58,099 nt of DNA, taken from positions 1 through 58,099 of the forward strand of contig JAEUJW010000064.1 of the NCBI GenBank assembly GCA_016793465.1, given 5' to 3'. The position numbers and the translations under genes are program-made. Origin of the DNA: Myxococcales bacterium. GTDB taxonomy: Bacteria > Myxococcota > Polyangia > Nannocystales > Nannocystaceae. Below, in pieces: positions 1 through 58,099 of this stretch (position 1 is the stretch's first letter; every line of letters starts with the position of its first letter). A model generated the notes under the pieces. That model was not told the DNA's origin. It ran no database searches and saw nothing but the letters and a program-made list of their open reading frames with translations.

Positions 1-483
1 GGGCTTGAAGTCGCGGTGGATGAGCCCCGCCGCGTGGGCGGCCGCCAGCCCGCGCCCCGCCTGCACGAACACCGGCACGACCTCCTGCCACCCGCGCCGC
101 GCGCGTCGCAGCCAGCGCTTCAGCGTGGTCCCGGCGATGAACTCCATGGCGATGAACACCTGGTCGCCGAACGTCCCGACCTCGTGCACCGTGACGACGT
201 TGGGGTGGGCCAGCCGCGCCATCGCCTGGGCCTCGCGCAGCAGCCGCGCCTGCCCGTGCGTGCTCCGCCCCGAGCGCGCCGCCACCTGCGGTCGCAGCAG
301 CTTGATCGCCACCTTGCGGTCGAGCTCCGCGTCGTAGGCCGCGCACACCAGGCCCATGCCGCCGGCGCCCAGCGCATTCAGGACCGCGAAGCGACCGATT
401 CGTGCCGGCAATTCGGGCGCGTCCCTGACGTCAGGGCCTCCTCGGCTCCGCGTCGCATCGTCCCGAACATCCACCCCCGTCAC
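1..483 (-). CDS. Ser/Thr protein kinase (Hanks type), C-terminal part beyond the left edge
   Basis: The reading frame enters from the left edge. From the GTG at 483 it encodes about 28 leading residues, then a kinase N-lobe: glycine loop LGAGGMGLV (about residues 38-46), VAIKLL with the ATP-binding Lys near residue 61, an EFIAGTTL-like hinge, and the catalytic loop IHRDFKP in the last visible codons (about 154-161). Everything after HRDFKP is missing. I chose the GTG because a TATCCT box (492-497) lies 8 nt upstream, as at many starts in this window. A perfect 14-bp palindrome (423-436, CCCTGACGTCAGGG) falls in the codons before the kinase domain. It is co-directional with the pal operon, 172 bp downstream of it. 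Substrate unknown. Confidence 0.88.
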   Translation of the reverse strand, partial: MTGVDVRDDATRSRGGPDVRDAPELPARIGRFAVLNALGAGGMGLVCAAYDAELDRKVAIKLLRPQVAARSGRSTHGQARLLREAQAMARLAHPNVVTVHEVGTFGDQVFIAMEFIAGTTLKRWLRRARRGWQEVVPVFVQAGRGLAAAHAAGLIHRDFKP

Positions 484-491
484 GGCCGTCC

Positions 492-497
492 AGGATA
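492..497 (-). promoter_or_regulatory. -10 box TATCCT of the left-edge kinase
   Basis: TATCCT on the minus strand, 8 nt before the GTG start. It implies a leaderless or near-leaderless transcript. Confidence 0.5.
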
Positions 498-655
498 ACC
501 CCGCCGCGCCCGGTCGAGGAAGCCGCGGCGCGCGTGCGCGTAACCAGCCCGACGGCTCCGCGAGACCCGCCCTCCTCGCAGACGCCGGAATTACGGCCGC
601 CGCACGGTTTTCGCGATCTCACCGGCGACGTCACGATACGGGCCGTCCGCCCGCC

Positions 656-1642
656 TCACTTGGTCTTGCCGGGCTTCGTCGGCCGCGTCGTCGGCTGGGA
701 CTTCGTCTCGGTCTTGGGGGCCTGGGTCCCCTGCACGCTCTGCTTGGCGGCGGCGCCCGCATTCGCGTCCTCGCGGTCGAAGCACAGGTCGCCGTTGTCC
801 TTCTTCAGCGTGTCGACCTGGTCCTTCGCGGCCTTCTGATACTGCTGACTCGCGGTCGAGCCCGGCCGGGTCAGCGCCTCGAAGTAGGCGATCGCGTTCT
901 TGCACTGCCCGAGCTTGGCGAAGCCCAGCCCCGAGTAGTACAGCGCGTCGGCCACGATCGGGTCCTCGCTGTGGTCCTGGATCAGGCGGTAGAACACGCC
1001 CAATGCGCTCTTGTAATCGCGCTCATTGTAGAACGTCTGCCCGATCTTGAAGTTCGCCTCCGGCAGCTTCGGGTCGCCGGGATAACGCGAGATGAACGTC
1101 CGCCACAGGTTGCGCGACAGCTTGTAGTTCTTCCGCTGCAGCTGACGATCGGCCTCGCCCCACAGCTCGTCCTTGCCCTCGGGGATGTTGGTCGCCTCGT
1201 TGAGCTTCTCCTCGAGCGTGCGCAGGCGCGTGTCGACGTCCGAGCGCAGCTCGGCCATCGCGTGCGTCGTCTCCGAGGCCACCAGCTCGGCGTTCTCCGC
1301 CTTGCCGCGCAGCTCCTGGACCTCCGTCTCCACGGTGTCCATGCGCGCCCCGATGCCCGCCTGGCTGCCGCGCAGCAGGCTCTCCGCCTGGTCGAGCTTG
1401 GCCTGCAGCTCGGCCAGCTTCTGGTCGGCCTCGGCCAGCTTCTCGTCCATCTGCTTGCCGCGGTCGCCGGTCGACTGGTCGAGCCTCGACACCTGCGCGG
1501 CCAGCTCGTCGTGCTGCGACTTCAGCGTCAGGCACCCGCCGGCGCCGAGCGCGAGCGCCGAAACGACCGCCGGCCCCACCAGCCCCCGCAGGAGGGTCGT
1601 GGTGGCGCCGGACGGACGGGCGTTGCGGCTGCGCGCGCTCAC
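656..1642 (-). CDS. cpoB: CpoB/YbgF-like lipoprotein (coiled coil + TPR), Tol-Pal partner
   Basis: 328 residues. A signal peptide ends in a lipobox (ALGAGGC). A long coiled coil follows (about residues 40-150, heptads such as LAEADQKLAELQAKL), then TPR-like helices (ANFKIGQTFYNERDYKSALGVF and on) and a Lys/Thr-rich tail. This is the architecture of CpoB (YbgF), which links Tol-Pal to outer-membrane constriction and peptidoglycan synthesis. The GTG start overlaps the TGA of the upstream pal gene (GTGA), so translation is probably coupled. It is longer than E. coli CpoB and is lipid-anchored, as common in deltaproteobacterial homologues. Confidence 0.8.
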   Translation of the reverse strand: MSARSRNARPSGATTTLLRGLVGPAVVSALALGAGGCLTLKSQHDELAAQVSRLDQSTGDRGKQMDEKLAEADQKLAELQAKLDQAESLLRGSQAGIGARMDTVETEVQELRGKAENAELVASETTHAMAELRSDVDTRLRTLEEKLNEATNIPEGKDELWGEADRQLQRKNYKLSRNLWRTFISRYPGDPKLPEANFKIGQTFYNERDYKSALGVFYRLIQDHSEDPIVADALYYSGLGFAKLGQCKNAIAYFEALTRPGSTASQQYQKAAKDQVDTLKKDNGDLCFDREDANAGAAAKQSVQGTQAPKTETKSQPTTRPTKPGKTK

Positions 1643-2502
1643 TGCCACACGAACTGGACGCGGCGGTCCTTGGCCATGCTCGCGTCGTCGGTGCCGGTCG
1701 ACTCGAGGTCGCCCTTCGAGACCACGTTCATCTGGTTGGGGTCGACGCCGAGGGTCTTCAGGAAGTCCTTGACGTTGTTGCCGCGCTTGTCGGTCAGCAT
1801 GATGTTGTACTCCTCGGTGCCGCGCGAGTCGGCGTGCGCCTCGAGGATGACCGTCTTGGTCGCGTTGGTCTTCATGCACTCGGCCAGCGCCTTCAGCTTC
1901 TCCTGGTCGGCGGGCTCGAGGTTCGGCGAGTCGAAGCCGAAGTACAGGGTCTCGGTCTGCGGGCACGGGTTGCCGCCGGCGCCCTCGGAGATGCCGGAGA
2001 ACACGCAGTTGCCGTTGTCGCAGATCTCCTCCATCGCACACTGGTCGTCGGTCGTGCACTGGGAGCCGCCGCCGCCGCCCGGCGTCAGGCAGCGCCCGGT
2101 GCCGATGTCACAGGTGTTCGGGGTGCACTCGGCGTCCGAGGTGCACGCGGCGCAGGCGCCCGCGGTGCAGATCAGCCCGCCCGGGCAGTCGATGGACTGC
2201 GTGCAGGGGTTGCCGACGCCGTCCGCGCCGCCGCCGCCCGTGCCGACCGTCGCCGGGTCCTGGCAGCGGAACTCGGCGCACTTCCAATTCGCCCCGTTCG
2301 GCCCCTTGCCGGTGCAATCCGTGTCCGTCTTGCAGTTCTGGCAGATGCCCTCGACGCACTTCTCGTCGAGGTCCACGTTGCAGTGCTTGTCCTTCTTGCA
2401 CTTCGGGTACTCGGGCTTTTTACACGCCGCGGTCGACAGGCCCAGCACGGCGACGCCGAGGGCGAGTAGATGGGGGGTCAAACGGGACAGCATGGCGCGC
2501 AT
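1639..2502 (-). CDS. pal: Pal/OmpA-family lipoprotein with Cys-rich linker
   Basis: 287 residues. Lipobox LSTAAC follows a short signal peptide. A Cys-rich stretch (about residues 20-175) holds several small CxxxxxC-type modules separated by Gly runs. The C-terminal OmpA-like domain (about 180-287) has the peptidoglycan-binding signature AHADSRGTEEYNIMLTDKRGNNV and the strand YFGFDSPNLEP. OmpA-like domains bind meso-DAP in peptidoglycan. The ATG at 2502 has a GGAG ribosome binding site 8 nt upstream; a nearby ATG at 2493 is possible. First gene of a two-gene operon. The long disulfide-rich spacer is not seen in classical Pal. Confidence 0.85.
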   Translation of the reverse strand: MRAMLSRLTPHLLALGVAVLGLSTAACKKPEYPKCKKDKHCNVDLDEKCVEGICQNCKTDTDCTGKGPNGANWKCAEFRCQDPATVGTGGGGADGVGNPCTQSIDCPGGLICTAGACAACTSDAECTPNTCDIGTGRCLTPGGGGGSQCTTDDQCAMEEICDNGNCVFSGISEGAGGNPCPQTETLYFGFDSPNLEPADQEKLKALAECMKTNATKTVILEAHADSRGTEEYNIMLTDKRGNNVKDFLKTLGVDPNQMNVVSKGDLESTGTDDASMAKDRRVQFVWQ

Positions 2503-2810
2503 TGTGGCGGCTCCGGGGAGACTGGGGAAGTTTCCGACGCGTCGTACGCGTGCACGGGTTCGAGGGCCCCAGGAATAGCCTCCCTGCGTGCGTAGTGTCA
2601 ACCAAGCGGGCGAAACTAGGGGTCAAAGCGCCGCGGCCCTGCGTGCCCCGGAGCGGCCCGCGGCCGCGTTCGCCACACGCTCGCCGTCACCGCCGCCGCG
2701 CCTGCCGAAGTCCTCCGCCCCCCACCGTCCGCAGTCCCCGCGACCCGCGGCGAACCAGCGCACAACGCCGTGCTTTTGCTTCTGCACCGGCTCTGGCATG
2801 GTTCGCCGCG
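2503..2810. other. intergenic region between divergent pal and 2811 gene
   Basis: 308 bp without a convincing gene. It holds the pal promoter and, near 2797-2802, a CATGGT that could be a -10 for the rightward gene. Nothing else recognised. Confidence 0.6.
2572..2601 (-). promoter_or_regulatory. sigma70-type promoter of pal-cpoB
   Basis: On the minus strand a perfect TTGACA (2596-2601) is followed after 18 nt by TATTCC (2572-2577). Transcription would begin near 2565, giving a leader of about 60 nt before the pal ATG. Unlike most starts here, this one has both a leader and a Shine-Dalgarno. Confidence 0.55.
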
Positions 2811-3101
2811 ATGGCGCCCGTCGACCACAAGACGATGTTCGAGATCTACCGCGAGACCGACTATAATCGCGCCTTCCACTGCGTGTTCTTCACGGAGCTC
2901 GACGAACACAACCGCGGCAAAGAGATCGCCAGGGCCGCCGCCGGCGAGACGGTCTTCTCCGGCTTCGTCCACGACCACGTGAAGGAGGACGCCCGCGCCG
3001 CCATCCTCGCCATCGTCGACGAGCTCAACGCCATGGACGAAGACTCCGCCGGCATCCCCCACGCCGAGGTCCAGCGCCGCCTCGCCGACTTCCTCGCCTG
3101 A
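2811..3101 (+). CDS. small hypothetical protein
   Basis: 96 residues, acidic, no signal peptide or membrane segment. It has the character of a small soluble helical protein (FEIYRETDYNRAFHCVFFTELDEHN; AAILAIVDELNAMDED). I do not recognise the family. The ATG at 2811 is the first plausible start; a CATGGT box lies 8 nt before it, like other leaderless-type starts here. The next gene begins 5 nt after its stop, so the two probably form an operon. Confidence 0.6.
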   Translation: MAPVDHKTMFEIYRETDYNRAFHCVFFTELDEHNRGKEIARAAAGETVFSGFVHDHVKEDARAAILAIVDELNAMDEDSAGIPHAEVQRRLADFLA

Positions 3102-3105
3102 CCCG

Positions 3106-4086
3106 ATGCTCCCGGGCTCCCACCGCTTGCCGGCCTGCGCCCTCGCCTGCGCCCTCGCCTGCGCCCTCGAGCCCGAGCACACCCTCGGCTCCCCGCTCGC
3201 CGAGTTCGAACTCCAGCTCGCACCCGCCGACGCACCCGCCGCCCACCTCGCCTGGCAACCCCCGCGCTGCCCCCTCGTCTACCGCGTCCGCGTCGACGAG
3301 ACCTACCCCCCGGGCGTCGCCGAGTTCCTCAACACCCGGCCCGAACACAGCGAGAGCTGGCTCGCCGTCGAGCCCGCCGACTCCACCTGGCCCCCGGGAC
3401 CTGTCCCTACGGACAGGGTGTTCGCCAGCTCGCTGGTGTTCACCGGCCCGCGCACCCAGCACCGCCCGCTGCGCCGCGAGTTCGCCCTGTCCGCCGCGCT
3501 CGCCGGCCCCGCCTCGCCCGACGCCGCCTGCTTCGAACGCACCTGGGACCCCGTCGAGGACGCGCTCGCGCTCGGCTGGCCGCAGCTGCCCGCCCGCATC
3601 ACCGCGGTCGGCGAGTCGTGGACCGGCGCGCGCGTCGAGTCGCGCTGCAACCGCTCGGCCTGCGTCGACCCCGAGACCCACGGCGGCGGCAAGACCGCCC
3701 ACCACCTCCCGTGCGTGACGCCGTCGTGGCGCGAGCGCCTCGACGGCCTCGGCGAGCTGCCCGCGCCGGACGGCCCGCTCCGCGTCGCCGTGATCTCGAG
3801 CGCGTGGACCGACGGCAACCCGGTCGGCGAGGGCCTGTCGAGCGAGCGCACCGCCGTGGTCTCGCTGACCGACGGCCGCCTCGTGCACGCGCACGCGAAG
3901 ATCCACCACGGCTACTCCGGCATCGAACGCGAGCTCCGCCTCGACGCCGTCGACACCTGCCCCGGCAGCCTCGTCAGCGCCGGCTGGCAGCCCCCCGCGT
4001 CCGTCGTCGACGCCCGCGAGGCCGTCCTCGCCGCGCGCGACAAGACCCCCCGCTCGACTGGAATAACCGCCCAAAAGGGGCGTTAG
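3106..4086 (+). CDS. hypothetical protein, possibly exported
   Basis: 326 residues. The N-terminus repeats ACAL three times, which could be a short signal or lipoprotein segment. The rest is soluble, with scattered Cys ([26 protein letters not shown]). No family recognised. Codon use is typical of the region. A perfect copy of the dispersed palindrome (CCTGTCC-CTAC-GGACAGG, 3400-3417) is read in frame as PVPTDR around residue 100. Stop is 7 nt before murA. Confidence 0.6.
3400..3417. repeat. dispersed palindrome, copy 1
   Basis: CCTGTCC-CTAC-GGACAGG, perfect 7-bp arms with a 4-nt spacer, inside the 3106-4086 frame. Confidence 0.75.
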
Positions 4087-4093
4087 GGCCGAT

Positions 4094-5359
4094 ATGGACA
4101 AGATCGTCATCCACGGTGGCCACCGCCTCTCCGGCGAGATCCGCATCCTCGGCGCCAAAAACGCCGCCCTCCCGATCCAGTGCGCCGCCCTCCTGACGGA
4201 CACGCCCACCACCCTCCGCCACGTCCCCCGCCTCAGCGACGTCGCGACCATGAACCAGCTGCTCGCCGGCCTCGGCTGCGAGGTCGACGGCGACCGCACC
4301 CTGACGATCGACCCCGCCGGCGTCGCCACCGGCCCGCTCGAGGCCCCCTACGATTTAGTCAAAACCATGCGCGCCTCGGTCACCGTGATGGGCCCGCTGC
4401 TCGCCCGCTACGGCCGCTGCCGCGTGTCGCTGCCCGGCGGCTGCGCGATCGGTGCCCGCCCGATCGACCAGCACCTGCGCGGCCTCGAGGCCCTCGGCGC
4501 CAAGATCCGCATGGCCCACGGCTACGTCGAGCTGAAGGCCAGGCGCCTGAAGGGCGCCCGCTTCAACTTCGACATCGTCACCGTCGGCGGCACCCAGAAC
4601 GTCATGATGGCCGCCGCCCTCGCCAAGGGCACCAGCATCCTCGAGAACGTCGCCCGCGAGCCCGAGGTCCAGGAGCTCGCCGTCGTGCTCGGCAAGATGG
4701 GCGCGAAGATCCGCGGCGCCGGCACCTCGACCATGGAGATCGAAGGCGTCGACAACCTCTCCGGCATCGACCACGCGATCCTCCCCGACCGCATCGAGGC
4801 CGGCACCTTCATGGTCGCCGCCGCGATCACGCGCGGCGACGTCCTCCTCGAGCACGCCCCGGTAGATCACCTCCACGCCGTCATCGCCAAGCTCGAGGAG
4901 GCCGGCGCCCGCTGCGTCGTCGAACCGCGCGGCCTCCGCGTCGTGGGCCCCGAGGCCCTGCAACCGATCGACCTCGTGACCCGCCCGCACCCCGGCTTCC
5001 CCACCGACATGCAGGCGCAGATGATGGTCCTCGCCACCTGCGCTCACGGCCAGAGCATCATCACCGAGACGATCTTCGAGAACCGCTTCATGCACGTCCC
5101 GGAGCTCAACCGCCTCGGCGCCGACATCCACATCAACGGCAACTCCGCAGTAATTAAAGGTCCCGCGCGCTACAGCGGCACCACCGTGATGGCCACCGAC
5201 CTGCGCGCCAGCGCCAGCCTGGTGCTCGCCGGCCTCGTCGCCGAAGGCAAGACCGAGATCCGCCGCGTGTACCATATCGACCGCGGCTACGAGGCCATCG
5301 AAAAACGCCTGCGCCCGGTCGGCGCGAAGATCCGCCGGTACCACGGCGCCCAGAGCTGA
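4094..5359 (+). CDS. murA: UDP-N-acetylglucosamine 1-carboxyvinyltransferase
   Basis: 421 residues, the usual MurA length. It transfers enolpyruvate from PEP to UDP-GlcNAc, the first committed step of peptidoglycan synthesis, in the cytoplasm. Landmarks: LGAKNAALP near the N-terminus (Lys-Asn pair), the active-site loop [14 protein letters not shown] with the catalytic Cys (Cys-115 type, so fosfomycin-sensitive in principle), the Asp in [11 protein letters not shown], and [14 protein letters not shown]. Two AT-rich codon patches stand out: GAT TTA GTC AAA near 4350 and GTA ATT AAA near 5150. No strong Shine-Dalgarno. Confidence 0.97.
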
Positions 5360-5457
5360 TCTCCTGCGGAGAGCGAAGCCGCGCAGGCGCCGCACACCCG
5401 CCTGTACGCCCCCAAAAGCCCGCACAAAGCACTTCCACCGATCCAGTGGAGAGAAAC

Positions 5458-6201
5458 ATGGCGCTCCGGCATTATGGATCGCCGAAGGACTGCATGAGCA
5501 AGCACGACGACCCCAGCCTGGTCCGCACGGCCGTCGCCCAGCGACTCAAGGTCCATGTCCGCCTCGCCCAGCAAGGCATCAGCCCCACCAACGATCAGCG
5601 CCGCCGCCTCGCCCACGCGCTGCCCGACATCCTCCCGTTCGGCGACCGCCACTACGCCGCCGCCCACATCGTGCTCGACTGGGACCACCACCTCCCATCC
5701 GAGGCCGTGCTCATCCGCCTCTACCTCAGCTACACCGAGCGCGAGGCCAACGACGTCGAGGCCTCGCTGAAGCTCCGCGACCGCGAGATCGACGCCGACA
5801 ACCTCTACCCCGAGTTCGACGTCCCCGACTACGGCGAGATCGACGCCAGCGAGACGTACATCGGCGTGGTCCGCACCGCCACCTACGACATCGAGGAGCT
5901 GCGCTTCTTCAGCGACTGGCGCAAGAGCGTGCAGCAGCCGGTCGTCCGCGAGGTCCTCGGCATCGTCCGCGCCCACCCCGGCTACGAACGCTCGATGCGC
6001 GAGCGCTCCCACGACAACCTCGGCCCCCCGGTCGTGATCGGCTGGACCCCGCCCTGCCTCGCCAACTCGCGCCACTGGGCCGTCGAGGTCTGGCTGCTCG
6101 TCGACTTCGACGGCCACATGGGCCGCGCCCACGTGTTCATGGTCGACAACAAGGCCCGCGCCGTCACCCGCGAGTTCTTCACCGAAGTGCAGATCGGCTA
6201 G
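5458..6201 (+). CDS. hypothetical protein
   Basis: About 247 residues from the ATG at 5458, which has GGAGAG 6 nt upstream; a GTG at 5446 and an ATG at 5494 are alternatives. Soluble, rich in charged and aromatic residues, with a C-terminal half of strand-like segments (HWAVEVWLLVDFDGHMGRAHVFMVDNKARAV). I do not recognise the family. It is convergent with the MglA-like gene, separated by a 24-bp perfect palindrome. Confidence 0.65.
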   Translation: MALRHYGSPKDCMSKHDDPSLVRTAVAQRLKVHVRLAQQGISPTNDQRRRLAHALPDILPFGDRHYAAAHIVLDWDHHLPSEAVLIRLYLSYTEREANDVEASLKLRDREIDADNLYPEFDVPDYGEIDASETYIGVVRTATYDIEELRFFSDWRKSVQQPVVREVLGIVRAHPGYERSMRERSHDNLGPPVVIGWTPPCLANSRHWAVEVWLLVDFDGHMGRAHVFMVDNKARAVTREFFTEVQIG

Positions 6202-6203
6202 GC

Positions 6204-6227
6204 GTCGCTGTCCCGCGGGACAGCGAC
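6204..6227. repeat. dispersed palindrome, copy 2 (extended, intergenic)
   Basis: A perfect 24-bp palindrome whose core is CTGTCC-CGCG-GGACAG (6208-6223). It fills the gap between two convergent stop codons. It could act as a two-way terminator stem, but no T-run follows on either side. Confidence 0.75.
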
Positions 6228-6233
6228 GACGGT

Positions 6234-6860
6234 TCACGCCTCCGCGTACTCGCCGCTCTCGCTGCCGTCGCTGCTGCTGCCCCGCCGCAGGTCCATCAGC
6301 ACCAGCTCGGCGACGCTCTTCAACGTGTCGAACACGCCGACGCCGGTCATCGCCACCGCCTCGAACGCCGGCCGCCCCGACGCGTTGAGCTGCCCCGCCA
6401 GCACCTCGACCGGCGCCGCGTTCGGCAGGTCGCGCTTGTTGTACTGGAACACCAGCGGCACCCGGTCGAACGCGTAGCCCTGCAGCGCCAGGTTGGTCTC
6501 GAGGCGCTCGAGCGACTCGACGTTGGCCTCCTCGCGCTCGGTCTGCGAGTCCGCGACGAACACCACCCCGTCGACCCCCTTGAGGATCTGCACCCGCGAG
6601 GCGTCGTGGAACACCGCCCCCGGCACCGTGTGCAGGTGCAGGCGGATCTTGAAGCCGCGGATCTCCCCCAGCGACTGCGGCGCGAGGCTGAAGGAGAGCG
6701 TGCGCTCGCTCCCCGTCATCACGCTCGTCATCTGCGTGCGGAGCTCGGGCGCCGTCCGCGAGTAGATGTACTGCAGGTTGGTCGTCTTACCGCCGAGCCC
6801 GGGGCCGTGATACACGAGCTTGCAGCTGATCTCCCGCGCCCTGTAGTCGATGAACGACAT
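6234..6860 (-). CDS. MglA-like small Ras-family GTPase
   Basis: 208 residues from the ATG at 6860 (MSFIDYRAREISCKLVYHG), collinear with Myxococcus MglA. P-loop GPGLGGKTTN, switch region, VPGAVFHDASR (Walker-B equivalent), then GVDGVVFVADSQ and QYNKRDLPNA for guanine recognition. MglA sets the leading pole and drives gliding motors, controlled by its Roadblock partner MglB; paralogues have other polarity roles. Here the P-loop has Gly where MglA has Cys (GLCGKTT). No adjacent mglB, but two Roadblock proteins lie near 48-50.5 kb. The longer upstream frame (to 7055) looks non-coding. Confidence 0.88.
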   Translation of the reverse strand: MSFIDYRAREISCKLVYHGPGLGGKTTNLQYIYSRTAPELRTQMTSVMTGSERTLSFSLAPQSLGEIRGFKIRLHLHTVPGAVFHDASRVQILKGVDGVVFVADSQTEREEANVESLERLETNLALQGYAFDRVPLVFQYNKRDLPNAAPVEVLAGQLNASGRPAFEAVAMTGVGVFDTLKSVAELVLMDLRRGSSSDGSESGEYAEA

Positions 6861-7116
6861 CGCCTTGTCCCCGCGCTCCTGACACCGCCGGTGCAGCCCG
6901 GCGAGCTGCGACGCCGTACGGAACGCCGTCACCGCCGCATCCTCGAGGATGCCGGGATTGTGGCGGATGTCGAGCGCAGCGAGCCCGCGTGTGTGCGCCG
7001 CTCCACCACGCTCGACCGAGTCCATCATCAGCGCGTTGTCGCTCGCGCCCGACATGCCGCGAGGACCACGACGGCGACGCGACGGTCACCGCCGACCGCC
7101 GCGCCCGCGCGACGGC

Positions 7117-10236
<3,120 letters not shown>

Positions 10237-10459
10237 GGCGGATCGGACAGATCGGGCCGCGAGGGCCGAAAGCAGCCCCGAAGGGCCGCGAATGACTGCT
10301 CATGCCCGCGGGCGTGAGACGGGCAAGGGTACGGGCCGGGCGCGGCCGTGTCCACGGGCCAGGATGCCGCCTCCCGCCCCATTTCTGACCGCCGCCCGCG
10401 ATTTACCGGGGCCGCGACGCGCCCCTCGCCCGCGATTTCGCCGCCCGCGGACCTGCTGC

Positions 10460-10465
10460 TATCGT
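10460..10465 (+). promoter_or_regulatory. -10 box TATCGT, leaderless type
   Basis: TATCGT 9 nt before the GTG start of the carboxypeptidase gene at 10475. Confidence 0.55.
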
Positions 10466-10474
10466 CGCCCCACC

Positions 10475-11405
10475 GTGGTCCCTGCCCCGCTGCGCCCGCG
10501 CGCGCTCCGCCCCGGCGCCCGCATCCACATCGTCGCGCCCTCGGGCCCCGTCCCGCCCGACCGCCTCGAGGCCGGCCTCGCCGCCCTGCGAAACTTCGTC
10601 CCGGGTGAGATCTCGCTCGCCCCCAACCTCCCGCTCCGCGCCGGCTACTTCGCGGGCGACGACCGCGCCCGCCTCGACGCCCTCCAGGCCGCCCTCGCCG
10701 ACCCCGAGATCGACGCCGTGGTCTGCGCCCGCGGCGGCTACGGCCTCACCCGCCTGCTGCCCCTCCTCGACCCCGCCCGCCTCGCCGCCGCCCCCAAGCT
10801 GCTCGTCGGCTTCTCCGACATCACCGCCCTGCTCGCCTGGGCGCTCGCCCGCGTCGGCCTCGCCTCCGTGCACGGCCCGGTCGTCACCCAGCTCGCCACC
10901 GTCGCCCCCGAGGACGGCGAGCGCCTGGCCCTCCTGCTCGCCGGCGAGGACCCCGGCGCCCTGTCCGCAGAGACAGGTTCGGTGCTGCGCGGCGGCCGCG
11001 TCGAGGGCCCGCTGTTCGCCGGCAACCTCGAGGTGCTGCGCTCGCTCGTCGGCACCCGCGCCATGCCCGACCTCGCCGGCTGCGTGCTCGCGCTCGAGGA
11101 GATCGGCGAGCGCCCCTACCGCATCGACCGCGCGCTCACCCAGCTGCTCACCAGCGGCGCCCTGCGCGGCGTCCGCGGCGTCGCCCTCGGCCAGCTCGTC
11201 GCCTGCGAGGAGCCCGCGACCGGCAACCCCGACAGCCCGACCGCCGAGGAGGTCCTGCTCGAGCGCCTCGGCGTGCTCGGCGTGCCGGTCGTGACCGGCT
11301 TCCCCTTCGGCCACGCGCCCGACCGCCACGCGCCGCTGCCGGTCGGCAGCGTCGTGCGCCTCGACGCCGAGCACGGCGACCTCACCATGCTCGAGCCGCT
11401 GACCG

Positions 11406-11434
<29 letters not shown>
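10475..11434 (+). CDS. LD-carboxypeptidase / MccF-like, peptidase family S66
   Basis: 319 residues from the GTG at 10475. S66 enzymes cleave LD-peptide bonds in peptidoglycan recycling, or microcin-type adducts (MccF). Landmarks: RIHIVAPSGPVPP at the N-terminus, CARGGYGLTRLLP, the nucleophile motif VGFSDITALL, SVHGPVVTQL, GPLFAGNLEVL with the charge-relay Glu region, and the His motif GFPFGHAPDRHAPLPVG. A palindrome copy (10960-10977) encodes LSAETG in the variable loop before GPLFAGNL. The 3' end overlaps the convergent aldo/keto reductase gene by 29 bp. Confidence 0.9.
10960..10977. repeat. dispersed palindrome, copy 3 (imperfect)
   Basis: CCTGTC-CGCAGA-GACAGG: 6-bp arms; one inner pair differs from the consensus. 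In frame in the S66 peptidase gene. Confidence 0.6.
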
Positions 11435-12431
<997 letters not shown>

Positions 12432-12473
12432 GATCGCGTCTCCTCCGCGCGACCATACCAGCCCGCCCCGCGC

Positions 12474-12659
12474 TTATGACACCCGCGAGCCGGCCAGCGC
12501 CAGCTCCACGCCCGTCACCACCGGCCGCGCCGGCTCGCCGTGGCCGTTCGCCGGCCACGCGTGCGGCAGCCCCAGCGCCAGGCGAGCGCCCGCCTGCGGC
12601 CACGCGTACTGGACCTTCAGGCAGAGGTACACCCAGGGGACATCGGACTTCGTGGACAT
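12474..12659 (-). CDS. small hypothetical protein
   Basis: 61 residues starting MSTKSDVPWVYLCLKVQY, rich in Trp, Ala, Gly and Pro. The ATG at 12659 has GGAG 7 nt upstream, the main reason to accept it. No signal peptide. Family not recognised. It sits upstream of the aldo/keto reductase on the same strand. Confidence 0.45.
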   Translation of the reverse strand: MSTKSDVPWVYLCLKVQYAWPQAGARLALGLPHAWPANGHGEPARPVVTGVELALAGSRVS

Positions 12660-12984
12660 GATGGGCTCCGGCTAGTTGTTCATAGCAAAGCAAGACGCGG
12701 GCCAACCGCGCAATAAGTCCCGAACGGCGTCACCCCGTGCGTGCACGCGCGGCCTATCGTCAACACTGCGACCGTCGCTTCACACCCCGCTTACAAGCAT
12801 GTCCTTAGCGACATGTCTCGAAGACCAGTGAACGAAGTTCCCGGCTCCGTCGCGGCGATCCGCCGCCATCCACGCGTACGCGCAAGAACAACGGACAATC
12901 GCGCGACACCTGGCGGACGCCGTGTGACCGCCGCTACGCGGACGGGCAAACGACCGGACACGTGTCCATGCCTGCGCTGCGCCG
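12660..12984. other. non-coding region with two inverted repeats
   Basis: 325 bp, slightly lower GC, no convincing gene. It contains CATGTC-CTTAGC-GACATG (12798-12815) and a perfect palindrome GGACACGTGTCC (12956-12967), both built from TGTC/GACA half-sites related to the dispersed palindrome. A TATCGT occurs near 12763 with no start codon at the usual distance. Confidence 0.5.
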
Positions 12985-13746
12985 CTACGCCTGCCCCGAC
13001 TCGGGCCTCTCGAGCAGACCGATCACGAGCTGGGCCGCCGCCGCCTGGGCCAGGCCGAACAGCAGCGGCCCGACCAGCGGCAACATCATGAGCAGCACCC
13101 ACGGCAGCCCGAAGCCGAACATCGCCCCGCGATGCCGCCGCAGCAGCACGCGCTGCCCGGCGTAGTCGACGCCGGCGCGTTCGAAGTACACGTCGAGCAG
13201 CTCCCAGCTCAGCATGCGAGCGGTGAACCAGACCTGCGCGATCGGCCCGAGCACCGCCCCGATCAGCGGCACGCACGAGACCGCGAAGCACAGCAGCGTG
13301 ACCCCCACGAAATAAATCAGCCGGCGGATGCTGCCGACCGTCGACGCGGTGAACCCGGTCCCCGCCGCCTGCGCGAGCGACTCGGCCCGCGCCGGATCCA
13401 CCGCCCGCAGGCCCGCGAAGAACACGCCCTCGGCGAGGAACGGGAACACGATGTTGACCACGAACAGCGCGAGCAGCGGCGCCACCACGGCCGCGAGGAC
13501 CACCGCGCCGAGCCAGGCGATCCACCCGGTCACGCCCGCCAGCCACGCGGGGTCCAGCGCCATCCCGAGCAGCCACATGAACCCGTAGCCCAGCCCGACC
13601 ATCAAGGCGACGCTGACCACCACCAACCCCAGCGCCAACTTGAAGTACGTGCGCCGGACGTCCCCGCTGGCGAGCGCGACCCCCAGCCCGCGAAACGCCA
13701 GCCTCGCGCCCCCCGCCGCCGACACCGTCGATTGGTTCGTGCCCAT
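12985..13746 (-). CDS. EI24/CysZ-like integral membrane protein
   Basis: 253 residues with about six hydrophobic segments: about 36-60 (LALGLVVVSVALMVGLGYGFMW), 68-105, 145-165, 170-185 and 215-240. The order of segments and the motif FTARMLSWELLDVYFERAG resemble EI24 (DUF540) proteins, a family that includes the sulfate transporter CysZ. Transport role here is not shown by context. The ATG at 13746 has TATCGT (13755-13760) 8 nt upstream. Confidence 0.8.
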   Translation of the reverse strand: MGTNQSTVSAAGGARLAFRGLGVALASGDVRRTYFKLALGLVVVSVALMVGLGYGFMWLLGMALDPAWLAGVTGWIAWLGAVVLAAVVAPLLALFVVNIVFPFLAEGVFFAGLRAVDPARAESLAQAAGTGFTASTVGSIRRLIYFVGVTLLCFAVSCVPLIGAVLGPIAQVWFTARMLSWELLDVYFERAGVDYAGQRVLLRRHRGAMFGFGLPWVLLMMLPLVGPLLFGLAQAAAAQLVIGLLERPESGQA

Positions 13747-13754
13747 CGCGCCGC

Positions 13755-13760
13755 ACGATA
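13755..13760 (-). promoter_or_regulatory. -10 box TATCGT, leaderless type
   Basis: TATCGT on the minus strand, 8 nt before the ATG of the EI24-like gene. Confidence 0.5.
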
Positions 13761-13808
13761 TCCGAGCCGGACCGGACCCGCAGCCCCGTCACCGCCGCGC
13801 GCCCGCGC

Positions 13809-14330
13809 TCAGCTGCTCGCCGCCGCAGGCACCTCGACCGGCGCCTCGATGTTGGCCAGCAGGCGCCGGATCAACCCCTCGACCATCAACGCGCGCTCGC
13901 CCGCGTCGTAGACCCCGTCGTGGTAGCGGGCCTGGATGTCCTCGTACTTCTCGCGCGCGTCGTTGATGAACTGCTTGTACGGCTTGCGGCGGGCCAGCAC
14001 CTCCTTCTGGTGGCTCCAAAAGAAGGAGATCATGGTCGCCACGGTGAAGCCCGTCAGCGCCAGCCCGACCGGTCCGCTGACGATGTACGCCAGCCCGTAG
14101 CGCAACGCGACCACGCCCCCGACCCCGACCGCGAGCTCCCGCAGCCCGCTCTTGCGCATCCGCCCCCACGCCATCGGGATCAGCTCGCCCGACGCCAACA
14201 CCAGCGCCACGAACTCCGGGCGCTTGGCCCCGCGCTCGTACGTGTCCTTGATGACCTGCTGCATGAAGCTGTCGAAGCTCTCGTAGACCTCGGCCGGATA
14301 CGCCGTATGGGTGCTGGGGGACGCTGCCAT
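13809..14330 (-). CDS. hypothetical membrane-associated protein
   Basis: 173 residues from the ATG at 14330. The N-terminal part is polar (YPAEVYESFDSFMQQVIKDTY). A hydrophobic pair follows around residues 70-110 (VGVGGVVALRYGLAYIVSGPVGLALTG and FTVATMISFFW is continuous with it). The C-terminal helix is charged. Family not recognised. The start was chosen because TATGCT (14338-14343) lies 7 nt before it; a longer frame to 14399 has no such signal. It is divergent from the peptidase-MA lipoprotein gene. Confidence 0.65.
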   Translation of the reverse strand: MAASPSTHTAYPAEVYESFDSFMQQVIKDTYERGAKRPEFVALVLASGELIPMAWGRMRKSGLRELAVGVGGVVALRYGLAYIVSGPVGLALTGFTVATMISFFWSHQKEVLARRKPYKQFINDAREKYEDIQARYHDGVYDAGERALMVEGLIRRLLANIEAPVEVPAAASS

Positions 14331-14337
14331 ACCGGCC

Positions 14338-14343
14338 AGCATA
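14338..14343 (-). promoter_or_regulatory. -10 box TATGCT, leaderless type
   Basis: TATGCT on the minus strand, 7 nt before the ATG at 14330. Confidence 0.5.
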
Positions 14344-14397
14344 GCAGCGCCTCCGGCGTTTGACAGAAACGAGGGCGGCTCGCAAAATTCGGCCCCC

Positions 14398-17259
14398 ATG
14401 CATCACGGCCTCCGGCCTGAACGGACCCGCCAGTCCGTGCGCTTGCTCGCAGCCCTCGCCCTCGCCCTGGCCTGTCAGACCAAGCCCCCCGCGACCTCCA
14501 CCACGCCTCCGGAGATCTCCGCGCAAACATCGGAGCAGGACGCCCCCGCCATCGCGGTCCCCGACGACGATGACGCGCCCGGCGAACCCGAGGCCAAACC
14601 CCCCGCCCGCCGACCCCCGCCCGCCGACGTCGCGTCCACCGCCGCCGCCCTCGACGCCCTCGGCCACTCCAACCCCGAGGGCGCCGCCGCCTTCCTGAAG
14701 AAGGAGGCCCAGCGCGACCCCGCCGACGAGTCCGTCCGCCTCGCCCTCGCCCTCGCCCTCGTCACCACCGGCGCCTACGACGAGGCCGAGGCCACGCTGT
14801 CTCAAAAGACAGGTAAGAAGCCCCCGTCGAGCGCCGTCGTGCGCACGCACGCCGGGCTCCGCCTGCTCCGCGGCGACGTCGCCGGCGCCGAGGCCATGCT
14901 GACCGCCCGCCTCGCCGCCGACGCGGGCGACCTCGCGGCCCGCGGCGACCTCGTGGCCCTGCGCGCGCTGACCGGCCGCGCCGCGCAGTCGCGCGACCAC
15001 ATCGACGCGCTCTACGACGCCTACGACGCCGGCAAGGCCACCAGCGTCGACGGCCTGATCGCCGTGGCCAGGGCCGCGCGCGCGCGCGGGACCACCGGCG
15101 CCTTCCAGGACGCCAACATGGTCCTCGGCGACGCCGAGCGCCTGGCCGCCGCCGCGTCCGGACCCGAGCCGCAATTCGTGGCGCAGGACCGCGTGCTGCT
15201 GCTGCGCGGCGAGATCTTCCGCGAGAAGTACGCCGCCGCCGAGGCCGCCGCCTCCTACGAGATCGTGCTCCAGCGCGACCCCTGGCAGCCCGACGCGCTC
15301 GCCGGCATGGCCATGACCCACCTCGAGGAGCTCCGCCTCGCCGCCGCCGCCAAGGCCGCCGAGGCCGCCCTCCAGACCAACCCCAGGCACCCCGAGGCCC
15401 ACGGCGTGCTCGCACGCGTCGCCCTCGTCGAGGGCCGCCGCGCCGAGGCCGTCGACCGCGCCAAGAATTCCGTCCTCAAGGTCTCCCCCAAACACCCCGT
15501 CGGCCTCGCCGTGCTCGCCGGCGCGGCCCTCGCCGCCGACGACCTCGCCGCCTTCAACAAGGCCCGCGACGAGGCCATCACCTACGCGCCCACGAGCTTC
15601 TACCTCGCCCTCGCCGACCTCCTGGTCTCGATGCACCTCTACGAGCAGACCGGCGCCGTGCTCGCCGAGGCCGTCAAGCGCGACGAGAACGACGCCTCCC
15701 TGCAGTCCGCCCACGGCCTCAACCTGCTCCGCCTCGGCAAGGAGACCGAGGGCCGCGCCGCCCTCGCCCGCGCCTGGAAGCGCGACCGCTTCAACGAGCG
15801 CACCCGCAACACCCTCGACCTCTACGACCAGCGCATCGACCCCCACTACACCGACGCGACCGACGGCGACCTCCGCCTGCGCCTCCCCAGGGCGGACGCC
15901 GAGCACGTCCAGTCCGACTACCTCGCCCTCATCGCCGCCGCCCGCAAGTCGCTCGACCAGCGCTACGGCATGCACCCCGGCCCCCTGCGCATCGAGGTGT
16001 TCGGCGACCCCCACGACTTCAGCGTGCGCACGATCGGCGTGCCCAGCCTCGGCGCCGTCGGCGTGTGCTTCGGCGACCTGATCACCAGCGTCGGCCCCTA
16101 CGGCGGCACCCACAACTTCCATCAGGTGCTGTGGCACGAGCTCGCCCACGTCTACGCGGTCAAGCTCAGCAAGGGCCGCGTGCCCCGGTGGTTCACCGAA
16201 GGCCTCAGCGAGTGGGAGTCGGAGCTCGCCGACCCGAGCTGGGCCCGCGAGTCCGCCGAGCTGCTCGCCGAGGCCCGCCGCGCCGGCAAGCTGCGCAAGC
16301 TCGGCGAGCTCGACCTCGCGTTCCTCCGCGCCACCAGCTCGATCATGATGGAGGTCGCCTACGCCACCGCCGCCTGGTCGATGCGCTACCTCGGCGAGAC
16401 CTACGGCCTGCCGAAGCTCAGCGAAATTTTAAAGGGCTACGCCACCGGCGCGACCACCGAGGAGCTGTTCCAGAAGCACCTCGGCAAGGACATGCCCACG
16501 GTCGAGCGCGAGTTCGAGGCCTGGATGCTGGCCCGCCTCGACAGGACCATCTCCGGCTGGCACCCCAGCAAGGACAAGCAGGGCGACGAGCGCGACGCCC
16601 TCTTCAAAAAATCGGTCGAGCAGCTGCGCGCCAGGGACTACACCTCCGCCGCCCGCACCCTGCAGCAGCTCATCCAGGGCCGCGGCGACGGCTTCCGCCC
16701 GCGCATGCTGCTCGGCGAGGTGCTGCTGCAGGGCCCGCAGTGGAAGGCCAGCGAGCAGCACTTCAATAAGGCCCGCGAGTTCCAGCGCGAGGCGATCGAG
16801 CCGCTCATCCGCCTCGCCGAGGTCGCCCGCAAGGCCGGCGACGTCGCCGCCGAAAAGCAGCACCTCCGCGACGGCCTGGCGATCGACGCCATGTCCCTCG
16901 ACCCCGCCGCCCGCCTGACGATGCTCTCCGTCATCACCAGGGACGACGCCACCTTAAAATATGCCCTCGACCGCAGCGTGGCGATCGCCCCGCTCCACCC
17001 GCTCACCCTCGCCGCTCAATCATTAAAATCCGCCAGGGCCGGCGACAGACCCCGCGCTCAGGCCCTCTCGAAGCGCGCCCTCGAGGGCATCGACAAGGTC
17101 GAGGGCCGCGGCCCCGCCGACACCCTCGTCGTGCTCGCCCTCGCCGCCGAGGCCGCCGGCGACGCCACCACCGCGAAGATCCTCGCGACCCGCGCGAGCG
17201 CCGAAAAAGACCTGCCCGAGCCCGCCAAGCAGGCCATGAGCCGCATCCTCGGCAAGTAG
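14398..17259 (+). CDS. TPR lipoprotein with peptidase-MA (gluzincin) domain
   Basis: 953 residues. Signal peptide with lipobox LALALAC, then a Pro/Glu/Asp-rich linker (about 25-80) and many TPR units (about 80-480). A zinc peptidase core follows: WHELAHVYAVKLSKG gives HExxH, and WFTEGLSEWE supplies the third ligand Glu and neighbours. More TPR-like repeats fill the C-terminal 350 residues. The metallopeptidase part matches the peptidase MA family. Probably a surface or periplasmic lipoprotein. Palindrome copy 4 encodes LSQKTG between two TPR helices. AT-rich codon runs lie at 16425, 16953 and 17021. Confidence 0.85.
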   Translation: MHHGLRPERTRQSVRLLAALALALACQTKPPATSTTPPEISAQTSEQDAPAIAVPDDDDAPGEPEAKPPARRPPPADVASTAAALDALGHSNPEGAAAFLKKEAQRDPADESVRLALALALVTTGAYDEAEATLSQKTGKKPPSSAVVRTHAGLRLLRGDVAGAEAMLTARLAADAGDLAARGDLVALRALTGRAAQSRDHIDALYDAYDAGKATSVDGLIAVARAARARGTTGAFQDANMVLGDAERLAAAASGPEPQFVAQDRVLLLRGEIFREKYAAAEAAASYEIVLQRDPWQPDALAGMAMTHLEELRLAAAAKAAEAALQTNPRHPEAHGVLARVALVEGRRAEAVDRAKNSVLKVSPKHPVGLAVLAGAALAADDLAAFNKARDEAITYAPTSFYLALADLLVSMHLYEQTGAVLAEAVKRDENDASLQSAHGLNLLRLGKETEGRAALARAWKRDRFNERTRNTLDLYDQRIDPHYTDATDGDLRLRLPRADAEHVQSDYLALIAAARKSLDQRYGMHPGPLRIEVFGDPHDFSVRTIGVPSLGAVGVCFGDLITSVGPYGGTHNFHQVLWHELAHVYAVKLSKGRVPRWFTEGLSEWESELADPSWARESAELLAEARRAGKLRKLGELDLAFLRATSSIMMEVAYATAAWSMRYLGETYGLPKLSEILKGYATGATTEELFQKHLGKDMPTVEREFEAWMLARLDRTISGWHPSKDKQGDERDALFKKSVEQLRARDYTSAARTLQQLIQGRGDGFRPRMLLGEVLLQGPQWKASEQHFNKAREFQREAIEPLIRLAEVARKAGDVAAEKQHLRDGLAIDAMSLDPAARLTMLSVITRDDATLKYALDRSVAIAPLHPLTLAAQSLKSARAGDRPRAQALSKRALEGIDKVEGRGPADTLVVLALAAEAAGDATTAKILATRASAEKDLPEPAKQAMSRILGK
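14797..14812. repeat. dispersed palindrome, copy 4
   Basis: CTGTCT-CAAA-AGACAG, perfect 6-bp arms with a 4-nt spacer and compensating changes (T and A) at the inner pair. In frame in the peptidase-MA gene. Confidence 0.65.
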
Positions 17260-17291
17260 ATCGCCCGCCCCCGCCTCGCGTTCCCCGACCC

Positions 17292-18602
17292 GTGTCCGCC
17301 AGTCTGCTGCTCACCGTCCTGATGGCCCGCGGACACCTCCTGGCCTCGCCCTACCCCGCGACCGCGACCTCGTTCGAACACGACTTCGCCGCCGCGATCG
17401 CCCTCGACGCCGCCGAGTCCCGCCACCCCGCCCCCGACGACACCCCCCAACTCGCCGCCCGCGTCCCCGCCCTACGACGAGCTCTCGCCGACGCCGCCGC
17501 CGCCCGCTTCGACTCCTCCGCCGCCGCCCTCGTCGCCCACGCCGCCGCCCACCCCGACGCCCCCGAGTCCGCCTGGTCCCTGCGCCGCGCCTACACCTAC
17601 TGGCGAGCCCTCGGCCGCGACACCGACGCCGCGTCCACCCTCGCGCTCTACGAGGCCAGGCACGCCGCTCGCGAGCCCCGCACCGCCGCCGAGTTTCACT
17701 GGTCCCGCCGCCTCGAGCTCGCCGGAGAGGCCCGCCGCGCCCACCTCCGCACCTGGCTCGCGCGCCACGCCGACCACGGCCCGCCCGACCTCCGCGTCCT
17801 CGCCGAGGCCGAGCTCGCCGCCGACCTCTGGCGCGCCTCCTGCACCCGCCCGTGGCACGGCCTCTGCGTCACCCACACACGAGCCTGGCGCGAGGCCTGC
17901 CGCGTCGAGCACGTGCCCGTGTTCTCCGTCGTCCCCCGCGACCCCGAGCTCCGCCGCGAAGCCCTGCGCCTCGCCGCCGCCGCCACCCGTCACGCCCGCG
18001 ACCTCGACCTCGCCCGCGTCGCTCCCTGGCGCCGCCCGGCCCTCCGCGCCGCCCTCGGTCAGGCCGCCCTCGTCAGCGCCGACGCCGCCCTCGAGTCGGT
18101 GGTCGCCCTCGAGTTCCCCCTCGACCTCGAGTTCACGGTCGAGGACTACAAGCACAACTCCGGCGTCCCGAAGTGGGAGCGAGAGCACCGCGCCCAGGTC
18201 CGTCGCCTCGCCGTCGACACCGCCCGCTTCACCGCCCACATGAACACCGCCGACCGACGCCTCGACCTCGCCGCGCGCGCCGCCGAGGCCGTCGCCGCCA
18301 CCCGCAGCGCCCCCGCGATCCTCACCGCGATGACCCGCCTCGCCCTCGTCTACGGCGAGGTCCAGGACGAACGAGAGTTCTCCAGGACCAGCAAACCACC
18401 AGCCGGCCGCGACCCCCCGCGGTGGGCCTGCTGCCTGGTCGATCGCCCCTACGGCGCGATCGCCCAGGACCTGCTGCGCACCTGCGCCGACCTCGTCCGC
18501 GAGCACCACGTCACCGCCCCCGACATCACCGCCTGCTTCGAGGGCTTCGGCCACCTGTTCGGCGCCGAGGACCGGCTCACCGAGTTCACCGGCCGCGACT
18601 GA
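17292..18602 (+). CDS. hypothetical alpha-helical protein, probably exported
   Basis: 436 residues from a GTG. The first about 20 residues are hydrophobic (SASLLLTVLMARGHLLASPYP), a possible signal peptide. The rest is Ala/Arg-rich helices of TPR-like character, with CTRPWHGLCVTHTRAWREAC and CCLVDRPYGAI segments. Family not recognised. It follows the peptidase-MA gene by 32 nt on the same strand and may be co-transcribed. Its TGA abuts the stop of the convergent GST gene with no gap. Confidence 0.6.
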   Translation: MSASLLLTVLMARGHLLASPYPATATSFEHDFAAAIALDAAESRHPAPDDTPQLAARVPALRRALADAAAARFDSSAAALVAHAAAHPDAPESAWSLRRAYTYWRALGRDTDAASTLALYEARHAAREPRTAAEFHWSRRLELAGEARRAHLRTWLARHADHGPPDLRVLAEAELAADLWRASCTRPWHGLCVTHTRAWREACRVEHVPVFSVVPRDPELRREALRLAAAATRHARDLDLARVAPWRRPALRAALGQAALVSADAALESVVALEFPLDLEFTVEDYKHNSGVPKWEREHRAQVRRLAVDTARFTAHMNTADRRLDLAARAAEAVAATRSAPAILTAMTRLALVYGEVQDEREFSRTSKPPAGRDPPRWACCLVDRPYGAIAQDLLRTCADLVREHHVTAPDITACFEGFGHLFGAEDRLTEFTGRD

Positions 18603-19244
18603 TCACTCCCGCTGCGCCGCCGCGTACCACTCCTGCATCGCCGGCAACGCCAGCACCGCCTCGCTGTAGGCCGCGCACACGGGATCCAGCGCCACCCCGT
18701 ACGTCTTAAAACGCGTCACCACCGGCGCGTACATGCAGTCGGCGACGGTGAACCCGCCGAACAGCAGCGCCCCGCCCTCACCAAACCTCTCGCGGCACAT
18801 CCGCCACAGCGCCGTGATCCGCTCGATGTCCGCCCGCGCCGCCGCCGACGGCTGCTTCGTCGTCCGCAATGTTAAATTCATCGGCATCTCGCCGCGCAGC
18901 GCCGCGAACCCGCCGTGCATCTCGACCGCCACGCTGCGGCACAGCGCCCGCGCCGTCGCGTCCGCCGGCCACAGCCCCGCCTGCGGGAACCACTCCGCCA
19001 GCGTCTCGCAGATCGCCAGCGACTCCCACAGCACGAGCTCGCCGTCCATCAGCACCGGCACCTTGCCCGTGCCCGAGACCTTCGCGATCTCCGCCTTCGT
19101 CGTCTCGCGGTCGAGCGAGATCTTGCGCTCGCGGAACGGGTACCCCGTGGCCCGCAGCGCCAGCCACGGCCGCAGACTCCATGACGACAGGTTCTTGTCG
19201 CCGATCACGATCTCCAGCTCGGACGCACTCGGTCGCGGTTGCAT
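18603..19244 (-). CDS. glutathione S-transferase family protein
   Basis: 213 residues from the ATG at 19244. The N-terminal thioredoxin-like domain (LEIVIGDKNLSSWSLRPWLALRATGYPF) carries the likely catalytic Ser in SSWSLRPW. The glutathione-site motif is GKVPVLMDGELVLWESLAICETLAEWFP. The helical C-terminal domain has FGGFTVADCMYAPVVTRFKTYG. Soluble detoxification or ligandin-type protein; substrate unknown. Two AT-rich codon patches (ATG AAT TTA ACA TTG; CGT TTT AAG) are embedded. A CAGCAT box lies 7 nt upstream. Confidence 0.9.
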   Translation of the reverse strand: MQPRPSASELEIVIGDKNLSSWSLRPWLALRATGYPFRERKISLDRETTKAEIAKVSGTGKVPVLMDGELVLWESLAICETLAEWFPQAGLWPADATARALCRSVAVEMHGGFAALRGEMPMNLTLRTTKQPSAAARADIERITALWRMCRERFGEGGALLFGGFTVADCMYAPVVTRFKTYGVALDPVCAAYSEAVLALPAMQEWYAAAQRE

Positions 19245-19433
19245 GACCCGCATGCTGCCAGCCCCCGCGCGCCCCCGTCCACCCCACCGCGTCCCCGCCC
19301 GCCGCCGATCGATCACCTCCGACGCGAACTCGCGACCCGCCGAGCTCTCGCTCCTTCACCGCTGCGCCGCGCTCGACCGTTCTCCGCGCCCCGACACGCA
19401 CGCCGCCCGCTTCACCGCCCCGACGCGCTGGGC

Positions 19434-19439
19434 TAGCAT
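19434..19439 (+). promoter_or_regulatory. -10 box TAGCAT, leaderless type
   Basis: TAGCAT 7 nt before the ATG at 19447. Confidence 0.55.
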
Positions 19440-19446
19440 CCCCGCG

Positions 19447-20196
19447 ATGCACCGACTCGCCCTGGCCCTCGGCCTCCTGCTCGCCTGCGGCGACGGTCCA
19501 CCACAGCGTCAGCCGCCGCCCCCGCTGCCCGGCACCACGCCCGCCGCGCCCGCGCCCGCCGCTCCTGCTGCCCCCACGCCCGACACCCCGGCCGCGCGCG
19601 AGCTCACCGAGATCTGCCTGGCCACCGCGACCATCGCCCCCAACCTCCCGCCCAACGACCGCTTCCAGCGCGCCCTGCTCGCCGCCGAGGCGGCGGCTGT
19701 CTCTCCGGACAGCAAGGCCCTCGTCCAGCGCCTGCGCAACCAGGACCTCGGCGAGCAGTCCGCCGAGCTCCGCCGCGCCGTCGCGGCCGCCGGCCTGGCC
19801 GGCTGCGTGCTCGCCGACAACATGGACCTCATCGCCGGCGCCCAGCCCAACGTCCCCGACGCGCGCGCCCTCGTCACCACCTTCGAGGCCCTCGCCACCG
19901 TCTCGCCCGAGTTCACGGACCGCCTGCTCGCCGCCGCCTGCAGCGAGCTGTCCGCGTGCGGTCGCGAGTGCACGCCCGGCCTCGCCGGCTTCGCCGAGGC
20001 CGAGCCCGAACAGCGGGTCCTCGCGCTCATGCGCCAGTGCGCCAGCTTCCGCGCCCAGGCCGGCGGCACCACCGACGCCGCCGCCTTCGCGTGGATCCGG
20101 GCCCGCATCACCGCCTTCGCCGACGCCAGCGCCGGACTCCTCGGCCCCGCCGAGGCCGCCCGCCTCGCCGAGCTGCGCGCGCCCCTCGGGCTCTAG
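19447..20196 (+). CDS. hypothetical lipoprotein
   Basis: 249 residues. Signal peptide with lipobox GLLLAC, a Pro/Ala linker (about 20-50), then an all-helical region with conserved-looking Cys (EICLATATIAP, LAGCVLADNMDL, AAACSELSACGRECTP). Family not recognised. Palindrome copy 5 (19696-19713) encodes AVSPDS. The much longer upstream frame lies opposite the GST gene and is not coding. Next gene starts 35 nt downstream with its own -10 box. Confidence 0.7.
   Translation: MHRLALALGLLLACGDGPPQRQPPPPLPGTTPAAPAPAAPAAPTPDTPAARELTEICLATATIAPNLPPNDRFQRALLAAEAAAVSPDSKALVQRLRNQDLGEQSAELRRAVAAAGLAGCVLADNMDLIAGAQPNVPDARALVTTFEALATVSPEFTDRLLAAACSELSACGRECTPGLAGFAEAEPEQRVLALMRQCASFRAQAGGTTDAAAFAWIRARITAFADASAGLLGPAEAARLAELRAPLGL
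19696..19713. repeat. dispersed palindrome, copy 5 (imperfect)
   Basis: GCTGTC-TCTCCG-GACAGC: 6-bp arms, inner pair T-G. In frame in the 19447 lipoprotein gene. Confidence 0.6.
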
Positions 20197-20215
20197 CCGC
20201 CGCGGACGCGCGTGT

Positions 20216-20221
20216 TATCTT
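20216..20221 (+). promoter_or_regulatory. -10 box TATCTT, leaderless type
   Basis: TATCTT 10 nt before the ATG at 20232. Confidence 0.5.
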
Positions 20222-20231
20222 AGGCCGCCTC

Positions 20232-21155
20232 ATGCCACGCCCGACCGCGCCCCTCTCGCTCTCCCTGGTCCTCGCCCTCGCCGCCTGCCCCGCGGGCGAC
20301 TCCAAGAAGGTCGTCGAGACCAAGAAGACGCCCGACGCCAAGACCGAGCCCGCCGGCGACGCCACCCAGGACCAGAACACCAGCCTCAGCAAGGCCGTCA
20401 CCACCATCGACACCGCCGGCCCCGTCCCCCCCGAGGTCAGCGCCGTGCTGTTCACCGTCGACGGCGCGCTCATCCCCATCGGCTGCTTCATCAAGGGCAA
20501 GAAGCTCGCCAGCGGCAAGGACTGCCTGTCCGTCGTCAAGAAGGACGACGAGGTCTACCTGAAGGCCAAGAGCGTCGAGAAGCTCGACAAGATCGGTGAC
20601 CCCAAGTCCGCCAACTGCGAGGTCGGCGGCGGCGCGGCCACCAGCCTCTCGACCCCCTCCACCGACACCGGCGCGACCTTCGACTACGCCGTCGCCCCCA
20701 AGTCCCTCGCCCGCGTGCTCACCCCCATGCCCGAGGACAGCTGGAGCGACCGCAAGCCCTCGCTCTCGGCCGAGGAGACCGCCGCGCTCGTCGGCCTCTC
20801 CAAGGTCACCGGCGCCCTGACCATCGGCCAGAACGCCTCGCACGACGTCGACGGCGACGGCACCCCCGACAAGATCGTCACCGCCTTCCAGATCGACGCC
20901 AAGGACAGCGAGCGCTACAGCTTCAGCGGCATCTTCCTGCAGCGCGGCAACGCCCCCGGCAAGTGGGCCGTCCTCCTGTCCGACAAGAGCGACGTCAAGA
21001 GCTACACCGTGCGCGCCGCCGTCGACCTCGACGGCGACCGCACCGCCGAGCTGTGGGTCAACTCCGTCGGCACCGACGGCAGCGGCGGCGACGCCCTCTT
21101 CCAGCTGTCCGGCGACACCGCCAAGCCCGTCGGCAAGTTCTCCTGCGGCGGCTGA
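20232..21155 (+). CDS. hypothetical lipoprotein with FG-GAP/VCBS-like Asp motifs
   Basis: 307 residues. Signal peptide and lipobox (VLALAAC), a Lys/Thr/Asp linker, then a domain with two Asp-rich motifs, DVDGDGTPDKIVTAF and DLDGDRTAELWVNSVG, which look like calcium-binding FG-GAP/VCBS blades. Lys content is higher than in neighbours. Cys in CFIKGKKLASGKDC and a final Cys may form disulfides. Function unknown. A hairpin terminator lies 24 nt downstream. Confidence 0.7.
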   Translation: MPRPTAPLSLSLVLALAACPAGDSKKVVETKKTPDAKTEPAGDATQDQNTSLSKAVTTIDTAGPVPPEVSAVLFTVDGALIPIGCFIKGKKLASGKDCLSVVKKDDEVYLKAKSVEKLDKIGDPKSANCEVGGGAATSLSTPSTDTGATFDYAVAPKSLARVLTPMPEDSWSDRKPSLSAEETAALVGLSKVTGALTIGQNASHDVDGDGTPDKIVTAFQIDAKDSERYSFSGIFLQRGNAPGKWAVLLSDKSDVKSYTVRAAVDLDGDRTAELWVNSVGTDGSGGDALFQLSGDTAKPVGKFSCGG

Positions 21156-21178
21156 CCCGTCCGTCCCGCACCGCGAGC

Positions 21179-21213
21179 AGAGGGGCCCACCGCGGCCCCT
21201 CTTCCGCTTTCTC
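21179..21213 (+). terminator. hairpin terminator after 20232 lipoprotein gene
   Basis: AGAGGGGCC (21179-21187) pairs with GGCCCCTCT (21194-21202) across a 6-nt loop. A pyrimidine-rich tail with short T-runs follows. Confidence 0.55.
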
Positions 21214-21330
21214 GCCCCACCCGTCCACCTCTCGCCCCTCGTCCCCCCGCCGCCGCTCGCCTCGCGGCCCGCGCCAGCGCCCCGAGAGAAACTGGCGCCC
21301 CGCCGGCTTTGTCTGCACACTCGCCGCCCC

Positions 21331-22530
21331 GTGCCGACCCGCGCGCACTCGCTGCCCCTCGCCCTGCTCCTCGCCTGCGCCCCCGGCCAGAGCCCGCCGT
21401 CCCCCGCGCCCGAGCCGCCCGCGCCGCCCGCCGCGCCCGCGGCTCCGACGCCCGCACCTGTCCCCGCGGCCAGCGAACCTGTCCCTTCGACCAGCCCCGC
21501 TGCGGCGCCCGCGTCGGCGCCCGCGACGCGCGCCCCGCTCGAGATCACCTTCGCCGGCGACATCATCTTCGGCCGCTACCGCAGCGACAACCTGTTCGAC
21601 CCGATCCCCGGCCCCGGCGACAAGCCCTTCGCGGAGATCGCCGAGCAGCTGCGCGCCGACATCATCGTCGGCAACCTCGAGACCCCGCTGACGCGCGACC
21701 TCCCGATTAAAAGCCCGATCGGCGCCCGCTACCGCTTCGGCGCCTCCAAGGAGATGGCCGCCCACCTCGTCGAGGCCGGCTTCACCGCCGTCAGCCTCGC
21801 CAACAACCACGCATTCGACCTGCGCGCCGCCGGCATGCTCGACTCGCCGGTCATCCTGCGCGAGCTCGGCATCATCCCGCTCGGCGCCTCGCGCACCGAG
21901 GAGCCGACCTTCCGCGTCGAGCTCGTCGAGAAGAACGGCTGGCGCGTCGGCTTCCTCGCCGTCACCACCCGCCGCAACGCCCCGCACTTCGAGGGCACGC
22001 CCGTGCTCCCGTTCCTGCTCACCACCGAGCTCGACGACACCCTCGCCCCCATAATTAAAGCTGCGCGGGCCGAGCACGACCTCGTCATCGTCTACATCCA
22101 CTGGGGCGACGAGTACGCCGACGACCCGGCCGCCGCCCAGCGCAAGTCGGCCAGGGCCCTGATCGACGCCGGCGCCGACCTCGTGGTCGGCCACCACCCG
22201 CACGTCCTCCAGGGCATCGAGCGCCACGGCCCCGGCGCGATCGCCTACTCGATGGGCAACTTCCTGTTCGAGAACACCCAGCCGATCCCCAAGCTCACCG
22301 GGGTCCTGCGCGCCCGCTTCGACGAGCGCCGCTGCCTCGACGCCCTCACCTTCCACCCGGCCTACATCAAACGCACCCCGAGCAAGCACCCCGCGCCCGC
22401 CACCGACGCCATGGGCAAGCAGGTCCGCAAGCGCATGACCGACCTCAGCGCCCGCCTCGGCAGCGAGTTCGAGGCCGCCGGCGAGGACCTGCGCCTGACC
22501 GGCTTCCCGTGCGACAGGCCTGCTCCTTGA
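21331..22530 (+). CDS. CapA-family lipoprotein (metallophosphatase fold)
   Basis: 399 residues from a GTG. Signal peptide with lipobox LLLAC, a Pro/Ala-rich linker (about 15-70), then a CapA/PgsA domain: FAGDIIFGR, VGNLETPLT, SLANNHAFD, YIHWGDEY and VGHHPHVLQGIE, the metal-site motifs of calcineurin-like phosphoesterases. Relatives act in poly-gamma-glutamate capsule synthesis or as phosphatases; no capsule operon is present. The linker carries two degenerate palindromes (21458-21473, 21479-21494) read as PVPAAS and PVPSTS. Confidence 0.88.
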   Translation: MPTRAHSLPLALLLACAPGQSPPSPAPEPPAPPAAPAAPTPAPVPAASEPVPSTSPAAAPASAPATRAPLEITFAGDIIFGRYRSDNLFDPIPGPGDKPFAEIAEQLRADIIVGNLETPLTRDLPIKSPIGARYRFGASKEMAAHLVEAGFTAVSLANNHAFDLRAAGMLDSPVILRELGIIPLGASRTEEPTFRVELVEKNGWRVGFLAVTTRRNAPHFEGTPVLPFLLTTELDDTLAPIIKAARAEHDLVIVYIHWGDEYADDPAAAQRKSARALIDAGADLVVGHHPHVLQGIERHGPGAIAYSMGNFLFENTQPIPKLTGVLRARFDERRCLDALTFHPAYIKRTPSKHPAPATDAMGKQVRKRMTDLSARLGSEFEAAGEDLRLTGFPCDRPAP

Positions 22531-22742
22531 GACAGCCGCAGCCCGATCGACACCGTCCGCAAGCGTTGCGCCCTCCGGTCCTTTGACCGCCGCGGCGAGC
22601 GCCCCCATGGTTTGAGCGTCAACAAGTTCAAGGCCCCGCGGCGCCGTCACAGATGCAGATCCGACTGGACGGATCGAGAGGCATCGGACGCCGCGAGGCC
22701 GCTTCTCTCACCTGCAGCTCATCCATCTGCAAGGAGTCCGTC

Positions 22743-22931
22743 ATGCTCACGTGGACGCTCATCTTCCTGGTCATCTCGCTCATCGCCGGCGCGCTCGGCT
22801 TCTCGGGCGTCTCCGGCGCCGCCGCCGGGGTGGCCCGCGTACTCTTCATGATCTTCCTGATCGCGCTCGTCGTCTCGCTCATCCTCGGGCTCGTCCACGG
22901 CTTCCACTGGCACGGCGCCGGCGTGTGGTGA
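22743..22931 (+). CDS. DUF1328-like small membrane protein
   Basis: 62 residues, almost all hydrophobic: two membrane helices (MLTWTLIFLVISLIAGALGF and VARVLFMIFLIALVVSLILGL) joined by a Gly/Ala turn, ending in a His/Trp tail. Length and the first-helix pattern fit DUF1328 (YtjA) proteins, often found in stress regulons. The ATG has AAGGAG 7 nt upstream, unlike the leaderless genes around it. Stands alone, convergent with the dihydrouridine synthase gene. Confidence 0.85.
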   Translation: MLTWTLIFLVISLIAGALGFSGVSGAAAGVARVLFMIFLIALVVSLILGLVHGFHWHGAGVW

Positions 22932-22958
22932 TCCGGCGACGCGGCCATGACGGCCGCC

Positions 22959-24074
22959 TCACCGACGGAGCTCGCAACGCACCGCGTCCCAGGCCGCGAG
23001 GCCCTTGACGCGGTCGAACATCGGCGTGAGCGCCGGGTCCACCCCGGCGCCCATCCTCAACCACTGTTTGACGCGGGCCAGCGCTCGTGAGGGCTGCAGA
23101 CCGGTGCCTACCAGCAACTCGTGGTAGCGCACCAGCAGCGCTCCGAGGCTGGCTCGCTCTTTCTGTTCGTCGTACGGCTCGCCGCGGATCGCCGCGAACA
23201 CCCGCGGCCGGGCCATCGCCGCCCGGCCGATCATGAACGCCTCGCAGCAGCTCTCGCCCGCGCAGGCCTGCACGTCCGCCGGCCCGCACACGTCGCCGTT
23301 GGCGACCACCGGCACCTCGACGACCGCCCGCGCGCGCGCGAGCGCGTCCCACACCACCGGCGGCTGATACAGCTGCGACCGCGTGCGGGCGTGGATGGTG
23401 ATCCACTCCGCCCCGCCCGCCGCCGCGGCCTCGGCGATCGCCTCGATCCCCTCCGACGAGTCCCACCCGACCCGCATCTTCATCGTCACCGGCACCCCGG
23501 GCCGCACCAGCTCCCGCGTCCGCGCCACGATCCGCCGGATCCGCTCCGGATACTTTAATAGGGAGGCCCCGCCGTCGTGGTTGTTCACGGTCTTCGCCGG
23601 GCACCCGAAATTCAGGTCGATCCCCGGCGCCCCCAGCTCCGCGGCCACCTGCGCCGTGCGGGCGATCGGCTCCGGGTCTCCGCCCAGCAACTGCACGAAC
23701 ACCGGCACCCCCGCCGCCGTGCGCCCGCCATGGCGCAGCTCCGGCACCTCGCGCAGCAGCACCGCCGCCGGCACCGGGTCCCGCGTCACCCGCACGAACT
23801 CCGACACGCACACCGAGATCCCGCTGCGCCCGTCCGCCGTCAGGAGCCCGCGGTACACCGCGTCCGTCACGCCGTCCATCGGCGCCAGCGCGAGGTACAG
23901 CCCCGCCGCGTCCGGCCGCTCCGCCACCTGCGCCCGCGCCGACCAGCGCGCCCGCCAGGCCGCCGCGGCCGCGACGCGCCTGTCCGCGAGGACAGCCTCG
24001 CTCACGCGCCGCGCCGGATCCGCCACGAACACCTCGCACGCCCCGGCCGCGCACGCCCCCGTGATCCCCTGCAT
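22959..24074 (-). CDS. tRNA-dihydrouridine synthase (Dus family)
   Basis: 371 residues. FMN enzyme that reduces uridine to dihydrouridine in tRNA. TIM-barrel motifs LALAPMDGVTDAVYR, PVFVQLLGGDPEPIART, the catalytic Cys in IDLNFGCPAKTVNNHDGGASLLK, TMKMRVGWD, ITIHARTRSQLY, VVANGDVCGPADV and FMIGRAAMARP. The GCPAKTVN loop favours a DusC-like type. About 60 residues precede the barrel (MQGITGACAAGACEVF...), unusual for Dus; a later start is possible. Palindrome copy 6 lies in this extension and encodes AVLADR. Confidence 0.9.
   Translation of the reverse strand: MQGITGACAAGACEVFVADPARRVSEAVLADRRVAAAAAWRARWSARAQVAERPDAAGLYLALAPMDGVTDAVYRGLLTADGRSGISVCVSEFVRVTRDPVPAAVLLREVPELRHGGRTAAGVPVFVQLLGGDPEPIARTAQVAAELGAPGIDLNFGCPAKTVNNHDGGASLLKYPERIRRIVARTRELVRPGVPVTMKMRVGWDSSEGIEAIAEAAAAGGAEWITIHARTRSQLYQPPVVWDALARARAVVEVPVVANGDVCGPADVQACAGESCCEAFMIGRAAMARPRVFAAIRGEPYDEQKERASLGALLVRYHELLVGTGLQPSRALARVKQWLRMGAGVDPALTPMFDRVKGLAAWDAVRCELRR
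23980..23995. repeat. dispersed palindrome, copy 6
   Basis: CTGTCC-GCGA-GGACAG, perfect. In frame in the N-terminal extension of the Dus gene. Confidence 0.75.
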
Positions 24075-24078
24075 CGTC

Positions 24079-24393
24079 CTACCGCCCGAGGTCCAGGTCC
24101 AGCTGGCGGTCGAGGTCGGCCGACCACGGCGCCAGCAGCAGCTCGTACGAGCGCGCCTGCACGACCTCGCCGAACGCGTCGCGCCGGCGCACCATGCGAC
24201 ACACGAACCCGCTCGGCGTCAACGACCTGCACCCCAGCAGCGCCCAGATCTCCAGCTCCACCGCCTCCACCGTGTGCCCGAGCCCCACCATCTCGTCGAC
24301 GATCTGACCCATCGGCACGCCGCGCTCACCGGCCTTGCCGGCTCGCTCGAGGATCGTCGCACGGAATCCGTCGCTCATCGGAGGCGGGAGCAT
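24079..24393 (-). CDS. small hypothetical protein, possible winged-helix fold
   Basis: 104 residues from the ATG at 24393, chosen for GGAGGGG 7 nt upstream. The middle (FRATILERAGKAGERGVPMGQIVDEMVGLGHTVEAVELEIWALLGCRSLTPSGFVCRMVRR) has the helix-helix-helix-strand rhythm of a winged helix, an inference only. It lies 4 nt upstream of the dihydrouridine synthase gene on the same strand, so the two are likely co-transcribed. Confidence 0.6.
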   Translation of the reverse strand: MLPPPMSDGFRATILERAGKAGERGVPMGQIVDEMVGLGHTVEAVELEIWALLGCRSLTPSGFVCRMVRRRDAFGEVVQARSYELLLAPWSADLDRQLDLDLGR

Positions 24394-24438
24394 GACAAAG
24401 CCCCTCCGCCGCCACAACCCCTCCGTTCGCGCCGCGCC

Positions 24439-25860
24439 CTAGAAAGCGTCCGTCACCTGCTCCACGCAGTACAGCCGCAGCGCCTGGTTGCACGCCACCG
24501 CGGGGCAACCCTCGCTCCACTCCGGCCCGCCCACGCCGACCCGCCCCGCCAGCGCCGAGCTCGCCGCGGCGCTGCTGGTCCAGCCGTCGCAGTCGCCGCC
24601 GTCGCCCGGCCCGCCGCTGCGCGACGTCCCCGTCCACGCCACCTGCTCGTCCTCCTCGCAGCTCTCGTCGAGCGACAGCATCTCGCCGGTCTCGGTCACG
24701 CGGATCGGGCTCTTCAAGGTCCCGTCGACCAGGTCGACCCAGCTCTCGGCCACCACGACCGGCCCGCCGACCAGCCCCGTGCGCATGATGTACGGCAACG
24801 TCAACGACTTGGCGAACCGCGTCGCCGGGCTCGCCGCGTCGTCGCTCAGCCACGCGCGATAGAACCCCGGCAGCTCCGCGTCGGCCGCCAGGCCCTGGCA
24901 CAGCAGGTCCGCGTTGGCGAGCCCGCCGATGTCCCCGCCGGTGAAGCGCGCGCTCGACACGAACACGTGCAGCGCGTCGCGCACGCACTTCGCGCTGCAG
25001 CCGTCGCCGTCGTCGGCGTTGCCGTCCTCGCACTTCTCGCCGATCGCCTGGTAGTCGTCGCCGCAGATCGAGACCTCGCAGAACTGCGAGCACGCGTCCC
25101 CGCCGACCACGTTGCCGTCGTCGCACTGCTCCGGCGCCGTGACGATGCCGTCGCCGCACTCCGGGTACGTGCACTGCGACGTGCACGAGATGTCGTCGTC
25201 GCACTGCTCGCCCGCGTCGACCTTCCCGTCGCCGCACAGCTCGCACCGGCACACCTCGCCGCAGCCGTCCATCAGCACCTTGTTGCCGTCGTCGCAGCAC
25301 TCGGTCGGCTGGCGGATCCCGTCGCCGCAGTAGGTCAGCGCGCAGAGCGTCGAGCAGCGCGCCCCGTCGCCGTTCTGCGCGCCGTCGTCGCAGGCCTCCC
25401 CGGGCTGGACGATGCCGTCCCCGCAGCCCGGCGGCCCGCACTTGCTCGTGCAGTCGTCGTCCTCGACGTCGTTGCCGTCGTCGCACTTCTCCGACCCGCT
25501 GTACAGACCGTCCCCGCAGCGCGGCGGCTCGCACTTGATCGTGCACCCGTCCGCGTTGTTGTCGTTGCCGTCGTCACACAGCTCGGCCGGGCCGATCAGC
25601 CCGTCCCCGCACTTGTTCTGCGTGCAGTTGGGCTTGCACGCCGCGAACATCCCGTTGCCCGCGCCGTCGTCGCACTGCTCGCCGGCCTGCAGGACCCCGT
25701 CGCCGCAGCCCGGCGGCGCGTCGCCGGTCGGCTCCGTGTCGCCGGTCGCCTCCGCCGCGGCCTCCGTCTCGCGGTAGCCGCCGTCTTTAAAAAAGCACCC
25801 GCCGAGCAGCCCCGCGAGCGCCGCGACCGCGCCGTACCTCCGTCGCGTTCGCCCGCTCAT
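24439..25860 (-). CDS. DUF4215 repeat lipoprotein with DUF1554-like C-terminal domain
   Basis: 473 residues. Lipobox LLGGC, a Thr/Glu linker, then about eight Cys-rich DUF4215 repeats of the form CGDGxxxxGExCDDGN (about residues 50-300). The C-terminal domain starts LHVFVSSARFTGGDIGGLANADLLCQ and ends CNQALRLYCVEQ, resembling DUF1554, which has a C-type-lectin-like fold. The ATG overlaps the kinase stop (ATGA), so the lipoprotein and the transmembrane kinase are translationally coupled. A surface sensor or adhesin is a reasonable inference. TGC TTT TTT AAA right after the lipobox is a rare AT codon run. Confidence 0.88.
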   Translation of the reverse strand: MSGRTRRRYGAVAALAGLLGGCFFKDGGYRETEAAAEATGDTEPTGDAPPGCGDGVLQAGEQCDDGAGNGMFAACKPNCTQNKCGDGLIGPAELCDDGNDNNADGCTIKCEPPRCGDGLYSGSEKCDDGNDVEDDDCTSKCGPPGCGDGIVQPGEACDDGAQNGDGARCSTLCALTYCGDGIRQPTECCDDGNKVLMDGCGEVCRCELCGDGKVDAGEQCDDDISCTSQCTYPECGDGIVTAPEQCDDGNVVGGDACSQFCEVSICGDDYQAIGEKCEDGNADDGDGCSAKCVRDALHVFVSSARFTGGDIGGLANADLLCQGLAADAELPGFYRAWLSDDAASPATRFAKSLTLPYIMRTGLVGGPVVVAESWVDLVDGTLKSPIRVTETGEMLSLDESCEEDEQVAWTGTSRSGGPGDGGDCDGWTSSAAASSALAGRVGVGGPEWSEGCPAVACNQALRLYCVEQVTDAF

Positions 25861-27386
25861 GGCACACGAAACTCCCTGATCGCCGTGCAGCGCTCCGGCT
25901 TGGCGTCGCCCGGCAGCTTCTTCGCCGCGATCGCCTGGCCGAGGCACCCGTCGAAGCTCTTCGACCCGCTGCTCTCGAGCACCTTGACCGTCACGGCCCG
26001 GCCCGCCTCGCCGCTCAGGCTCAGGCGCAGGCGGTCGCCGCCGGTCACGCCCGTGCCTTGCGCGCACGCCCTGGCCCTGGCCGGCGACACCTTCGTCAGC
26101 GCGGACACCAGCGCGGCCTCGCAGTCGGGGGCGCGCTTGCTCGACCTCTTGCCCGGCTTCTTGTCCGGCGTCGGCGCCTCGGGCGGCGTCACCGGCTCGG
26201 GCTCGGGCGTCGGCGCCTGCTCGACCGCCACCGGCGCCGGCGCCTGCTCGACCACCACCGGCGCCGGCGCGACCGGCTGCTCCTCGACCGGCGCCGGCGC
26301 GCGCCCGGCCAGCGTCACACCGATCGCCACCACCAGCCCCAGCGCCACCACGGCCATCGCCGCCAGCAGCAGCGTGCGTTGCGACTCGCGCTGCGCCCGC
26401 ACGGCCGGCAGCGTCACCTGCACCGACGGCACCGCCTCGTGCGCCGCGCGTCCGCTCGCCGACGACGACGTCTCGACCGGCGCCGCGGGCAACGCCAACG
26501 CCGCCTCGAGCGCCGCGACCATCGCCCCCATCTCCTGGTAGCGCTGCTCCGGGTCGACCGCCATCGCCTGCGTGACGACGGCCGCCATCGCCGGCGGCAG
26601 CGACACGTCCGGCGCCGCCTCGGCCAGCGTCAGCGCCCGCCCGCCCATCACCGCGCGCATGACCTCCGCCGCCGACTTGCCGACGAACGGCCGCCTGCCC
26701 GTCAGCACCTCGAACAGCATCACCCCGCACGAGTACACGTCCGTGCGCCCGTCGATCACGTCGCCCGACGCCTGCTCCGGCGACATGTACTGCGGCGTGC
26801 CCAGCACCTCGCGCCGGCTCGTCAGTCCGCCGCCCTCGGTGTCCTCGCCCGACAGCAGCTTGGCGATCCCGAAGTCGAGCACTTTAATAAAGTCCGGGTT
26901 GCCGGCCCGCGTCATGCGAAAGATGTTGGCCGGCTTCAGGTCGCGATGAACGATCCCGTGCACGTGCGCCGCCTGCAGCGCGCGGCACACCTGCAGCATC
27001 ATGGCCCCCGCCCGCTGCCACGGCAGCCGCCGCTCGCGCGCCAGCAGGTCGGCCAGCGTCTCGCCTTTTAGCAGCTCCATCGAGAAGTACAGCGCGCCCG
27101 CCTCGGTGCGCCCGACATCGATGATCTCCACGATGTTCTCGTGCTCGATCTTCGCCGTCGTCGTCGCCTCGCGGGTGAAGCGTTCGGCCAGCTTCTGGCG
27201 CTGGCCGAGCTCCGGCAGCAGCACCTTGACCGCGAACTTCCGCCGCGTGACCACGTGCTCCGCGACGTACACCACCCCGAACCCGCCGACGCCGAGCGGC
27301 TCCAACACCCGGTAGCGACCTCCGAGCACCTGCCCGCTCAAGTCGTCTTCTGCCGCGAGACCCTTCACCGACCGATCCGCTCGCAT
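25857..27386 (-). CDS. transmembrane Ser/Thr protein kinase
   Basis: 509 residues from the ATG at 27386 (a start at 27410 is possible). The kinase domain has the glycine loop LGVGGFGVVY, FAVKVLLP, HRDLKPANIF, DFG in VLDFGIAKLL, and activation segment GTPQYMSPEQASGD. A Ser/Ala linker leads to one membrane helix (RTLLLAAMAVVALGLVVAIGVTL), then an extracytoplasmic Pro/Val/Glu repeat (PAPVVVEQ-APAPVAVEQ-APTPEPEP) and a C-terminal domain with two Cys pairs (DCEAAL...ARACAQG; FDGCLGQ...ERCTAI). All catalytic residues present. Coupled to the DUF4215 lipoprotein downstream. Confidence 0.93.
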   Translation of the reverse strand: MRADRSVKGLAAEDDLSGQVLGGRYRVLEPLGVGGFGVVYVAEHVVTRRKFAVKVLLPELGQRQKLAERFTREATTTAKIEHENIVEIIDVGRTEAGALYFSMELLKGETLADLLARERRLPWQRAGAMMLQVCRALQAAHVHGIVHRDLKPANIFRMTRAGNPDFIKVLDFGIAKLLSGEDTEGGGLTSRREVLGTPQYMSPEQASGDVIDGRTDVYSCGVMLFEVLTGRRPFVGKSAAEVMRAVMGGRALTLAEAAPDVSLPPAMAAVVTQAMAVDPEQRYQEMGAMVAALEAALALPAAPVETSSSASGRAAHEAVPSVQVTLPAVRAQRESQRTLLLAAMAVVALGLVVAIGVTLAGRAPAPVEEQPVAPAPVVVEQAPAPVAVEQAPTPEPEPVTPPEAPTPDKKPGKRSSKRAPDCEAALVSALTKVSPARARACAQGTGVTGGDRLRLSLSGEAGRAVTVKVLESSGSKSFDGCLGQAIAAKKLPGDAKPERCTAIREFRVP

Positions 27387-27471
27387 CGTACAGGAACGAC
27401 CGCGCAGCAACTACCGGAGCCCTGTTCGCGCAACCGCGCCCGCCTCGCGTGACACCCTCCGCGCAGACCGC

Positions 27472-27477
27472 TACGCT
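27472..27477 (+). promoter_or_regulatory. -10 box TACGCT, leaderless type
   Basis: TACGCT 10 nt before the GTG at 27488. Confidence 0.5.
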
Positions 27478-27487
27478 TGGCCCTCTC

Positions 27488-28375
27488 GTGCCGCGTGTGC
27501 GTCGTCGCCCCTGTGTGCCGCTGCTGATCGCAGCGCTGATCGCCTCGTGGCCGGCGCCGGCGCCGGCGCTCGCTCCGCCCGCGAAGTGCCCCAAGAAAGT
27601 CGACGCCGCTCCCCCCGCCGAGGCCCTCGAGCTGAAGAACGTCGCCCAGGACATGCGCTCCGCCGAGGCCTGGACCAAGGCCACCCGCTACTTCCGCGAC
27701 GCCGTCGTCGCCCTCCCGCGCTGCCCGACCTACGCCGACGAACGCCTGCGCTGGACCCTCTGGGCCGTCGAGACCTTCGAGGCCAGCCGCGCCGCGCCCG
27801 ACGACGACCTCCGCGGCTTCGTCGACGCCCAGCTCGACCTGCTCGCCCCCGACACCGACCGCCTGCCCGACCACCCGCAGCTGGTCGCCGCCCGCGAGCG
27901 CCTCCAGCCCGTCGCCGAGCCCGAGCCCCAACCTGTCCCCGAGGACATCCCACCTCCGCCCGTCCGCCGCAGCAGACCCGCCGGTCCCGCCTTGCTCGGC
28001 ACCGGCGGCGCCGTTCTCGTCGTCGGCGCGGTGCTCGGCGGCGTGTTCGCGTCGCGCGCCCGCGGCCTCTCGGACCAGCTCAACGGCGACGCCGGACTCT
28101 ACGACCAGGCCGCCGCAGTCGGGTGTGGCGCCGAGCCCACCGCCGGCGACGACCCGTCCTGCACGGACCTCCGCGCCGACATCGACCACACGCGTGACGC
28201 GGGCCACAGCGCCGACACCGTCGCCGTCGTCGGGATCTCCCTGGCCGCGGTCGGCGCCGCCCTCGCGCTCACCGGCCTCGGCCTCACCCTCCACGCCCGC
28301 CGCGCCCGCCGCTCCGAGTCGACCCTCCGCGTCGTCCCGCAGTGGGCCGGCCTCTCGCTCACCGGCAGGTTCTAG
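27488..28375 (+). CDS. hypothetical exported/membrane protein
   Basis: 295 residues from a GTG. Signal peptide about 1-29 (VPLLIAALIASWPAPAPALA), a helical region with KATRYFRDAVVALPRCPTYADERLR (TPR-like), a Pro-rich linker, then two membrane helices (ALLGTGGAVLVVGAVLGGVFA and TVAVVGISLAAVGAALALTGLGLTL) flanking a Cys-containing loop. This layout is common in myxobacterial proteins encoded next to Ser/Thr kinases. Divergent from the kinase gene. Linker palindrome 7 encodes PVPEDI. Confidence 0.65.
   Translation: MPRVRRRPCVPLLIAALIASWPAPAPALAPPAKCPKKVDAAPPAEALELKNVAQDMRSAEAWTKATRYFRDAVVALPRCPTYADERLRWTLWAVETFEASRAAPDDDLRGFVDAQLDLLAPDTDRLPDHPQLVAARERLQPVAEPEPQPVPEDIPPPPVRRSRPAGPALLGTGGAVLVVGAVLGGVFASRARGLSDQLNGDAGLYDQAAAVGCGAEPTAGDDPSCTDLRADIDHTRDAGHSADTVAVVGISLAAVGAALALTGLGLTLHARRARRSESTLRVVPQWAGLSLTGRF
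27936..27949. repeat. dispersed palindrome, copy 7 (short)
   Basis: TGTCC-CCGA-GGACA, 5-bp arms; outer pair does not match. In frame in a Pro-rich linker. Confidence 0.5.
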
Positions 28376-28378
28376 CGC

Positions 28379-29017
28379 TCAGAACGCCCGCGCGAACGAC
28401 TGCTCCGCCGCCTCGACGAGGTCGCCGATGTCCGCCCCGTCGACGTACATGTGATTGACCTGCAGCCCGACCGGCACGCGCACGCGCCCCGCGTCGTCGC
28501 GCAGCTTCCCGAACGCGATCATCGGCTGCCCCGCGGTCGTGTCCGCCAGCGGCGCGTGGTTGAACCCGGTGAACGCCACCCGCGGCAGCGTCGTGTAGTA
28601 CGCCGAGTCCGGCGCCTCACCGCCGCCGCGCAGCCCGAGCTCCGCCGCCGCCGCGCGCGTCGCCGCCGCCGTCTCCGTCAGGAACCGCCGCGGCTCCGCG
28701 TCCCACGCGCGGTGCAAAAAATTGAACGTGCGCTGCGGCCCCGGCACCGTCATGCCGAGCCCGAGCTCGTCGTGCAGCACCACGTCCTCGCCGACCAGCC
28801 GCACGCGGAACGCCGCCACCGCCAGCAGCGCGCGGTGAAACCCCCAGCACAGCCCCGCGTACACCGGCAGCCCCTCGCGCCGCACGACCTGCAGCAGCGC
28901 CGTCACCTCGAGCTCGAACGTCAACGAGTAGAACGGGTCGGGGTAGCGGCGATAGAACTCGAGGTGCGTCCGCCGCGGGTAGTCGTCGATCACGCGAGAG
29001 CCCACGCGCCGCACCAT
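28379..29017 (-). CDS. CatA-like O-acetyltransferase (chloramphenicol acetyltransferase family)
   Basis: 212 residues, the usual CAT length. Catalytic His motif at the C-terminus: VNHMYVDGADIGDLVE (HxxxDG). N-terminal RRTHLEFYRRYPDPFYSLTFELEVT and the FTGFNHAPLAD strand match the family. CAT-like enzymes use acetyl-CoA to acetylate small molecules; many environmental members have no proven antibiotic substrate, so resistance should not be assumed. Immediately downstream of the phosphofructokinase gene on the same strand. Confidence 0.85.
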   Translation of the reverse strand: MVRRVGSRVIDDYPRRTHLEFYRRYPDPFYSLTFELEVTALLQVVRREGLPVYAGLCWGFHRALLAVAAFRVRLVGEDVVLHDELGLGMTVPGPQRTFNFLHRAWDAEPRRFLTETAAATRAAAAELGLRGGGEAPDSAYYTTLPRVAFTGFNHAPLADTTAGQPMIAFGKLRDDAGRVRVPVGLQVNHMYVDGADIGDLVEAAEQSFARAF

Positions 29018-29065
29018 GCCGGCGTTCCCCCGGCCTGTCGAGCATCGACCTGTCCGTAAGGCCAG

Positions 29066-30151
<1,086 letters not shown>

Positions 30152-30152
30152 C

Positions 30153-30168
30153 CTGTCCCTCCGGACAT
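30153..30168. repeat. dispersed palindrome, copy 8 (intergenic)
   Basis: TGTCC-CTCC-GGACA with one mismatched outer pair. It occupies the 22-bp gap between the asd stop and the pfkA start. Confidence 0.55.
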
Positions 30169-30173
30169 GTCCC

Positions 30174-31214
30174 TCAGGGCATCGCGCCCGGCGCCTGCAG
30201 CACCGGGTCGGCCGCCTGGAACCACCGCGCCGCGACGCGCACCGCGTTGGTCGCCGCCCCCAGGCGCAGGTTGTCGCCCGCCACCGTCAGGCACACCTCC
30301 GCGGGCGCGCGCGGATCGACGCGCACCCGCCCGGCCAGCGCGTGGTCGCGGTCGTGCACGCACGCGAGCGCCGACAGCCCCGCCCCGTCCGGCGCGGGGA
30401 CCGCCCGCACCAGCGGAGACGCGCGCTCGTCGACCAGCAGCGCCAGCACCTCCGCAGGCGTGACCGCCCGTTCGCAGCGCAGCCACACCTGCTCGTAGTG
30501 CCCGACCGCCACCGGCACCCGGCAGGCCTGCGCCGACACCCGCAGCTCCGGCGCCGCCAGGATGCGCACCGTCTCGCTCATCAGCTTGCGCTCCTCGGCC
30601 GAGAACCCGCTCTCGTCGGTCTTGCCGTTGTGCGGCACCGTGTTGCCGACGTACCCGCTCGGCGCCAGCTGCTGCCCGAGCCGGTCCTCCTGCTGGTAGC
30701 CGACGCGCGCCTCCAGCAAGAATTGGTCGAGCGTCGCCAGCCCGGCCCCGCTGATCGCCTGGTACGTGGCGACCGTCACCGACTGCAGGCCGAACGCGCG
30801 GCGCAGCGGCGCCAGCACCAGCGCCAGCGGGATGGTCGTGCAGTTCGGATTGGCCACCAGCCCGGTCTCCGCGGTCACCAGCCCGTCGTTGACCCCGGCG
30901 ACCACCAGCGGGACCTGCGGGTCGTGGCGGTAGGTGTTGCTCTTGTCGACCACGCGGTAGCCGAGCTGGCGCAGCCGCGGCACGTAGCGCGCGCTGTACT
31001 CGTCGTCGAGGGCAACGAAGGCCAGGTCGCCGCCGGTCACGTCGGCGCCGTCGAGCGCCTGCGCCCCGCGCACCGCGAAGTGCCGGCCGCCCACTTCGAG
31101 GTCCTGGTCGCGGCTCGCATACAGCTCGAGCTGCGCCCCGGGCCACGCCCGCGGGATGAGGTGCAGCAGCTCACGTCCGACCAGCCCCGTCGCGCCGAGA
31201 ATGCAGATCCGCAT
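30174..31214 (-). CDS. asd: aspartate-semialdehyde dehydrogenase
   Basis: 346 residues. Reduces aspartyl phosphate to the semialdehyde, feeding Lys/DAP, Met and Thr synthesis. NADP-binding ILGATGLVGRELL, SNTYRHDPQVPLVVAGVN, catalytic Cys in VANPNCTTIPL, GAGLATLDQFLLEAR, and substrate/His motif CRVPVAVGHYEQV. The last has Tyr after GH where many have Ser. ATG at 31214 is 8 nt after a TATAGT box. Confidence 0.95.
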   Translation of the reverse strand: MRICILGATGLVGRELLHLIPRAWPGAQLELYASRDQDLEVGGRHFAVRGAQALDGADVTGGDLAFVALDDEYSARYVPRLRQLGYRVVDKSNTYRHDPQVPLVVAGVNDGLVTAETGLVANPNCTTIPLALVLAPLRRAFGLQSVTVATYQAISGAGLATLDQFLLEARVGYQQEDRLGQQLAPSGYVGNTVPHNGKTDESGFSAEERKLMSETVRILAAPELRVSAQACRVPVAVGHYEQVWLRCERAVTPAEVLALLVDERASPLVRAVPAPDGAGLSALACVHDRDHALAGRVRVDPRAPAEVCLTVAGDNLRLGAATNAVRVAARWFQAADPVLQAPGAMP

Positions 31215-31222
31215 GCGCGCGC

Positions 31223-31228
31223 ACTATA
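31223..31228 (-). promoter_or_regulatory. -10 box TATAGT, leaderless type (asd)
   Basis: TATAGT on the minus strand 8 nt before the asd ATG. No good -35 at 17 nt. Confidence 0.55.
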
Positions 31229-31375
31229 CAAGATCCGCCACCCCTCCCCGCCTGCAGCTTCCGCCGCGAATCCTCCGGGAAATTGCGCGCTCCCCGCGAG
31301 CCGACCCGGAACCTCAACCGCCCCTGGCCTGGGGTAAACAGCCGCCGGCTTGCCCTGCTCCGCGGGCCCACGTAG

Positions 31376-31392
31376 CCTCCAACCGTTGGAGG
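31376..31392 (+). promoter_or_regulatory. palindrome covering the Shine-Dalgarno of the 31403 gene
   Basis: CCTCCAAC-C-GTTGGAGG, a perfect palindrome around one central base. Its right arm contains GGAGG (31388-31392), 10 nt before the ATG. In RNA the ribosome site would be paired; in DNA it could be an operator. Confidence 0.5.
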
Positions 31393-31402
31393 TCCATTAA
31401 GC

Positions 31403-33070
31403 ATGCATAAGGCCGTTTCCACTGGCTTGTTCATCGTTCCGTTACTCCTCGCCGCTTGCAGCGACGACGCCCCGCCGAGCACCGAGACCGGCTCGTCGTC
31501 GACCTCCACCGGCGACGGCACCTCGACCACCGCGCCGACGTCCACCGAACCACCGACGTCGTCGTCGTCCTCGACCACCGACGAGTCGACCAGCTCGTCG
31601 ACCACCGACCCGACCACCGGCCCGCCCCCGCCCGTCTGCGGCGACGGCAACGTCGACGCCGAGGACGGTGAAGAATGCGACGACGGGGCCGCCAACGCCG
31701 ACGACGCCGCCTGCACCTCGGAGTGCAAGTCGGCGATCTGCGGCGACGGCCTGGTGCTCGCCGGCGGCGAGGAGTGCGACGACGGCAACGCCGACGACAG
31801 CGACGCCTGCGTCAGCGGCTGCCTCATGGCCACCTGCGGCGACACCTTCGTGTGGGCCGGCATGGAGGGCTGCGACGACGGCAACGACGTCGACGACGAC
31901 GCCTGCTCCAACGCCTGCGTGATGGCCTCGTGCGGCGACGGCGTGGTCCAGATGGGCGAGTCCTGCGACGACATGAACGCCGACGACACCGACGACTGCA
32001 CCAGCCTGTGCCAGACCGCCGCCTGCGGCGACGGGTTCGTCCAGGCCGGCGTCGAGGAGTGCGACGACATGAACGCCGACGACAGCGACGCCTGCGTCGC
32101 CGGCTGCAAGACCGCGATCTGCGGCGACGGCTTCACCCAGACCGGCGTCGAGGGCTGCGACGACATGAACGCCGACGAGACGGACACGTGCACGACCCTG
32201 TGCCAGCCCCCCGCCTGCGACGACGCCCTGCTCAGCGGCAGCGAGAGCGACATCGACTGCGGCGGCGCCGACTGCATGAAGTGCACCGACGGCCAGGTCT
32301 GCAACGTGCCCAGCGACTGCATGTCGGGCGCCTGCCTCGCCAACGTCTGCGCCCCCCCGCAGACCTGCAAGGACCTGCTCGCCGGCAACCCCATGCTGCA
32401 GAACGGCATGTACAACCTCGACCTCGACGGCCCGAACGGCCCGCTGCCCGCCGGCGACGTCTACTGCGACATGAAGACCAACGGCGGCGGCTGGACCATC
32501 TTCTACGCGGCCACCGGCGTCGACAACGAGCAGCCGCTGGTCAGCAACGTCGAGGTGCTCGGCGGCAACCCGCTGATGTTCAAGCACTACAACATCAACC
32601 GCGACAAGAAGATCGCCCTCAGCGCCAACTCGACCGAGACCCTGTTCCTGCGCACCAACGCGTGGCTGAAGGTCAACTCCCCCGCGTTCGACGCGACCCT
32701 CAACATGCCGATGAAGTCGGCCAAGAAGGCCGTCATGATCACCGAGAACGGCGGCATCTCCGGCGCCGGCTTCATGGGCTGGTCCAACTTCAACAACAAC
32801 GGCGGCGGCGACTTCGGCCTGACCCAGTCGCCCGACATGATCACCTGCGGCAACAACATGCAGATGACCGGCTTCGACCACCAGGACAACCGCTGGTACA
32901 TGCTCAACTGCCAGTGCAAGTTCCACTACCTCTACAGCTACTCCGCCACCCTCGACGGCGACGCCGGCTACGACGTCGGCATCCCCTTCGGCATGTGGGA
33001 GCCCACCGGCCAGGCCGCCTGCAACAGCGCCGAGGGCGGCAGCCTGGTGTTCTACGCGGCCATGCGCTGA
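31403..33070 (+). CDS. DUF4215 repeat lipoprotein with fibrinogen-like C-terminal domain
   Basis: 555 residues. Lipobox LLLAAC, a Ser/Thr-only linker (about 25-78), about six DUF4215 Cys-rich repeats (CGDGxxxxGEECDDGN, about 82-270), a Cys-rich junction (DIDCGGADCMKCTDGQVCN), then a fibrinogen-like domain: CKDLLAGNPMLQNGMYNLDL, GDVYCDMKTNGGGWTIFY, and the C-terminal CKFHYLYSYSATLDGD. Fibrinogen-like modules bind glycans or acetylated ligands in other proteins. Probable surface recognition protein; function here not known. Confidence 0.9.
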   Translation: MHKAVSTGLFIVPLLLAACSDDAPPSTETGSSSTSTGDGTSTTAPTSTEPPTSSSSSTTDESTSSSTTDPTTGPPPPVCGDGNVDAEDGEECDDGAANADDAACTSECKSAICGDGLVLAGGEECDDGNADDSDACVSGCLMATCGDTFVWAGMEGCDDGNDVDDDACSNACVMASCGDGVVQMGESCDDMNADDTDDCTSLCQTAACGDGFVQAGVEECDDMNADDSDACVAGCKTAICGDGFTQTGVEGCDDMNADETDTCTTLCQPPACDDALLSGSESDIDCGGADCMKCTDGQVCNVPSDCMSGACLANVCAPPQTCKDLLAGNPMLQNGMYNLDLDGPNGPLPAGDVYCDMKTNGGGWTIFYAATGVDNEQPLVSNVEVLGGNPLMFKHYNINRDKKIALSANSTETLFLRTNAWLKVNSPAFDATLNMPMKSAKKAVMITENGGISGAGFMGWSNFNNNGGGDFGLTQSPDMITCGNNMQMTGFDHQDNRWYMLNCQCKFHYLYSYSATLDGDAGYDVGIPFGMWEPTGQAACNSAEGGSLVFYAAMR

Positions 33071-33118
33071 GCTCCTGAGCCCACGAAGACCGCCGGCAGC
33101 CTCCCGCCGCCGGCGTCG

Positions 33119-34162
33119 TCAATTCTCGACCATGCGCCACCCGATCGCCGCGCCCGCGCGCAGCGGCTCGACCACTCCGTCGCCCAGCGAATAACTCGCC
33201 GGCACCTCCCACGCCTCGTCCACGAGCGTCACGCGCTCCTCGTTGACCGGCAAATCATAGAACCGCGGCCCGAACACGCTCGCGAACCCCTCGAGCCGGT
33301 CGATCGCCCCCGCCGCCGCGAACGCCTCCGCGTACAGCTCGATCGCCGCGTGGGCGGTGAAGATCCCCGCGCACCCGCAGCCCGCCTCCTTGGCCGTCTT
33401 CGCGTGCGGCGCGCTGTCCGTGCCGAGGAAGAACTTCGCCTCGCCGCCGGTCGCCGCCTCGACCAGCGCCTCCCGGTGCCGCTCGCGCTTCAGCACCGGC
33501 AAGCAGTACATGTGCGGCCGCAGCCCGCCCGCGAACATTGCGTTGCGGCTGTACAGCAGGTGATGCGCCGTGATCGTCGCCGCCACCCGGTCGCCGGCCG
33601 CCCGCACGAACGCGACCGCCTCCGCCGTCGTGATGTGCTCGACCACCACCCGCAGCTCCGGCAGCCGGTCGAGCAGCGGCCCGAGCTGTAATTTTAAAAA
33701 TTCTGCCTCGCGGTCGAACACGTCGACGCCCGGGTCGACCACCTCGCCGTGCACGAGCAGCGGCACGCCGCAGCTCGCCATCGCCTCCAGCGCCGGCATC
33801 GCCCGCGCCAGCGAGCGCACGCCCGCGTCCGAGTGCGTCGTCGCCCCCGCGGGATACAGCTTCACCCCGTGCACCGCCCCGCTCGCGCGCGCCTGAAAGA
33901 TCTCCTCCGGCGGCGTCGCCTCGGTCAGGTACAGCGTCATCAAAGGCGTGAACCGACCGGCGTACTCCGCCGGCAACGCCGCCGCGATCCGCCCGCGGTA
34001 CGCCAGCGCGTCCGCCAGGGTCGTCACCGGCGGGCGCAGGTTCGGCATCACGATCGCCCGCGCGAACCGCCGCGCCGTGTGCGGCAGCACCGCCCGCAGC
34101 GCCGCGCCGTCGCGCAGATGGAGGTGCCAGTCGTCGGGCCTTCGAATCACGACGCGCGTCAT
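33119..34162 (-). CDS. pyrC: dihydroorotase, class II
   Basis: 347 residues, like E. coli PyrC. Closes carbamoyl-aspartate to dihydroorotate in pyrimidine synthesis. Zinc ligands DWHLHLRDG, carbamylated Lys in [17 protein letters not shown], His in VHGEV and VEHITT, and catalytic Asp in [17 protein letters not shown] run of AT codons (GAA TTT TTA AAA TTA) encodes EFLKL at 33690. ATG at 34162, with CATAAT (34171-34176) 8 nt upstream. Confidence 0.97.
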
Positions 34163-34349
34163 GCCGCGCGATTATGCCGCTCGACGCGCCGCTGTCACCG
34201 GCGTCACACCCGTCGCGTGTCCTCGCGCCCGCGCTCGACCGACGATCCCCACGCTTCTGTGAAGGACCGTTGAGGTTGCGCACATACACCGGAACATCCC
34301 GGAGGACGCCTCGCTCCGCCTCCGTTCTGGACCATTGGATCTCCCGCGC

Positions 34350-36287
34350 ATGCACGACGACCCCCACATCCCAGTGGCGCCGAAGCGGGCCATGCCCACC
34401 TCGATGCTCAGCACCGGCGTCGAGGACCTGTACGCCGCCCCGCGGACCCTCGACCTGCACGTCCTCTCCGGCGAGCTCCCGGGCGACCTCCTCGGCCACG
34501 TGTTCATCGCCGGCTCGATCGCCGCGCCCGGACGTCCCGCGTTCTCCGGCGAGGGCGTGATGTCCCGCATCGACCTCCTCCCCGACCCGGCCCGCGCTCG
34601 CCTCACCCAGGCGGTCCTCCGCCCGCCCTGCTTCTACGCCGACCAGGCCCTCCTCGACTCCGACCACAGCAGCCTGCTCACCTTCCACGACCTCGGCCTG
34701 ACGCGCCTGTCGCCGATCCTCGGCGTGCGCACCGTCCTCAGCAACTCGCCGATCGCCCTCCACGACCGCATGATCGTCACCACCGACGCCGGCCGTCCGT
34801 GGGAGTTCGACCCCGCCACCCTCGAGCTCATCACCCCGATCGGCTGGAGCGACGAGTGGCGCGGAGCGATCCCCGCGCCGTGGCTGTTCCCCCTCGTCCT
34901 CGCCAGCGCGCACCCGGCCGAGGACCCGCGCACCGGCGAGTTCTTCACCGCCAACTACTGCAACCCCATGCTGGCCAACCGCAGCTTCTGCCACCTCATA
35001 CGCTGGCGCAAGCACCGCGGCGACCTCGAGCACTTCCAGCTCATCGACGACGACGGCGAGCTCGTCTCGATCGACCAGTGCATCCACCAGATCGTCGTCA
35101 CCAAGAACCACATCATCCTCCAGGACTCCGCGTTCGTCGTCGAGATGCGCCAGCTCGTCACCGAGGCCGCCGACATGCTGCTGCCCGGCATGAGCGAGCT
35201 GTTCGGCGAGGGCATGATGCGGGCCCAGCGTCCGACCACGATCCTCTACCTCGTGCCGCGCAGCGCCCTCGACGCCGGCCCCGGCGGCAGCATCGACGAC
35301 CCGACCCACATCCGCGCCCTGCGCATCGAGATCCCCGGCGAGTCGGTCCACTTCTTCGCCCAGTACGACGACGACGACAGGCTCACCCTCATCATCCCGC
35401 ACACCCCCACCCTCGACGTCTCCGAGTGGGTCCACGCGGGCGAGCTCATGGTCGACGGCTCGCACGCCGGCAGCGAGCTCGCCGGCATGCAGGTGCCGTG
35501 CGCGCTCACCCAGGGCACCATCGGCGTGCACACCATCGACCCCCGCACCGGCGAGCTGCTCGACGCCCGCCTCGCCCGCGGCGAGGAGACCTGGGGCCTC
35601 GCCCTCGGCACGCAGGCCCCCGTCGGCCTGGACCGCCCCATCGAGCGCGTGTTCTTCAACACCAGCGGCTTCGCCCCCGAGCTCGTCCCCCAGCGCGTGC
35701 TGAAGACCTACGCCGATCGCGTCGACAGCGCCCTCATGCCGGTCAAGTCCGGCCGCCCCCCGCGGCTGCTCGCCTTCGAGGTCGCCACCGGCAAGCTCGT
35801 CAGCTACGTGTGCCCGCCCGGCTGGAGCCTCCTGTCACCGACCTACGTCCCGCGTCAGGGCCACGAGGGCGCCAGCGACGGCTACCTCCTGTGCCTCGCC
35901 CACGCCGCCGACACCGTGCCCCGCCCGGCCGACACCAGCGGCGAGGAGATCTGGATCTTCGACGCCAGAGACATCACCGCCGGCCCGATCTGCCGCCTCG
36001 GCCACCGCGCCCTCGACTTCGCCTTCACCGTCCACAGCGTGTGGACCCCGAAGCTGCCCACGAGCCGCCGCGACTACCGCATCCCCGCCGCCGAGGACCT
36101 CGACCTCGACACCCTCACCCACCGCGCCTTCGGCCAGATCTCGTTCTGGTCGACCTTCTCGCACGCCATCTCCTCGGCCATGCAGCACCACGTGATCTCC
36201 CAGATCCTCAGCGACGACGTGCTCCCCTACTTCGACCACGAGGCCCCGCCGAGGCCCGCGACGACCTCGGACCCGCAGCCCGAGTGA
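34350..36287 (+). CDS. carotenoid oxygenase (RPE65/CCD) family protein
   Basis: About 645 residues from the ATG at 34350; the TTG at 34335 is an alternative. Family members use Fe(II) held by four His to cleave carotenoids, apocarotenoids or stilbenes. Recognisable blocks: VLSGELPGDLLGHVFIAGS, DAGRPWEFDPATLE, ASAHPAEDPRTGEFFTANY, CIHQIVVTKNHIILQDSAF, FFAQYDDDDRLTLIIPH and FAFTVHSVWTP, with His in the expected places. It is longer than typical CCDs. The last codons (PATTSDPQPE) are the first unit of a tandem repeat that continues past the stop. Confidence 0.85.
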   Translation: MHDDPHIPVAPKRAMPTSMLSTGVEDLYAAPRTLDLHVLSGELPGDLLGHVFIAGSIAAPGRPAFSGEGVMSRIDLLPDPARARLTQAVLRPPCFYADQALLDSDHSSLLTFHDLGLTRLSPILGVRTVLSNSPIALHDRMIVTTDAGRPWEFDPATLELITPIGWSDEWRGAIPAPWLFPLVLASAHPAEDPRTGEFFTANYCNPMLANRSFCHLIRWRKHRGDLEHFQLIDDDGELVSIDQCIHQIVVTKNHIILQDSAFVVEMRQLVTEAADMLLPGMSELFGEGMMRAQRPTTILYLVPRSALDAGPGGSIDDPTHIRALRIEIPGESVHFFAQYDDDDRLTLIIPHTPTLDVSEWVHAGELMVDGSHAGSELAGMQVPCALTQGTIGVHTIDPRTGELLDARLARGEETWGLALGTQAPVGLDRPIERVFFNTSGFAPELVPQRVLKTYADRVDSALMPVKSGRPPRLLAFEVATGKLVSYVCPPGWSLLSPTYVPRQGHEGASDGYLLCLAHAADTVPRPADTSGEEIWIFDARDITAGPICRLGHRALDFAFTVHSVWTPKLPTSRRDYRIPAAEDLDLDTLTHRAFGQISFWSTFSHAISSAMQHHVISQILSDDVLPYFDHEAPPRPATTSDPQPE

Positions 36288-36515
36288 GCCACCGCGACCA
36301 GCTCGACTCCTCCGCCCCGAGTCACCGCGACGACCTCGACTCCTCCGCCCGAGTGACCGCGACGACCTCGTCTCCTCCGCCCCGAGACCGCGACGACCTC
36401 GACTCCGCCGCGGACCCGGTCCCCGCGGGCGACCCGCGGAGGAGACGAGCTCGACCGCGACAACCTCGACTGCGCCGCGGACCCGGTCCCGCGGGCGACC
36501 CGTCTGTGATCCGTT
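36254..36515. repeat. degenerate tandem repeat, about 33-bp unit
   Basis: Units built on ACCGCGACGACCTCGACTCC recur about five times after the carotenoid oxygenase stop, starting inside its last codons. The last two units are longer and each carry CGCGGACCCGGTCCC plus GCGGGCGACCCG. The block ends just before the -10 box of the M28 gene. Confidence 0.75.
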
Positions 36516-36520
36516 TCTGC

Positions 36521-36526
36521 TAGCGT
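36521..36526 (+). promoter_or_regulatory. -10 box TAGCGT, leaderless type
   Basis: TAGCGT 9 nt before the ATG at 36536. Confidence 0.55.
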
Positions 36527-36535
36527 CGCCGCGCC

Positions 36536-39034
36536 ATGCCCCGCGGACTCGCCCTGCTGCTCGCCCTGGGGATCCTCGCGCCGTGCCTCGTCACCGTGCG
36601 CGCCCGCCTCGAGCCGCCGACCCCGCTCGCGCGTGACGCCGACGAGCACGGCTTCTCCGCCGCTCGCGCCCTCGATCGCCTGCACGCGCTGATCGGCGAC
36701 GACCGCCCGCACCCCGTCGGATCCCCCGCCGGCGAAGCCGTGCAGCGGCACATCCTCGCCGAGTTCACCGCCCTCGGCATCGAGGCCGAGATCCAGTCGA
36801 CCTTCGCCTGCAGCGTGCGCAGCGCCAGCTGCGGCCGCGTCGGCAACGTCGTCGCCCGCCTCCCGGGTCGCGCGTCCGGCCCGGCCCTCCTCGTGTCCGC
36901 CCACCACGACTCGGTGCCCGCCGGACCTGGCGCCGGCGACGACGGCTCCGGCGTCTCGGCCATCCTCGAGCTCGCCCGCGCCCTCACGCGTGAGCCCCCG
37001 CACCACAGCCCCGTGGTCCTCCTGCTCGTCGACGGCGAAGAGGCCGGCCTGCTCGGCGCCGAGGCGTTCGTCGCGCAGCACCCCTGGGCTCGCGAGGTCG
37101 GCGCCGCCATCAACCTCGACGCCGGCGGCACCCGCGGCGTCACCTCGATCACCCGCACCAGCCCCGGCAACACGCTGCTCGTCGACGCCTTCGCCGCCGA
37201 CGTGCCCCGGCCCTACGGCGCCTCCGTCACCGGCACCGTCTACGGCCTCACCCCCTACGACACCGACTGGTCGGTCTACAACCGCAACGGCATCCTCAGC
37301 ATCGACCTCGGCTTCGGCGAGGACAAGGCCCACTACCACACCCCCCTCGACCAATTATCCAACCTCGACCCCGCCAGCGTGCAGCACCTCGGCGACACCG
37401 CCCTCGCCCTCGTCCGCCGGCTCGCCGACCAGCCCCTCCCCGCCCCTCCCCCCGCCGACTTCGCCGAGCAGCACAAGTCCCGCCCCCGCCCCTGGCTCGG
37501 CGAGCGCGTGTTCCTCGACGCCCTCGGCTGGGCCCTCGTCACCTGGCCCGCCCTCGCCACCCCCCTGCTCGCCCTCCTCGCCGTCGCCCTCCTGTCCCTC
37601 GCAACCTGGCGCATGCGCCCTGTCCTCCAGGACAGTTTAAATATTTTAATTGGAACTCCCGACGCGCACGCCTCCTCGCGCCACGCTCTCGACCTCGCCA
37701 CCGACGCGCACGCCTCCTCGCGCCTCGCCCACGCCCCCGACCTCGCCACCGACGCGCACGCCTCCCCGCGCCTCGACCACGCGCACTCGCCCGGCCCGCA
37801 CGCCGCCCCCGTCGCCCGAGAGACTCGCAGGCGCCGCGTCCTGCTCGCCCTCGCCTTCCCGCTGCTCGTGCTCGTCCCCGCCGCGCTCGGCGGCGGCCTC
37901 GCCTGGCTGCTCGCCACCTTCACCTCCTCCGAGTTCCCCGGCCACGTCGACCCCTTCTATCCCCGCCTCGCCGTCTGGTCGGCCGTGCTCGCCGCCAGCG
38001 GCCTGCTCGCCGCGCGCCTGCTCGCCGTCCTCGGCCCCGCGCGCCTCGCCCTCGCGATCTGGTGGAGCCTCGCCGGCATCACCCTCGCCTCCTCGATCGC
38101 CGCGCCCGCCGCCAGCGTCGGCTTCCTCCCGCCGGTCCTGCTCGCCGCCGTGCTCCTCACGCTGCTCGGCCGCCGCCTCGAGCTCGCGCTCCTGTTCGCC
38201 CTCCCGCTGCCCGGCCTGCTGTGGCTGCAGGCCGCCGTCCGCCTCGAGGCGATGTTCGGCCTCGGCATCGCCGGCGCCGCCGTGATCGCCCTGATCTCCG
38301 CCCTCGTCGCCCCTCTGTGGCCCGCGCCCGACGCCGCGCGCCGCTCCGCGACGCGCCTCCCGCTCGCCCTGCTCCCGCTCACGCTCCTCGCCGCCGGCCT
38401 CACCTTCACGGTCCCGGCCTACAGCGACGAGCGCCCGCGCCGCCTGACCCTCGTGCTACACCACGACGCCGACACCGGCAACGCCCGCTGGCTGGTCGAC
38501 GGCGACCTCCCGCTGCCACGAGCCCTCGCGCCCAGCTTCGACCCCGAGCCCGCGCCCGCGTTCCCCTGGACCCCCGACGACGAGCCGAGCTGGACCGCCC
38601 CCGCCGACCCGCTCCCGGCCCCGCCGCCCGACCTGTCCCTCGAGCCAGGCGCCCCCGACCTCCGCGGCCCCTGGGGTCGCTACCTCAAGTTGCGCCTGCG
38701 CTCGCCCCGCGGCGCCCGCACGGCCGCGCTGGTGATCCCCGACAGCGCCGACGTGCGCTGGCTGGCGATCGGCGGCGAGGACGTCCCGCTGTACCCCGAG
38801 CACCGCCGCAAGTGGTACCGCGACGTCCGCCACCACCCGATCGTCGGCATCCCGCCCGAGGGACTCGTCATCGAGCTCGCCGTCCGCAGCCACGACCCCG
38901 TCACCTTCACCGTCATCGACTCCGCCGAGGGCCTGCCGCCGACCGCCGCCGCGCTGCTCACGGCCCGCCCGACCTGGACCACCCCCTCACACGGCGGCGA
39001 CCGCACGATCGTCAGCCGCAGCTTTAATTATTAA
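36536..39034 (+). CDS. M28-family zinc aminopeptidase with multi-pass membrane domain
   Basis: 832 residues. An N-terminal signal/anchor leads to an M28 domain (about 40-300): LLVSAHHDSVPAG (His ligand), GAGDDGSGVSAILEL (bridging Asp), LLVDGEEAGLLGAEAF (catalytic Glu and ligand), and DKAHYHTPLDQLSN (His ligand). About eight membrane helices follow, then a C-terminal extracytoplasmic domain. Eukaryotic FXNA/Pff1-type membrane peptidases share this order. Between the first helix pair and the rest lies a loop with palindrome copy 9, an AT-rich run, and three copies of a DAHASSR-type repeat. Final codons are AT-rich (SFNY). Confidence 0.88.
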   Translation: MPRGLALLLALGILAPCLVTVRARLEPPTPLARDADEHGFSAARALDRLHALIGDDRPHPVGSPAGEAVQRHILAEFTALGIEAEIQSTFACSVRSASCGRVGNVVARLPGRASGPALLVSAHHDSVPAGPGAGDDGSGVSAILELARALTREPPHHSPVVLLLVDGEEAGLLGAEAFVAQHPWAREVGAAINLDAGGTRGVTSITRTSPGNTLLVDAFAADVPRPYGASVTGTVYGLTPYDTDWSVYNRNGILSIDLGFGEDKAHYHTPLDQLSNLDPASVQHLGDTALALVRRLADQPLPAPPPADFAEQHKSRPRPWLGERVFLDALGWALVTWPALATPLLALLAVALLSLATWRMRPVLQDSLNILIGTPDAHASSRHALDLATDAHASSRLAHAPDLATDAHASPRLDHAHSPGPHAAPVARETRRRRVLLALAFPLLVLVPAALGGGLAWLLATFTSSEFPGHVDPFYPRLAVWSAVLAASGLLAARLLAVLGPARLALAIWWSLAGITLASSIAAPAASVGFLPPVLLAAVLLTLLGRRLELALLFALPLPGLLWLQAAVRLEAMFGLGIAGAAVIALISALVAPLWPAPDAARRSATRLPLALLPLTLLAAGLTFTVPAYSDERPRRLTLVLHHDADTGNARWLVDGDLPLPRALAPSFDPEPAPAFPWTPDDEPSWTAPADPLPAPPPDLSLEPGAPDLRGPWGRYLKLRLRSPRGARTAALVIPDSADVRWLAIGGEDVPLYPEHRRKWYRDVRHHPIVGIPPEGLVIELAVRSHDPVTFTVIDSAEGLPPTAAALLTARPTWTTPSHGGDRTIVSRSFNY
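37620..37635. repeat. dispersed palindrome, copy 9
   Basis: CTGTCC-TCCA-GGACAG, perfect, read as PVLQDS. Followed at once by TTTAAATATTTTAATTGG. Confidence 0.75.
37661..37800. repeat. in-frame tandem repeat, 42-48 bp unit
   Basis: Three copies beginning GACGCGCACGCCTCC (37661, 37703, 37751), encoding DAHASSRHALDLAT, DAHASSRLAHAPDLAT and DAHASPRLDHAHS. Copy lengths are multiples of three. It sits in a loop between membrane segments of the M28 protein. Confidence 0.85.
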
Positions 39035-39037
39035 TTA

Positions 39038-39103
39038 TTAAAAAACGCATCGACGTCGCGCCAGCAGCCACACGCCCCCGCCGCCGGTCGCCACGCACCC
39101 CTC
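39038..39103 (-). pseudogene. second, degraded copy of the protease MYXO-CTERM tail
   Basis: Directly after the TGA of the protease gene, the same reading frame continues for 21 codons to a TAA and reads EGCVATGGGGVWLLARRRCVF. This matches the protease's own end (EGCGCATTGGAGVWLLL...ARRRRRRVF). It is a tandem duplication of the 3' end, shortened in the membrane-spanning Leu run. The DNA ends of both copies are AT-rich (GTTTTTAAT and GTTTTTTAA). Confidence 0.8.
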
Positions 39104-40069
39104 TCAATTATTAAAAACGCGTCGCCGTCGCCGTCGCGCCAGCAGCGGCAACAGCAGCCATACGCCCGCGCCGCCGGTCGTCGCGCACCCGCAGCCCTCC
39201 TCGGCGTTCGCCAGCGGGTCGAGGCACGCGTAGTCGTCGCAGTCCTCCGGCATGCCCGGCACCCCGGCCTCGTCGCGCAGCCACGTCAGCACGAAGAACG
39301 GCACGCCGTAGTATCCGCGCCCGCTGCCGCACGGCCGCACCCCGCGCGAAGTCACCCCGACCTGCCGCCACGACCCGTCCTCCAGCTGCACGAACGCCGG
39401 CCCGCCGGAGTCGCCGCTGCAGGTGTCCTTGCCCTTCTGGCCGGCGATGAACTCGCGGCCCGACTTCGAGAACCCGGCGATCTCGCTGACGACCGCCTCC
39501 TTGTGCCCGAGCTCGCTCTTCTCGAGCGGCGGCGTGCCCTCGCTGTCGTCGCGGATCGCCCCGAAGCCGACGAACGTCACCGGCAGGCCGGGCGCCATGG
39601 TCGCGTTCCACTCGTCCTGGTCGGTGAGCAGCGGGATGATGTCGACCCCGCCCACCTTCTCGTTTATCTCGACGAACGCGAAGTCGTACGCGTCGGGCTG
39701 GCAATCCTTCACGCACGCCCCCGGGTAGACCTCGTAGCGCCTCACCGACGCGATCTGATGCCCGTAGATCGTGTCGCCGAAGTACACCGCGATCTTCGCC
39801 GGGTCGGTGTCCGGCGCGATGCAGTGCCCCGCCGTCAGCACGATCTGCGGCGCGATCAACGTGCCCGAGCACAGGTGCCCCGTGTTCACCACCTCCGGGT
39901 CCACGCTCAGCACCGCCACCACGTTGGTCCACTCGAACTCGCCGACCCGCTCCCCGCCGATGATCGGCTCCGGCGCCCGCTCCGCCCCCCGCAGCCCTCC
40001 AGGACCCCCCTCGGGCCCGCCCGTTGATGCGGCGGCCATCAGCACCAGCGTCAGCGCCCACGTCGACAC
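39104..40069 (-). CDS. trypsin-like serine protease (S1) with MYXO-CTERM anchor
   Basis: 321 residues from a GTG. Signal peptide, then IIGGERVGEFEWTNVVAVL (zymogen-type N-terminus of the mature enzyme). The triad is visible: His in LTAGHCIAP, Asp in AYDFAFVEI, Ser in CSGDSGGPAFVQ. A C-terminal tail follows: Cys-rich EEGCGCATTGG, hydrophobic VWLLLPLLA, basic RRRRRR, the MYXO-CTERM sorting signal for surface lipoprotein-like anchoring. TAAGGT (40076-40081) is 6 nt upstream of the start. Convergent with the M28 gene. Confidence 0.93.
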   Translation of the reverse strand: MSTWALTLVLMAAASTGGPEGGPGGLRGAERAPEPIIGGERVGEFEWTNVVAVLSVDPEVVNTGHLCSGTLIAPQIVLTAGHCIAPDTDPAKIAVYFGDTIYGHQIASVRRYEVYPGACVKDCQPDAYDFAFVEINEKVGGVDIIPLLTDQDEWNATMAPGLPVTFVGFGAIRDDSEGTPPLEKSELGHKEAVVSEIAGFSKSGREFIAGQKGKDTCSGDSGGPAFVQLEDGSWRQVGVTSRGVRPCGSGRGYYGVPFFVLTWLRDEAGVPGMPEDCDDYACLDPLANAEEGCGCATTGGAGVWLLLPLLARRRRRRVFNN

Positions 40070-40075
40070 CTCGCC

Positions 40076-40081
40076 ACCTTA
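40076..40081 (-). promoter_or_regulatory. -10-like box TAAGGT, leaderless type
   Basis: TAAGGT on the minus strand 6 nt before the protease GTG. Confidence 0.4.
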
Positions 40082-40128
40082 CCAAGCCGAACCCCTGCGC
40101 GCCAGACCACACGCGCGCCCACTCGTGC

Positions 40129-40134
40129 TAGCGT
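40129..40134 (+). promoter_or_regulatory. -10 box TAGCGT, leaderless type
   Basis: TAGCGT 10 nt before the TTG at 40145. Confidence 0.5.
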
Positions 40135-40144
40135 CCGCCCCTCG

Positions 40145-40939
40145 TTGGCCCGCTCAGCCCCCACGCTCGCCGATTCGGCCGACCGCCACGCCCTCTATCA
40201 GCAGGCGGTCAACGCCCCCGCCTCGTGCATCGCGTTCCTCCGCGACATCTATCACCAGGTCCGCGGCCGCCCGCCGCGAGTCCTGCGCGAGGACTTCTGT
40301 GGCACGGCCCTGCTCGCGACCATGTGGGCCGAGCACTCGCCGGAGCACCGCGCCGTCGGCGTCGACCTCGACCCCGAGGCCCTGGCCTGGGCCCGCGCGC
40401 ACAACCTCGCGGCCTCGCCCGCGCGCGAGCGCGTCGAGCTCATCCTCGCGGATGTCCTGGAGGACATCCCGCAGCGCGCCGACATCGTCTGCGCGCTCAA
40501 CTTCAGCTACTACCTGCTGACCACGCGCCGCCGGCTCGTCACGTACTTCAAGCGCGTGCGGCGGGCCCTCATGCCGGGCGGGCTGTTCGTGCTCGACAGC
40601 CTCGGCGGCACCGACGCGATGGCCGACTTCTGCGAGGAGCGCGACTGCGGCGAGTTCACCTACGTGTGGCGCCAGACCGGCTTCAACCCGCTCGACCACG
40701 GCTCGACCTGCACGATCGGCTTCACCTTCCCCGACGGCTCGGCCCTCGACCCCGCGTTCTCCTACCCCTGGCGCATGTGGACGATGCCGGAGATCCGCGA
40801 CTGCCTGGTCGAGGCCGGCTTCTCGCGCGTGCGCATCTTCTGGGAGTACGTCGACGCCGACGACAACCCGGAGTACGTCGAGGTGGTCCGCGAGGAGAAC
40901 CAGGAGATCTTCCTGACGTACCTGGTGGCCGCTCCGTGA
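40145..40939 (+). CDS. class I SAM-dependent methyltransferase
   Basis: 264 residues from a TTG. Motif I is the variant REDFCGTALLATMWAE; motif II AVGVDLDPEALAWAR; then ILADVLEDIP, IVCALNFSYYLL, and the post-motif LMPGGLFVLDSLGG. NFSYYLL is typical of a methyltransferase subfamily of unknown substrate. A palindrome-like sequence (copy 10) encodes DVLEDI. 19 nt upstream of the threonine aldolase gene, which has its own -10 box. Confidence 0.85.
   Translation: MARSAPTLADSADRHALYQQAVNAPASCIAFLRDIYHQVRGRPPRVLREDFCGTALLATMWAEHSPEHRAVGVDLDPEALAWARAHNLAASPARERVELILADVLEDIPQRADIVCALNFSYYLLTTRRRLVTYFKRVRRALMPGGLFVLDSLGGTDAMADFCEERDCGEFTYVWRQTGFNPLDHGSTCTIGFTFPDGSALDPAFSYPWRMWTMPEIRDCLVEAGFSRVRIFWEYVDADDNPEYVEVVREENQEIFLTYLVAAP
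40451..40468. repeat. palindrome resembling the dispersed family, copy 10
   Basis: GATGTCC-TGGA-GGACATC, perfect 7-bp arms; core TGTCC/GGACA matches, outer bases differ. It falls in a conserved methyltransferase motif, so it may be coincidental. Confidence 0.4.
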
Positions 40940-40945
40940 CGCGGC

Positions 40946-40951
40946 TATCGT
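40946..40951 (+). promoter_or_regulatory. -10 box TATCGT, leaderless type
   Basis: TATCGT 7 nt before the GTG at 40959. Confidence 0.55.
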
Positions 40952-40958
40952 CGCCCGC

Positions 40959-42020
40959 GTGACGAACTTCCGCAGCGACAACAACTACGGCCTCATCCCC
41001 GAGGCCCGCGCCGGCTTCCTCGCCGCCGCCGACGGCGACGCGGTCTCCTACGGCGACGACGCCTACACCGCCCGGGCCGTCGCCGCCGTCCGCGCGCTGT
41101 TCGGCGAGCACACCGCCGTGTTCTTCGTCGCCACCGGCACCGCCGCCAACACCCTCGCGGTGGCCAGCCTCACCGAACCCTGGCAGCGCGTGCTGTGCCA
41201 CAGCCACGCCCACTGGGCCGACGACGAGTCGACCGCGCCCGAGCGCTTCACGCTCTGTCGCACCGTCGCCGTCGCGCCGACCGCGGACCCCTCCCGCCTG
41301 TCCGAGGCCGACCTCGCCCCGGCGATCCACCCCGGCCGCGACGTCCACCAGCCCGCCCCCGGCGTGCTCACGCTCTCCAACTCCACCGAGTTCGGCACCG
41401 TCTACGCCCCCGCGCAGATCGCCGCGCTGGTCCGCTTCGCCCGCGCCCACGGCTACCGCGTGCACGTCGACGGGGCCCGCTTCGCCAACGCCGTCGCCCA
41501 CACCGTCGCTACCCACGGCCTCGACGTCGCCGCCGCCTGCCGCGCCCTCACCGTCGACGCCGGCGTCGACGCCCTCTCGCTCGGCGGCACCAAGGCCGGC
41601 CTCGCGTTCGGCGAGGCCGTGCTGCTGTTCCCGCAGTCCTCCAGCGAAGCCGCCCGCGCCGCCGCCCGCCTGCCCTACCTCCGCAAGTCGACCGGCCACC
41701 TGCTGAGCAAGCACCGCTTCGTCGCCGCCCCGTTCGCCCACGCCCTCGAGCGCGACGCCTGGGTCACCCACGCCGCCCACGCCAACGCCATGGCCGCCCG
41801 CCTCGCCGCCGGCCTGCGCGCGCGCGACGTGCACTGCGCCTTCCCGGTCGAGGCCAACGCCGTGTTCGCCGACCTCTCGCCCGCCCGCGAGCAGCGACTC
41901 CAGAGCCGCGGCCACACCTACTATCCGTTCGCCACCCCGCTCGGCCTGCGCTCGCGACTCATGTGCAGCTTCGCGACCACGCCCGAGCAGGTCGACGGCT
42001 TCCTCGCCGATCTCGACTGA
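40959..42020 (+). CDS. threonine aldolase / beta-eliminating lyase family
   Basis: 353 residues from a GTG. PLP fold-type I enzyme that splits threonine or related beta-hydroxy amino acids to glycine and an aldehyde. FRSDNNYGLIPEARAG, GDDAYTARAV, ATGTAANTLAVASL, HVDGARFANAV with the PLP-contacting Asp, and the Schiff-base Lys in LSLGGTKAGLAFGEAV. Fits the low-specificity threonine aldolase group; the exact substrate is not proven. Confidence 0.88.
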   Translation: MTNFRSDNNYGLIPEARAGFLAAADGDAVSYGDDAYTARAVAAVRALFGEHTAVFFVATGTAANTLAVASLTEPWQRVLCHSHAHWADDESTAPERFTLCRTVAVAPTADPSRLSEADLAPAIHPGRDVHQPAPGVLTLSNSTEFGTVYAPAQIAALVRFARAHGYRVHVDGARFANAVAHTVATHGLDVAAACRALTVDAGVDALSLGGTKAGLAFGEAVLLFPQSSSEAARAAARLPYLRKSTGHLLSKHRFVAAPFAHALERDAWVTHAAHANAMAARLAAGLRARDVHCAFPVEANAVFADLSPAREQRLQSRGHTYYPFATPLGLRSRLMCSFATTPEQVDGFLADLD

Positions 42021-42229
42021 TCTACCCCACGGCCACAGCGACTTACCTCGCCGGGCTCGTGGCCGCGCCGATCCTCGCGCGAGTTCGCGGCCGACAAGCG
42101 CCGTGGCTCACGCCGATCGCCACGCGTACAAGTGCGCGTGCACGGATCTCGGTGCACGCCGCCGCGAACTCGCGTAATAGCATTGGTTCGCCGCCGGCCG
42201 TCGTCCGGCGCGTGGCTGCAAGGAGACCG

Positions 42230-43186
42230 ATGAGCCCTCGCCTGCGCGCGCCGATCCTGGCGCTGCTCGCCATGACGTCCGCCTGCGACGCCTCGCCGCC
42301 GCCGCCGCCGCGCCCGCCCGAGCCGACGAGCCCGCGTCCGGTCGCTCCGCCGCCGCAGACCGCCACGCCCCCGGCGCCCGCCGAGGAGCCCGAGCCGCCC
42401 GCGCTGACCTGGCAGCAGCGGACCGCCGTCGCCATCGCCGAGCTGCAGGACAAGGAGCCCGCGCTCTACAAGAAGCTGCACGCGCTGAGGCCCAACCGCC
42501 GCGTCGGCGACGAGATGCTGTTCGCCCAGCCGATCGCCGCCGACCCGCGCGCCGCGCCGGTGTTCCTCCAGCGCCTGCTGAGCGGCAACGACTCCGTGAC
42601 CGTGCGCCTCGCCCTCGTCGACGCCCTGCCCGGCACCGCCGGCGACTGGCAGGAGGGCATCGCCGCCCTCGTCGCCGTCGACGCCTCCCCGCGCGTGCGC
42701 AAGAAGCTGGTCGAGACCATGCGCTACGTCGACCCGCCGCACGACATCGCCGGCCTGCGCCACGGCTTCAACGACGAGGACATCGCCGTGCGGGTCGCCG
42801 CGGCCCGCACCGCCGGGTTCGCCCGCGACGGCATCGGCCTCTACCAGGAGGTCGTGTCGATGACCTTCAACGACGAGGACTGGGACCTGCGCGCCGCGGC
42901 CGTGCAGTCGCTCGGCAAGTTCGGCAACAAGGCGGCGTGGCCGCAGCTGGTGCGGATGCTCGGGGACCCGCACCCGACCGTGCGCCTGCAGGTGCTCATC
43001 GCCCTCGAGAACCTCGACGCCGAGGCGGCCGGTCGCCTGCCGGAGCTCGACAAGCTGGCGAAAGACCGGCAAAACCCGCGCGTCGCGAGGCAGGCCCAGA
43101 AGCTCCAAAAGCGGGCAAACGAGCCCGCGAGGCCCGCGGGCGACGAGCGGCCCGTCGGATCTCCGCCGGTTCGAGACCCGCCGTGA
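42230..43186 (+). CDS. HEAT-repeat lipoprotein
   Basis: 318 residues. The ATG at 42230 has AAGGAG a few nt upstream (a leadered gene). Lipobox LLAMTSAC, a long Pro-rich linker (about 20-60), then HEAT-type helical repeats (SVTVRLALVDALPG; ASPRVRKKLVETMRYVD; DIAVRVAAARTAGFA; DWDLRAAAVQSLGKFG; HPTVRLQVLIALENLD). Such solenoids hold proteins together; partner unknown. The in-frame upstream extension overlaps threonine aldolase and is not coding. Confidence 0.82.
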   Translation: MSPRLRAPILALLAMTSACDASPPPPPRPPEPTSPRPVAPPPQTATPPAPAEEPEPPALTWQQRTAVAIAELQDKEPALYKKLHALRPNRRVGDEMLFAQPIAADPRAAPVFLQRLLSGNDSVTVRLALVDALPGTAGDWQEGIAALVAVDASPRVRKKLVETMRYVDPPHDIAGLRHGFNDEDIAVRVAAARTAGFARDGIGLYQEVVSMTFNDEDWDLRAAAVQSLGKFGNKAAWPQLVRMLGDPHPTVRLQVLIALENLDAEAAGRLPELDKLAKDRQNPRVARQAQKLQKRANEPARPAGDERPVGSPPVRDPP

Positions 43187-43245
43187 GGACACACCTGGTC
43201 TGAAGCAGATCACCGTGGGCCGTACCGCGGCGGCATGAGGCCGGG

Positions 43246-43251
43246 TATAAC
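43246..43251 (+). promoter_or_regulatory. -10 box TATAAC
   Basis: TATAAC 12 nt before the ATG of the exonuclease gene at 43264. Confidence 0.4.
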
Positions 43252-43263
43252 CCACGCGACCGT

Positions 43264-44133
43264 ATGTTGAGCCCACGCCTGCCCCTCCCGACCGTCGAGG
43301 AACTCGGCCCGCGCTTCGCGGACTTCGTCGCGCGTCTCGCCCGTCCGCTGATCTTCTTCGACACCGAGACGACCGGCACCGACCCGCAGAACGACCGCGT
43401 GGTCGAGATCTCGATGATCAAGCTGTCGCCGAGCGAGGGCATCTCGCCCGCCCGCACGTGGCGCGTCAACCCCGGCGTCCGCATCCCCACCGAGGCCACC
43501 GAGATCCACGGCATCCACAACAAGGACGTCGCCCAGGAGCCGACGTTCGCCGCGATCGCCGACGACCTCCACGCGTTCGTCTCGGGCTGCGACCTCGCCG
43601 GCTTCAACGTCGGCCGCTTCGACATCCGCGTGCTGCAGACCGAGTTCATGCGCGTGGGCAAGCTGCTCGACCTCAGCGGCGTCCGCATCATCGACGCCCA
43701 GGTCATCTACCACCAGAAGGAGCCCCGCAACCTCACCGCGGCCATGCGCTTCTACTGCGACAAGGAGCTGAAGGACGCCCACGGCGCCGAGGCCGACACC
43801 CTCGCCACCGTCGAGGTCTTCGCCGGCCAGCTCGAGCGCTACGGCGACCTCGACCTCAGCGTGGACGCCCTCCACGAGGTCTCCAACGCGGTCAACAGCG
43901 GCTACGTCGACCTCAGCCGCCGCTTCTCCTGGCGGGACAACGAGCCGGTGTTCAATTTCGGCAAGCTGAAGGGCAAGAGCCTGCGCTGGGCGGCCAGCGA
44001 GCCGAGCGAGCGCGTGTACCTGCGCGGTATCCTCGAGGGTCACTTCGAGGAGGACACGAAGCTGCTGGTCCGCGAGGCCCTCACCGGCAAGATCCGCCAG
44101 CGGGTGCGCAGCCAGCACCGCGACGACGCGTAG
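43264..44133 (+). CDS. DEDDh 3'-5' exonuclease (DnaQ-like)
   Basis: 289 residues. Exo I FFDTETTGTDP (two acids), Exo II CDLAGFNVGRFDIRVLQTE, Exo III HGAEADTLATVEVF with the His five residues before Asp, so DEDDh class. A C-terminal part (DNEPVFNFGKLKGKSLRWAASE) looks like the small FGK-KGK module (DUF3820-like) often joined to such nucleases. Likely repair or proofreading nuclease rather than the polymerase III epsilon subunit itself, given the extra domain. Confidence 0.9.
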   Translation: MLSPRLPLPTVEELGPRFADFVARLARPLIFFDTETTGTDPQNDRVVEISMIKLSPSEGISPARTWRVNPGVRIPTEATEIHGIHNKDVAQEPTFAAIADDLHAFVSGCDLAGFNVGRFDIRVLQTEFMRVGKLLDLSGVRIIDAQVIYHQKEPRNLTAAMRFYCDKELKDAHGAEADTLATVEVFAGQLERYGDLDLSVDALHEVSNAVNSGYVDLSRRFSWRDNEPVFNFGKLKGKSLRWAASEPSERVYLRGILEGHFEEDTKLLVREALTGKIRQRVRSQHRDDA

Positions 44134-44251
44134 CTGTCGCGTAGCTGCCCACAGCTGACGTCCGGGCGTGTAGGCAGCCCTGCGCCGCACTTGTGAGGTT
44201 GTGCTTGTCTCGGCCCCCCAGTCATGGGGTCACGAGGCGACAGTACGCTGT

Positions 44252-44257
44252 TATAGT
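44252..44257 (+). promoter_or_regulatory. -10 box TATAGT of the ADYC gene
   Basis: TATAGT 33 nt before the ATG at 44291; the leader contains a G-run (GGTCGGGGGG) close to the start that may serve as ribosome site. No clear -35. Confidence 0.4.
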
Positions 44258-44290
44258 GGCTCCGTTAGTTCGTTACGGTCGGGGGGCTGC

Positions 44291-45259
44291 ATGGGGTACC
44301 GGGCGTCGTGGATTGTCGGGGTGGTGCTGCTGGCGGGTGGCTGTGACGAGGTCGACGAGGTCGGCTTCGACGACATCGAGGAGGTCGAGCTCCGCGCCGC
44401 GGCCGACAACTCGATGTACCTCAACTCGCTCTATCTCAACTCGCTGTACCTCAACGGCTCGTATCTCAACGGCTCCTACCTCAACTCGCCGGTCGGACCC
44501 GCGCAGTATGTGAGGGCCACCGAGTTCAAGTTCAACGGCGGCGAGCCGCAGGCGGTCTGGCTCGAGGGCAGCCAGCTGTTCGTGAAGGACGACCTCGGCG
44601 CGGTGTTCTCCGGCACGGACATGAACAAGCTGAAGGTGAAGTACGACGTCAAGGAGAACGGCGTCGTCAAGAAGAAGGTCCTGAAGATCAACCACGCCAC
44701 CCGCCTCGCGCCCGACTCGGACGTCTGGCTGTACGACATCCACATCAAGGACGGCGGCACCTCCGACTGGACCCCGCTGTGCCTCGACGGCGCCGGCAAC
44801 CCGACCCAGGCGATCCTGCTGAGCGACCTGTGGAACCCGACCTCGGGCGACCGCCTGACCGACCAGACCGCCGCCATGACCTACGCCTGTCGCGGGGCCG
44901 CGCTCGCCAAGTGCGTCGAGTGGGGTTACAAGCCGTGGGCCATGGCCTCGGGGACCTCGCTGTCCGAGTTCCACCAGGCCTGCTCGCGTATGGTCCGCGC
45001 CGACTACTGCGGCACCGGCACCTCGCACACCGTCACCGGCACGCCGATCCACGTGCTCGACGAAGAAGGCGTGCAGAAGATCGACCCCGTCGCCAAGTAC
45101 GTGGTCGAGGCCGAGTGGAGCCCCGAGGGCGCCACCTGCCTCAACGCCGCCAACACCCGGCTCGCCGACCAGAGCATCGAGTGCTCGCTGCCCGCGTGCG
45201 GCGAGTCGTTCAGCTCCGGCGGCATCATCCAGAGCGGCAAGATCACCGGCACCAAGTGA
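44291..45259 (+). CDS. ADYC-domain lipoprotein with YLN repeats
   Basis: 322 residues. Lipobox LLAGGC, an acidic segment (DEVDEVGFDDIEEVEL), then five tandem units of the type YLNS/YLNGS (about residues 42-66). The ADYC-domain region holds Cys-rich blocks (PLCLDGAGNPTQAILLSDLWNP, YACRGAALAKCVEWGYKPW, CSRMVRADYCGTG, CLNAANTRLADQSIECSLPACGESF). ADYC proteins are known as a myxobacterial family of unknown function. The YLN repeats may form a short beta-solenoid. Secreted or surface-bound. Confidence 0.85.
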   Translation: MGYRASWIVGVVLLAGGCDEVDEVGFDDIEEVELRAAADNSMYLNSLYLNSLYLNGSYLNGSYLNSPVGPAQYVRATEFKFNGGEPQAVWLEGSQLFVKDDLGAVFSGTDMNKLKVKYDVKENGVVKKKVLKINHATRLAPDSDVWLYDIHIKDGGTSDWTPLCLDGAGNPTQAILLSDLWNPTSGDRLTDQTAAMTYACRGAALAKCVEWGYKPWAMASGTSLSEFHQACSRMVRADYCGTGTSHTVTGTPIHVLDEEGVQKIDPVAKYVVEAEWSPEGATCLNAANTRLADQSIECSLPACGESFSSGGIIQSGKITGTK

Positions 45260-45271
45260 GCGCCGCGCGGG

Positions 45272-46195
45272 CTACGGCTTGTCGCCGAGCCCGAGCGCGA
45301 AGAACCGCAGCGTCGGCGTGTCGAGCACGACCGTGGTCCCCGGCGGCACACTGCGGGTGAGCCACACGTTGCCGCCGATGGTCGAGCCGCGGCCGATGAC
45401 CGTATCGCCGCCGAGGATCGTCGCGCCGGCGTAGACCGTCACGTCGTCCTCGATGGTCGGGTGGCGCTGCCCGGCCGACTGCGCGTCGCGGGCCTTGACC
45501 GAGTGGGCGCCGAGCGTCACGCCCTGGTACAGCTTCACGCGGTTGCCGATGCGCGACGTCTCGCCGATGACCACGCCGGTGCCGTGGTCGATGAAGAAGC
45601 TCTCGCCGATCGTCGCGCCCGGGTGGATGTCGATGCCCGTGCTGCCGTGGACCAGCTCCGACATCATGCGCGGCAGCAGCGGCACGCGCCGGCGGTACAG
45701 GTGGTTGGCGATGCGATGGACCGCGATCGCCGCGACGCCCGGGTAGCTCATGATGATCTCCGCGTCGCTGCACGCCGCCGGGTCGCCGGCCAGCGCCGCC
45801 TGCACGTCGGTCGTCAGCCGCGCCCGGATGTCCGGGATCGCCTGCAGCAGCTCGAGCGCGTGGGCCTGCGCCTGGGCAGCGATCTCCTCGGCGGCGGGCC
45901 GCGCCGTCTGCCGACGCGCGCACGAGACCCGCAGCGCCCGCGCCGTGAGCTCCTCCGTCCGCCGCAAGATCCTCGCGCAGCGCGCACCCACGAAGTAGCG
46001 CGCCGTCAGGTCGTCGAGGGGCTCCCAGTTGAAGTAGCCGGGGAACACGACCGTGACGAGGTCGTCGAGCAGCTCCGACACCTCGCTGCGCGCCGGCAGG
46101 TTGCTCCCGTCGAGATGGTTGATGTTCCCGTGCTGGCGGTACGAATGGAGGATCCCCTCCACCACCTGCGCGAGCCTCCGCTCGTCCTCGTTCAC
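45272..46195 (-). CDS. epsC: serine O-acetyltransferase, EpsC type
   Basis: 307 residues from a GTG. Acetylates serine for cysteine synthesis. An N-terminal helical domain (about 1-150) is followed by the left-handed beta-helix with hexapeptide repeats: [46 protein letters not shown]. Catalytic His lie in DIHPGA and DHGTG. The long N-terminal domain and the insert before [13 protein letters not shown] mark the EpsC/SrpH type. No cysteine synthase gene nearby. TAAGGT (46203-46208) is 7 nt before the start. Confidence 0.93.
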
Positions 46196-46288
46196 GCCGC
46201 CAACCTTAGATCAGCCCCGAAGCGGCGTGGTGGCCTAAAGCAGCCGGCCGCCGCCCCATCGTTTTTTGGCCGCCCGCCGCCTCCGGTT

Positions 46289-46294
46289 TATGCT
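46289..46294 (+). promoter_or_regulatory. -10 box TATGCT, leaderless type
   Basis: TATGCT 9 nt before the GTG at 46304. Confidence 0.5.
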
Positions 46295-46303
46295 GCGAGC
46301 GGC

Positions 46304-46552
46304 GTGACGGCGTCCCTCCCTCTCCACCTCGTGGTCCAGCAGCTCCTCCTCGGGCGCACGGACGAGCTGTCCGGCCCGCAGCTGGCCGCCTTCCTCAGCG
46401 GCTGGACCAGCCTGCTCGACCTCCTGAAGCGCCCCGAGCTGTGCCTGCCCGCGGCCACCCCCGAGGTCCACGCCGCCCTCGCCGAGCTGGCCGAGCAGAT
46501 CGAGCACGCCCAGGCCGTGGTCCTCCACAACGAGGACGACGACCCGGCCTAG
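46304..46552 (+). CDS. small hypothetical helical protein
   Basis: 82 residues from the GTG at 46304. Leu-rich and helical (VVQQLLLGRTDELSGPQLAAFLSGWTSLLDLLKRPEL; VHAALAELAEQIEHAQAVVLHNEDDDPA). Cytoplasmic, family not recognised. Supported by the -10 box 9 nt upstream and by a terminator about 50 nt downstream. The longer upstream frame runs antisense to epsC. Confidence 0.6.
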   Translation: MTASLPLHLVVQQLLLGRTDELSGPQLAAFLSGWTSLLDLLKRPELCLPAATPEVHAALAELAEQIEHAQAVVLHNEDDDPA

Positions 46553-46603
46553 TCGCCGGCAAAAACGCCGCCTCGCACCCGTGGGGGAGATCCCCCAAAC
46601 GCA

Positions 46604-46649
46604 GGCTCGATGTGGGGGCATGAACGCCCGCGTCGAGCCCTTCGTTTTT
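46604..46649 (+). terminator. intrinsic terminator after 46304 gene
   Basis: GGCTCGA (46604-46610) pairs with TCGAGCC (46633-46639), followed by CTTCGTTTTT. A second small palindrome, GGGGGAGATCCCCC, lies just upstream (46582-46595). Confidence 0.6.
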
Positions 46650-47278
46650 CGGAAAATCCGGCAAAACTACACTTCATCAGAATCGAGCATGAAATTTTTG
46701 TAATTTGGATTAACAAATTGTGGTCCTGTAATAAACTATCAAAACTATGTTATATTCGGGCGATTTTGCTCGGCTCACGGTTCGTTTTCGCTCACGGAGC
46801 GCGCTCGCTCCGACTCTGACACGCGCGCGATTGAACGGACACTCGCGCGATTCCGCGACTCGCGGTTATTGCACATGATCGACTGAATTTTATCGAAATC
46901 ACACAAACGCCGTTTTCGCCAGGGAGCGCTTCCGCTCGGCCGAGGAAAATTTCGAGATCTCCCTGTGAGATCTCCGGAGCCCCTCCGAGCCTCGAGTCGA
47001 CACCTGTCCGACGGGTCCGATGCGGTCACCACGCCGTCCTGGACGGCCTTCTCACAGATTCGCGCACCTCGTCACACCAGCAGAAAACTGGGGTGATTGT
47101 GCCCGTCACCCGCCAGCTCCGCGCGAATCACGAACGCGCCGCGCCTTCTCCGCACGCGCGAGCCTGCCCGGCGCCCGCGCGAGCCGCAGATCGCGCAGCG
47201 CGCCTCGGCGCGCGCGACTGCTCACGCCGTTCGGCCAAGAGCGCGCGCTTCCACAGAAAAAATCGTGGTGTGTCTTAC

Positions 47279-47328
47279 AAAAAGCCACCGCGCTGGAGCG
47301 CACGCCCATTGGCGAGGTTCCAGCGCGG
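47279..47328 (-). terminator. minus-strand hairpin with T-run (third in series)
   Basis: On the minus strand CCGCGCTGGA pairs with TCCAGCGCGG across 21 nt (47288-47297 with 47319-47328), then GGCTTTTTG. Confidence 0.5.
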
Positions 47329-47383
47329 TTCTTCGACCATTGGATGGCGATCCTGGCCGATCACGGTCGATTCGGCGCCAACC

Positions 47384-47424
47384 AAAAACGACAGCGCGCG
47401 TCAGAGAGGAGCTGACGCGCGCTG
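47384..47424 (-). terminator. strong intrinsic terminator, minus strand
   Basis: CAGCGCGCGTCAG (47392-47404) and CTGACGCGCGCTG (47412-47424), perfect 13-bp arms, 7-nt loop. On the minus strand it is followed by TCGTTTTTGG. Confidence 0.75.
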
Positions 47425-47430
47425 GCGCTC

Positions 47431-47449
47431 AAAACGGCCCGTGGGCCTT
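47431..47449 (-). terminator. intrinsic terminator directly after the HTH gene
   Basis: GGCCC-AC-GGGCC followed by GTTTT on the minus strand, starting 8 nt after the HTH gene stop. Confidence 0.5.
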
Positions 47450-47457
47450 GGGAGTTG

Positions 47458-47691
47458 CTACTCTGCGGTCACCGACGCCGACGCCGAGGTGTTCGCCGTG
47501 GCCGAGTCACCGGCCGAGGCGCTCGAACGCGGCCACTCGATGCGGTGCTTGATGATGCGGCGCTTCAGCGCGTGGCGGGTGATGCCGAGGAGTTGAGCGG
47601 CTTCGACGATGCTTCCGGCGGTCGCCAGGGCTTCCACGCAAAGCAGACGTTCAGCAGCGTTGAGGTTCCAGTCTTCGAGGACGAGGCGCAT
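47458..47691 (-). CDS. small Fis-type helix-turn-helix protein
   Basis: 77 residues from the ATG at 47691 (ATG at 47715 is possible). The core AAERLLCVEALATAGSIVEAAQLLGITRHALKRRIIKHRI matches the C-terminal HTH of Fis and of NtrC-type activators, with no AAA+ or receiver domain. The tail is Ser/Ala/Thr-rich. A stand-alone DNA-binding protein is likely. TACTCT (47698-47703) lies 6 nt before the chosen start. Three terminator-like hairpins follow the gene. Codon use is less GC-biased than in neighbours. Confidence 0.8.
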   Translation of the reverse strand: MRLVLEDWNLNAAERLLCVEALATAGSIVEAAQLLGITRHALKRRIIKHRIEWPRSSASAGDSATANTSASASVTAE

Positions 47692-48083
47692 GGCGGCAGA
47701 GTAGGAGAAAACCACTGGTCAGGGAAGGCCGAAATTGTAAGGGCGCTCAACAAAAAAACCCGAGCGTATGCGCGAAAGCAGTTTTAATTACTTGGTTGGT
47801 TTTGATTGAATACATGGGTACAAACGGGATCGCCGGTGCGTCTTCGAGCCGCTACACGGGTGTTCACAGGGACTATTTTGCACAAGCGCGGCCCTGTTTT
47901 ATCGTCCTCATACGACAGCCAACAAAACTGTTTAAAATCTCCAGAGGTTGATTGAACGATCGGTCTCGACCATGGTGGATCGACCATGGCGCGGAACGTA
48001 GCCACGAGACCTCAGTCGCGGTGAGGTCCTAGGTTGTTAACCGGCCCGCTGCAACAGCGCGCGGAGTAAGATTGGGGGCCCGC
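47692..48083. other. AT-richer divergent intergenic region
   Basis: About 390 bp between the HTH gene and the DUF4388 gene. It contains A/T tracts, a repeated TCGACCATGG (about 47967 and 47981), and an inverted repeat GACCTCA-GTCGCGG-TGAGGTC (48008-48028), a possible operator. No gene seen. Confidence 0.5.
48067..48072 (+). promoter_or_regulatory. -10 box TAAGAT
   Basis: TAAGAT 11 nt before the GTG at 48084. Confidence 0.45.
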
Positions 48084-49856
48084 GTGTCGCAGAGTTCGAA
48101 GGCCAGTTCGATCACCGTGATTCACACCCTCGTCGTCGTGGGCGACGGGATGCTGCAGATGGCCATCGAGCGCCAGCTGCGTCAGGCCGGACACGCGACG
48201 CAGTCGGCCGCGAGCGTCGGCTCGGCGATCGAGCAGCTGCGGCGCGAGCCGTTCGACGTCGTGCTGTGCGAGCTGCACCCCTCGGGCAGCGAGGGCATGG
48301 AGCTGCTGCAGCACATGGTCAGCTTCTACCCGTCGACGCCGGTCGTGGTGATCTGCGAGGCGCTGAGCCCCGACCTGCGCGGGCAGTACGAGGGCGGCGG
48401 CTCGGTGCGGATCGTCGAGAAGCCGGTCAACCACACCAGGCTGCTCGAGATCATCGAGCAGTGCGGGCCGAAGAAGGGCTTCTTCGGCAACCAGATCGAG
48501 GTCGAGTTCTTCGACTACGTGCAGATGGTCGCCATCTCCGGGCGCGACAAGCTGCTCATGGTGACCACCCGACAGGGCAACGGCTTCATCTGGTTCGAGC
48601 ACGGCGACATCGTCCACGCGCAGTACGGCGACCACCGCGGCGAGCAGGCGTTCTACAAGCTGCTCGCGGTCGGCCGCGGCACCTACCGCGAGGTCCTGTT
48701 CCGGGCGCCGGCGCAGCGGACGATCGTTCGCCCGAGCATGCACCTCCTCATGGAGGCCGCGCGCCAGGCGGACGAGGGCATCCTCGGGACCAGCGAGACC
48801 GTCGAGGCCGAGGAGGAGAAGCCGAAGAAGCCGAAGAAGCCCGAGCCCGAGCCGACGCCGAGGCCGTCGGCCAGCGACTCGATGGCGATGAGTGAAGAGG
48901 AGCTGGTCGGCCCGTCGTCGTCGGCGGTGCGCCCGGTCGTCAAGCCGGTCGAGACCCGTCCGCCCGAGACCCGGCGCGCGCCGATGCCGAAGCCCGAGCG
49001 CCCGACCACGCCGGCCAAGCCCGCGCCGCAGTCGGTGCAGCCGCACAGCCCGGCGCGCCGCGACGGTCCGAGCATCGACATGGCCGGCCTCGCCGACTCG
49101 GCGATCGCCCGGCTCGACGAGCTGCCGCTGCCGACCGACGACGACGAGGTCGAGTCGACGCGCGCGCGTCAGCATCCGAACGAGCCGGCGGGCGACGGCG
49201 TGCCCAAGCAGATGCGCCGCCCGGTGCAGACTCTCGACAAGGTGATCGGCAGCCGGGCGACGCCGGTCTCGGTCCCCGCGGTACCGGCGAGCACCGGCCG
49301 CCAGACCCCGGCGCCCAGCCCGGCCGCGCGCGCCAGCCAGTCGACCACCGCGCCGATCCCCGCCGAGCGCCGCGACCCGCGGGCCACCCCCGTCTCGACC
49401 CCGGCCTCGCGCACGCACACCACGCGCCCGCCGAGCCAGACCCAGCGCGACCCGGTCCCCCCCGCCACCGGACGCCCCGCCGCCCAGCCGATCAAGAAGG
49501 CCGCCACCGTCGACCTCCTCGACGACCCCGAGACGCGCGACCTCATGCTCGGCCAATTCTGGCAGTTCGACGGGGTCAACGGCGTCGCCATCATCTCCAG
49601 CACCGGCAAGGTCATCGCCGAGGACATGCGCAACAACAGCACCGTCGTCACCCTGGCGGGCTTCTACATGCGCGGGGCGGCCCGCATCGCCCGCACCCTC
49701 GGCTACAACGTGTTCGACGGGGTCATCGCCCGGGCCGCCAACGGCCAACAGATGATCATGGTGGGCATGGGCGCCACCTCTGCCGTACTCTCCGTCGCCG
49801 CGGACCACGACCCCGAGGTCATCCGCGACGCGATCATGGGAGTCGACAAGCGATGA
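48084..49856 (+). CDS. pseudo-receiver / DUF4388 / Roadblock-LC7 protein
   Basis: 590 residues from the GTG. Domain 1 (about 8-120) is a response-regulator receiver fold (TLVVVGDGMLQMAIERQLRQAGH; IVEKPVNHTRLLEII with the conserved Lys), but the phospho-acceptor Asp position reads VVLCELHPS, so Glu replaces Asp. Domain 2 (about 130-235) is DUF4388 (GFIWFEHGDIVHAQYGDHRGEQAFYKLL). A Pro/Arg/Thr-rich disordered linker spans about 235-480. Domain 3 (about 485-590) is Roadblock/LC7 (FDGVNGVAIISSTGKVIAEDM). Roadblock domains regulate Ras-like GTPases such as MglA. The stop overlaps the next gene by ATGA. Confidence 0.88.
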   Translation: MSQSSKASSITVIHTLVVVGDGMLQMAIERQLRQAGHATQSAASVGSAIEQLRREPFDVVLCELHPSGSEGMELLQHMVSFYPSTPVVVICEALSPDLRGQYEGGGSVRIVEKPVNHTRLLEIIEQCGPKKGFFGNQIEVEFFDYVQMVAISGRDKLLMVTTRQGNGFIWFEHGDIVHAQYGDHRGEQAFYKLLAVGRGTYREVLFRAPAQRTIVRPSMHLLMEAARQADEGILGTSETVEAEEEKPKKPKKPEPEPTPRPSASDSMAMSEEELVGPSSSAVRPVVKPVETRPPETRRAPMPKPERPTTPAKPAPQSVQPHSPARRDGPSIDMAGLADSAIARLDELPLPTDDDEVESTRARQHPNEPAGDGVPKQMRRPVQTLDKVIGSRATPVSVPAVPASTGRQTPAPSPAARASQSTTAPIPAERRDPRATPVSTPASRTHTTRPPSQTQRDPVPPATGRPAAQPIKKAATVDLLDDPETRDLMLGQFWQFDGVNGVAIISSTGKVIAEDMRNNSTVVTLAGFYMRGAARIARTLGYNVFDGVIARAANGQQMIMVGMGATSAVLSVAADHDPEVIRDAIMGVDKR

Positions 49857-50569
49857 GCTCCGAGCCGAACCGTCCGCTCGTGTCCCTCCTCGAGGAGCTC
49901 GACAACGTGCCCGGCGTGCGCGGCTCGCTGGTCGCCACCGTCGACGGCGCCTACCAGGCCAACGAGCGCGGCGGCGCCTTCGACATGGCGACCGCCACCG
50001 ACATCGCCAAGACCGTGCGCCGCATGGTCGTCGCCTCGGCCACCGTCGGCTCGGCGATCGAGGAGCTGCTCATCACCTTCGGCAGCGCGCGCATGATGAT
50101 CATCCCGGTCCGCGAGGAGGCCACGCTCACGGTCATGCTCGAGCGCGACTCGGCGACCGCCAGCGTGCGCAGCGTCCTGAAGGGCCGCATCGGCAGCCTG
50201 CGCCAGAGCCTCGGCCAGAACGGCGGCTCCTCGTCGGAGAGCTCGACCTCCAACCAGGTCGTCAGCGAGCCCGAGGACGAGGTCGACCGCCTCATGGCCG
50301 GCGAGCTCGGCCCGGTCCTGAAGGACGTCCAGGCCGTGTTCACCACCTACGTCGTCCGCGTCGGCAAGCACGCCGACGAGGCCAACGTCCTCATGCGCGA
50401 GCAGATGCGCGAGTGGCTGCTGTGCTGCAACCCCTCGCCGTACACCTTCCCGCTGCTGCTCGACGGCCTGTCGCAGGCCCTCGGCGAGCGCCCGACCGAC
50501 CGCGCCAACTTCATGAACGACGTGCAGGCGGCGATGCGCAGCTCGAAGCTGTGGGCCAACCGGCGCTAG
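49853..50569 (+). CDS. Roadblock/LC7-domain protein with extra C-terminal domain
   Basis: 238 residues. N-terminal Roadblock domain (about 8-118): LLEELDNVPGVRGSLVATVDGAYQA, TVRRMVVASATVGSAIEELLITFGSARMMII, TLTVMLERDSATASVRSVL. A Ser/Asn/Glu linker (about 123-145) leads to a helical C-terminal domain (EVDRLMAGELGPVLKDVQAVFTTYVVR...FPLLLDGLSQALGERPTDRANFMNDVQAAM) that I do not recognise. Translation is coupled to the upstream protein (ATGA), so the two Roadblock domains probably pair, as MglB does. Possible GTPase partner: the MglA-like protein at 6.2-6.9 kb, unproven. Confidence 0.85.
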   Translation: MSSEPNRPLVSLLEELDNVPGVRGSLVATVDGAYQANERGGAFDMATATDIAKTVRRMVVASATVGSAIEELLITFGSARMMIIPVREEATLTVMLERDSATASVRSVLKGRIGSLRQSLGQNGGSSSESSTSNQVVSEPEDEVDRLMAGELGPVLKDVQAVFTTYVVRVGKHADEANVLMREQMREWLLCCNPSPYTFPLLLDGLSQALGERPTDRANFMNDVQAAMRSSKLWANRR

Positions 50570-50588
50570 GCGCTCCACGCCCGCGGAG

Positions 50589-51392
50589 TCAGAACCGCAG
50601 CCCGAGCGCGAGGCGGTACTGGATCACCGCCAGCACCTCCTTGCCGAGCACCGGGGCGCTGATCGCCAGCGAGAACGCGTCGAGGGTCACGGCCAGGCGC
50701 TGCACGCGGGTCTGGACCTCGAGCCCGAGCGGCGCGACCTCGAAGAACAGCCCGGTCTTGCCGGCCGTGCGCGCGCCGAGCGGCTCGAGCGCGATCGCCG
50801 GGCCGATCCCCAGGCGCTGGCGCAGGTTGACGCGCCCGAGCGGCACGCGGTGGATCACCAGCCCGAACACGTGGATCGACCCCGCCGAGACCCTCTTCGT
50901 GGCGATGTCGATCCACGCCGCGTAGTCGACCCCGAACCCCAGCGACGCCCGCGTGAACGCCCAGTCGAACGCGATCGCCGCGCCCACCACCGGCGAGTGC
51001 ACCCCGCCGTGCAGCCGCAGCTCCCCGCCCGCGCCGAGGCGAGGCGCCGCAGCCGGCGTGTCGGGGTCCGGCGGCACCGGCCTCGTCCTCGCCGCCGGCT
51101 CTCGCGTCTCCCCCGCGATTTCAGGCCCCTGCGTGGGCTTGATCGGCGTCGGAGCTGGCTCCGGGGACAGGTCCGTAGCGACCTGGCCCTCGGGACTGGT
51201 CTCCGGCTCGGCCTCCGCCGGCTCCGCCGGGGCCTCCGCGGCCGGAGCCTCTCCCGCGAAAACCGTCGACGTGGTGAGAAACATCTCCCCCGAGAGCACG
51301 AGCACGGCCGCCGCAATTCCTCGCCAAACAGCCCGTACGCGGGCTTCAGACGGCCTCGGGCGCCTACGAGTCCAGGTGCTTGACGGCGGCAC
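50589..51392 (-). CDS. hypothetical exported protein, likely outer-membrane barrel
   Basis: 267 residues from a GTG. A hydrophobic signal segment at about 24-46 (GIAAAVLVLSGEMFLTTSTVFA), a long Glu/Pro/Ala linker (about 47-110), then amphipathic strands typical of a small beta barrel (GELRLHGGVHSPVVGAAIAFDWAFTRASLGFGVDYAAW; VLAVIQYRLALGLRF, ending in Phe). The N-terminal about 20 residues are atypical and a later start is possible. It is the last clearly myxobacterial gene. A degenerate palindrome (51155-51170) lies in the linker, read as DLSPEP. Confidence 0.65.
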   Translation of the reverse strand: MPPSSTWTRRRPRPSEARVRAVWRGIAAAVLVLSGEMFLTTSTVFAGEAPAAEAPAEPAEAEPETSPEGQVATDLSPEPAPTPIKPTQGPEIAGETREPAARTRPVPPDPDTPAAAPRLGAGGELRLHGGVHSPVVGAAIAFDWAFTRASLGFGVDYAAWIDIATKRVSAGSIHVFGLVIHRVPLGRVNLRQRLGIGPAIALEPLGARTAGKTGLFFEVAPLGLEVQTRVQRLAVTLDAFSLAISAPVLGKEVLAVIQYRLALGLRF

Positions 51393-51419
51393 CGTATTCT
51401 CGTACCACTTCGGCCCCTC

Positions 51420-51495
<76 letters not shown>

Positions 51496-51792
51496 TTTTC
51501 CTCATTTCACGGGAATGCGCCAACCTGACCGTGCTTTGGGAGCGCCTGGATGGACGTGCGCTCCGTTTGCGAATCCTTGGCATTCAACGCGTCTCAGCCG
51601 AGGCAGGTCATTTTCAGGCCGGTCTTTCGGCTGCGCTCGGCAATGGTTGGGCGGGGCGGCGCGGTATGCCTGGGGAAGCCCGGTGGGCACAACGCCTCAA
51701 GCGTCCGAGCGCTCGCCAAAAGAAAGCGGGTGCGGAGGCCTGAGCTTCCGCACCCGCTTGGGTCGAGACACGATTATGCGGCAGCCCGAGGC
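51496..51792. other. intergenic, start of the alphaproteobacterial segment
   Basis: 297 bp with no convincing gene. Base and word composition already differ from the left part. It contains the minus-strand terminator of the DUF4214 gene. Confidence 0.6.
51715..51759 (-). terminator. intrinsic terminator of the DUF4214 gene
   Basis: AAGCGGGTGCGGA (51724-51736) pairs perfectly with TCCGCACCCGCTT (51747-51759) across a 10-nt loop; the minus-strand transcript continues TCTTTTGG. Confidence 0.75.
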
Positions 51793-52776
51793 TCAGAGCA
51801 CCCAGATGCCGTTGTCGAGGTCGGGGGCGGTGTTCTGCAGGTTCTCGCCGCTGTCGGTGAAATAGATCAGCATGTCGTCGCGGCCTTCGCCCTCTTCGAT
51901 CTTGCCCAGCCAGAAATCGTAGCCGTCCTGGTCCGCCTCGCGGTGCAGCACGTTCTGGTAGAGCTTGTTGATATATTCTTCGTTGGTCGGGTTCTCGCCA
52001 TAGACGTCGGTGAACTCGTTGGCGGTGAGAAAGAAGCTGGCGACGAACTCCTTGTCGGCCACCTCCGGCGGACCGTCGCCGCGCTCGTCGAGCACGCCGG
52101 TCCAGAAGCGCAGGCCGTCCTCGTCCGGCGTGCGGCCGTAGGCTGCGGCATAGATGCGGTAGGCGAAGGAGGCGTTCTCGCTGTCGAGGTCGAACACCAG
52201 CGAGCCGTCCTCGAAGGTGAGCTTCTCGACGTTCACCAGAGTGTCGACGTTGCCCGCATCTGCGTCGGCCGTGACCGTGAGCTGGCCTTCGGAGCCCTGC
52301 GTGACGCTGAAATCGGCGCGCGTGCCGTCATAGACCACCTTATCCGACCCGGTGCCCGCATCGAAATAGTCGACTCCCGAAGACAGCGTGATCTCGTCGT
52401 CGCCGGAAAGCAGGGCTGCCAGGGCCGGATGCAACTCGCCCGGCTGAGAGGGACCGAGGAACAAAGGAACGGTAGCGCCGGGGTTCGCTTGAAGGTCGGA
52501 GAGATAGTAGAACGGTTCGCCGCCTTCGGTGATCGACACGTAGTCGATCGTTCCGGTCGGCTGGCCGCTGAAGCTGAAGCTGCCGCCCAGCGCCAGTTCG
52601 GCGGGTTCGCCATCCGCCACGCCGCGAACGATGAAGTAGTTGGCATAAGTGACGCCGTCATAGCCCACGACATCGTTGGCCGACGCCTCGCCGGCAAAAT
52701 TCTGCAGGAAGGTGGTGACGATGTCGGCCGACGCCTGCAGCGCGTTGAACTCTCGCGTGGTCACAAATTTTGCCAT
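51793..52776 (-). CDS. DUF4214-domain secreted protein (RTX-like)
   Basis: 327 residues, very acidic, no N-terminal signal peptide, as usual for type I-secreted proteins. An N-terminal adhesin-like part (about 1-120), a short RTX-type stretch (DYFDAGTGSDKVVYDGTRADFSV), then two DUF4214 helices blocks (ASFAYRIYAAAYGRTPDEDGLRFWTG; INKLYQNVLHREADQDGYDFWLG). DUF4214 occurs in rhizobial S-layer or exported calcium-binding proteins. AGGAG lies 11 nt before the ATG. Confidence 0.85.
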   Translation of the reverse strand: MAKFVTTREFNALQASADIVTTFLQNFAGEASANDVVGYDGVTYANYFIVRGVADGEPAELALGGSFSFSGQPTGTIDYVSITEGGEPFYYLSDLQANPGATVPLFLGPSQPGELHPALAALLSGDDEITLSSGVDYFDAGTGSDKVVYDGTRADFSVTQGSEGQLTVTADADAGNVDTLVNVEKLTFEDGSLVFDLDSENASFAYRIYAAAYGRTPDEDGLRFWTGVLDERGDGPPEVADKEFVASFFLTANEFTDVYGENPTNEEYINKLYQNVLHREADQDGYDFWLGKIEEGEGRDDMLIYFTDSGENLQNTAPDLDNGIWVL

Positions 52777-53002
52777 GGACCGGTTATCTCCTGATCTCGG
52801 TATGAAGGAAGGGGCGGCGGCGCCGAACGCGCCAAGCCCGGGAATGGACCCGCCCTAATACTTGACTATTTTAGTTATGTTTGCAACGCAAAGCTGACGG
52901 CTTTGTTGCCAAGACCGGAAGCGGCGCCTCAGGCGCCCGGTCAGGAGCCGGCGGGGGAGTGACGGTCGTGCTGAAACGATGCCGCGGCGGAGCCGGCGTG
53001 CC

Positions 53003-53419
53003 CTAGGCCGGCGACCAGCCGGGCGGCGCCAGTTCGAAGACGGAAAAATCGAAGCCCGGCGCCACCGTGCAGCCCACCAGGGTCCAGTCGCCCAGACTTC
53101 GGGCGGTCTGCCACGCATCGGCCGGAACCGCGGCCTGCGGGCGCTCGCCGGCGGCGAGATCGACCCCCAGGCGATGGACGCTGGAGCGGCCGTCGGATGC
53201 GACCGTCAGTTCCAACGGTGCGCCGGCATAGAAATGCCACACCTCGACGGCGTCGCGGACTCGGTGCCAGTCCGATCGATCGCCCGCCTCAAGCAGAAAA
53301 TAGATAGCGGTGGAATGTCCGCGCCCACCATCGGGTGCGTCCCGCAGCGTCTCGACATACCATCCTCCCTCGGGGTGACGGCGCATGTCCAGCAGGGCGA
53401 CGATCTCGGCGGCGGTCAA
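53003..53419 (-). CDS. cupin protein, DUF985 family
   Basis: 138 residues. Cupin motif region GHSTAIYFLLEAGDRSDWHRVRDAVEVWHFYAGAPLEL, with His and Glu at likely metal or ligand positions, then AVPADAWQTARSLGDWTLVGCTVAPGFDFSVFELA. Matches the DUF985 (cupin_5) family, of uncertain enzymatic role. The ATG overlaps the gloB stop by 4 nt, so the two are co-translated. Confidence 0.88.
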   Translation of the reverse strand: MTAAEIVALLDMRRHPEGGWYVETLRDAPDGGRGHSTAIYFLLEAGDRSDWHRVRDAVEVWHFYAGAPLELTVASDGRSSVHRLGVDLAAGERPQAAVPADAWQTARSLGDWTLVGCTVAPGFDFSVFELAPPGWSPA

Positions 53420-54180
53420 GCGTTGTCCTTGCGCTTGCGGATCTCGGCGAACACCTCCGCGTCGCTGGCCCGCTCCATGCCGAGCTGGCGGCGGATGGCG
53501 GGATCATGCGGCCGCAGAAAGGGATTGTTCGACAGTTCCTGCCCGATTGTGGTCGGCAGTGTCGGGCGGTCCTCGGCGCGCAGGCGCTCGACCTCGGCGG
53601 CGCGCCGCTTCAGCGCGGCGTTGGTCGGGTCTATTGTGAGCGCAAAGCGCGCATTGGCGAGCGTGTATTCGTGACCACAGTGCACTACCGTCTCGAGAGG
53701 CAGCGCCGCCAGCTTTCGTAGCGAGGCGTGCATGGTCGCAGCCGTTCCCTCGAACAGCCTGCCACAACCGAGCGAAAACAGCGTGTCGGCCGTGAACACG
53801 ACGCCGGAATCACGAAAATGGTAGCTGACATGCCCGGCCGTATGTCCGGGTGTCTCGATCACCGCCGCCTTCTCGTTCCCGACGGCGACGAGGTCGCCCT
53901 CGGCCACCGGCCGGTCGATGCCGGGAATTTTGGCCGCCTCGGCGGCGGGACCGACGATCTGCACCCCGTACCGCTTCTTGAGCGCCAGATTGGCTTCGAC
54001 GTGATCGCCGTGGTGGTGGGTGATCAGAAGAAGCGTGGGCCGCCATCCGGTTCGCTCGATCGCGGCGACGATTGCGCTCTCCTCCGGCGCGTCGACGATC
54101 GCGGTGACGCCGCTGGAAGGCTCGTGCACCAGCGCACCGAAATTGTCGCTACGGCACATGAACTGCTCGACTTCGATCAT
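53416..54180 (-). CDS. gloB: hydroxyacylglutathione hydrolase (glyoxalase II)
   Basis: 254 residues. Hydrolyses S-lactoylglutathione in methylglyoxal detoxification. Metallo-beta-lactamase motif THHHGDHVEAN (THxHxDH), further ligands in ETPGHTAGHVSY, FTADTLFSLGCGRLFEG and HCGHEYTLANARFAL. C-terminal helical domain with RPTLPTTIGQELSNNPFLR, the glutathione-binding signature of GloB. Full length. Confidence 0.96.
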   Translation of the reverse strand: MIEVEQFMCRSDNFGALVHEPSSGVTAIVDAPEESAIVAAIERTGWRPTLLLITHHHGDHVEANLALKKRYGVQIVGPAAEAAKIPGIDRPVAEGDLVAVGNEKAAVIETPGHTAGHVSYHFRDSGVVFTADTLFSLGCGRLFEGTAATMHASLRKLAALPLETVVHCGHEYTLANARFALTIDPTNAALKRRAAEVERLRAEDRPTLPTTIGQELSNNPFLRPHDPAIRRQLGMERASDAEVFAEIRKRKDNA

Positions 54181-54283
54181 CGCGATCTCCCTCTCCCGCG
54201 AAAATAGGTCGCCGCGCCCGCCCTGTCACCCGGCAATCGGCTTGCCTTGCACCGGCCGTCCCGCGCGGCTACCGTCCAGCCCC

Positions 54284-55027
54284 ATGCATTCCGACATCGT
54301 CGATCTGCGCGCCTTCTACGACAGCCTGCTCGGGCGCATAGCCGAGCGCTCCATCGCCAAGGCGATGGCGGCGGTCTCCAGGAGCCTGCCCAACGAGCGC
54401 CTGGTCGGGCTCGGATACCCGCTTCCCTGGCTGGAGCGATTCGGCGGCGGCGCCGAGCGGGTGATGGCCTTCATGCCTGCCACCCAGGGCGCGGTGCGCT
54501 GGCCGGCGAACGGCGATTCCGCGACGGCGCTGGTTTTCGACGAAGAGCTGCCGCTTTCCGACAGCTCGATCGACCGCATGCTGATCGTGCACGCGCTCGA
54601 GCATGCGGAAAGTCCGCGCGAGACGCTGAAGGAAATCTGGCGCGTGCTGGCACCCGCCGGGCGGGTGGTGATCGTGGCGCCCAACCGGCGCGGCATCTGG
54701 GCGCGCTTCGAGCACACGCCGTTCGGCACCGGCCGGCCCTTCTCGCGGCATCAGATGGATTCGCTGCTGCGCGAGACCAACTTCACGCCCGCAGCCTGGT
54801 CGGAGGCGCTTTTGCTTCCGCCTTCCCAGAGGCGCTGGATGCTGCGCTTCCACAATCTGCTGGAGCAGAGTGGCAGGCGGGCTTGGCCGATCTTCGCCGG
54901 CGCCATCGTTGTGGAGGCGCACAAGCGCCTGTACCAGGGCCTGCCGGTGGCGCGCCGTGCTTCGCGGCGCGTCTTCGTGCCGGTGCTGTCGCCGCAGGGG
55001 GCGACGCGCGAACGCCCTACCGCCTGA
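54284..55027 (+). CDS. SAM-dependent methyltransferase, class I
   Basis: 247 residues from the ATG at 54284. The methyltransferase core includes SSIDRMLIVHALEHAESPRETLKEIWRVLAPAGRVVIVAPNRRGIWARFEHTPFGTGRPFSR. The N-terminal SAM motif is weak, as in the rhizobial proteins usually found beside gloB; substrate unknown. Divergent from gloB and convergent with metW, overlapping it by 11 bp. Confidence 0.85.
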   Translation: MHSDIVDLRAFYDSLLGRIAERSIAKAMAAVSRSLPNERLVGLGYPLPWLERFGGGAERVMAFMPATQGAVRWPANGDSATALVFDEELPLSDSSIDRMLIVHALEHAESPRETLKEIWRVLAPAGRVVIVAPNRRGIWARFEHTPFGTGRPFSRHQMDSLLRETNFTPAAWSEALLLPPSQRRWMLRFHNLLEQSGRRAWPIFAGAIVVEAHKRLYQGLPVARRASRRVFVPVLSPQGATRERPTA

Positions 55028-55631
55028 GCAGGAACACGGCCTGCTGGCCAAAGAAATTCCAGAACCACCAGGGCATCGAAACGCCGATGCGCTGGCCGTT
55101 ACCGTCCAGCGCCGAGGCGCTCTCCACCTTAGCCCCTACCTCGTCGCAGAGCGCCACGAAGTCGCGGATGGTGCAGAAATGAATGTTCGGCGTATCGTAC
55201 CATGAATAGGGAAGGTCGCGCGTCACAGGCATGCGGCCGCGCAGCAACAGCGACAGGCGCACCCGCCAATGCCCGAAATTGGGGAACGAGACGATCGCGT
55301 GCCGGCCGATGCGCAGCAGTTCGTCGAGCACCTGCTTCGGATTGCGCGTGGCCTGTAGCGTTTGCGACAGCACCACGAAGTCGAAGCCGTCGTCCGGATA
55401 GAATACCAAGTCGGTGTCGGCGTCGCCCTGGATGACCGACAGGCCGCGTTCCACACAGTGGTTGACGCCACGCTGCGACAGTTCCACGCCCCGTCCGTCG
55501 ACATTCTTCTCCGTCTGCAGCCGCTCCAGCAGGTCGCCCTCGCCGCAGCCAACGTCCAGCACCCGGGCGCCGGGCCGTATCAGCGCGGCGATGAGGTCGA
55601 GATCGACGCGCGGAGCCGTGTTCACGCTCAT
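55017..55631 (-). CDS. metW: methionine biosynthesis protein MetW
   Basis: 204 residues. SAM-fold protein that works with MetX in homoserine acylation in many Proteobacteria. [27 protein letters not shown] motif ([11 protein letters not shown]), [40 protein letters not shown], and [16 protein letters not shown] are all characteristic. Its ATG overlaps the metX stop by 4 nt (operon metX-metW). Confidence 0.97.
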
Positions 55632-56809
55632 GCTCCACCTCCCGTTTGCAGACCGCGCGCACGAGCAGCTGACCGCATGAAGCCGCCGATCGCGGCGAAC
55701 AGCTCGGGTTCGTCCAGGAGGAAGGCGTCATGGCCGCGGTCGGTCTCGATCTCCACGAAGGAGACCGATGCGCCAGCCGCGTTGAGCGCGTGCACGATGG
55801 AGCGGCTTTCCTCGGTGGGAAACAGCCAGTCGCTGGTGAAGGAGACCAGGCAGAACCGCGTCTTTGTGCCCGCAAAGGCGTCGGCCAGCCGCCCTCCATG
55901 GTCGGCTGCGAGGTCGAAATAGTCCATCGCGCGGGTCAGGTAGAGATAGGAATTCGCGTCGAAACGGTCGACGAAGGCCATACCCTGATAGCGAAGATAG
56001 CTTTCGATCTGGAAATCGGCGTCGAAGCTGAAGGTCGGCCGGTCGCGCTCCTGCAGGTTGCGGCCGAACTTGCGATGCAGCGCCGCCTCCGAAAGATAGG
56101 TGATGTGCGCGGCCATGCGCGCCACAGCCAGGCCTTTCACCGGGTTGGTACCTTGTTCCAGGTAGAAGCCGCCGCGCCATTCCGGATCGGCCACGACAGC
56201 CTGCCGCCCGACCTCGTGGAAAGCGATGTTCTGGGCAGAGTGGCGCGCGCCCGTGGCGATCGGCAGCGCCGCGAACACGCGCTGCGGATAGCTCGACGCC
56301 CATTCCAGCACCTGCATGCCGCCCATCGAGCCGCCGATCACGCAGAACAGCTGCTCGATGCCGAAATGGTCGACCAGCATGGCCTGCGCGCGCACCATGT
56401 CGCGGATGGTGATGACCGGCAGCTCCAGCCCGTAGGGACGGCCCGTATGCGGGTTCGTCGAGGCCGGTCCGGTCGAGCCGAGACAGCCGCCGATCACGTT
56501 GGAGCAGATGACGAAAAAGCGGTCGGTATCGATGATCTTGCCTGGACCGATCAGCACCTCCCACCAGCCCGGCTTGCCGGTGACCGGATGGACATTGGCG
56601 ACATGCTGGTCGCCCGTCAGCGCGTGACAGACCAATATGGCGTTGGAGCGGCCGGCGTTCAGCGTGCCGTAGGTCTGATAGGCGATCTGGAACGGCGCCA
56701 GCGCCACGCCGGCGTCCAGCGCTAGCGGCCGGTCCTCGCCGAACCGCAAAACCGGGCTCGACGGCGTATTGGCTTCGTTGCTTCTGCGTTCTCCGCTCGG
56801 GGACGCCAT
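55628..56809 (-). CDS. metX: homoserine O-acetyltransferase
   Basis: 393 residues from the ATG at 56809 (GAGG 7 nt upstream); the frame continues upstream into the riboswitch but is not coding there. Alpha/beta hydrolase that acetylates homoserine in methionine synthesis. [11 protein letters not shown], the nucleophile elbow [15 protein letters not shown], catalytic Asp in [12 protein letters not shown], His in [14 protein letters not shown]. Leader contains a SAM-II riboswitch and terminator, so expression should fall when SAM is high. Confidence 0.96.
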
Positions 56810-56844
56810 GGCCTTGCCTCGGTCCGCCCCGGCACGGCGGAAAA

Positions 56845-56879
56845 CAAAAAACCGGCATTGCGATAGCCGCAAAGCCGGT
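56845..56879 (-). terminator. leader terminator of metX
   Basis: ACCGGC pairs with GCCGGT (56874-56879 with 56851-56856), supported by inner TGCG/CGCA, followed by TTTTTTG on the minus strand. It lies between the riboswitch and the metX start. Confidence 0.75.
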
Positions 56880-56896
56880 CAAACAAACCCTGACGG

Positions 56897-56950
56897 CCCT
56901 TTAGCGACTTTTTTAACGTGGCTGCAAGCCGACCGGCCAAATCACCACGG
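56897..56950 (-). promoter_or_regulatory. SAM-II riboswitch
   Basis: The minus strand reads CGTGGTGATTTGG ... GGCTTGCAGCCACGTTAA ... GTCGCTAAAGGG. CGTGG pairs with CCACG; the conserved GTGATTTG, the CTTGCAGCCACG core and the pseudoknot partner GCTAAA are all present in the order of the alphaproteobacterial SAM-II class. It is about 90 nt upstream of metX. Confidence 0.93.
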
Positions 56951-57112
56951 AACAGCAAGGCTCATATTCCTATCGCCCGCCGCCGTCAACCCAGGAATGC
57001 GCGGAGCCCAGTTGCGCCGGGGTTCGCCGTGCGGGCGGCCCGCATGCGATCACGATGACTTGACATTCGTTCGGCCCCGCCCGACCTGTTTGGCGCGAAG
57101 GAGACCACGCCC

Positions 57113-57883
57113 ATGCCCGAGGCCCGACGATCGACCATCGACACGGGGGAAGTCGAACGCTTCTCCGCCCTTGCAGCGGAATGGTGGAACCCTAACGGCA
57201 AGTTCCGGCCGCTGCACAAGTTCAATCCCGTGCGGCTCGCCTATATCCGCGACCAGGTCGCGGCCCGTTTCGGACGCGACCCGCACGCGGCCCGGCCGTT
57301 CGAAGGACTGCGTTTCCTAGACATCGGCTGCGGCGGCGGGCTGTTGTGCGAGCCGATGGCGCGCCTCGGCGCGCAGGTGGTGGGCGCCGACGCCTCGGCC
57401 ACCAACATCGAGGTCGCGAAGATCCACGCCGCCGAAGCCAATGTTGCGATCGACTACCGCGCCACCACAGCCGAGGATCTGGCTGACGCGGGCGAGCGCT
57501 TCGACGTGGTGCTCAACATGGAAGTGGTGGAGCACGTGGCGGATGTCGGCCTGTTCGTCGGCAAATGCGCGGAGATGGTGAAGCCGGGAGGGATCATGTT
57601 CGTCGCCACGATCAACCGCACGCTGAAGGCGCTGGGCCTCGCCATCGTCGGCGCGGAATATGTGCTGCGCTGGCTGCCGCGCGGAACGCACGAATATGGC
57701 CGCCTGGTGCGCCCCGACGAGCTGGAGAAGGCGCTGGCCGACGCCGGCATGCCGGTCATCGACCGCACCGGCGTGACCTACAGTCCGCTGGCCGATCGCT
57801 GGAACCGCTCGAAGGACATGGACGTGAACTACATGTTTTTGGCTGAGAAGTCTGCCTCGCCTGCCGCTGAGCGCGCCGCCTGA
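57113..57883 (+). CDS. ubiG: ubiquinone biosynthesis O-methyltransferase UbiG
   Basis: 256 residues. Catalyses both O-methylations in ubiquinone synthesis. N-terminal [33 protein letters not shown] is diagnostic; SAM motif [92 protein letters not shown] lies 8 nt before the ATG. Divergent from metX; in many Rhizobiales lysC is beside ubiG, but not here. The 3' end overlaps the convergent transporter gene by 55 bp. Confidence 0.97.
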
Positions 57884-58099
57884 CCTTCACGTCGGCGCTT
57901 CTGCGCCAGCGTCGTCAGCACCACGCCGGCGACGATGACCAGTGCGCCGGCCCAGGTCAGCGGGCCATAGCGCTCGCCGAGAAAAGCCGTGCCGGCGAAC
58001 AGGCCGACGGCCGCCGCCACATAGCCGATCTGGCTGAGATAGACCGGACCGCCGACAACCTGCAGCCGGAAGAAGAACACGAACATCGCCGCCGAGGCT
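57829..58099 (-). CDS. EamA/DMT-family transporter, C-terminal part
   Basis: Enters from the right edge; about 90 C-terminal residues visible. Two or three membrane helices ([48 protein letters not shown]) with the EamA end pattern [19 protein letters not shown], then a basic tail. Drug/metabolite exporter superfamily; substrate unknown. Convergent with ubiG. Confidence 0.85.

Follow-up and report, generated by a model that had tools for sequence, protein, structure and literature searches.

The DNA analysed here, called the window throughout, is a stretch of 58,099 nt in which a short palindrome, CTGTCC-N4-GGACAG, recurs within and between predicted genes (Table 1). A reading of the window from its sequence alone had reported four exact copies against a near-zero expectation, and all four were recovered; dinucleotide shuffles contained 0.01 on average and none of 100 reached four. 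About six close copies had also been reported. These are present, at 10961, 14797, 19697, 27933, 30153 and 40452, some of them 1-3 nt away from where they had been placed, and those at 14797 and 40452 depart from the CTG form at two positions each. The degenerate copies named in the same reading were found with one mismatch (21458 and 29050) or two (21479, 38633 and 51155). Across the window there are 10 sites with up to one mismatch (shuffle mean 0.22) and 17 with up to two (3.29 expected). With up to three mismatches 50 sites were counted where 35.7 were expected, a number reached by 2 of 100 shuffles, and three-mismatch sites are therefore mostly due to chance. The pattern CATG-N10-CATG occurs twice, a count matched by 7 of 100 shuffles.

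Table 1. Palindromic sites in the window and their surroundings.
Feature	Position	Context	Read as
Exact dyad CTGTCC-CTAC-GGACAG	3401..3416	Inside gene 3106-4086, without Pfam match	VPTDR
Exact dyad CTGTCC-CGCG-GGACAG	6208..6223	32-bp gap between convergent genes 5494-6201 (+) and 6234-7055 (-); palindrome continues outwards	
One-mismatch dyad	10961..10976	Between the two domains of an LD-carboxypeptidase	LSAETG
CATG pair, 14 bp (CATGTCCTTAGCGACATG)	12798..12815	Intergenic, lattice-like	
Dyad CTGTCT-CAAA-AGACAG, two mismatches	14797..14812	Within TPR/peptidase gene 14437-17259	
One-mismatch dyad	19697..19712	Within gene 18733-20196, whose true start is probably later	
Two degenerate dyads, 21 bp apart (GGCCAG / GACCAG arms)	21458..21494	Gene 21331-22530 (PGA_cap), ahead of the domain	
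Exact dyad	23980..23995	N-terminal extension or upstream region of Dus-domain gene 22959-24074 (-)	
Dyad CTGTCC-CCGA-GGACAT	27933..27948	Gene 27515-28375 (+)	VPEDI
One-mismatch dyad	29050..29065	Directly downstream of phosphofructokinase gene 29066-30151 (-)	
Two overlapping dyads, 14 bp apart (CTGTCC-CTCC-GGACATGTCC-CTCA-GGGCAT), one central CATG	30153..30182	Gap between pfk and semialdehyde-dehydrogenase genes	
Exact dyad	37620..37635	M28 peptidase gene; AT run follows	VLQDS
Degenerate dyad, two mismatches	38633..38648	M28 gene also bearing the 37620 dyad	LSLEPG
ATG-form dyad ATGTCC-TGGA-GGACAT	40452..40467	Methyltransferase gene 40145-40939	DVLEDI

Most copies in the window do lie within genes, 11 of 14 sites falling in predicted ones (gene calls here and in the relatives come from our own codon-usage script); this is less true of the Nannocystis-like genomes. 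At 23980 the N-terminal extension is doubtful as coding sequence, the Dus domain starting at residue 63. The orthologue of the M28 peptidase in the related genome G004 lacks both the linker that follows the 37620 dyad and the dyad itself. At the Rfam gathering score only a tRNA and SAM_alpha were matched in the window, neither of them on a dyad site.

The dyads are restricted to one clade, that of the predatory soil bacterium Nannocystis. Exact copies number 162-497 in each of seven related genomes; a draw of 377 genomes from the phylum included one of these, and none of the remaining 376 has more than 15. Genome-wide counting, which the sequence-only reading had proposed as a check, placed the related genomes far above the reversed control rather than near expectation. 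A second form, three CATG words in a regular lattice, gave 862-1666 matches in each of six Nannocystis-like genomes (G018-G023) and at most 22 in 376 others; G004 and the window have dyads and few lattices, the window being almost free of them. Two further genomes, G013 and G014, hold 8 and 6 triple-CATG matches, and those inspected (7 and 6) are short, AT-rich and all intergenic, which leaves the idea of an ancestral operator as a lead only. Four of the matches in G013 adjoin DUF4215 or IgGFc-binding genes. Enrichment under k-mer Markov models and 4-mer period counts in the relatives were uninformative, and a literature search found no description of this palindrome or lattice.

The logo of strict dyads gives the consensus RC-MTGTCC-YNNR-GGACAK-GY, with a variable spacer and an AT-enriched centre between neighbouring cells. 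It had been argued from paired changes in one copy that a hairpin or dyad is conserved. The larger sample from the relatives bears out the DNA dyad and goes against the hairpin, in that the arms vary almost independently: at positions 3/12 the T/T pair was observed 115 times against 113.8 expected, which is no covariation. At positions 0/15 mixed pairs are too few (41 against 57.9 expected) and matched arms weakly in excess. Weak covariation also appears between cells, at 3 of 5 positions (z 2.0 to 2.7). The cells are symmetric also in gaps between co-directional genes, and G-U against A-C combinations number 100 to 74 there on the sense strand and 78 to 111 in convergent gaps, which is no clear preference for G-U pairing. 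An RNA hairpin, one of the roles suggested in the sequence-only reading, is thereby disfavoured, the weak excess at 0/15 standing against this, and a protein-binding site on DNA appears to fit best among the roles that it offered.

Constraint on the dyads was followed in 392 orthologous pairs drawn from 93 in-gene sites, pairs that are not mutually independent: identity is 94.9% in the arms, 87.6% in the flanks and 86.2% in the spacer. Fourfold-degenerate sites are identical between species at 793 of 839 arm positions (94.5%) and 6885 of 8425 flank positions (81.7%), and therefore the copies are not just protein motifs, an outcome that would have told against the earlier reading. The reading frames of in-gene dyads are biased, frames 1 and 0 dominating and frame 2 being rare (113, 75 and 6), but conservation of silent sites marks a constraint at the DNA level and a protein motif was rejected as the cause. 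Lone half-sites were not constrained (90.0% against 91.7%). The flanks of dyads tolerate more change than gene positions elsewhere (85.9% against 90.6%). In all these comparisons between species, pairs unaligned over 60 bp on either side were dropped before counting.

Origin in place, by substitution, was shown for single cases. The alignment has a gap inside the dyad site in 12 of the 392 pairs, and among five private dyad sites one is gapped, in 3 of 4 orthologues, where an insertion origin is possible. At 10961 the alignment of the window with the best-scoring full-length relatives, G014 and G015, is ungapped, both reading LVAEEG at equal length; in this stretch the six Nannocystis-like genomes have two residues fewer. 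Y1 transposases of the REP type (Y1_Tnp, PF01797) were found in none of nine genomes, while the control search was positive in 5 of 14 known genomes including E. coli. The gap counts, the ungapped 10961 site and the lack of Y1 transposases disfavour the tiny mobile palindrome that had been considered.

In the six Nannocystis-like genomes the dyads overlap into arrays. Neighbouring dyads share their outer ACATGT, and therefore their centres repeat at 14 bp and form a lattice in which CATG recurs in 14-bp steps; the longest rows in the stretches read have seven CATGs. G018 has, over 460 kb, 69 arrays with at least three CATGs at period 14 and 0-2 at periods 11-13 and 15-17; 400 kb of contig G018:C1 was chosen partly at places of known copies, which biases the G018 densities upwards. 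Lattices stand shortly after stop codons, often in convergent gaps, at a median distance of 47 bp from stop codon to element in G018. Counting gaps of at least 30 bp, G018 has the element in 37 of 52 convergent ones and in 2 of 60 divergent ones, and G020 in 23 of 68 and 7 of 96. For convergent gaps of 100-300 bp the figures are 8 of 25 in G020 and 1 of 6 in a five-genome block. The 3'-end enrichment is weaker outside G018. Position is conserved as well: of 56 gene ends represented in at least four species, 27 carry a lattice in at least one species and 12 in at least five, and one gap of 40 bp has its three CATG words at identical places in six species, with 1 of 18 words changed. Phase-wise lattice identities are based on local alignments, in which matching CATG words are favoured; the ungapped 40-bp block is free of this bias.

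Among 260 3' ends in G018, 115 have a lattice, 17 a hairpin followed by T residues (9 in shuffles) and 8 both. Such hairpin-plus-T signals mark 6-7% of the 3' ends analysed for G018 and G020. Over G018, G020, G015, G013, G004 and the window the range is 6-10%, frequently no higher than in shuffles; in Enhygromyxa they occur at 3 of 14 3' ends and in no shuffle. No T tract was found after the lattice, and the G018 elements lack the GC hairpin plus T tract of an intrinsic terminator. The idea that lattices replace intrinsic terminators was set aside, no trade-off with hairpin-plus-T signals being visible and the numbers in the relatives being too small.

Of 361 degenerate copies in 760 kb of Nannocystis-like DNA, 163 are intergenic, intergenic sequence being 14% of the whole; genes contain 194 and gene edges 4. 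Evenly spaced stretches of G020 were sampled, one place being skipped where a block had already been taken; across 40 stretches, 1 of 31 exact CTG dyads fell within the 13 stretches at 5.3 to 9.2 Mb. The terminus depletion that this suggested was not borne out by dyads with a CCGA spacer, which are spread chromosome-wide (29, 32 and 31 in G019, G020 and G021). When dnaA is used to mark the origin, 37 of the 90 on main contigs belong to the origin half (a hand count, two on contig G019:C2 omitted). An origin bias that would indicate segregation was not seen in this subset of the three genomes. Strict dyads in G020 number 5 in 160 kb of stretches below 70% GC against 110 in 640 kb, and 38 were found in 140 kb of two syntenic blocks against 115 in 800 kb, with GC content and synteny as proxies for core and acquired DNA. 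The genes shown near the 14 densest dyad clusters include no obvious DNA-binding gene with a cluster at its promoter, as an autoregulated binder might have. One dense cluster lies about 1.5 kb from a gene whose product resembles an HU/IHF-type protein, judged from its first residues. Neither these genes nor the search for Y1 transposases yielded a binding protein.

We tentatively favour, at close to even chances, the reading that the palindromes are binding sites of a clade-specific dimeric protein that would coat DNA, in Nannocystis at the 3' ends of genes. Protein binding, the dimeric state, cooperative coating and function are what we infer from the patterns described above. A putative dimer particular to the Nannocystis clade would read two TGTCC half-sites, and in G018-G023 it might bind cooperatively over dyads that share ACATGT. 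The bound lattice, lying after stop codons and often in convergent gaps, could then act as a boundary or architectural element which insulates or ends convergent transcription or organises the chromosome, and single in-gene dyads would be isolated sites for the same protein, tolerated in loose regions of proteins. Given that the window and G004 have dyads and few lattices, a role at 3' ends may not be ancestral. A wider proposal, possible and distinctly less likely, is a sequence-programmed bacterial chromatin in which a Nannocystis-specific protein, assembling cooperatively on CATG lattices of fixed 14-bp register, would mark the 3' ends of many transcription units and so set boundaries or end transcription. 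It would have developed from single dyads of the kind that the window and G004 still have. To our knowledge such a lattice-based system has no bacterial counterpart, and none was found in a literature search.

The main rival is a driven motif resembling either an uptake sequence or HIP1. Dyads might be kept and spread since the DNA that carries them is preferentially taken up or recombined among relatives, which we regard as unlikely. The stronger conservation of arms than flanks would fit, and so would the permissive flanks, the scarcity of dyads below 70% GC and their abundance in the two syntenic blocks, and their spread over the chromosome in coding and 3' regions, a picture that resembles the one reported for Neisseria DUS (PMC2397512). 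Against this, the motif is symmetric and less sharp, with 272 one-off against 115 exact sites (the DUS/DUS-1 ratio of about 2.4 in aligned regions, given in PMC2397512, is a different measure), and uptake leaves the exact 14-bp register at conserved gene ends unexplained. Upkeep of a HIP1-like palindrome by a DNA methyltransferase or repair process seems improbable; high iteration in and between genes, clade specificity and single gains by substitution agree with it and CATG could be a methylation target, but HIP1, at 8 bp, resembles neither a dyad whose half-sites flank a variable spacer nor a 14-bp lattice.

Slightly better placed than the HIP1-like process, and still quite unlikely, is an RNA element: short hairpins formed by the array once transcribed would stop transcription or shield the end of the mRNA. 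The short distance from stop codons in G018, the rarity in divergent gaps, the ability of adjacent CATG words to pair, the weak inter-cell covariation and the matched excess at 0/15 would all suit it, but the arms are near-independent at the remaining positions, no clear G-U preference appears, a T tract and a visible trade-off with hairpin-plus-T signals are lacking and dyads occur within genes too. Mobile palindromes of the REP/BIME kind are largely refuted and very improbable. Short clustered palindromes in convergent or co-directional gaps, some of them in genes, resemble REPs as portrayed in PMC3733652, but gaps at the site are rare among orthologues, loops vary with little stem covariation, the logo has no GTAG or CGTC tag and Y1_Tnp is absent from the nine genomes while the E. 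coli control is positive.

Genome-wide iterated motifs such as DUS and HIP1 are few, and DUS, when explained, disclosed a whole process. Here two steps are visible side by side, single dyads in the window and G004 and ordered lattices in six genomes. The lattice makes the separation of convergent transcription testable in a large genome of 72% GC with sparse hairpin-plus-T signals, and could serve as bait for the candidate DNA-binding protein. The sequence-only reading could not have shown the CATG lattice of 14 bp at 3' ends, of which the window contains next to nothing.

The lux box (ACCTGT-N8-ACAGGT) and the LexA box (CTGT-N8-ACAG) are promoter operators present in small numbers. The CTG form shares their outer words and their dyad geometry; it differs in having hundreds to thousands of copies, many of them away from promoters. 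REP/BIME elements with GTAG or CGTC tags are likewise short palindromes clustered downstream of genes in convergent or co-directional gaps, and the present elements have that location, but divergent gaps are not avoided by the exact CTG dyads, holding 8 of their 24 intergenic copies. Tags are absent or sporadic beside 12 window sites, the logo of strict dyads has only RC and GY outside the arms, and the system differs further in its lack of a Y1 transposase, little stem covariation and few insertion footprints. With HIP1 of cyanobacteria it has in common a clade-wide over-represented palindrome; HIP1 is an 8-bp contiguous word tied to methyltransferases, whereas here the dyad is spaced, 16-20 bp long and arrayed at gene ends, with a variable N4 in place of a contiguous GCGATCGC-type word. 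Neisserial DUS and Pasteurellaceae USS share with it many copies, conservation above the surroundings (found here in the arms and at silent sites too), permissive parts of genes and 3' ends. DUS are sharply defined 10-nt words, whereas the present system is a degenerate symmetric dyad with a 14-bp lattice.

Four exact copies of the dyad CTGTCC-N4-GGACAG are present in the window, as the sequence-only reading had it; shuffled sequences hold a mean of 0.01 and none of 100 reaches four. Ten dyads carry at most one mismatch (0.22 expected) and 17 at most two (3.29 expected), while the 50 matches with three mismatches allowed (35.7 expected) are mostly chance. Among 14 sites from 3401 to 40452, 11 lie within genes predicted by our own script and three are intergenic, which bears out the claim of a mostly genic location. 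The site at 10961 encodes LSAETG where two relatives (G014 and G015) have LVAEEG, of equal length; six Nannocystis-like genomes (G018-G023) are two residues shorter in this stretch and two Enhygromyxa loci one residue longer, and the LD-carboxypeptidase sequence of the Nannocystis metagenome bin G004 ends short of it. At 37620 the G004 orthologue lacks both the dyad and the linker that comes after it.

The genome-wide count proposed as a check gave 162-497 exact dyads in seven genomes and 0-3 for the reversed pattern: 162 in G004 (control 3) and 316-497 in G018-G023 (control 0-2). Of the 29 genomes counted in the order to which G004 belongs, four others (G012-G015) have 8-17 and the remaining 18 have 0-2; two Enhygromyxa genomes have one each and a Gemmatimonadetes genome none. 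In a draw of 377 genomes from the phylum of G020, in which G020 was the only one of the seven dyad-rich genomes, it has 497, followed by G015 (15), G012 (8) and G166 (6), with at most four in the rest.

The collected sites give the logo RC-MTGTCC-YNNR-GGACAK-GY, with CTG, ATG and mixed versions each common. The arms vary almost independently of each other, with observed (expected) pairs at positions 3/12 of T/T 115 (113.8), C/T 47 (47.8), G/T 58 (58.0) and C/C 9 (5.0). A hairpin maintained for its base pairing would be expected to carry strongly compensatory changes at every position, and we therefore read the dyad as two half-sites for a putative dimer on DNA. Where conservation had been ascribed to a hairpin or dyad, the dyad is favoured over the hairpin, although positions 0/15 are short of mixed pairs (41 against 57.9 expected).

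Between orthologues (392 pairs from 93 in-gene sites, in two blocks syntenic across six genomes) the arms are 94.9% identical, the spacer 86.2% and the flanks 87.6%; from copy to copy spacers are highly variable, in agreement with the earlier statement that they differ while arms are kept. Perfect arms are found in 270 of 380 ungapped pairs, against 77.7 expected from flank divergence. In the first block no comparable step is seen at 150 in-gene control positions (91.2% against 90.6%), nor any constraint on 35 lone half-sites (90.0% against 91.7%). The adverse case, that the copies are just conserved protein motifs, is contradicted at fourfold-degenerate sites (104 dyad sites as input), of which 793/839 are identical in arms against 6885/8425 in flanks. 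The data show that the DNA itself is under constraint; they also show the symmetry, the register and the place of the sites. Dyads can also arise in place: a perfect dyad at 25901 of G018 differs from four orthologues by three arm substitutions and from a fifth by six, with no indel. Five of 74 sites with at least four orthologues differ from every orthologue by at least two arm bases or a gap, and one of these private sites is gapped in three of four orthologues, so that in-place origin is not clean in every case.

In G018-type genomes adjacent dyads share ACATGT, so that CATG recurs every 14 bp. At this spacing, 460 kb of G018 contain 235 CATG pairs (median 7 at other distances), 800 kb of G020 contain 140 (median 7) and 240 kb from four other genomes contain 36 (median 2); there are none in 41 kb of Enhygromyxa, two in 44 kb of G015 and two in the whole window (12798 and 47971), a number matched by 7 of 100 shuffles. 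Arrays of at least three CATG number 69 in G018 (284 CATGs; 0-2 arrays at periods 11-13 and 15-17) and 34 in G020 (0-3 at other periods). CATG-N10-CATG-N10-CATG occurs 1005 times in G020 and at most 22 times in each of the other 376 genomes of the phylum draw; it occurs 862-1666 times in G018, G019 and G021-G023, 26 times in G004 and 0-8 times in nine others of the order. Since these counts are high only in G018-G023, the lattices are a hallmark of those six genomes, the dyads being common to them, the window and G004. The lattice cell GGRCATGYCC is symmetric in co-directional (246 cells) and convergent (267) gaps, with an AT-rich centre between cells.

The 69 G018 arrays lie in convergent (31), co-directional (30) and divergent (1) gaps and within genes (7). 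A scored lattice element was found 249 times in G018 (once in reversed sequence), 132 times in G020 (0) and 78 times in a five-genome 60-kb block (2). It occupies 25/30 convergent and 0/32 divergent gaps of 100-300 bp in G018, whose stretches were chosen partly where copies were already known, 8/25 and 0/36 in G020, whose stretches were not, and 1/6 and 1/17 in the five-genome block; for gaps of at least 30 bp the respective figures are 37/52 and 2/60, 23/68 and 7/96, and 9/27 and 4/49. The median distance from element to stop codon in G018 is 47 bp. Taken alone, exact CTG dyads show no avoidance of divergent gaps, in which 8 of the 24 intergenic ones lie.

Lattices persist at the same gene ends across species. 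Of 56 gene ends seen in at least four species (second syntenic block, convergent gaps taken from both sides), 27 bear a lattice in at least one, 12 of them in five or six species and the others in one to four. The gap 3' of G018 gene 40333-42603 is 40 bp in all six genomes, with CATG at three identical places; one of 18 CATG is changed, in G021, and the intervening bases differ. Fixed CATG with changing bases between is what a selected, putative binding lattice would look like.

Coordinates of features in the window and in DNA stretches (L handles) of related genomes
Feature	Position	Remark
tRNA-Phe	window 51420-51495	third-position GC drops around it, from ~0.97 to ~0.85 (window 51077-58099)
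alphaproteobacterial SAM riboswitch (SAM_alpha)	window 56881-56958	
AT-only runs, 14-23 bp	window 33689-33702, 37636-37651, 39023-39045	in ~73% GC DNA; one directly adjoins the exact dyad at 37620
gene with chloramphenicol-acetyltransferase-type domain	window 28379-29017 (-)	PF00302, E 4.6e-17; adjoins phosphofructokinase; may serve another acyl transfer
six half-matching copies, CTGTCC..GGCCAT	G018 phosphofructokinase block (L019-L021 joined) 51755-51950	36 bp apart
nine strict dyads	L084 19276-19726	clustered within one predicted gene
short AT-rich CATG triples, 14-bp spacing	L105-L111 (G013), about 1525-1600	4/7 adjoin DUF4215 or IgGFc-binding genes; may be an earlier, operator-type lattice
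20-kb stretch of 52.5% GC	L082 (G020 7.59 Mb)	chromosome ~71% GC; probably a recent acquisition

Relatives of the window LD-carboxypeptidase were found in two Enhygromyxa salina genomes, a Gemmatimonadetes bin and G004. The window phosphofructokinase is 78% identical to that of G004 over 238 matched residues, 72-74% to those of G018-G023, 71% to G014 and 70% to G015. From their order, the same as that of G004, and their size of 11-13 Mb, G018-G023 appear to be Nannocystis-like. In five of them (L141 and L143-L146, being G022, G019, G018, G020 and G021) the LD-carboxypeptidase match either runs through one TGA (four genomes) or falls into two overlapping pieces (G021), which may reflect a short C-terminus or gene decay. 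In G019-G023 a 649-aa query also gave at least 133-147 matches in each genome, most of them to the C-terminal part of the query (lower bounds, 150 of 196-223 candidates having been scored), which makes this a very large family of probable kinases. Among window genes starting after 40 kb, third-codon-position GC stays at 0.96-1.00 as far as 51077 and lies at 0.81-0.88 from 51793 onwards; because of this drop, the tRNA-Phe and the riboswitch, the last 6-7 kb have the look of foreign DNA (integration at a tRNA) or of a chimeric join.

Our best reading is that a clade-specific dimeric protein would read TGTCC half-sites and, in G018-type genomes, would also coat the lattices at gene ends; the protein, its dimeric state, its cooperativity and its function are what we infer. 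Among the papers listed on Nannocystis palindromes and repeats, myxobacterial interspersed repeats, highly iterated palindromes and tandem repeats with convergent genes and CATG, no title or abstract opening dealt with the motif; nor did the term-matching passages of two genome publications, one a note on N. exedens (PMC5658511) and the other covering Nannocystis species (PMC10435759).

The strongest rival to a DNA-coating protein is a driven motif resembling the Neisseria DUS, which is reported to be conserved and to lie in permissive surroundings, behaviour that the dyads match (PMC2397512). The DUS is, however, a sharper motif than the dyad. To our knowledge, no lattice comparable to that of G018-G023 is known for it. 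HIP1, as described in PMC4390886, is alike in style and unlike in form. Membership of the REP elements fails, there being no tag, no RAYT in any of nine genomes and no insertion pattern (a gap falls in the site in 12/392 orthologous pairs), and stem compensation is weak at best. The dyad may resemble the lux and LexA boxes and the p53 half-site RRRCWWGYYY.
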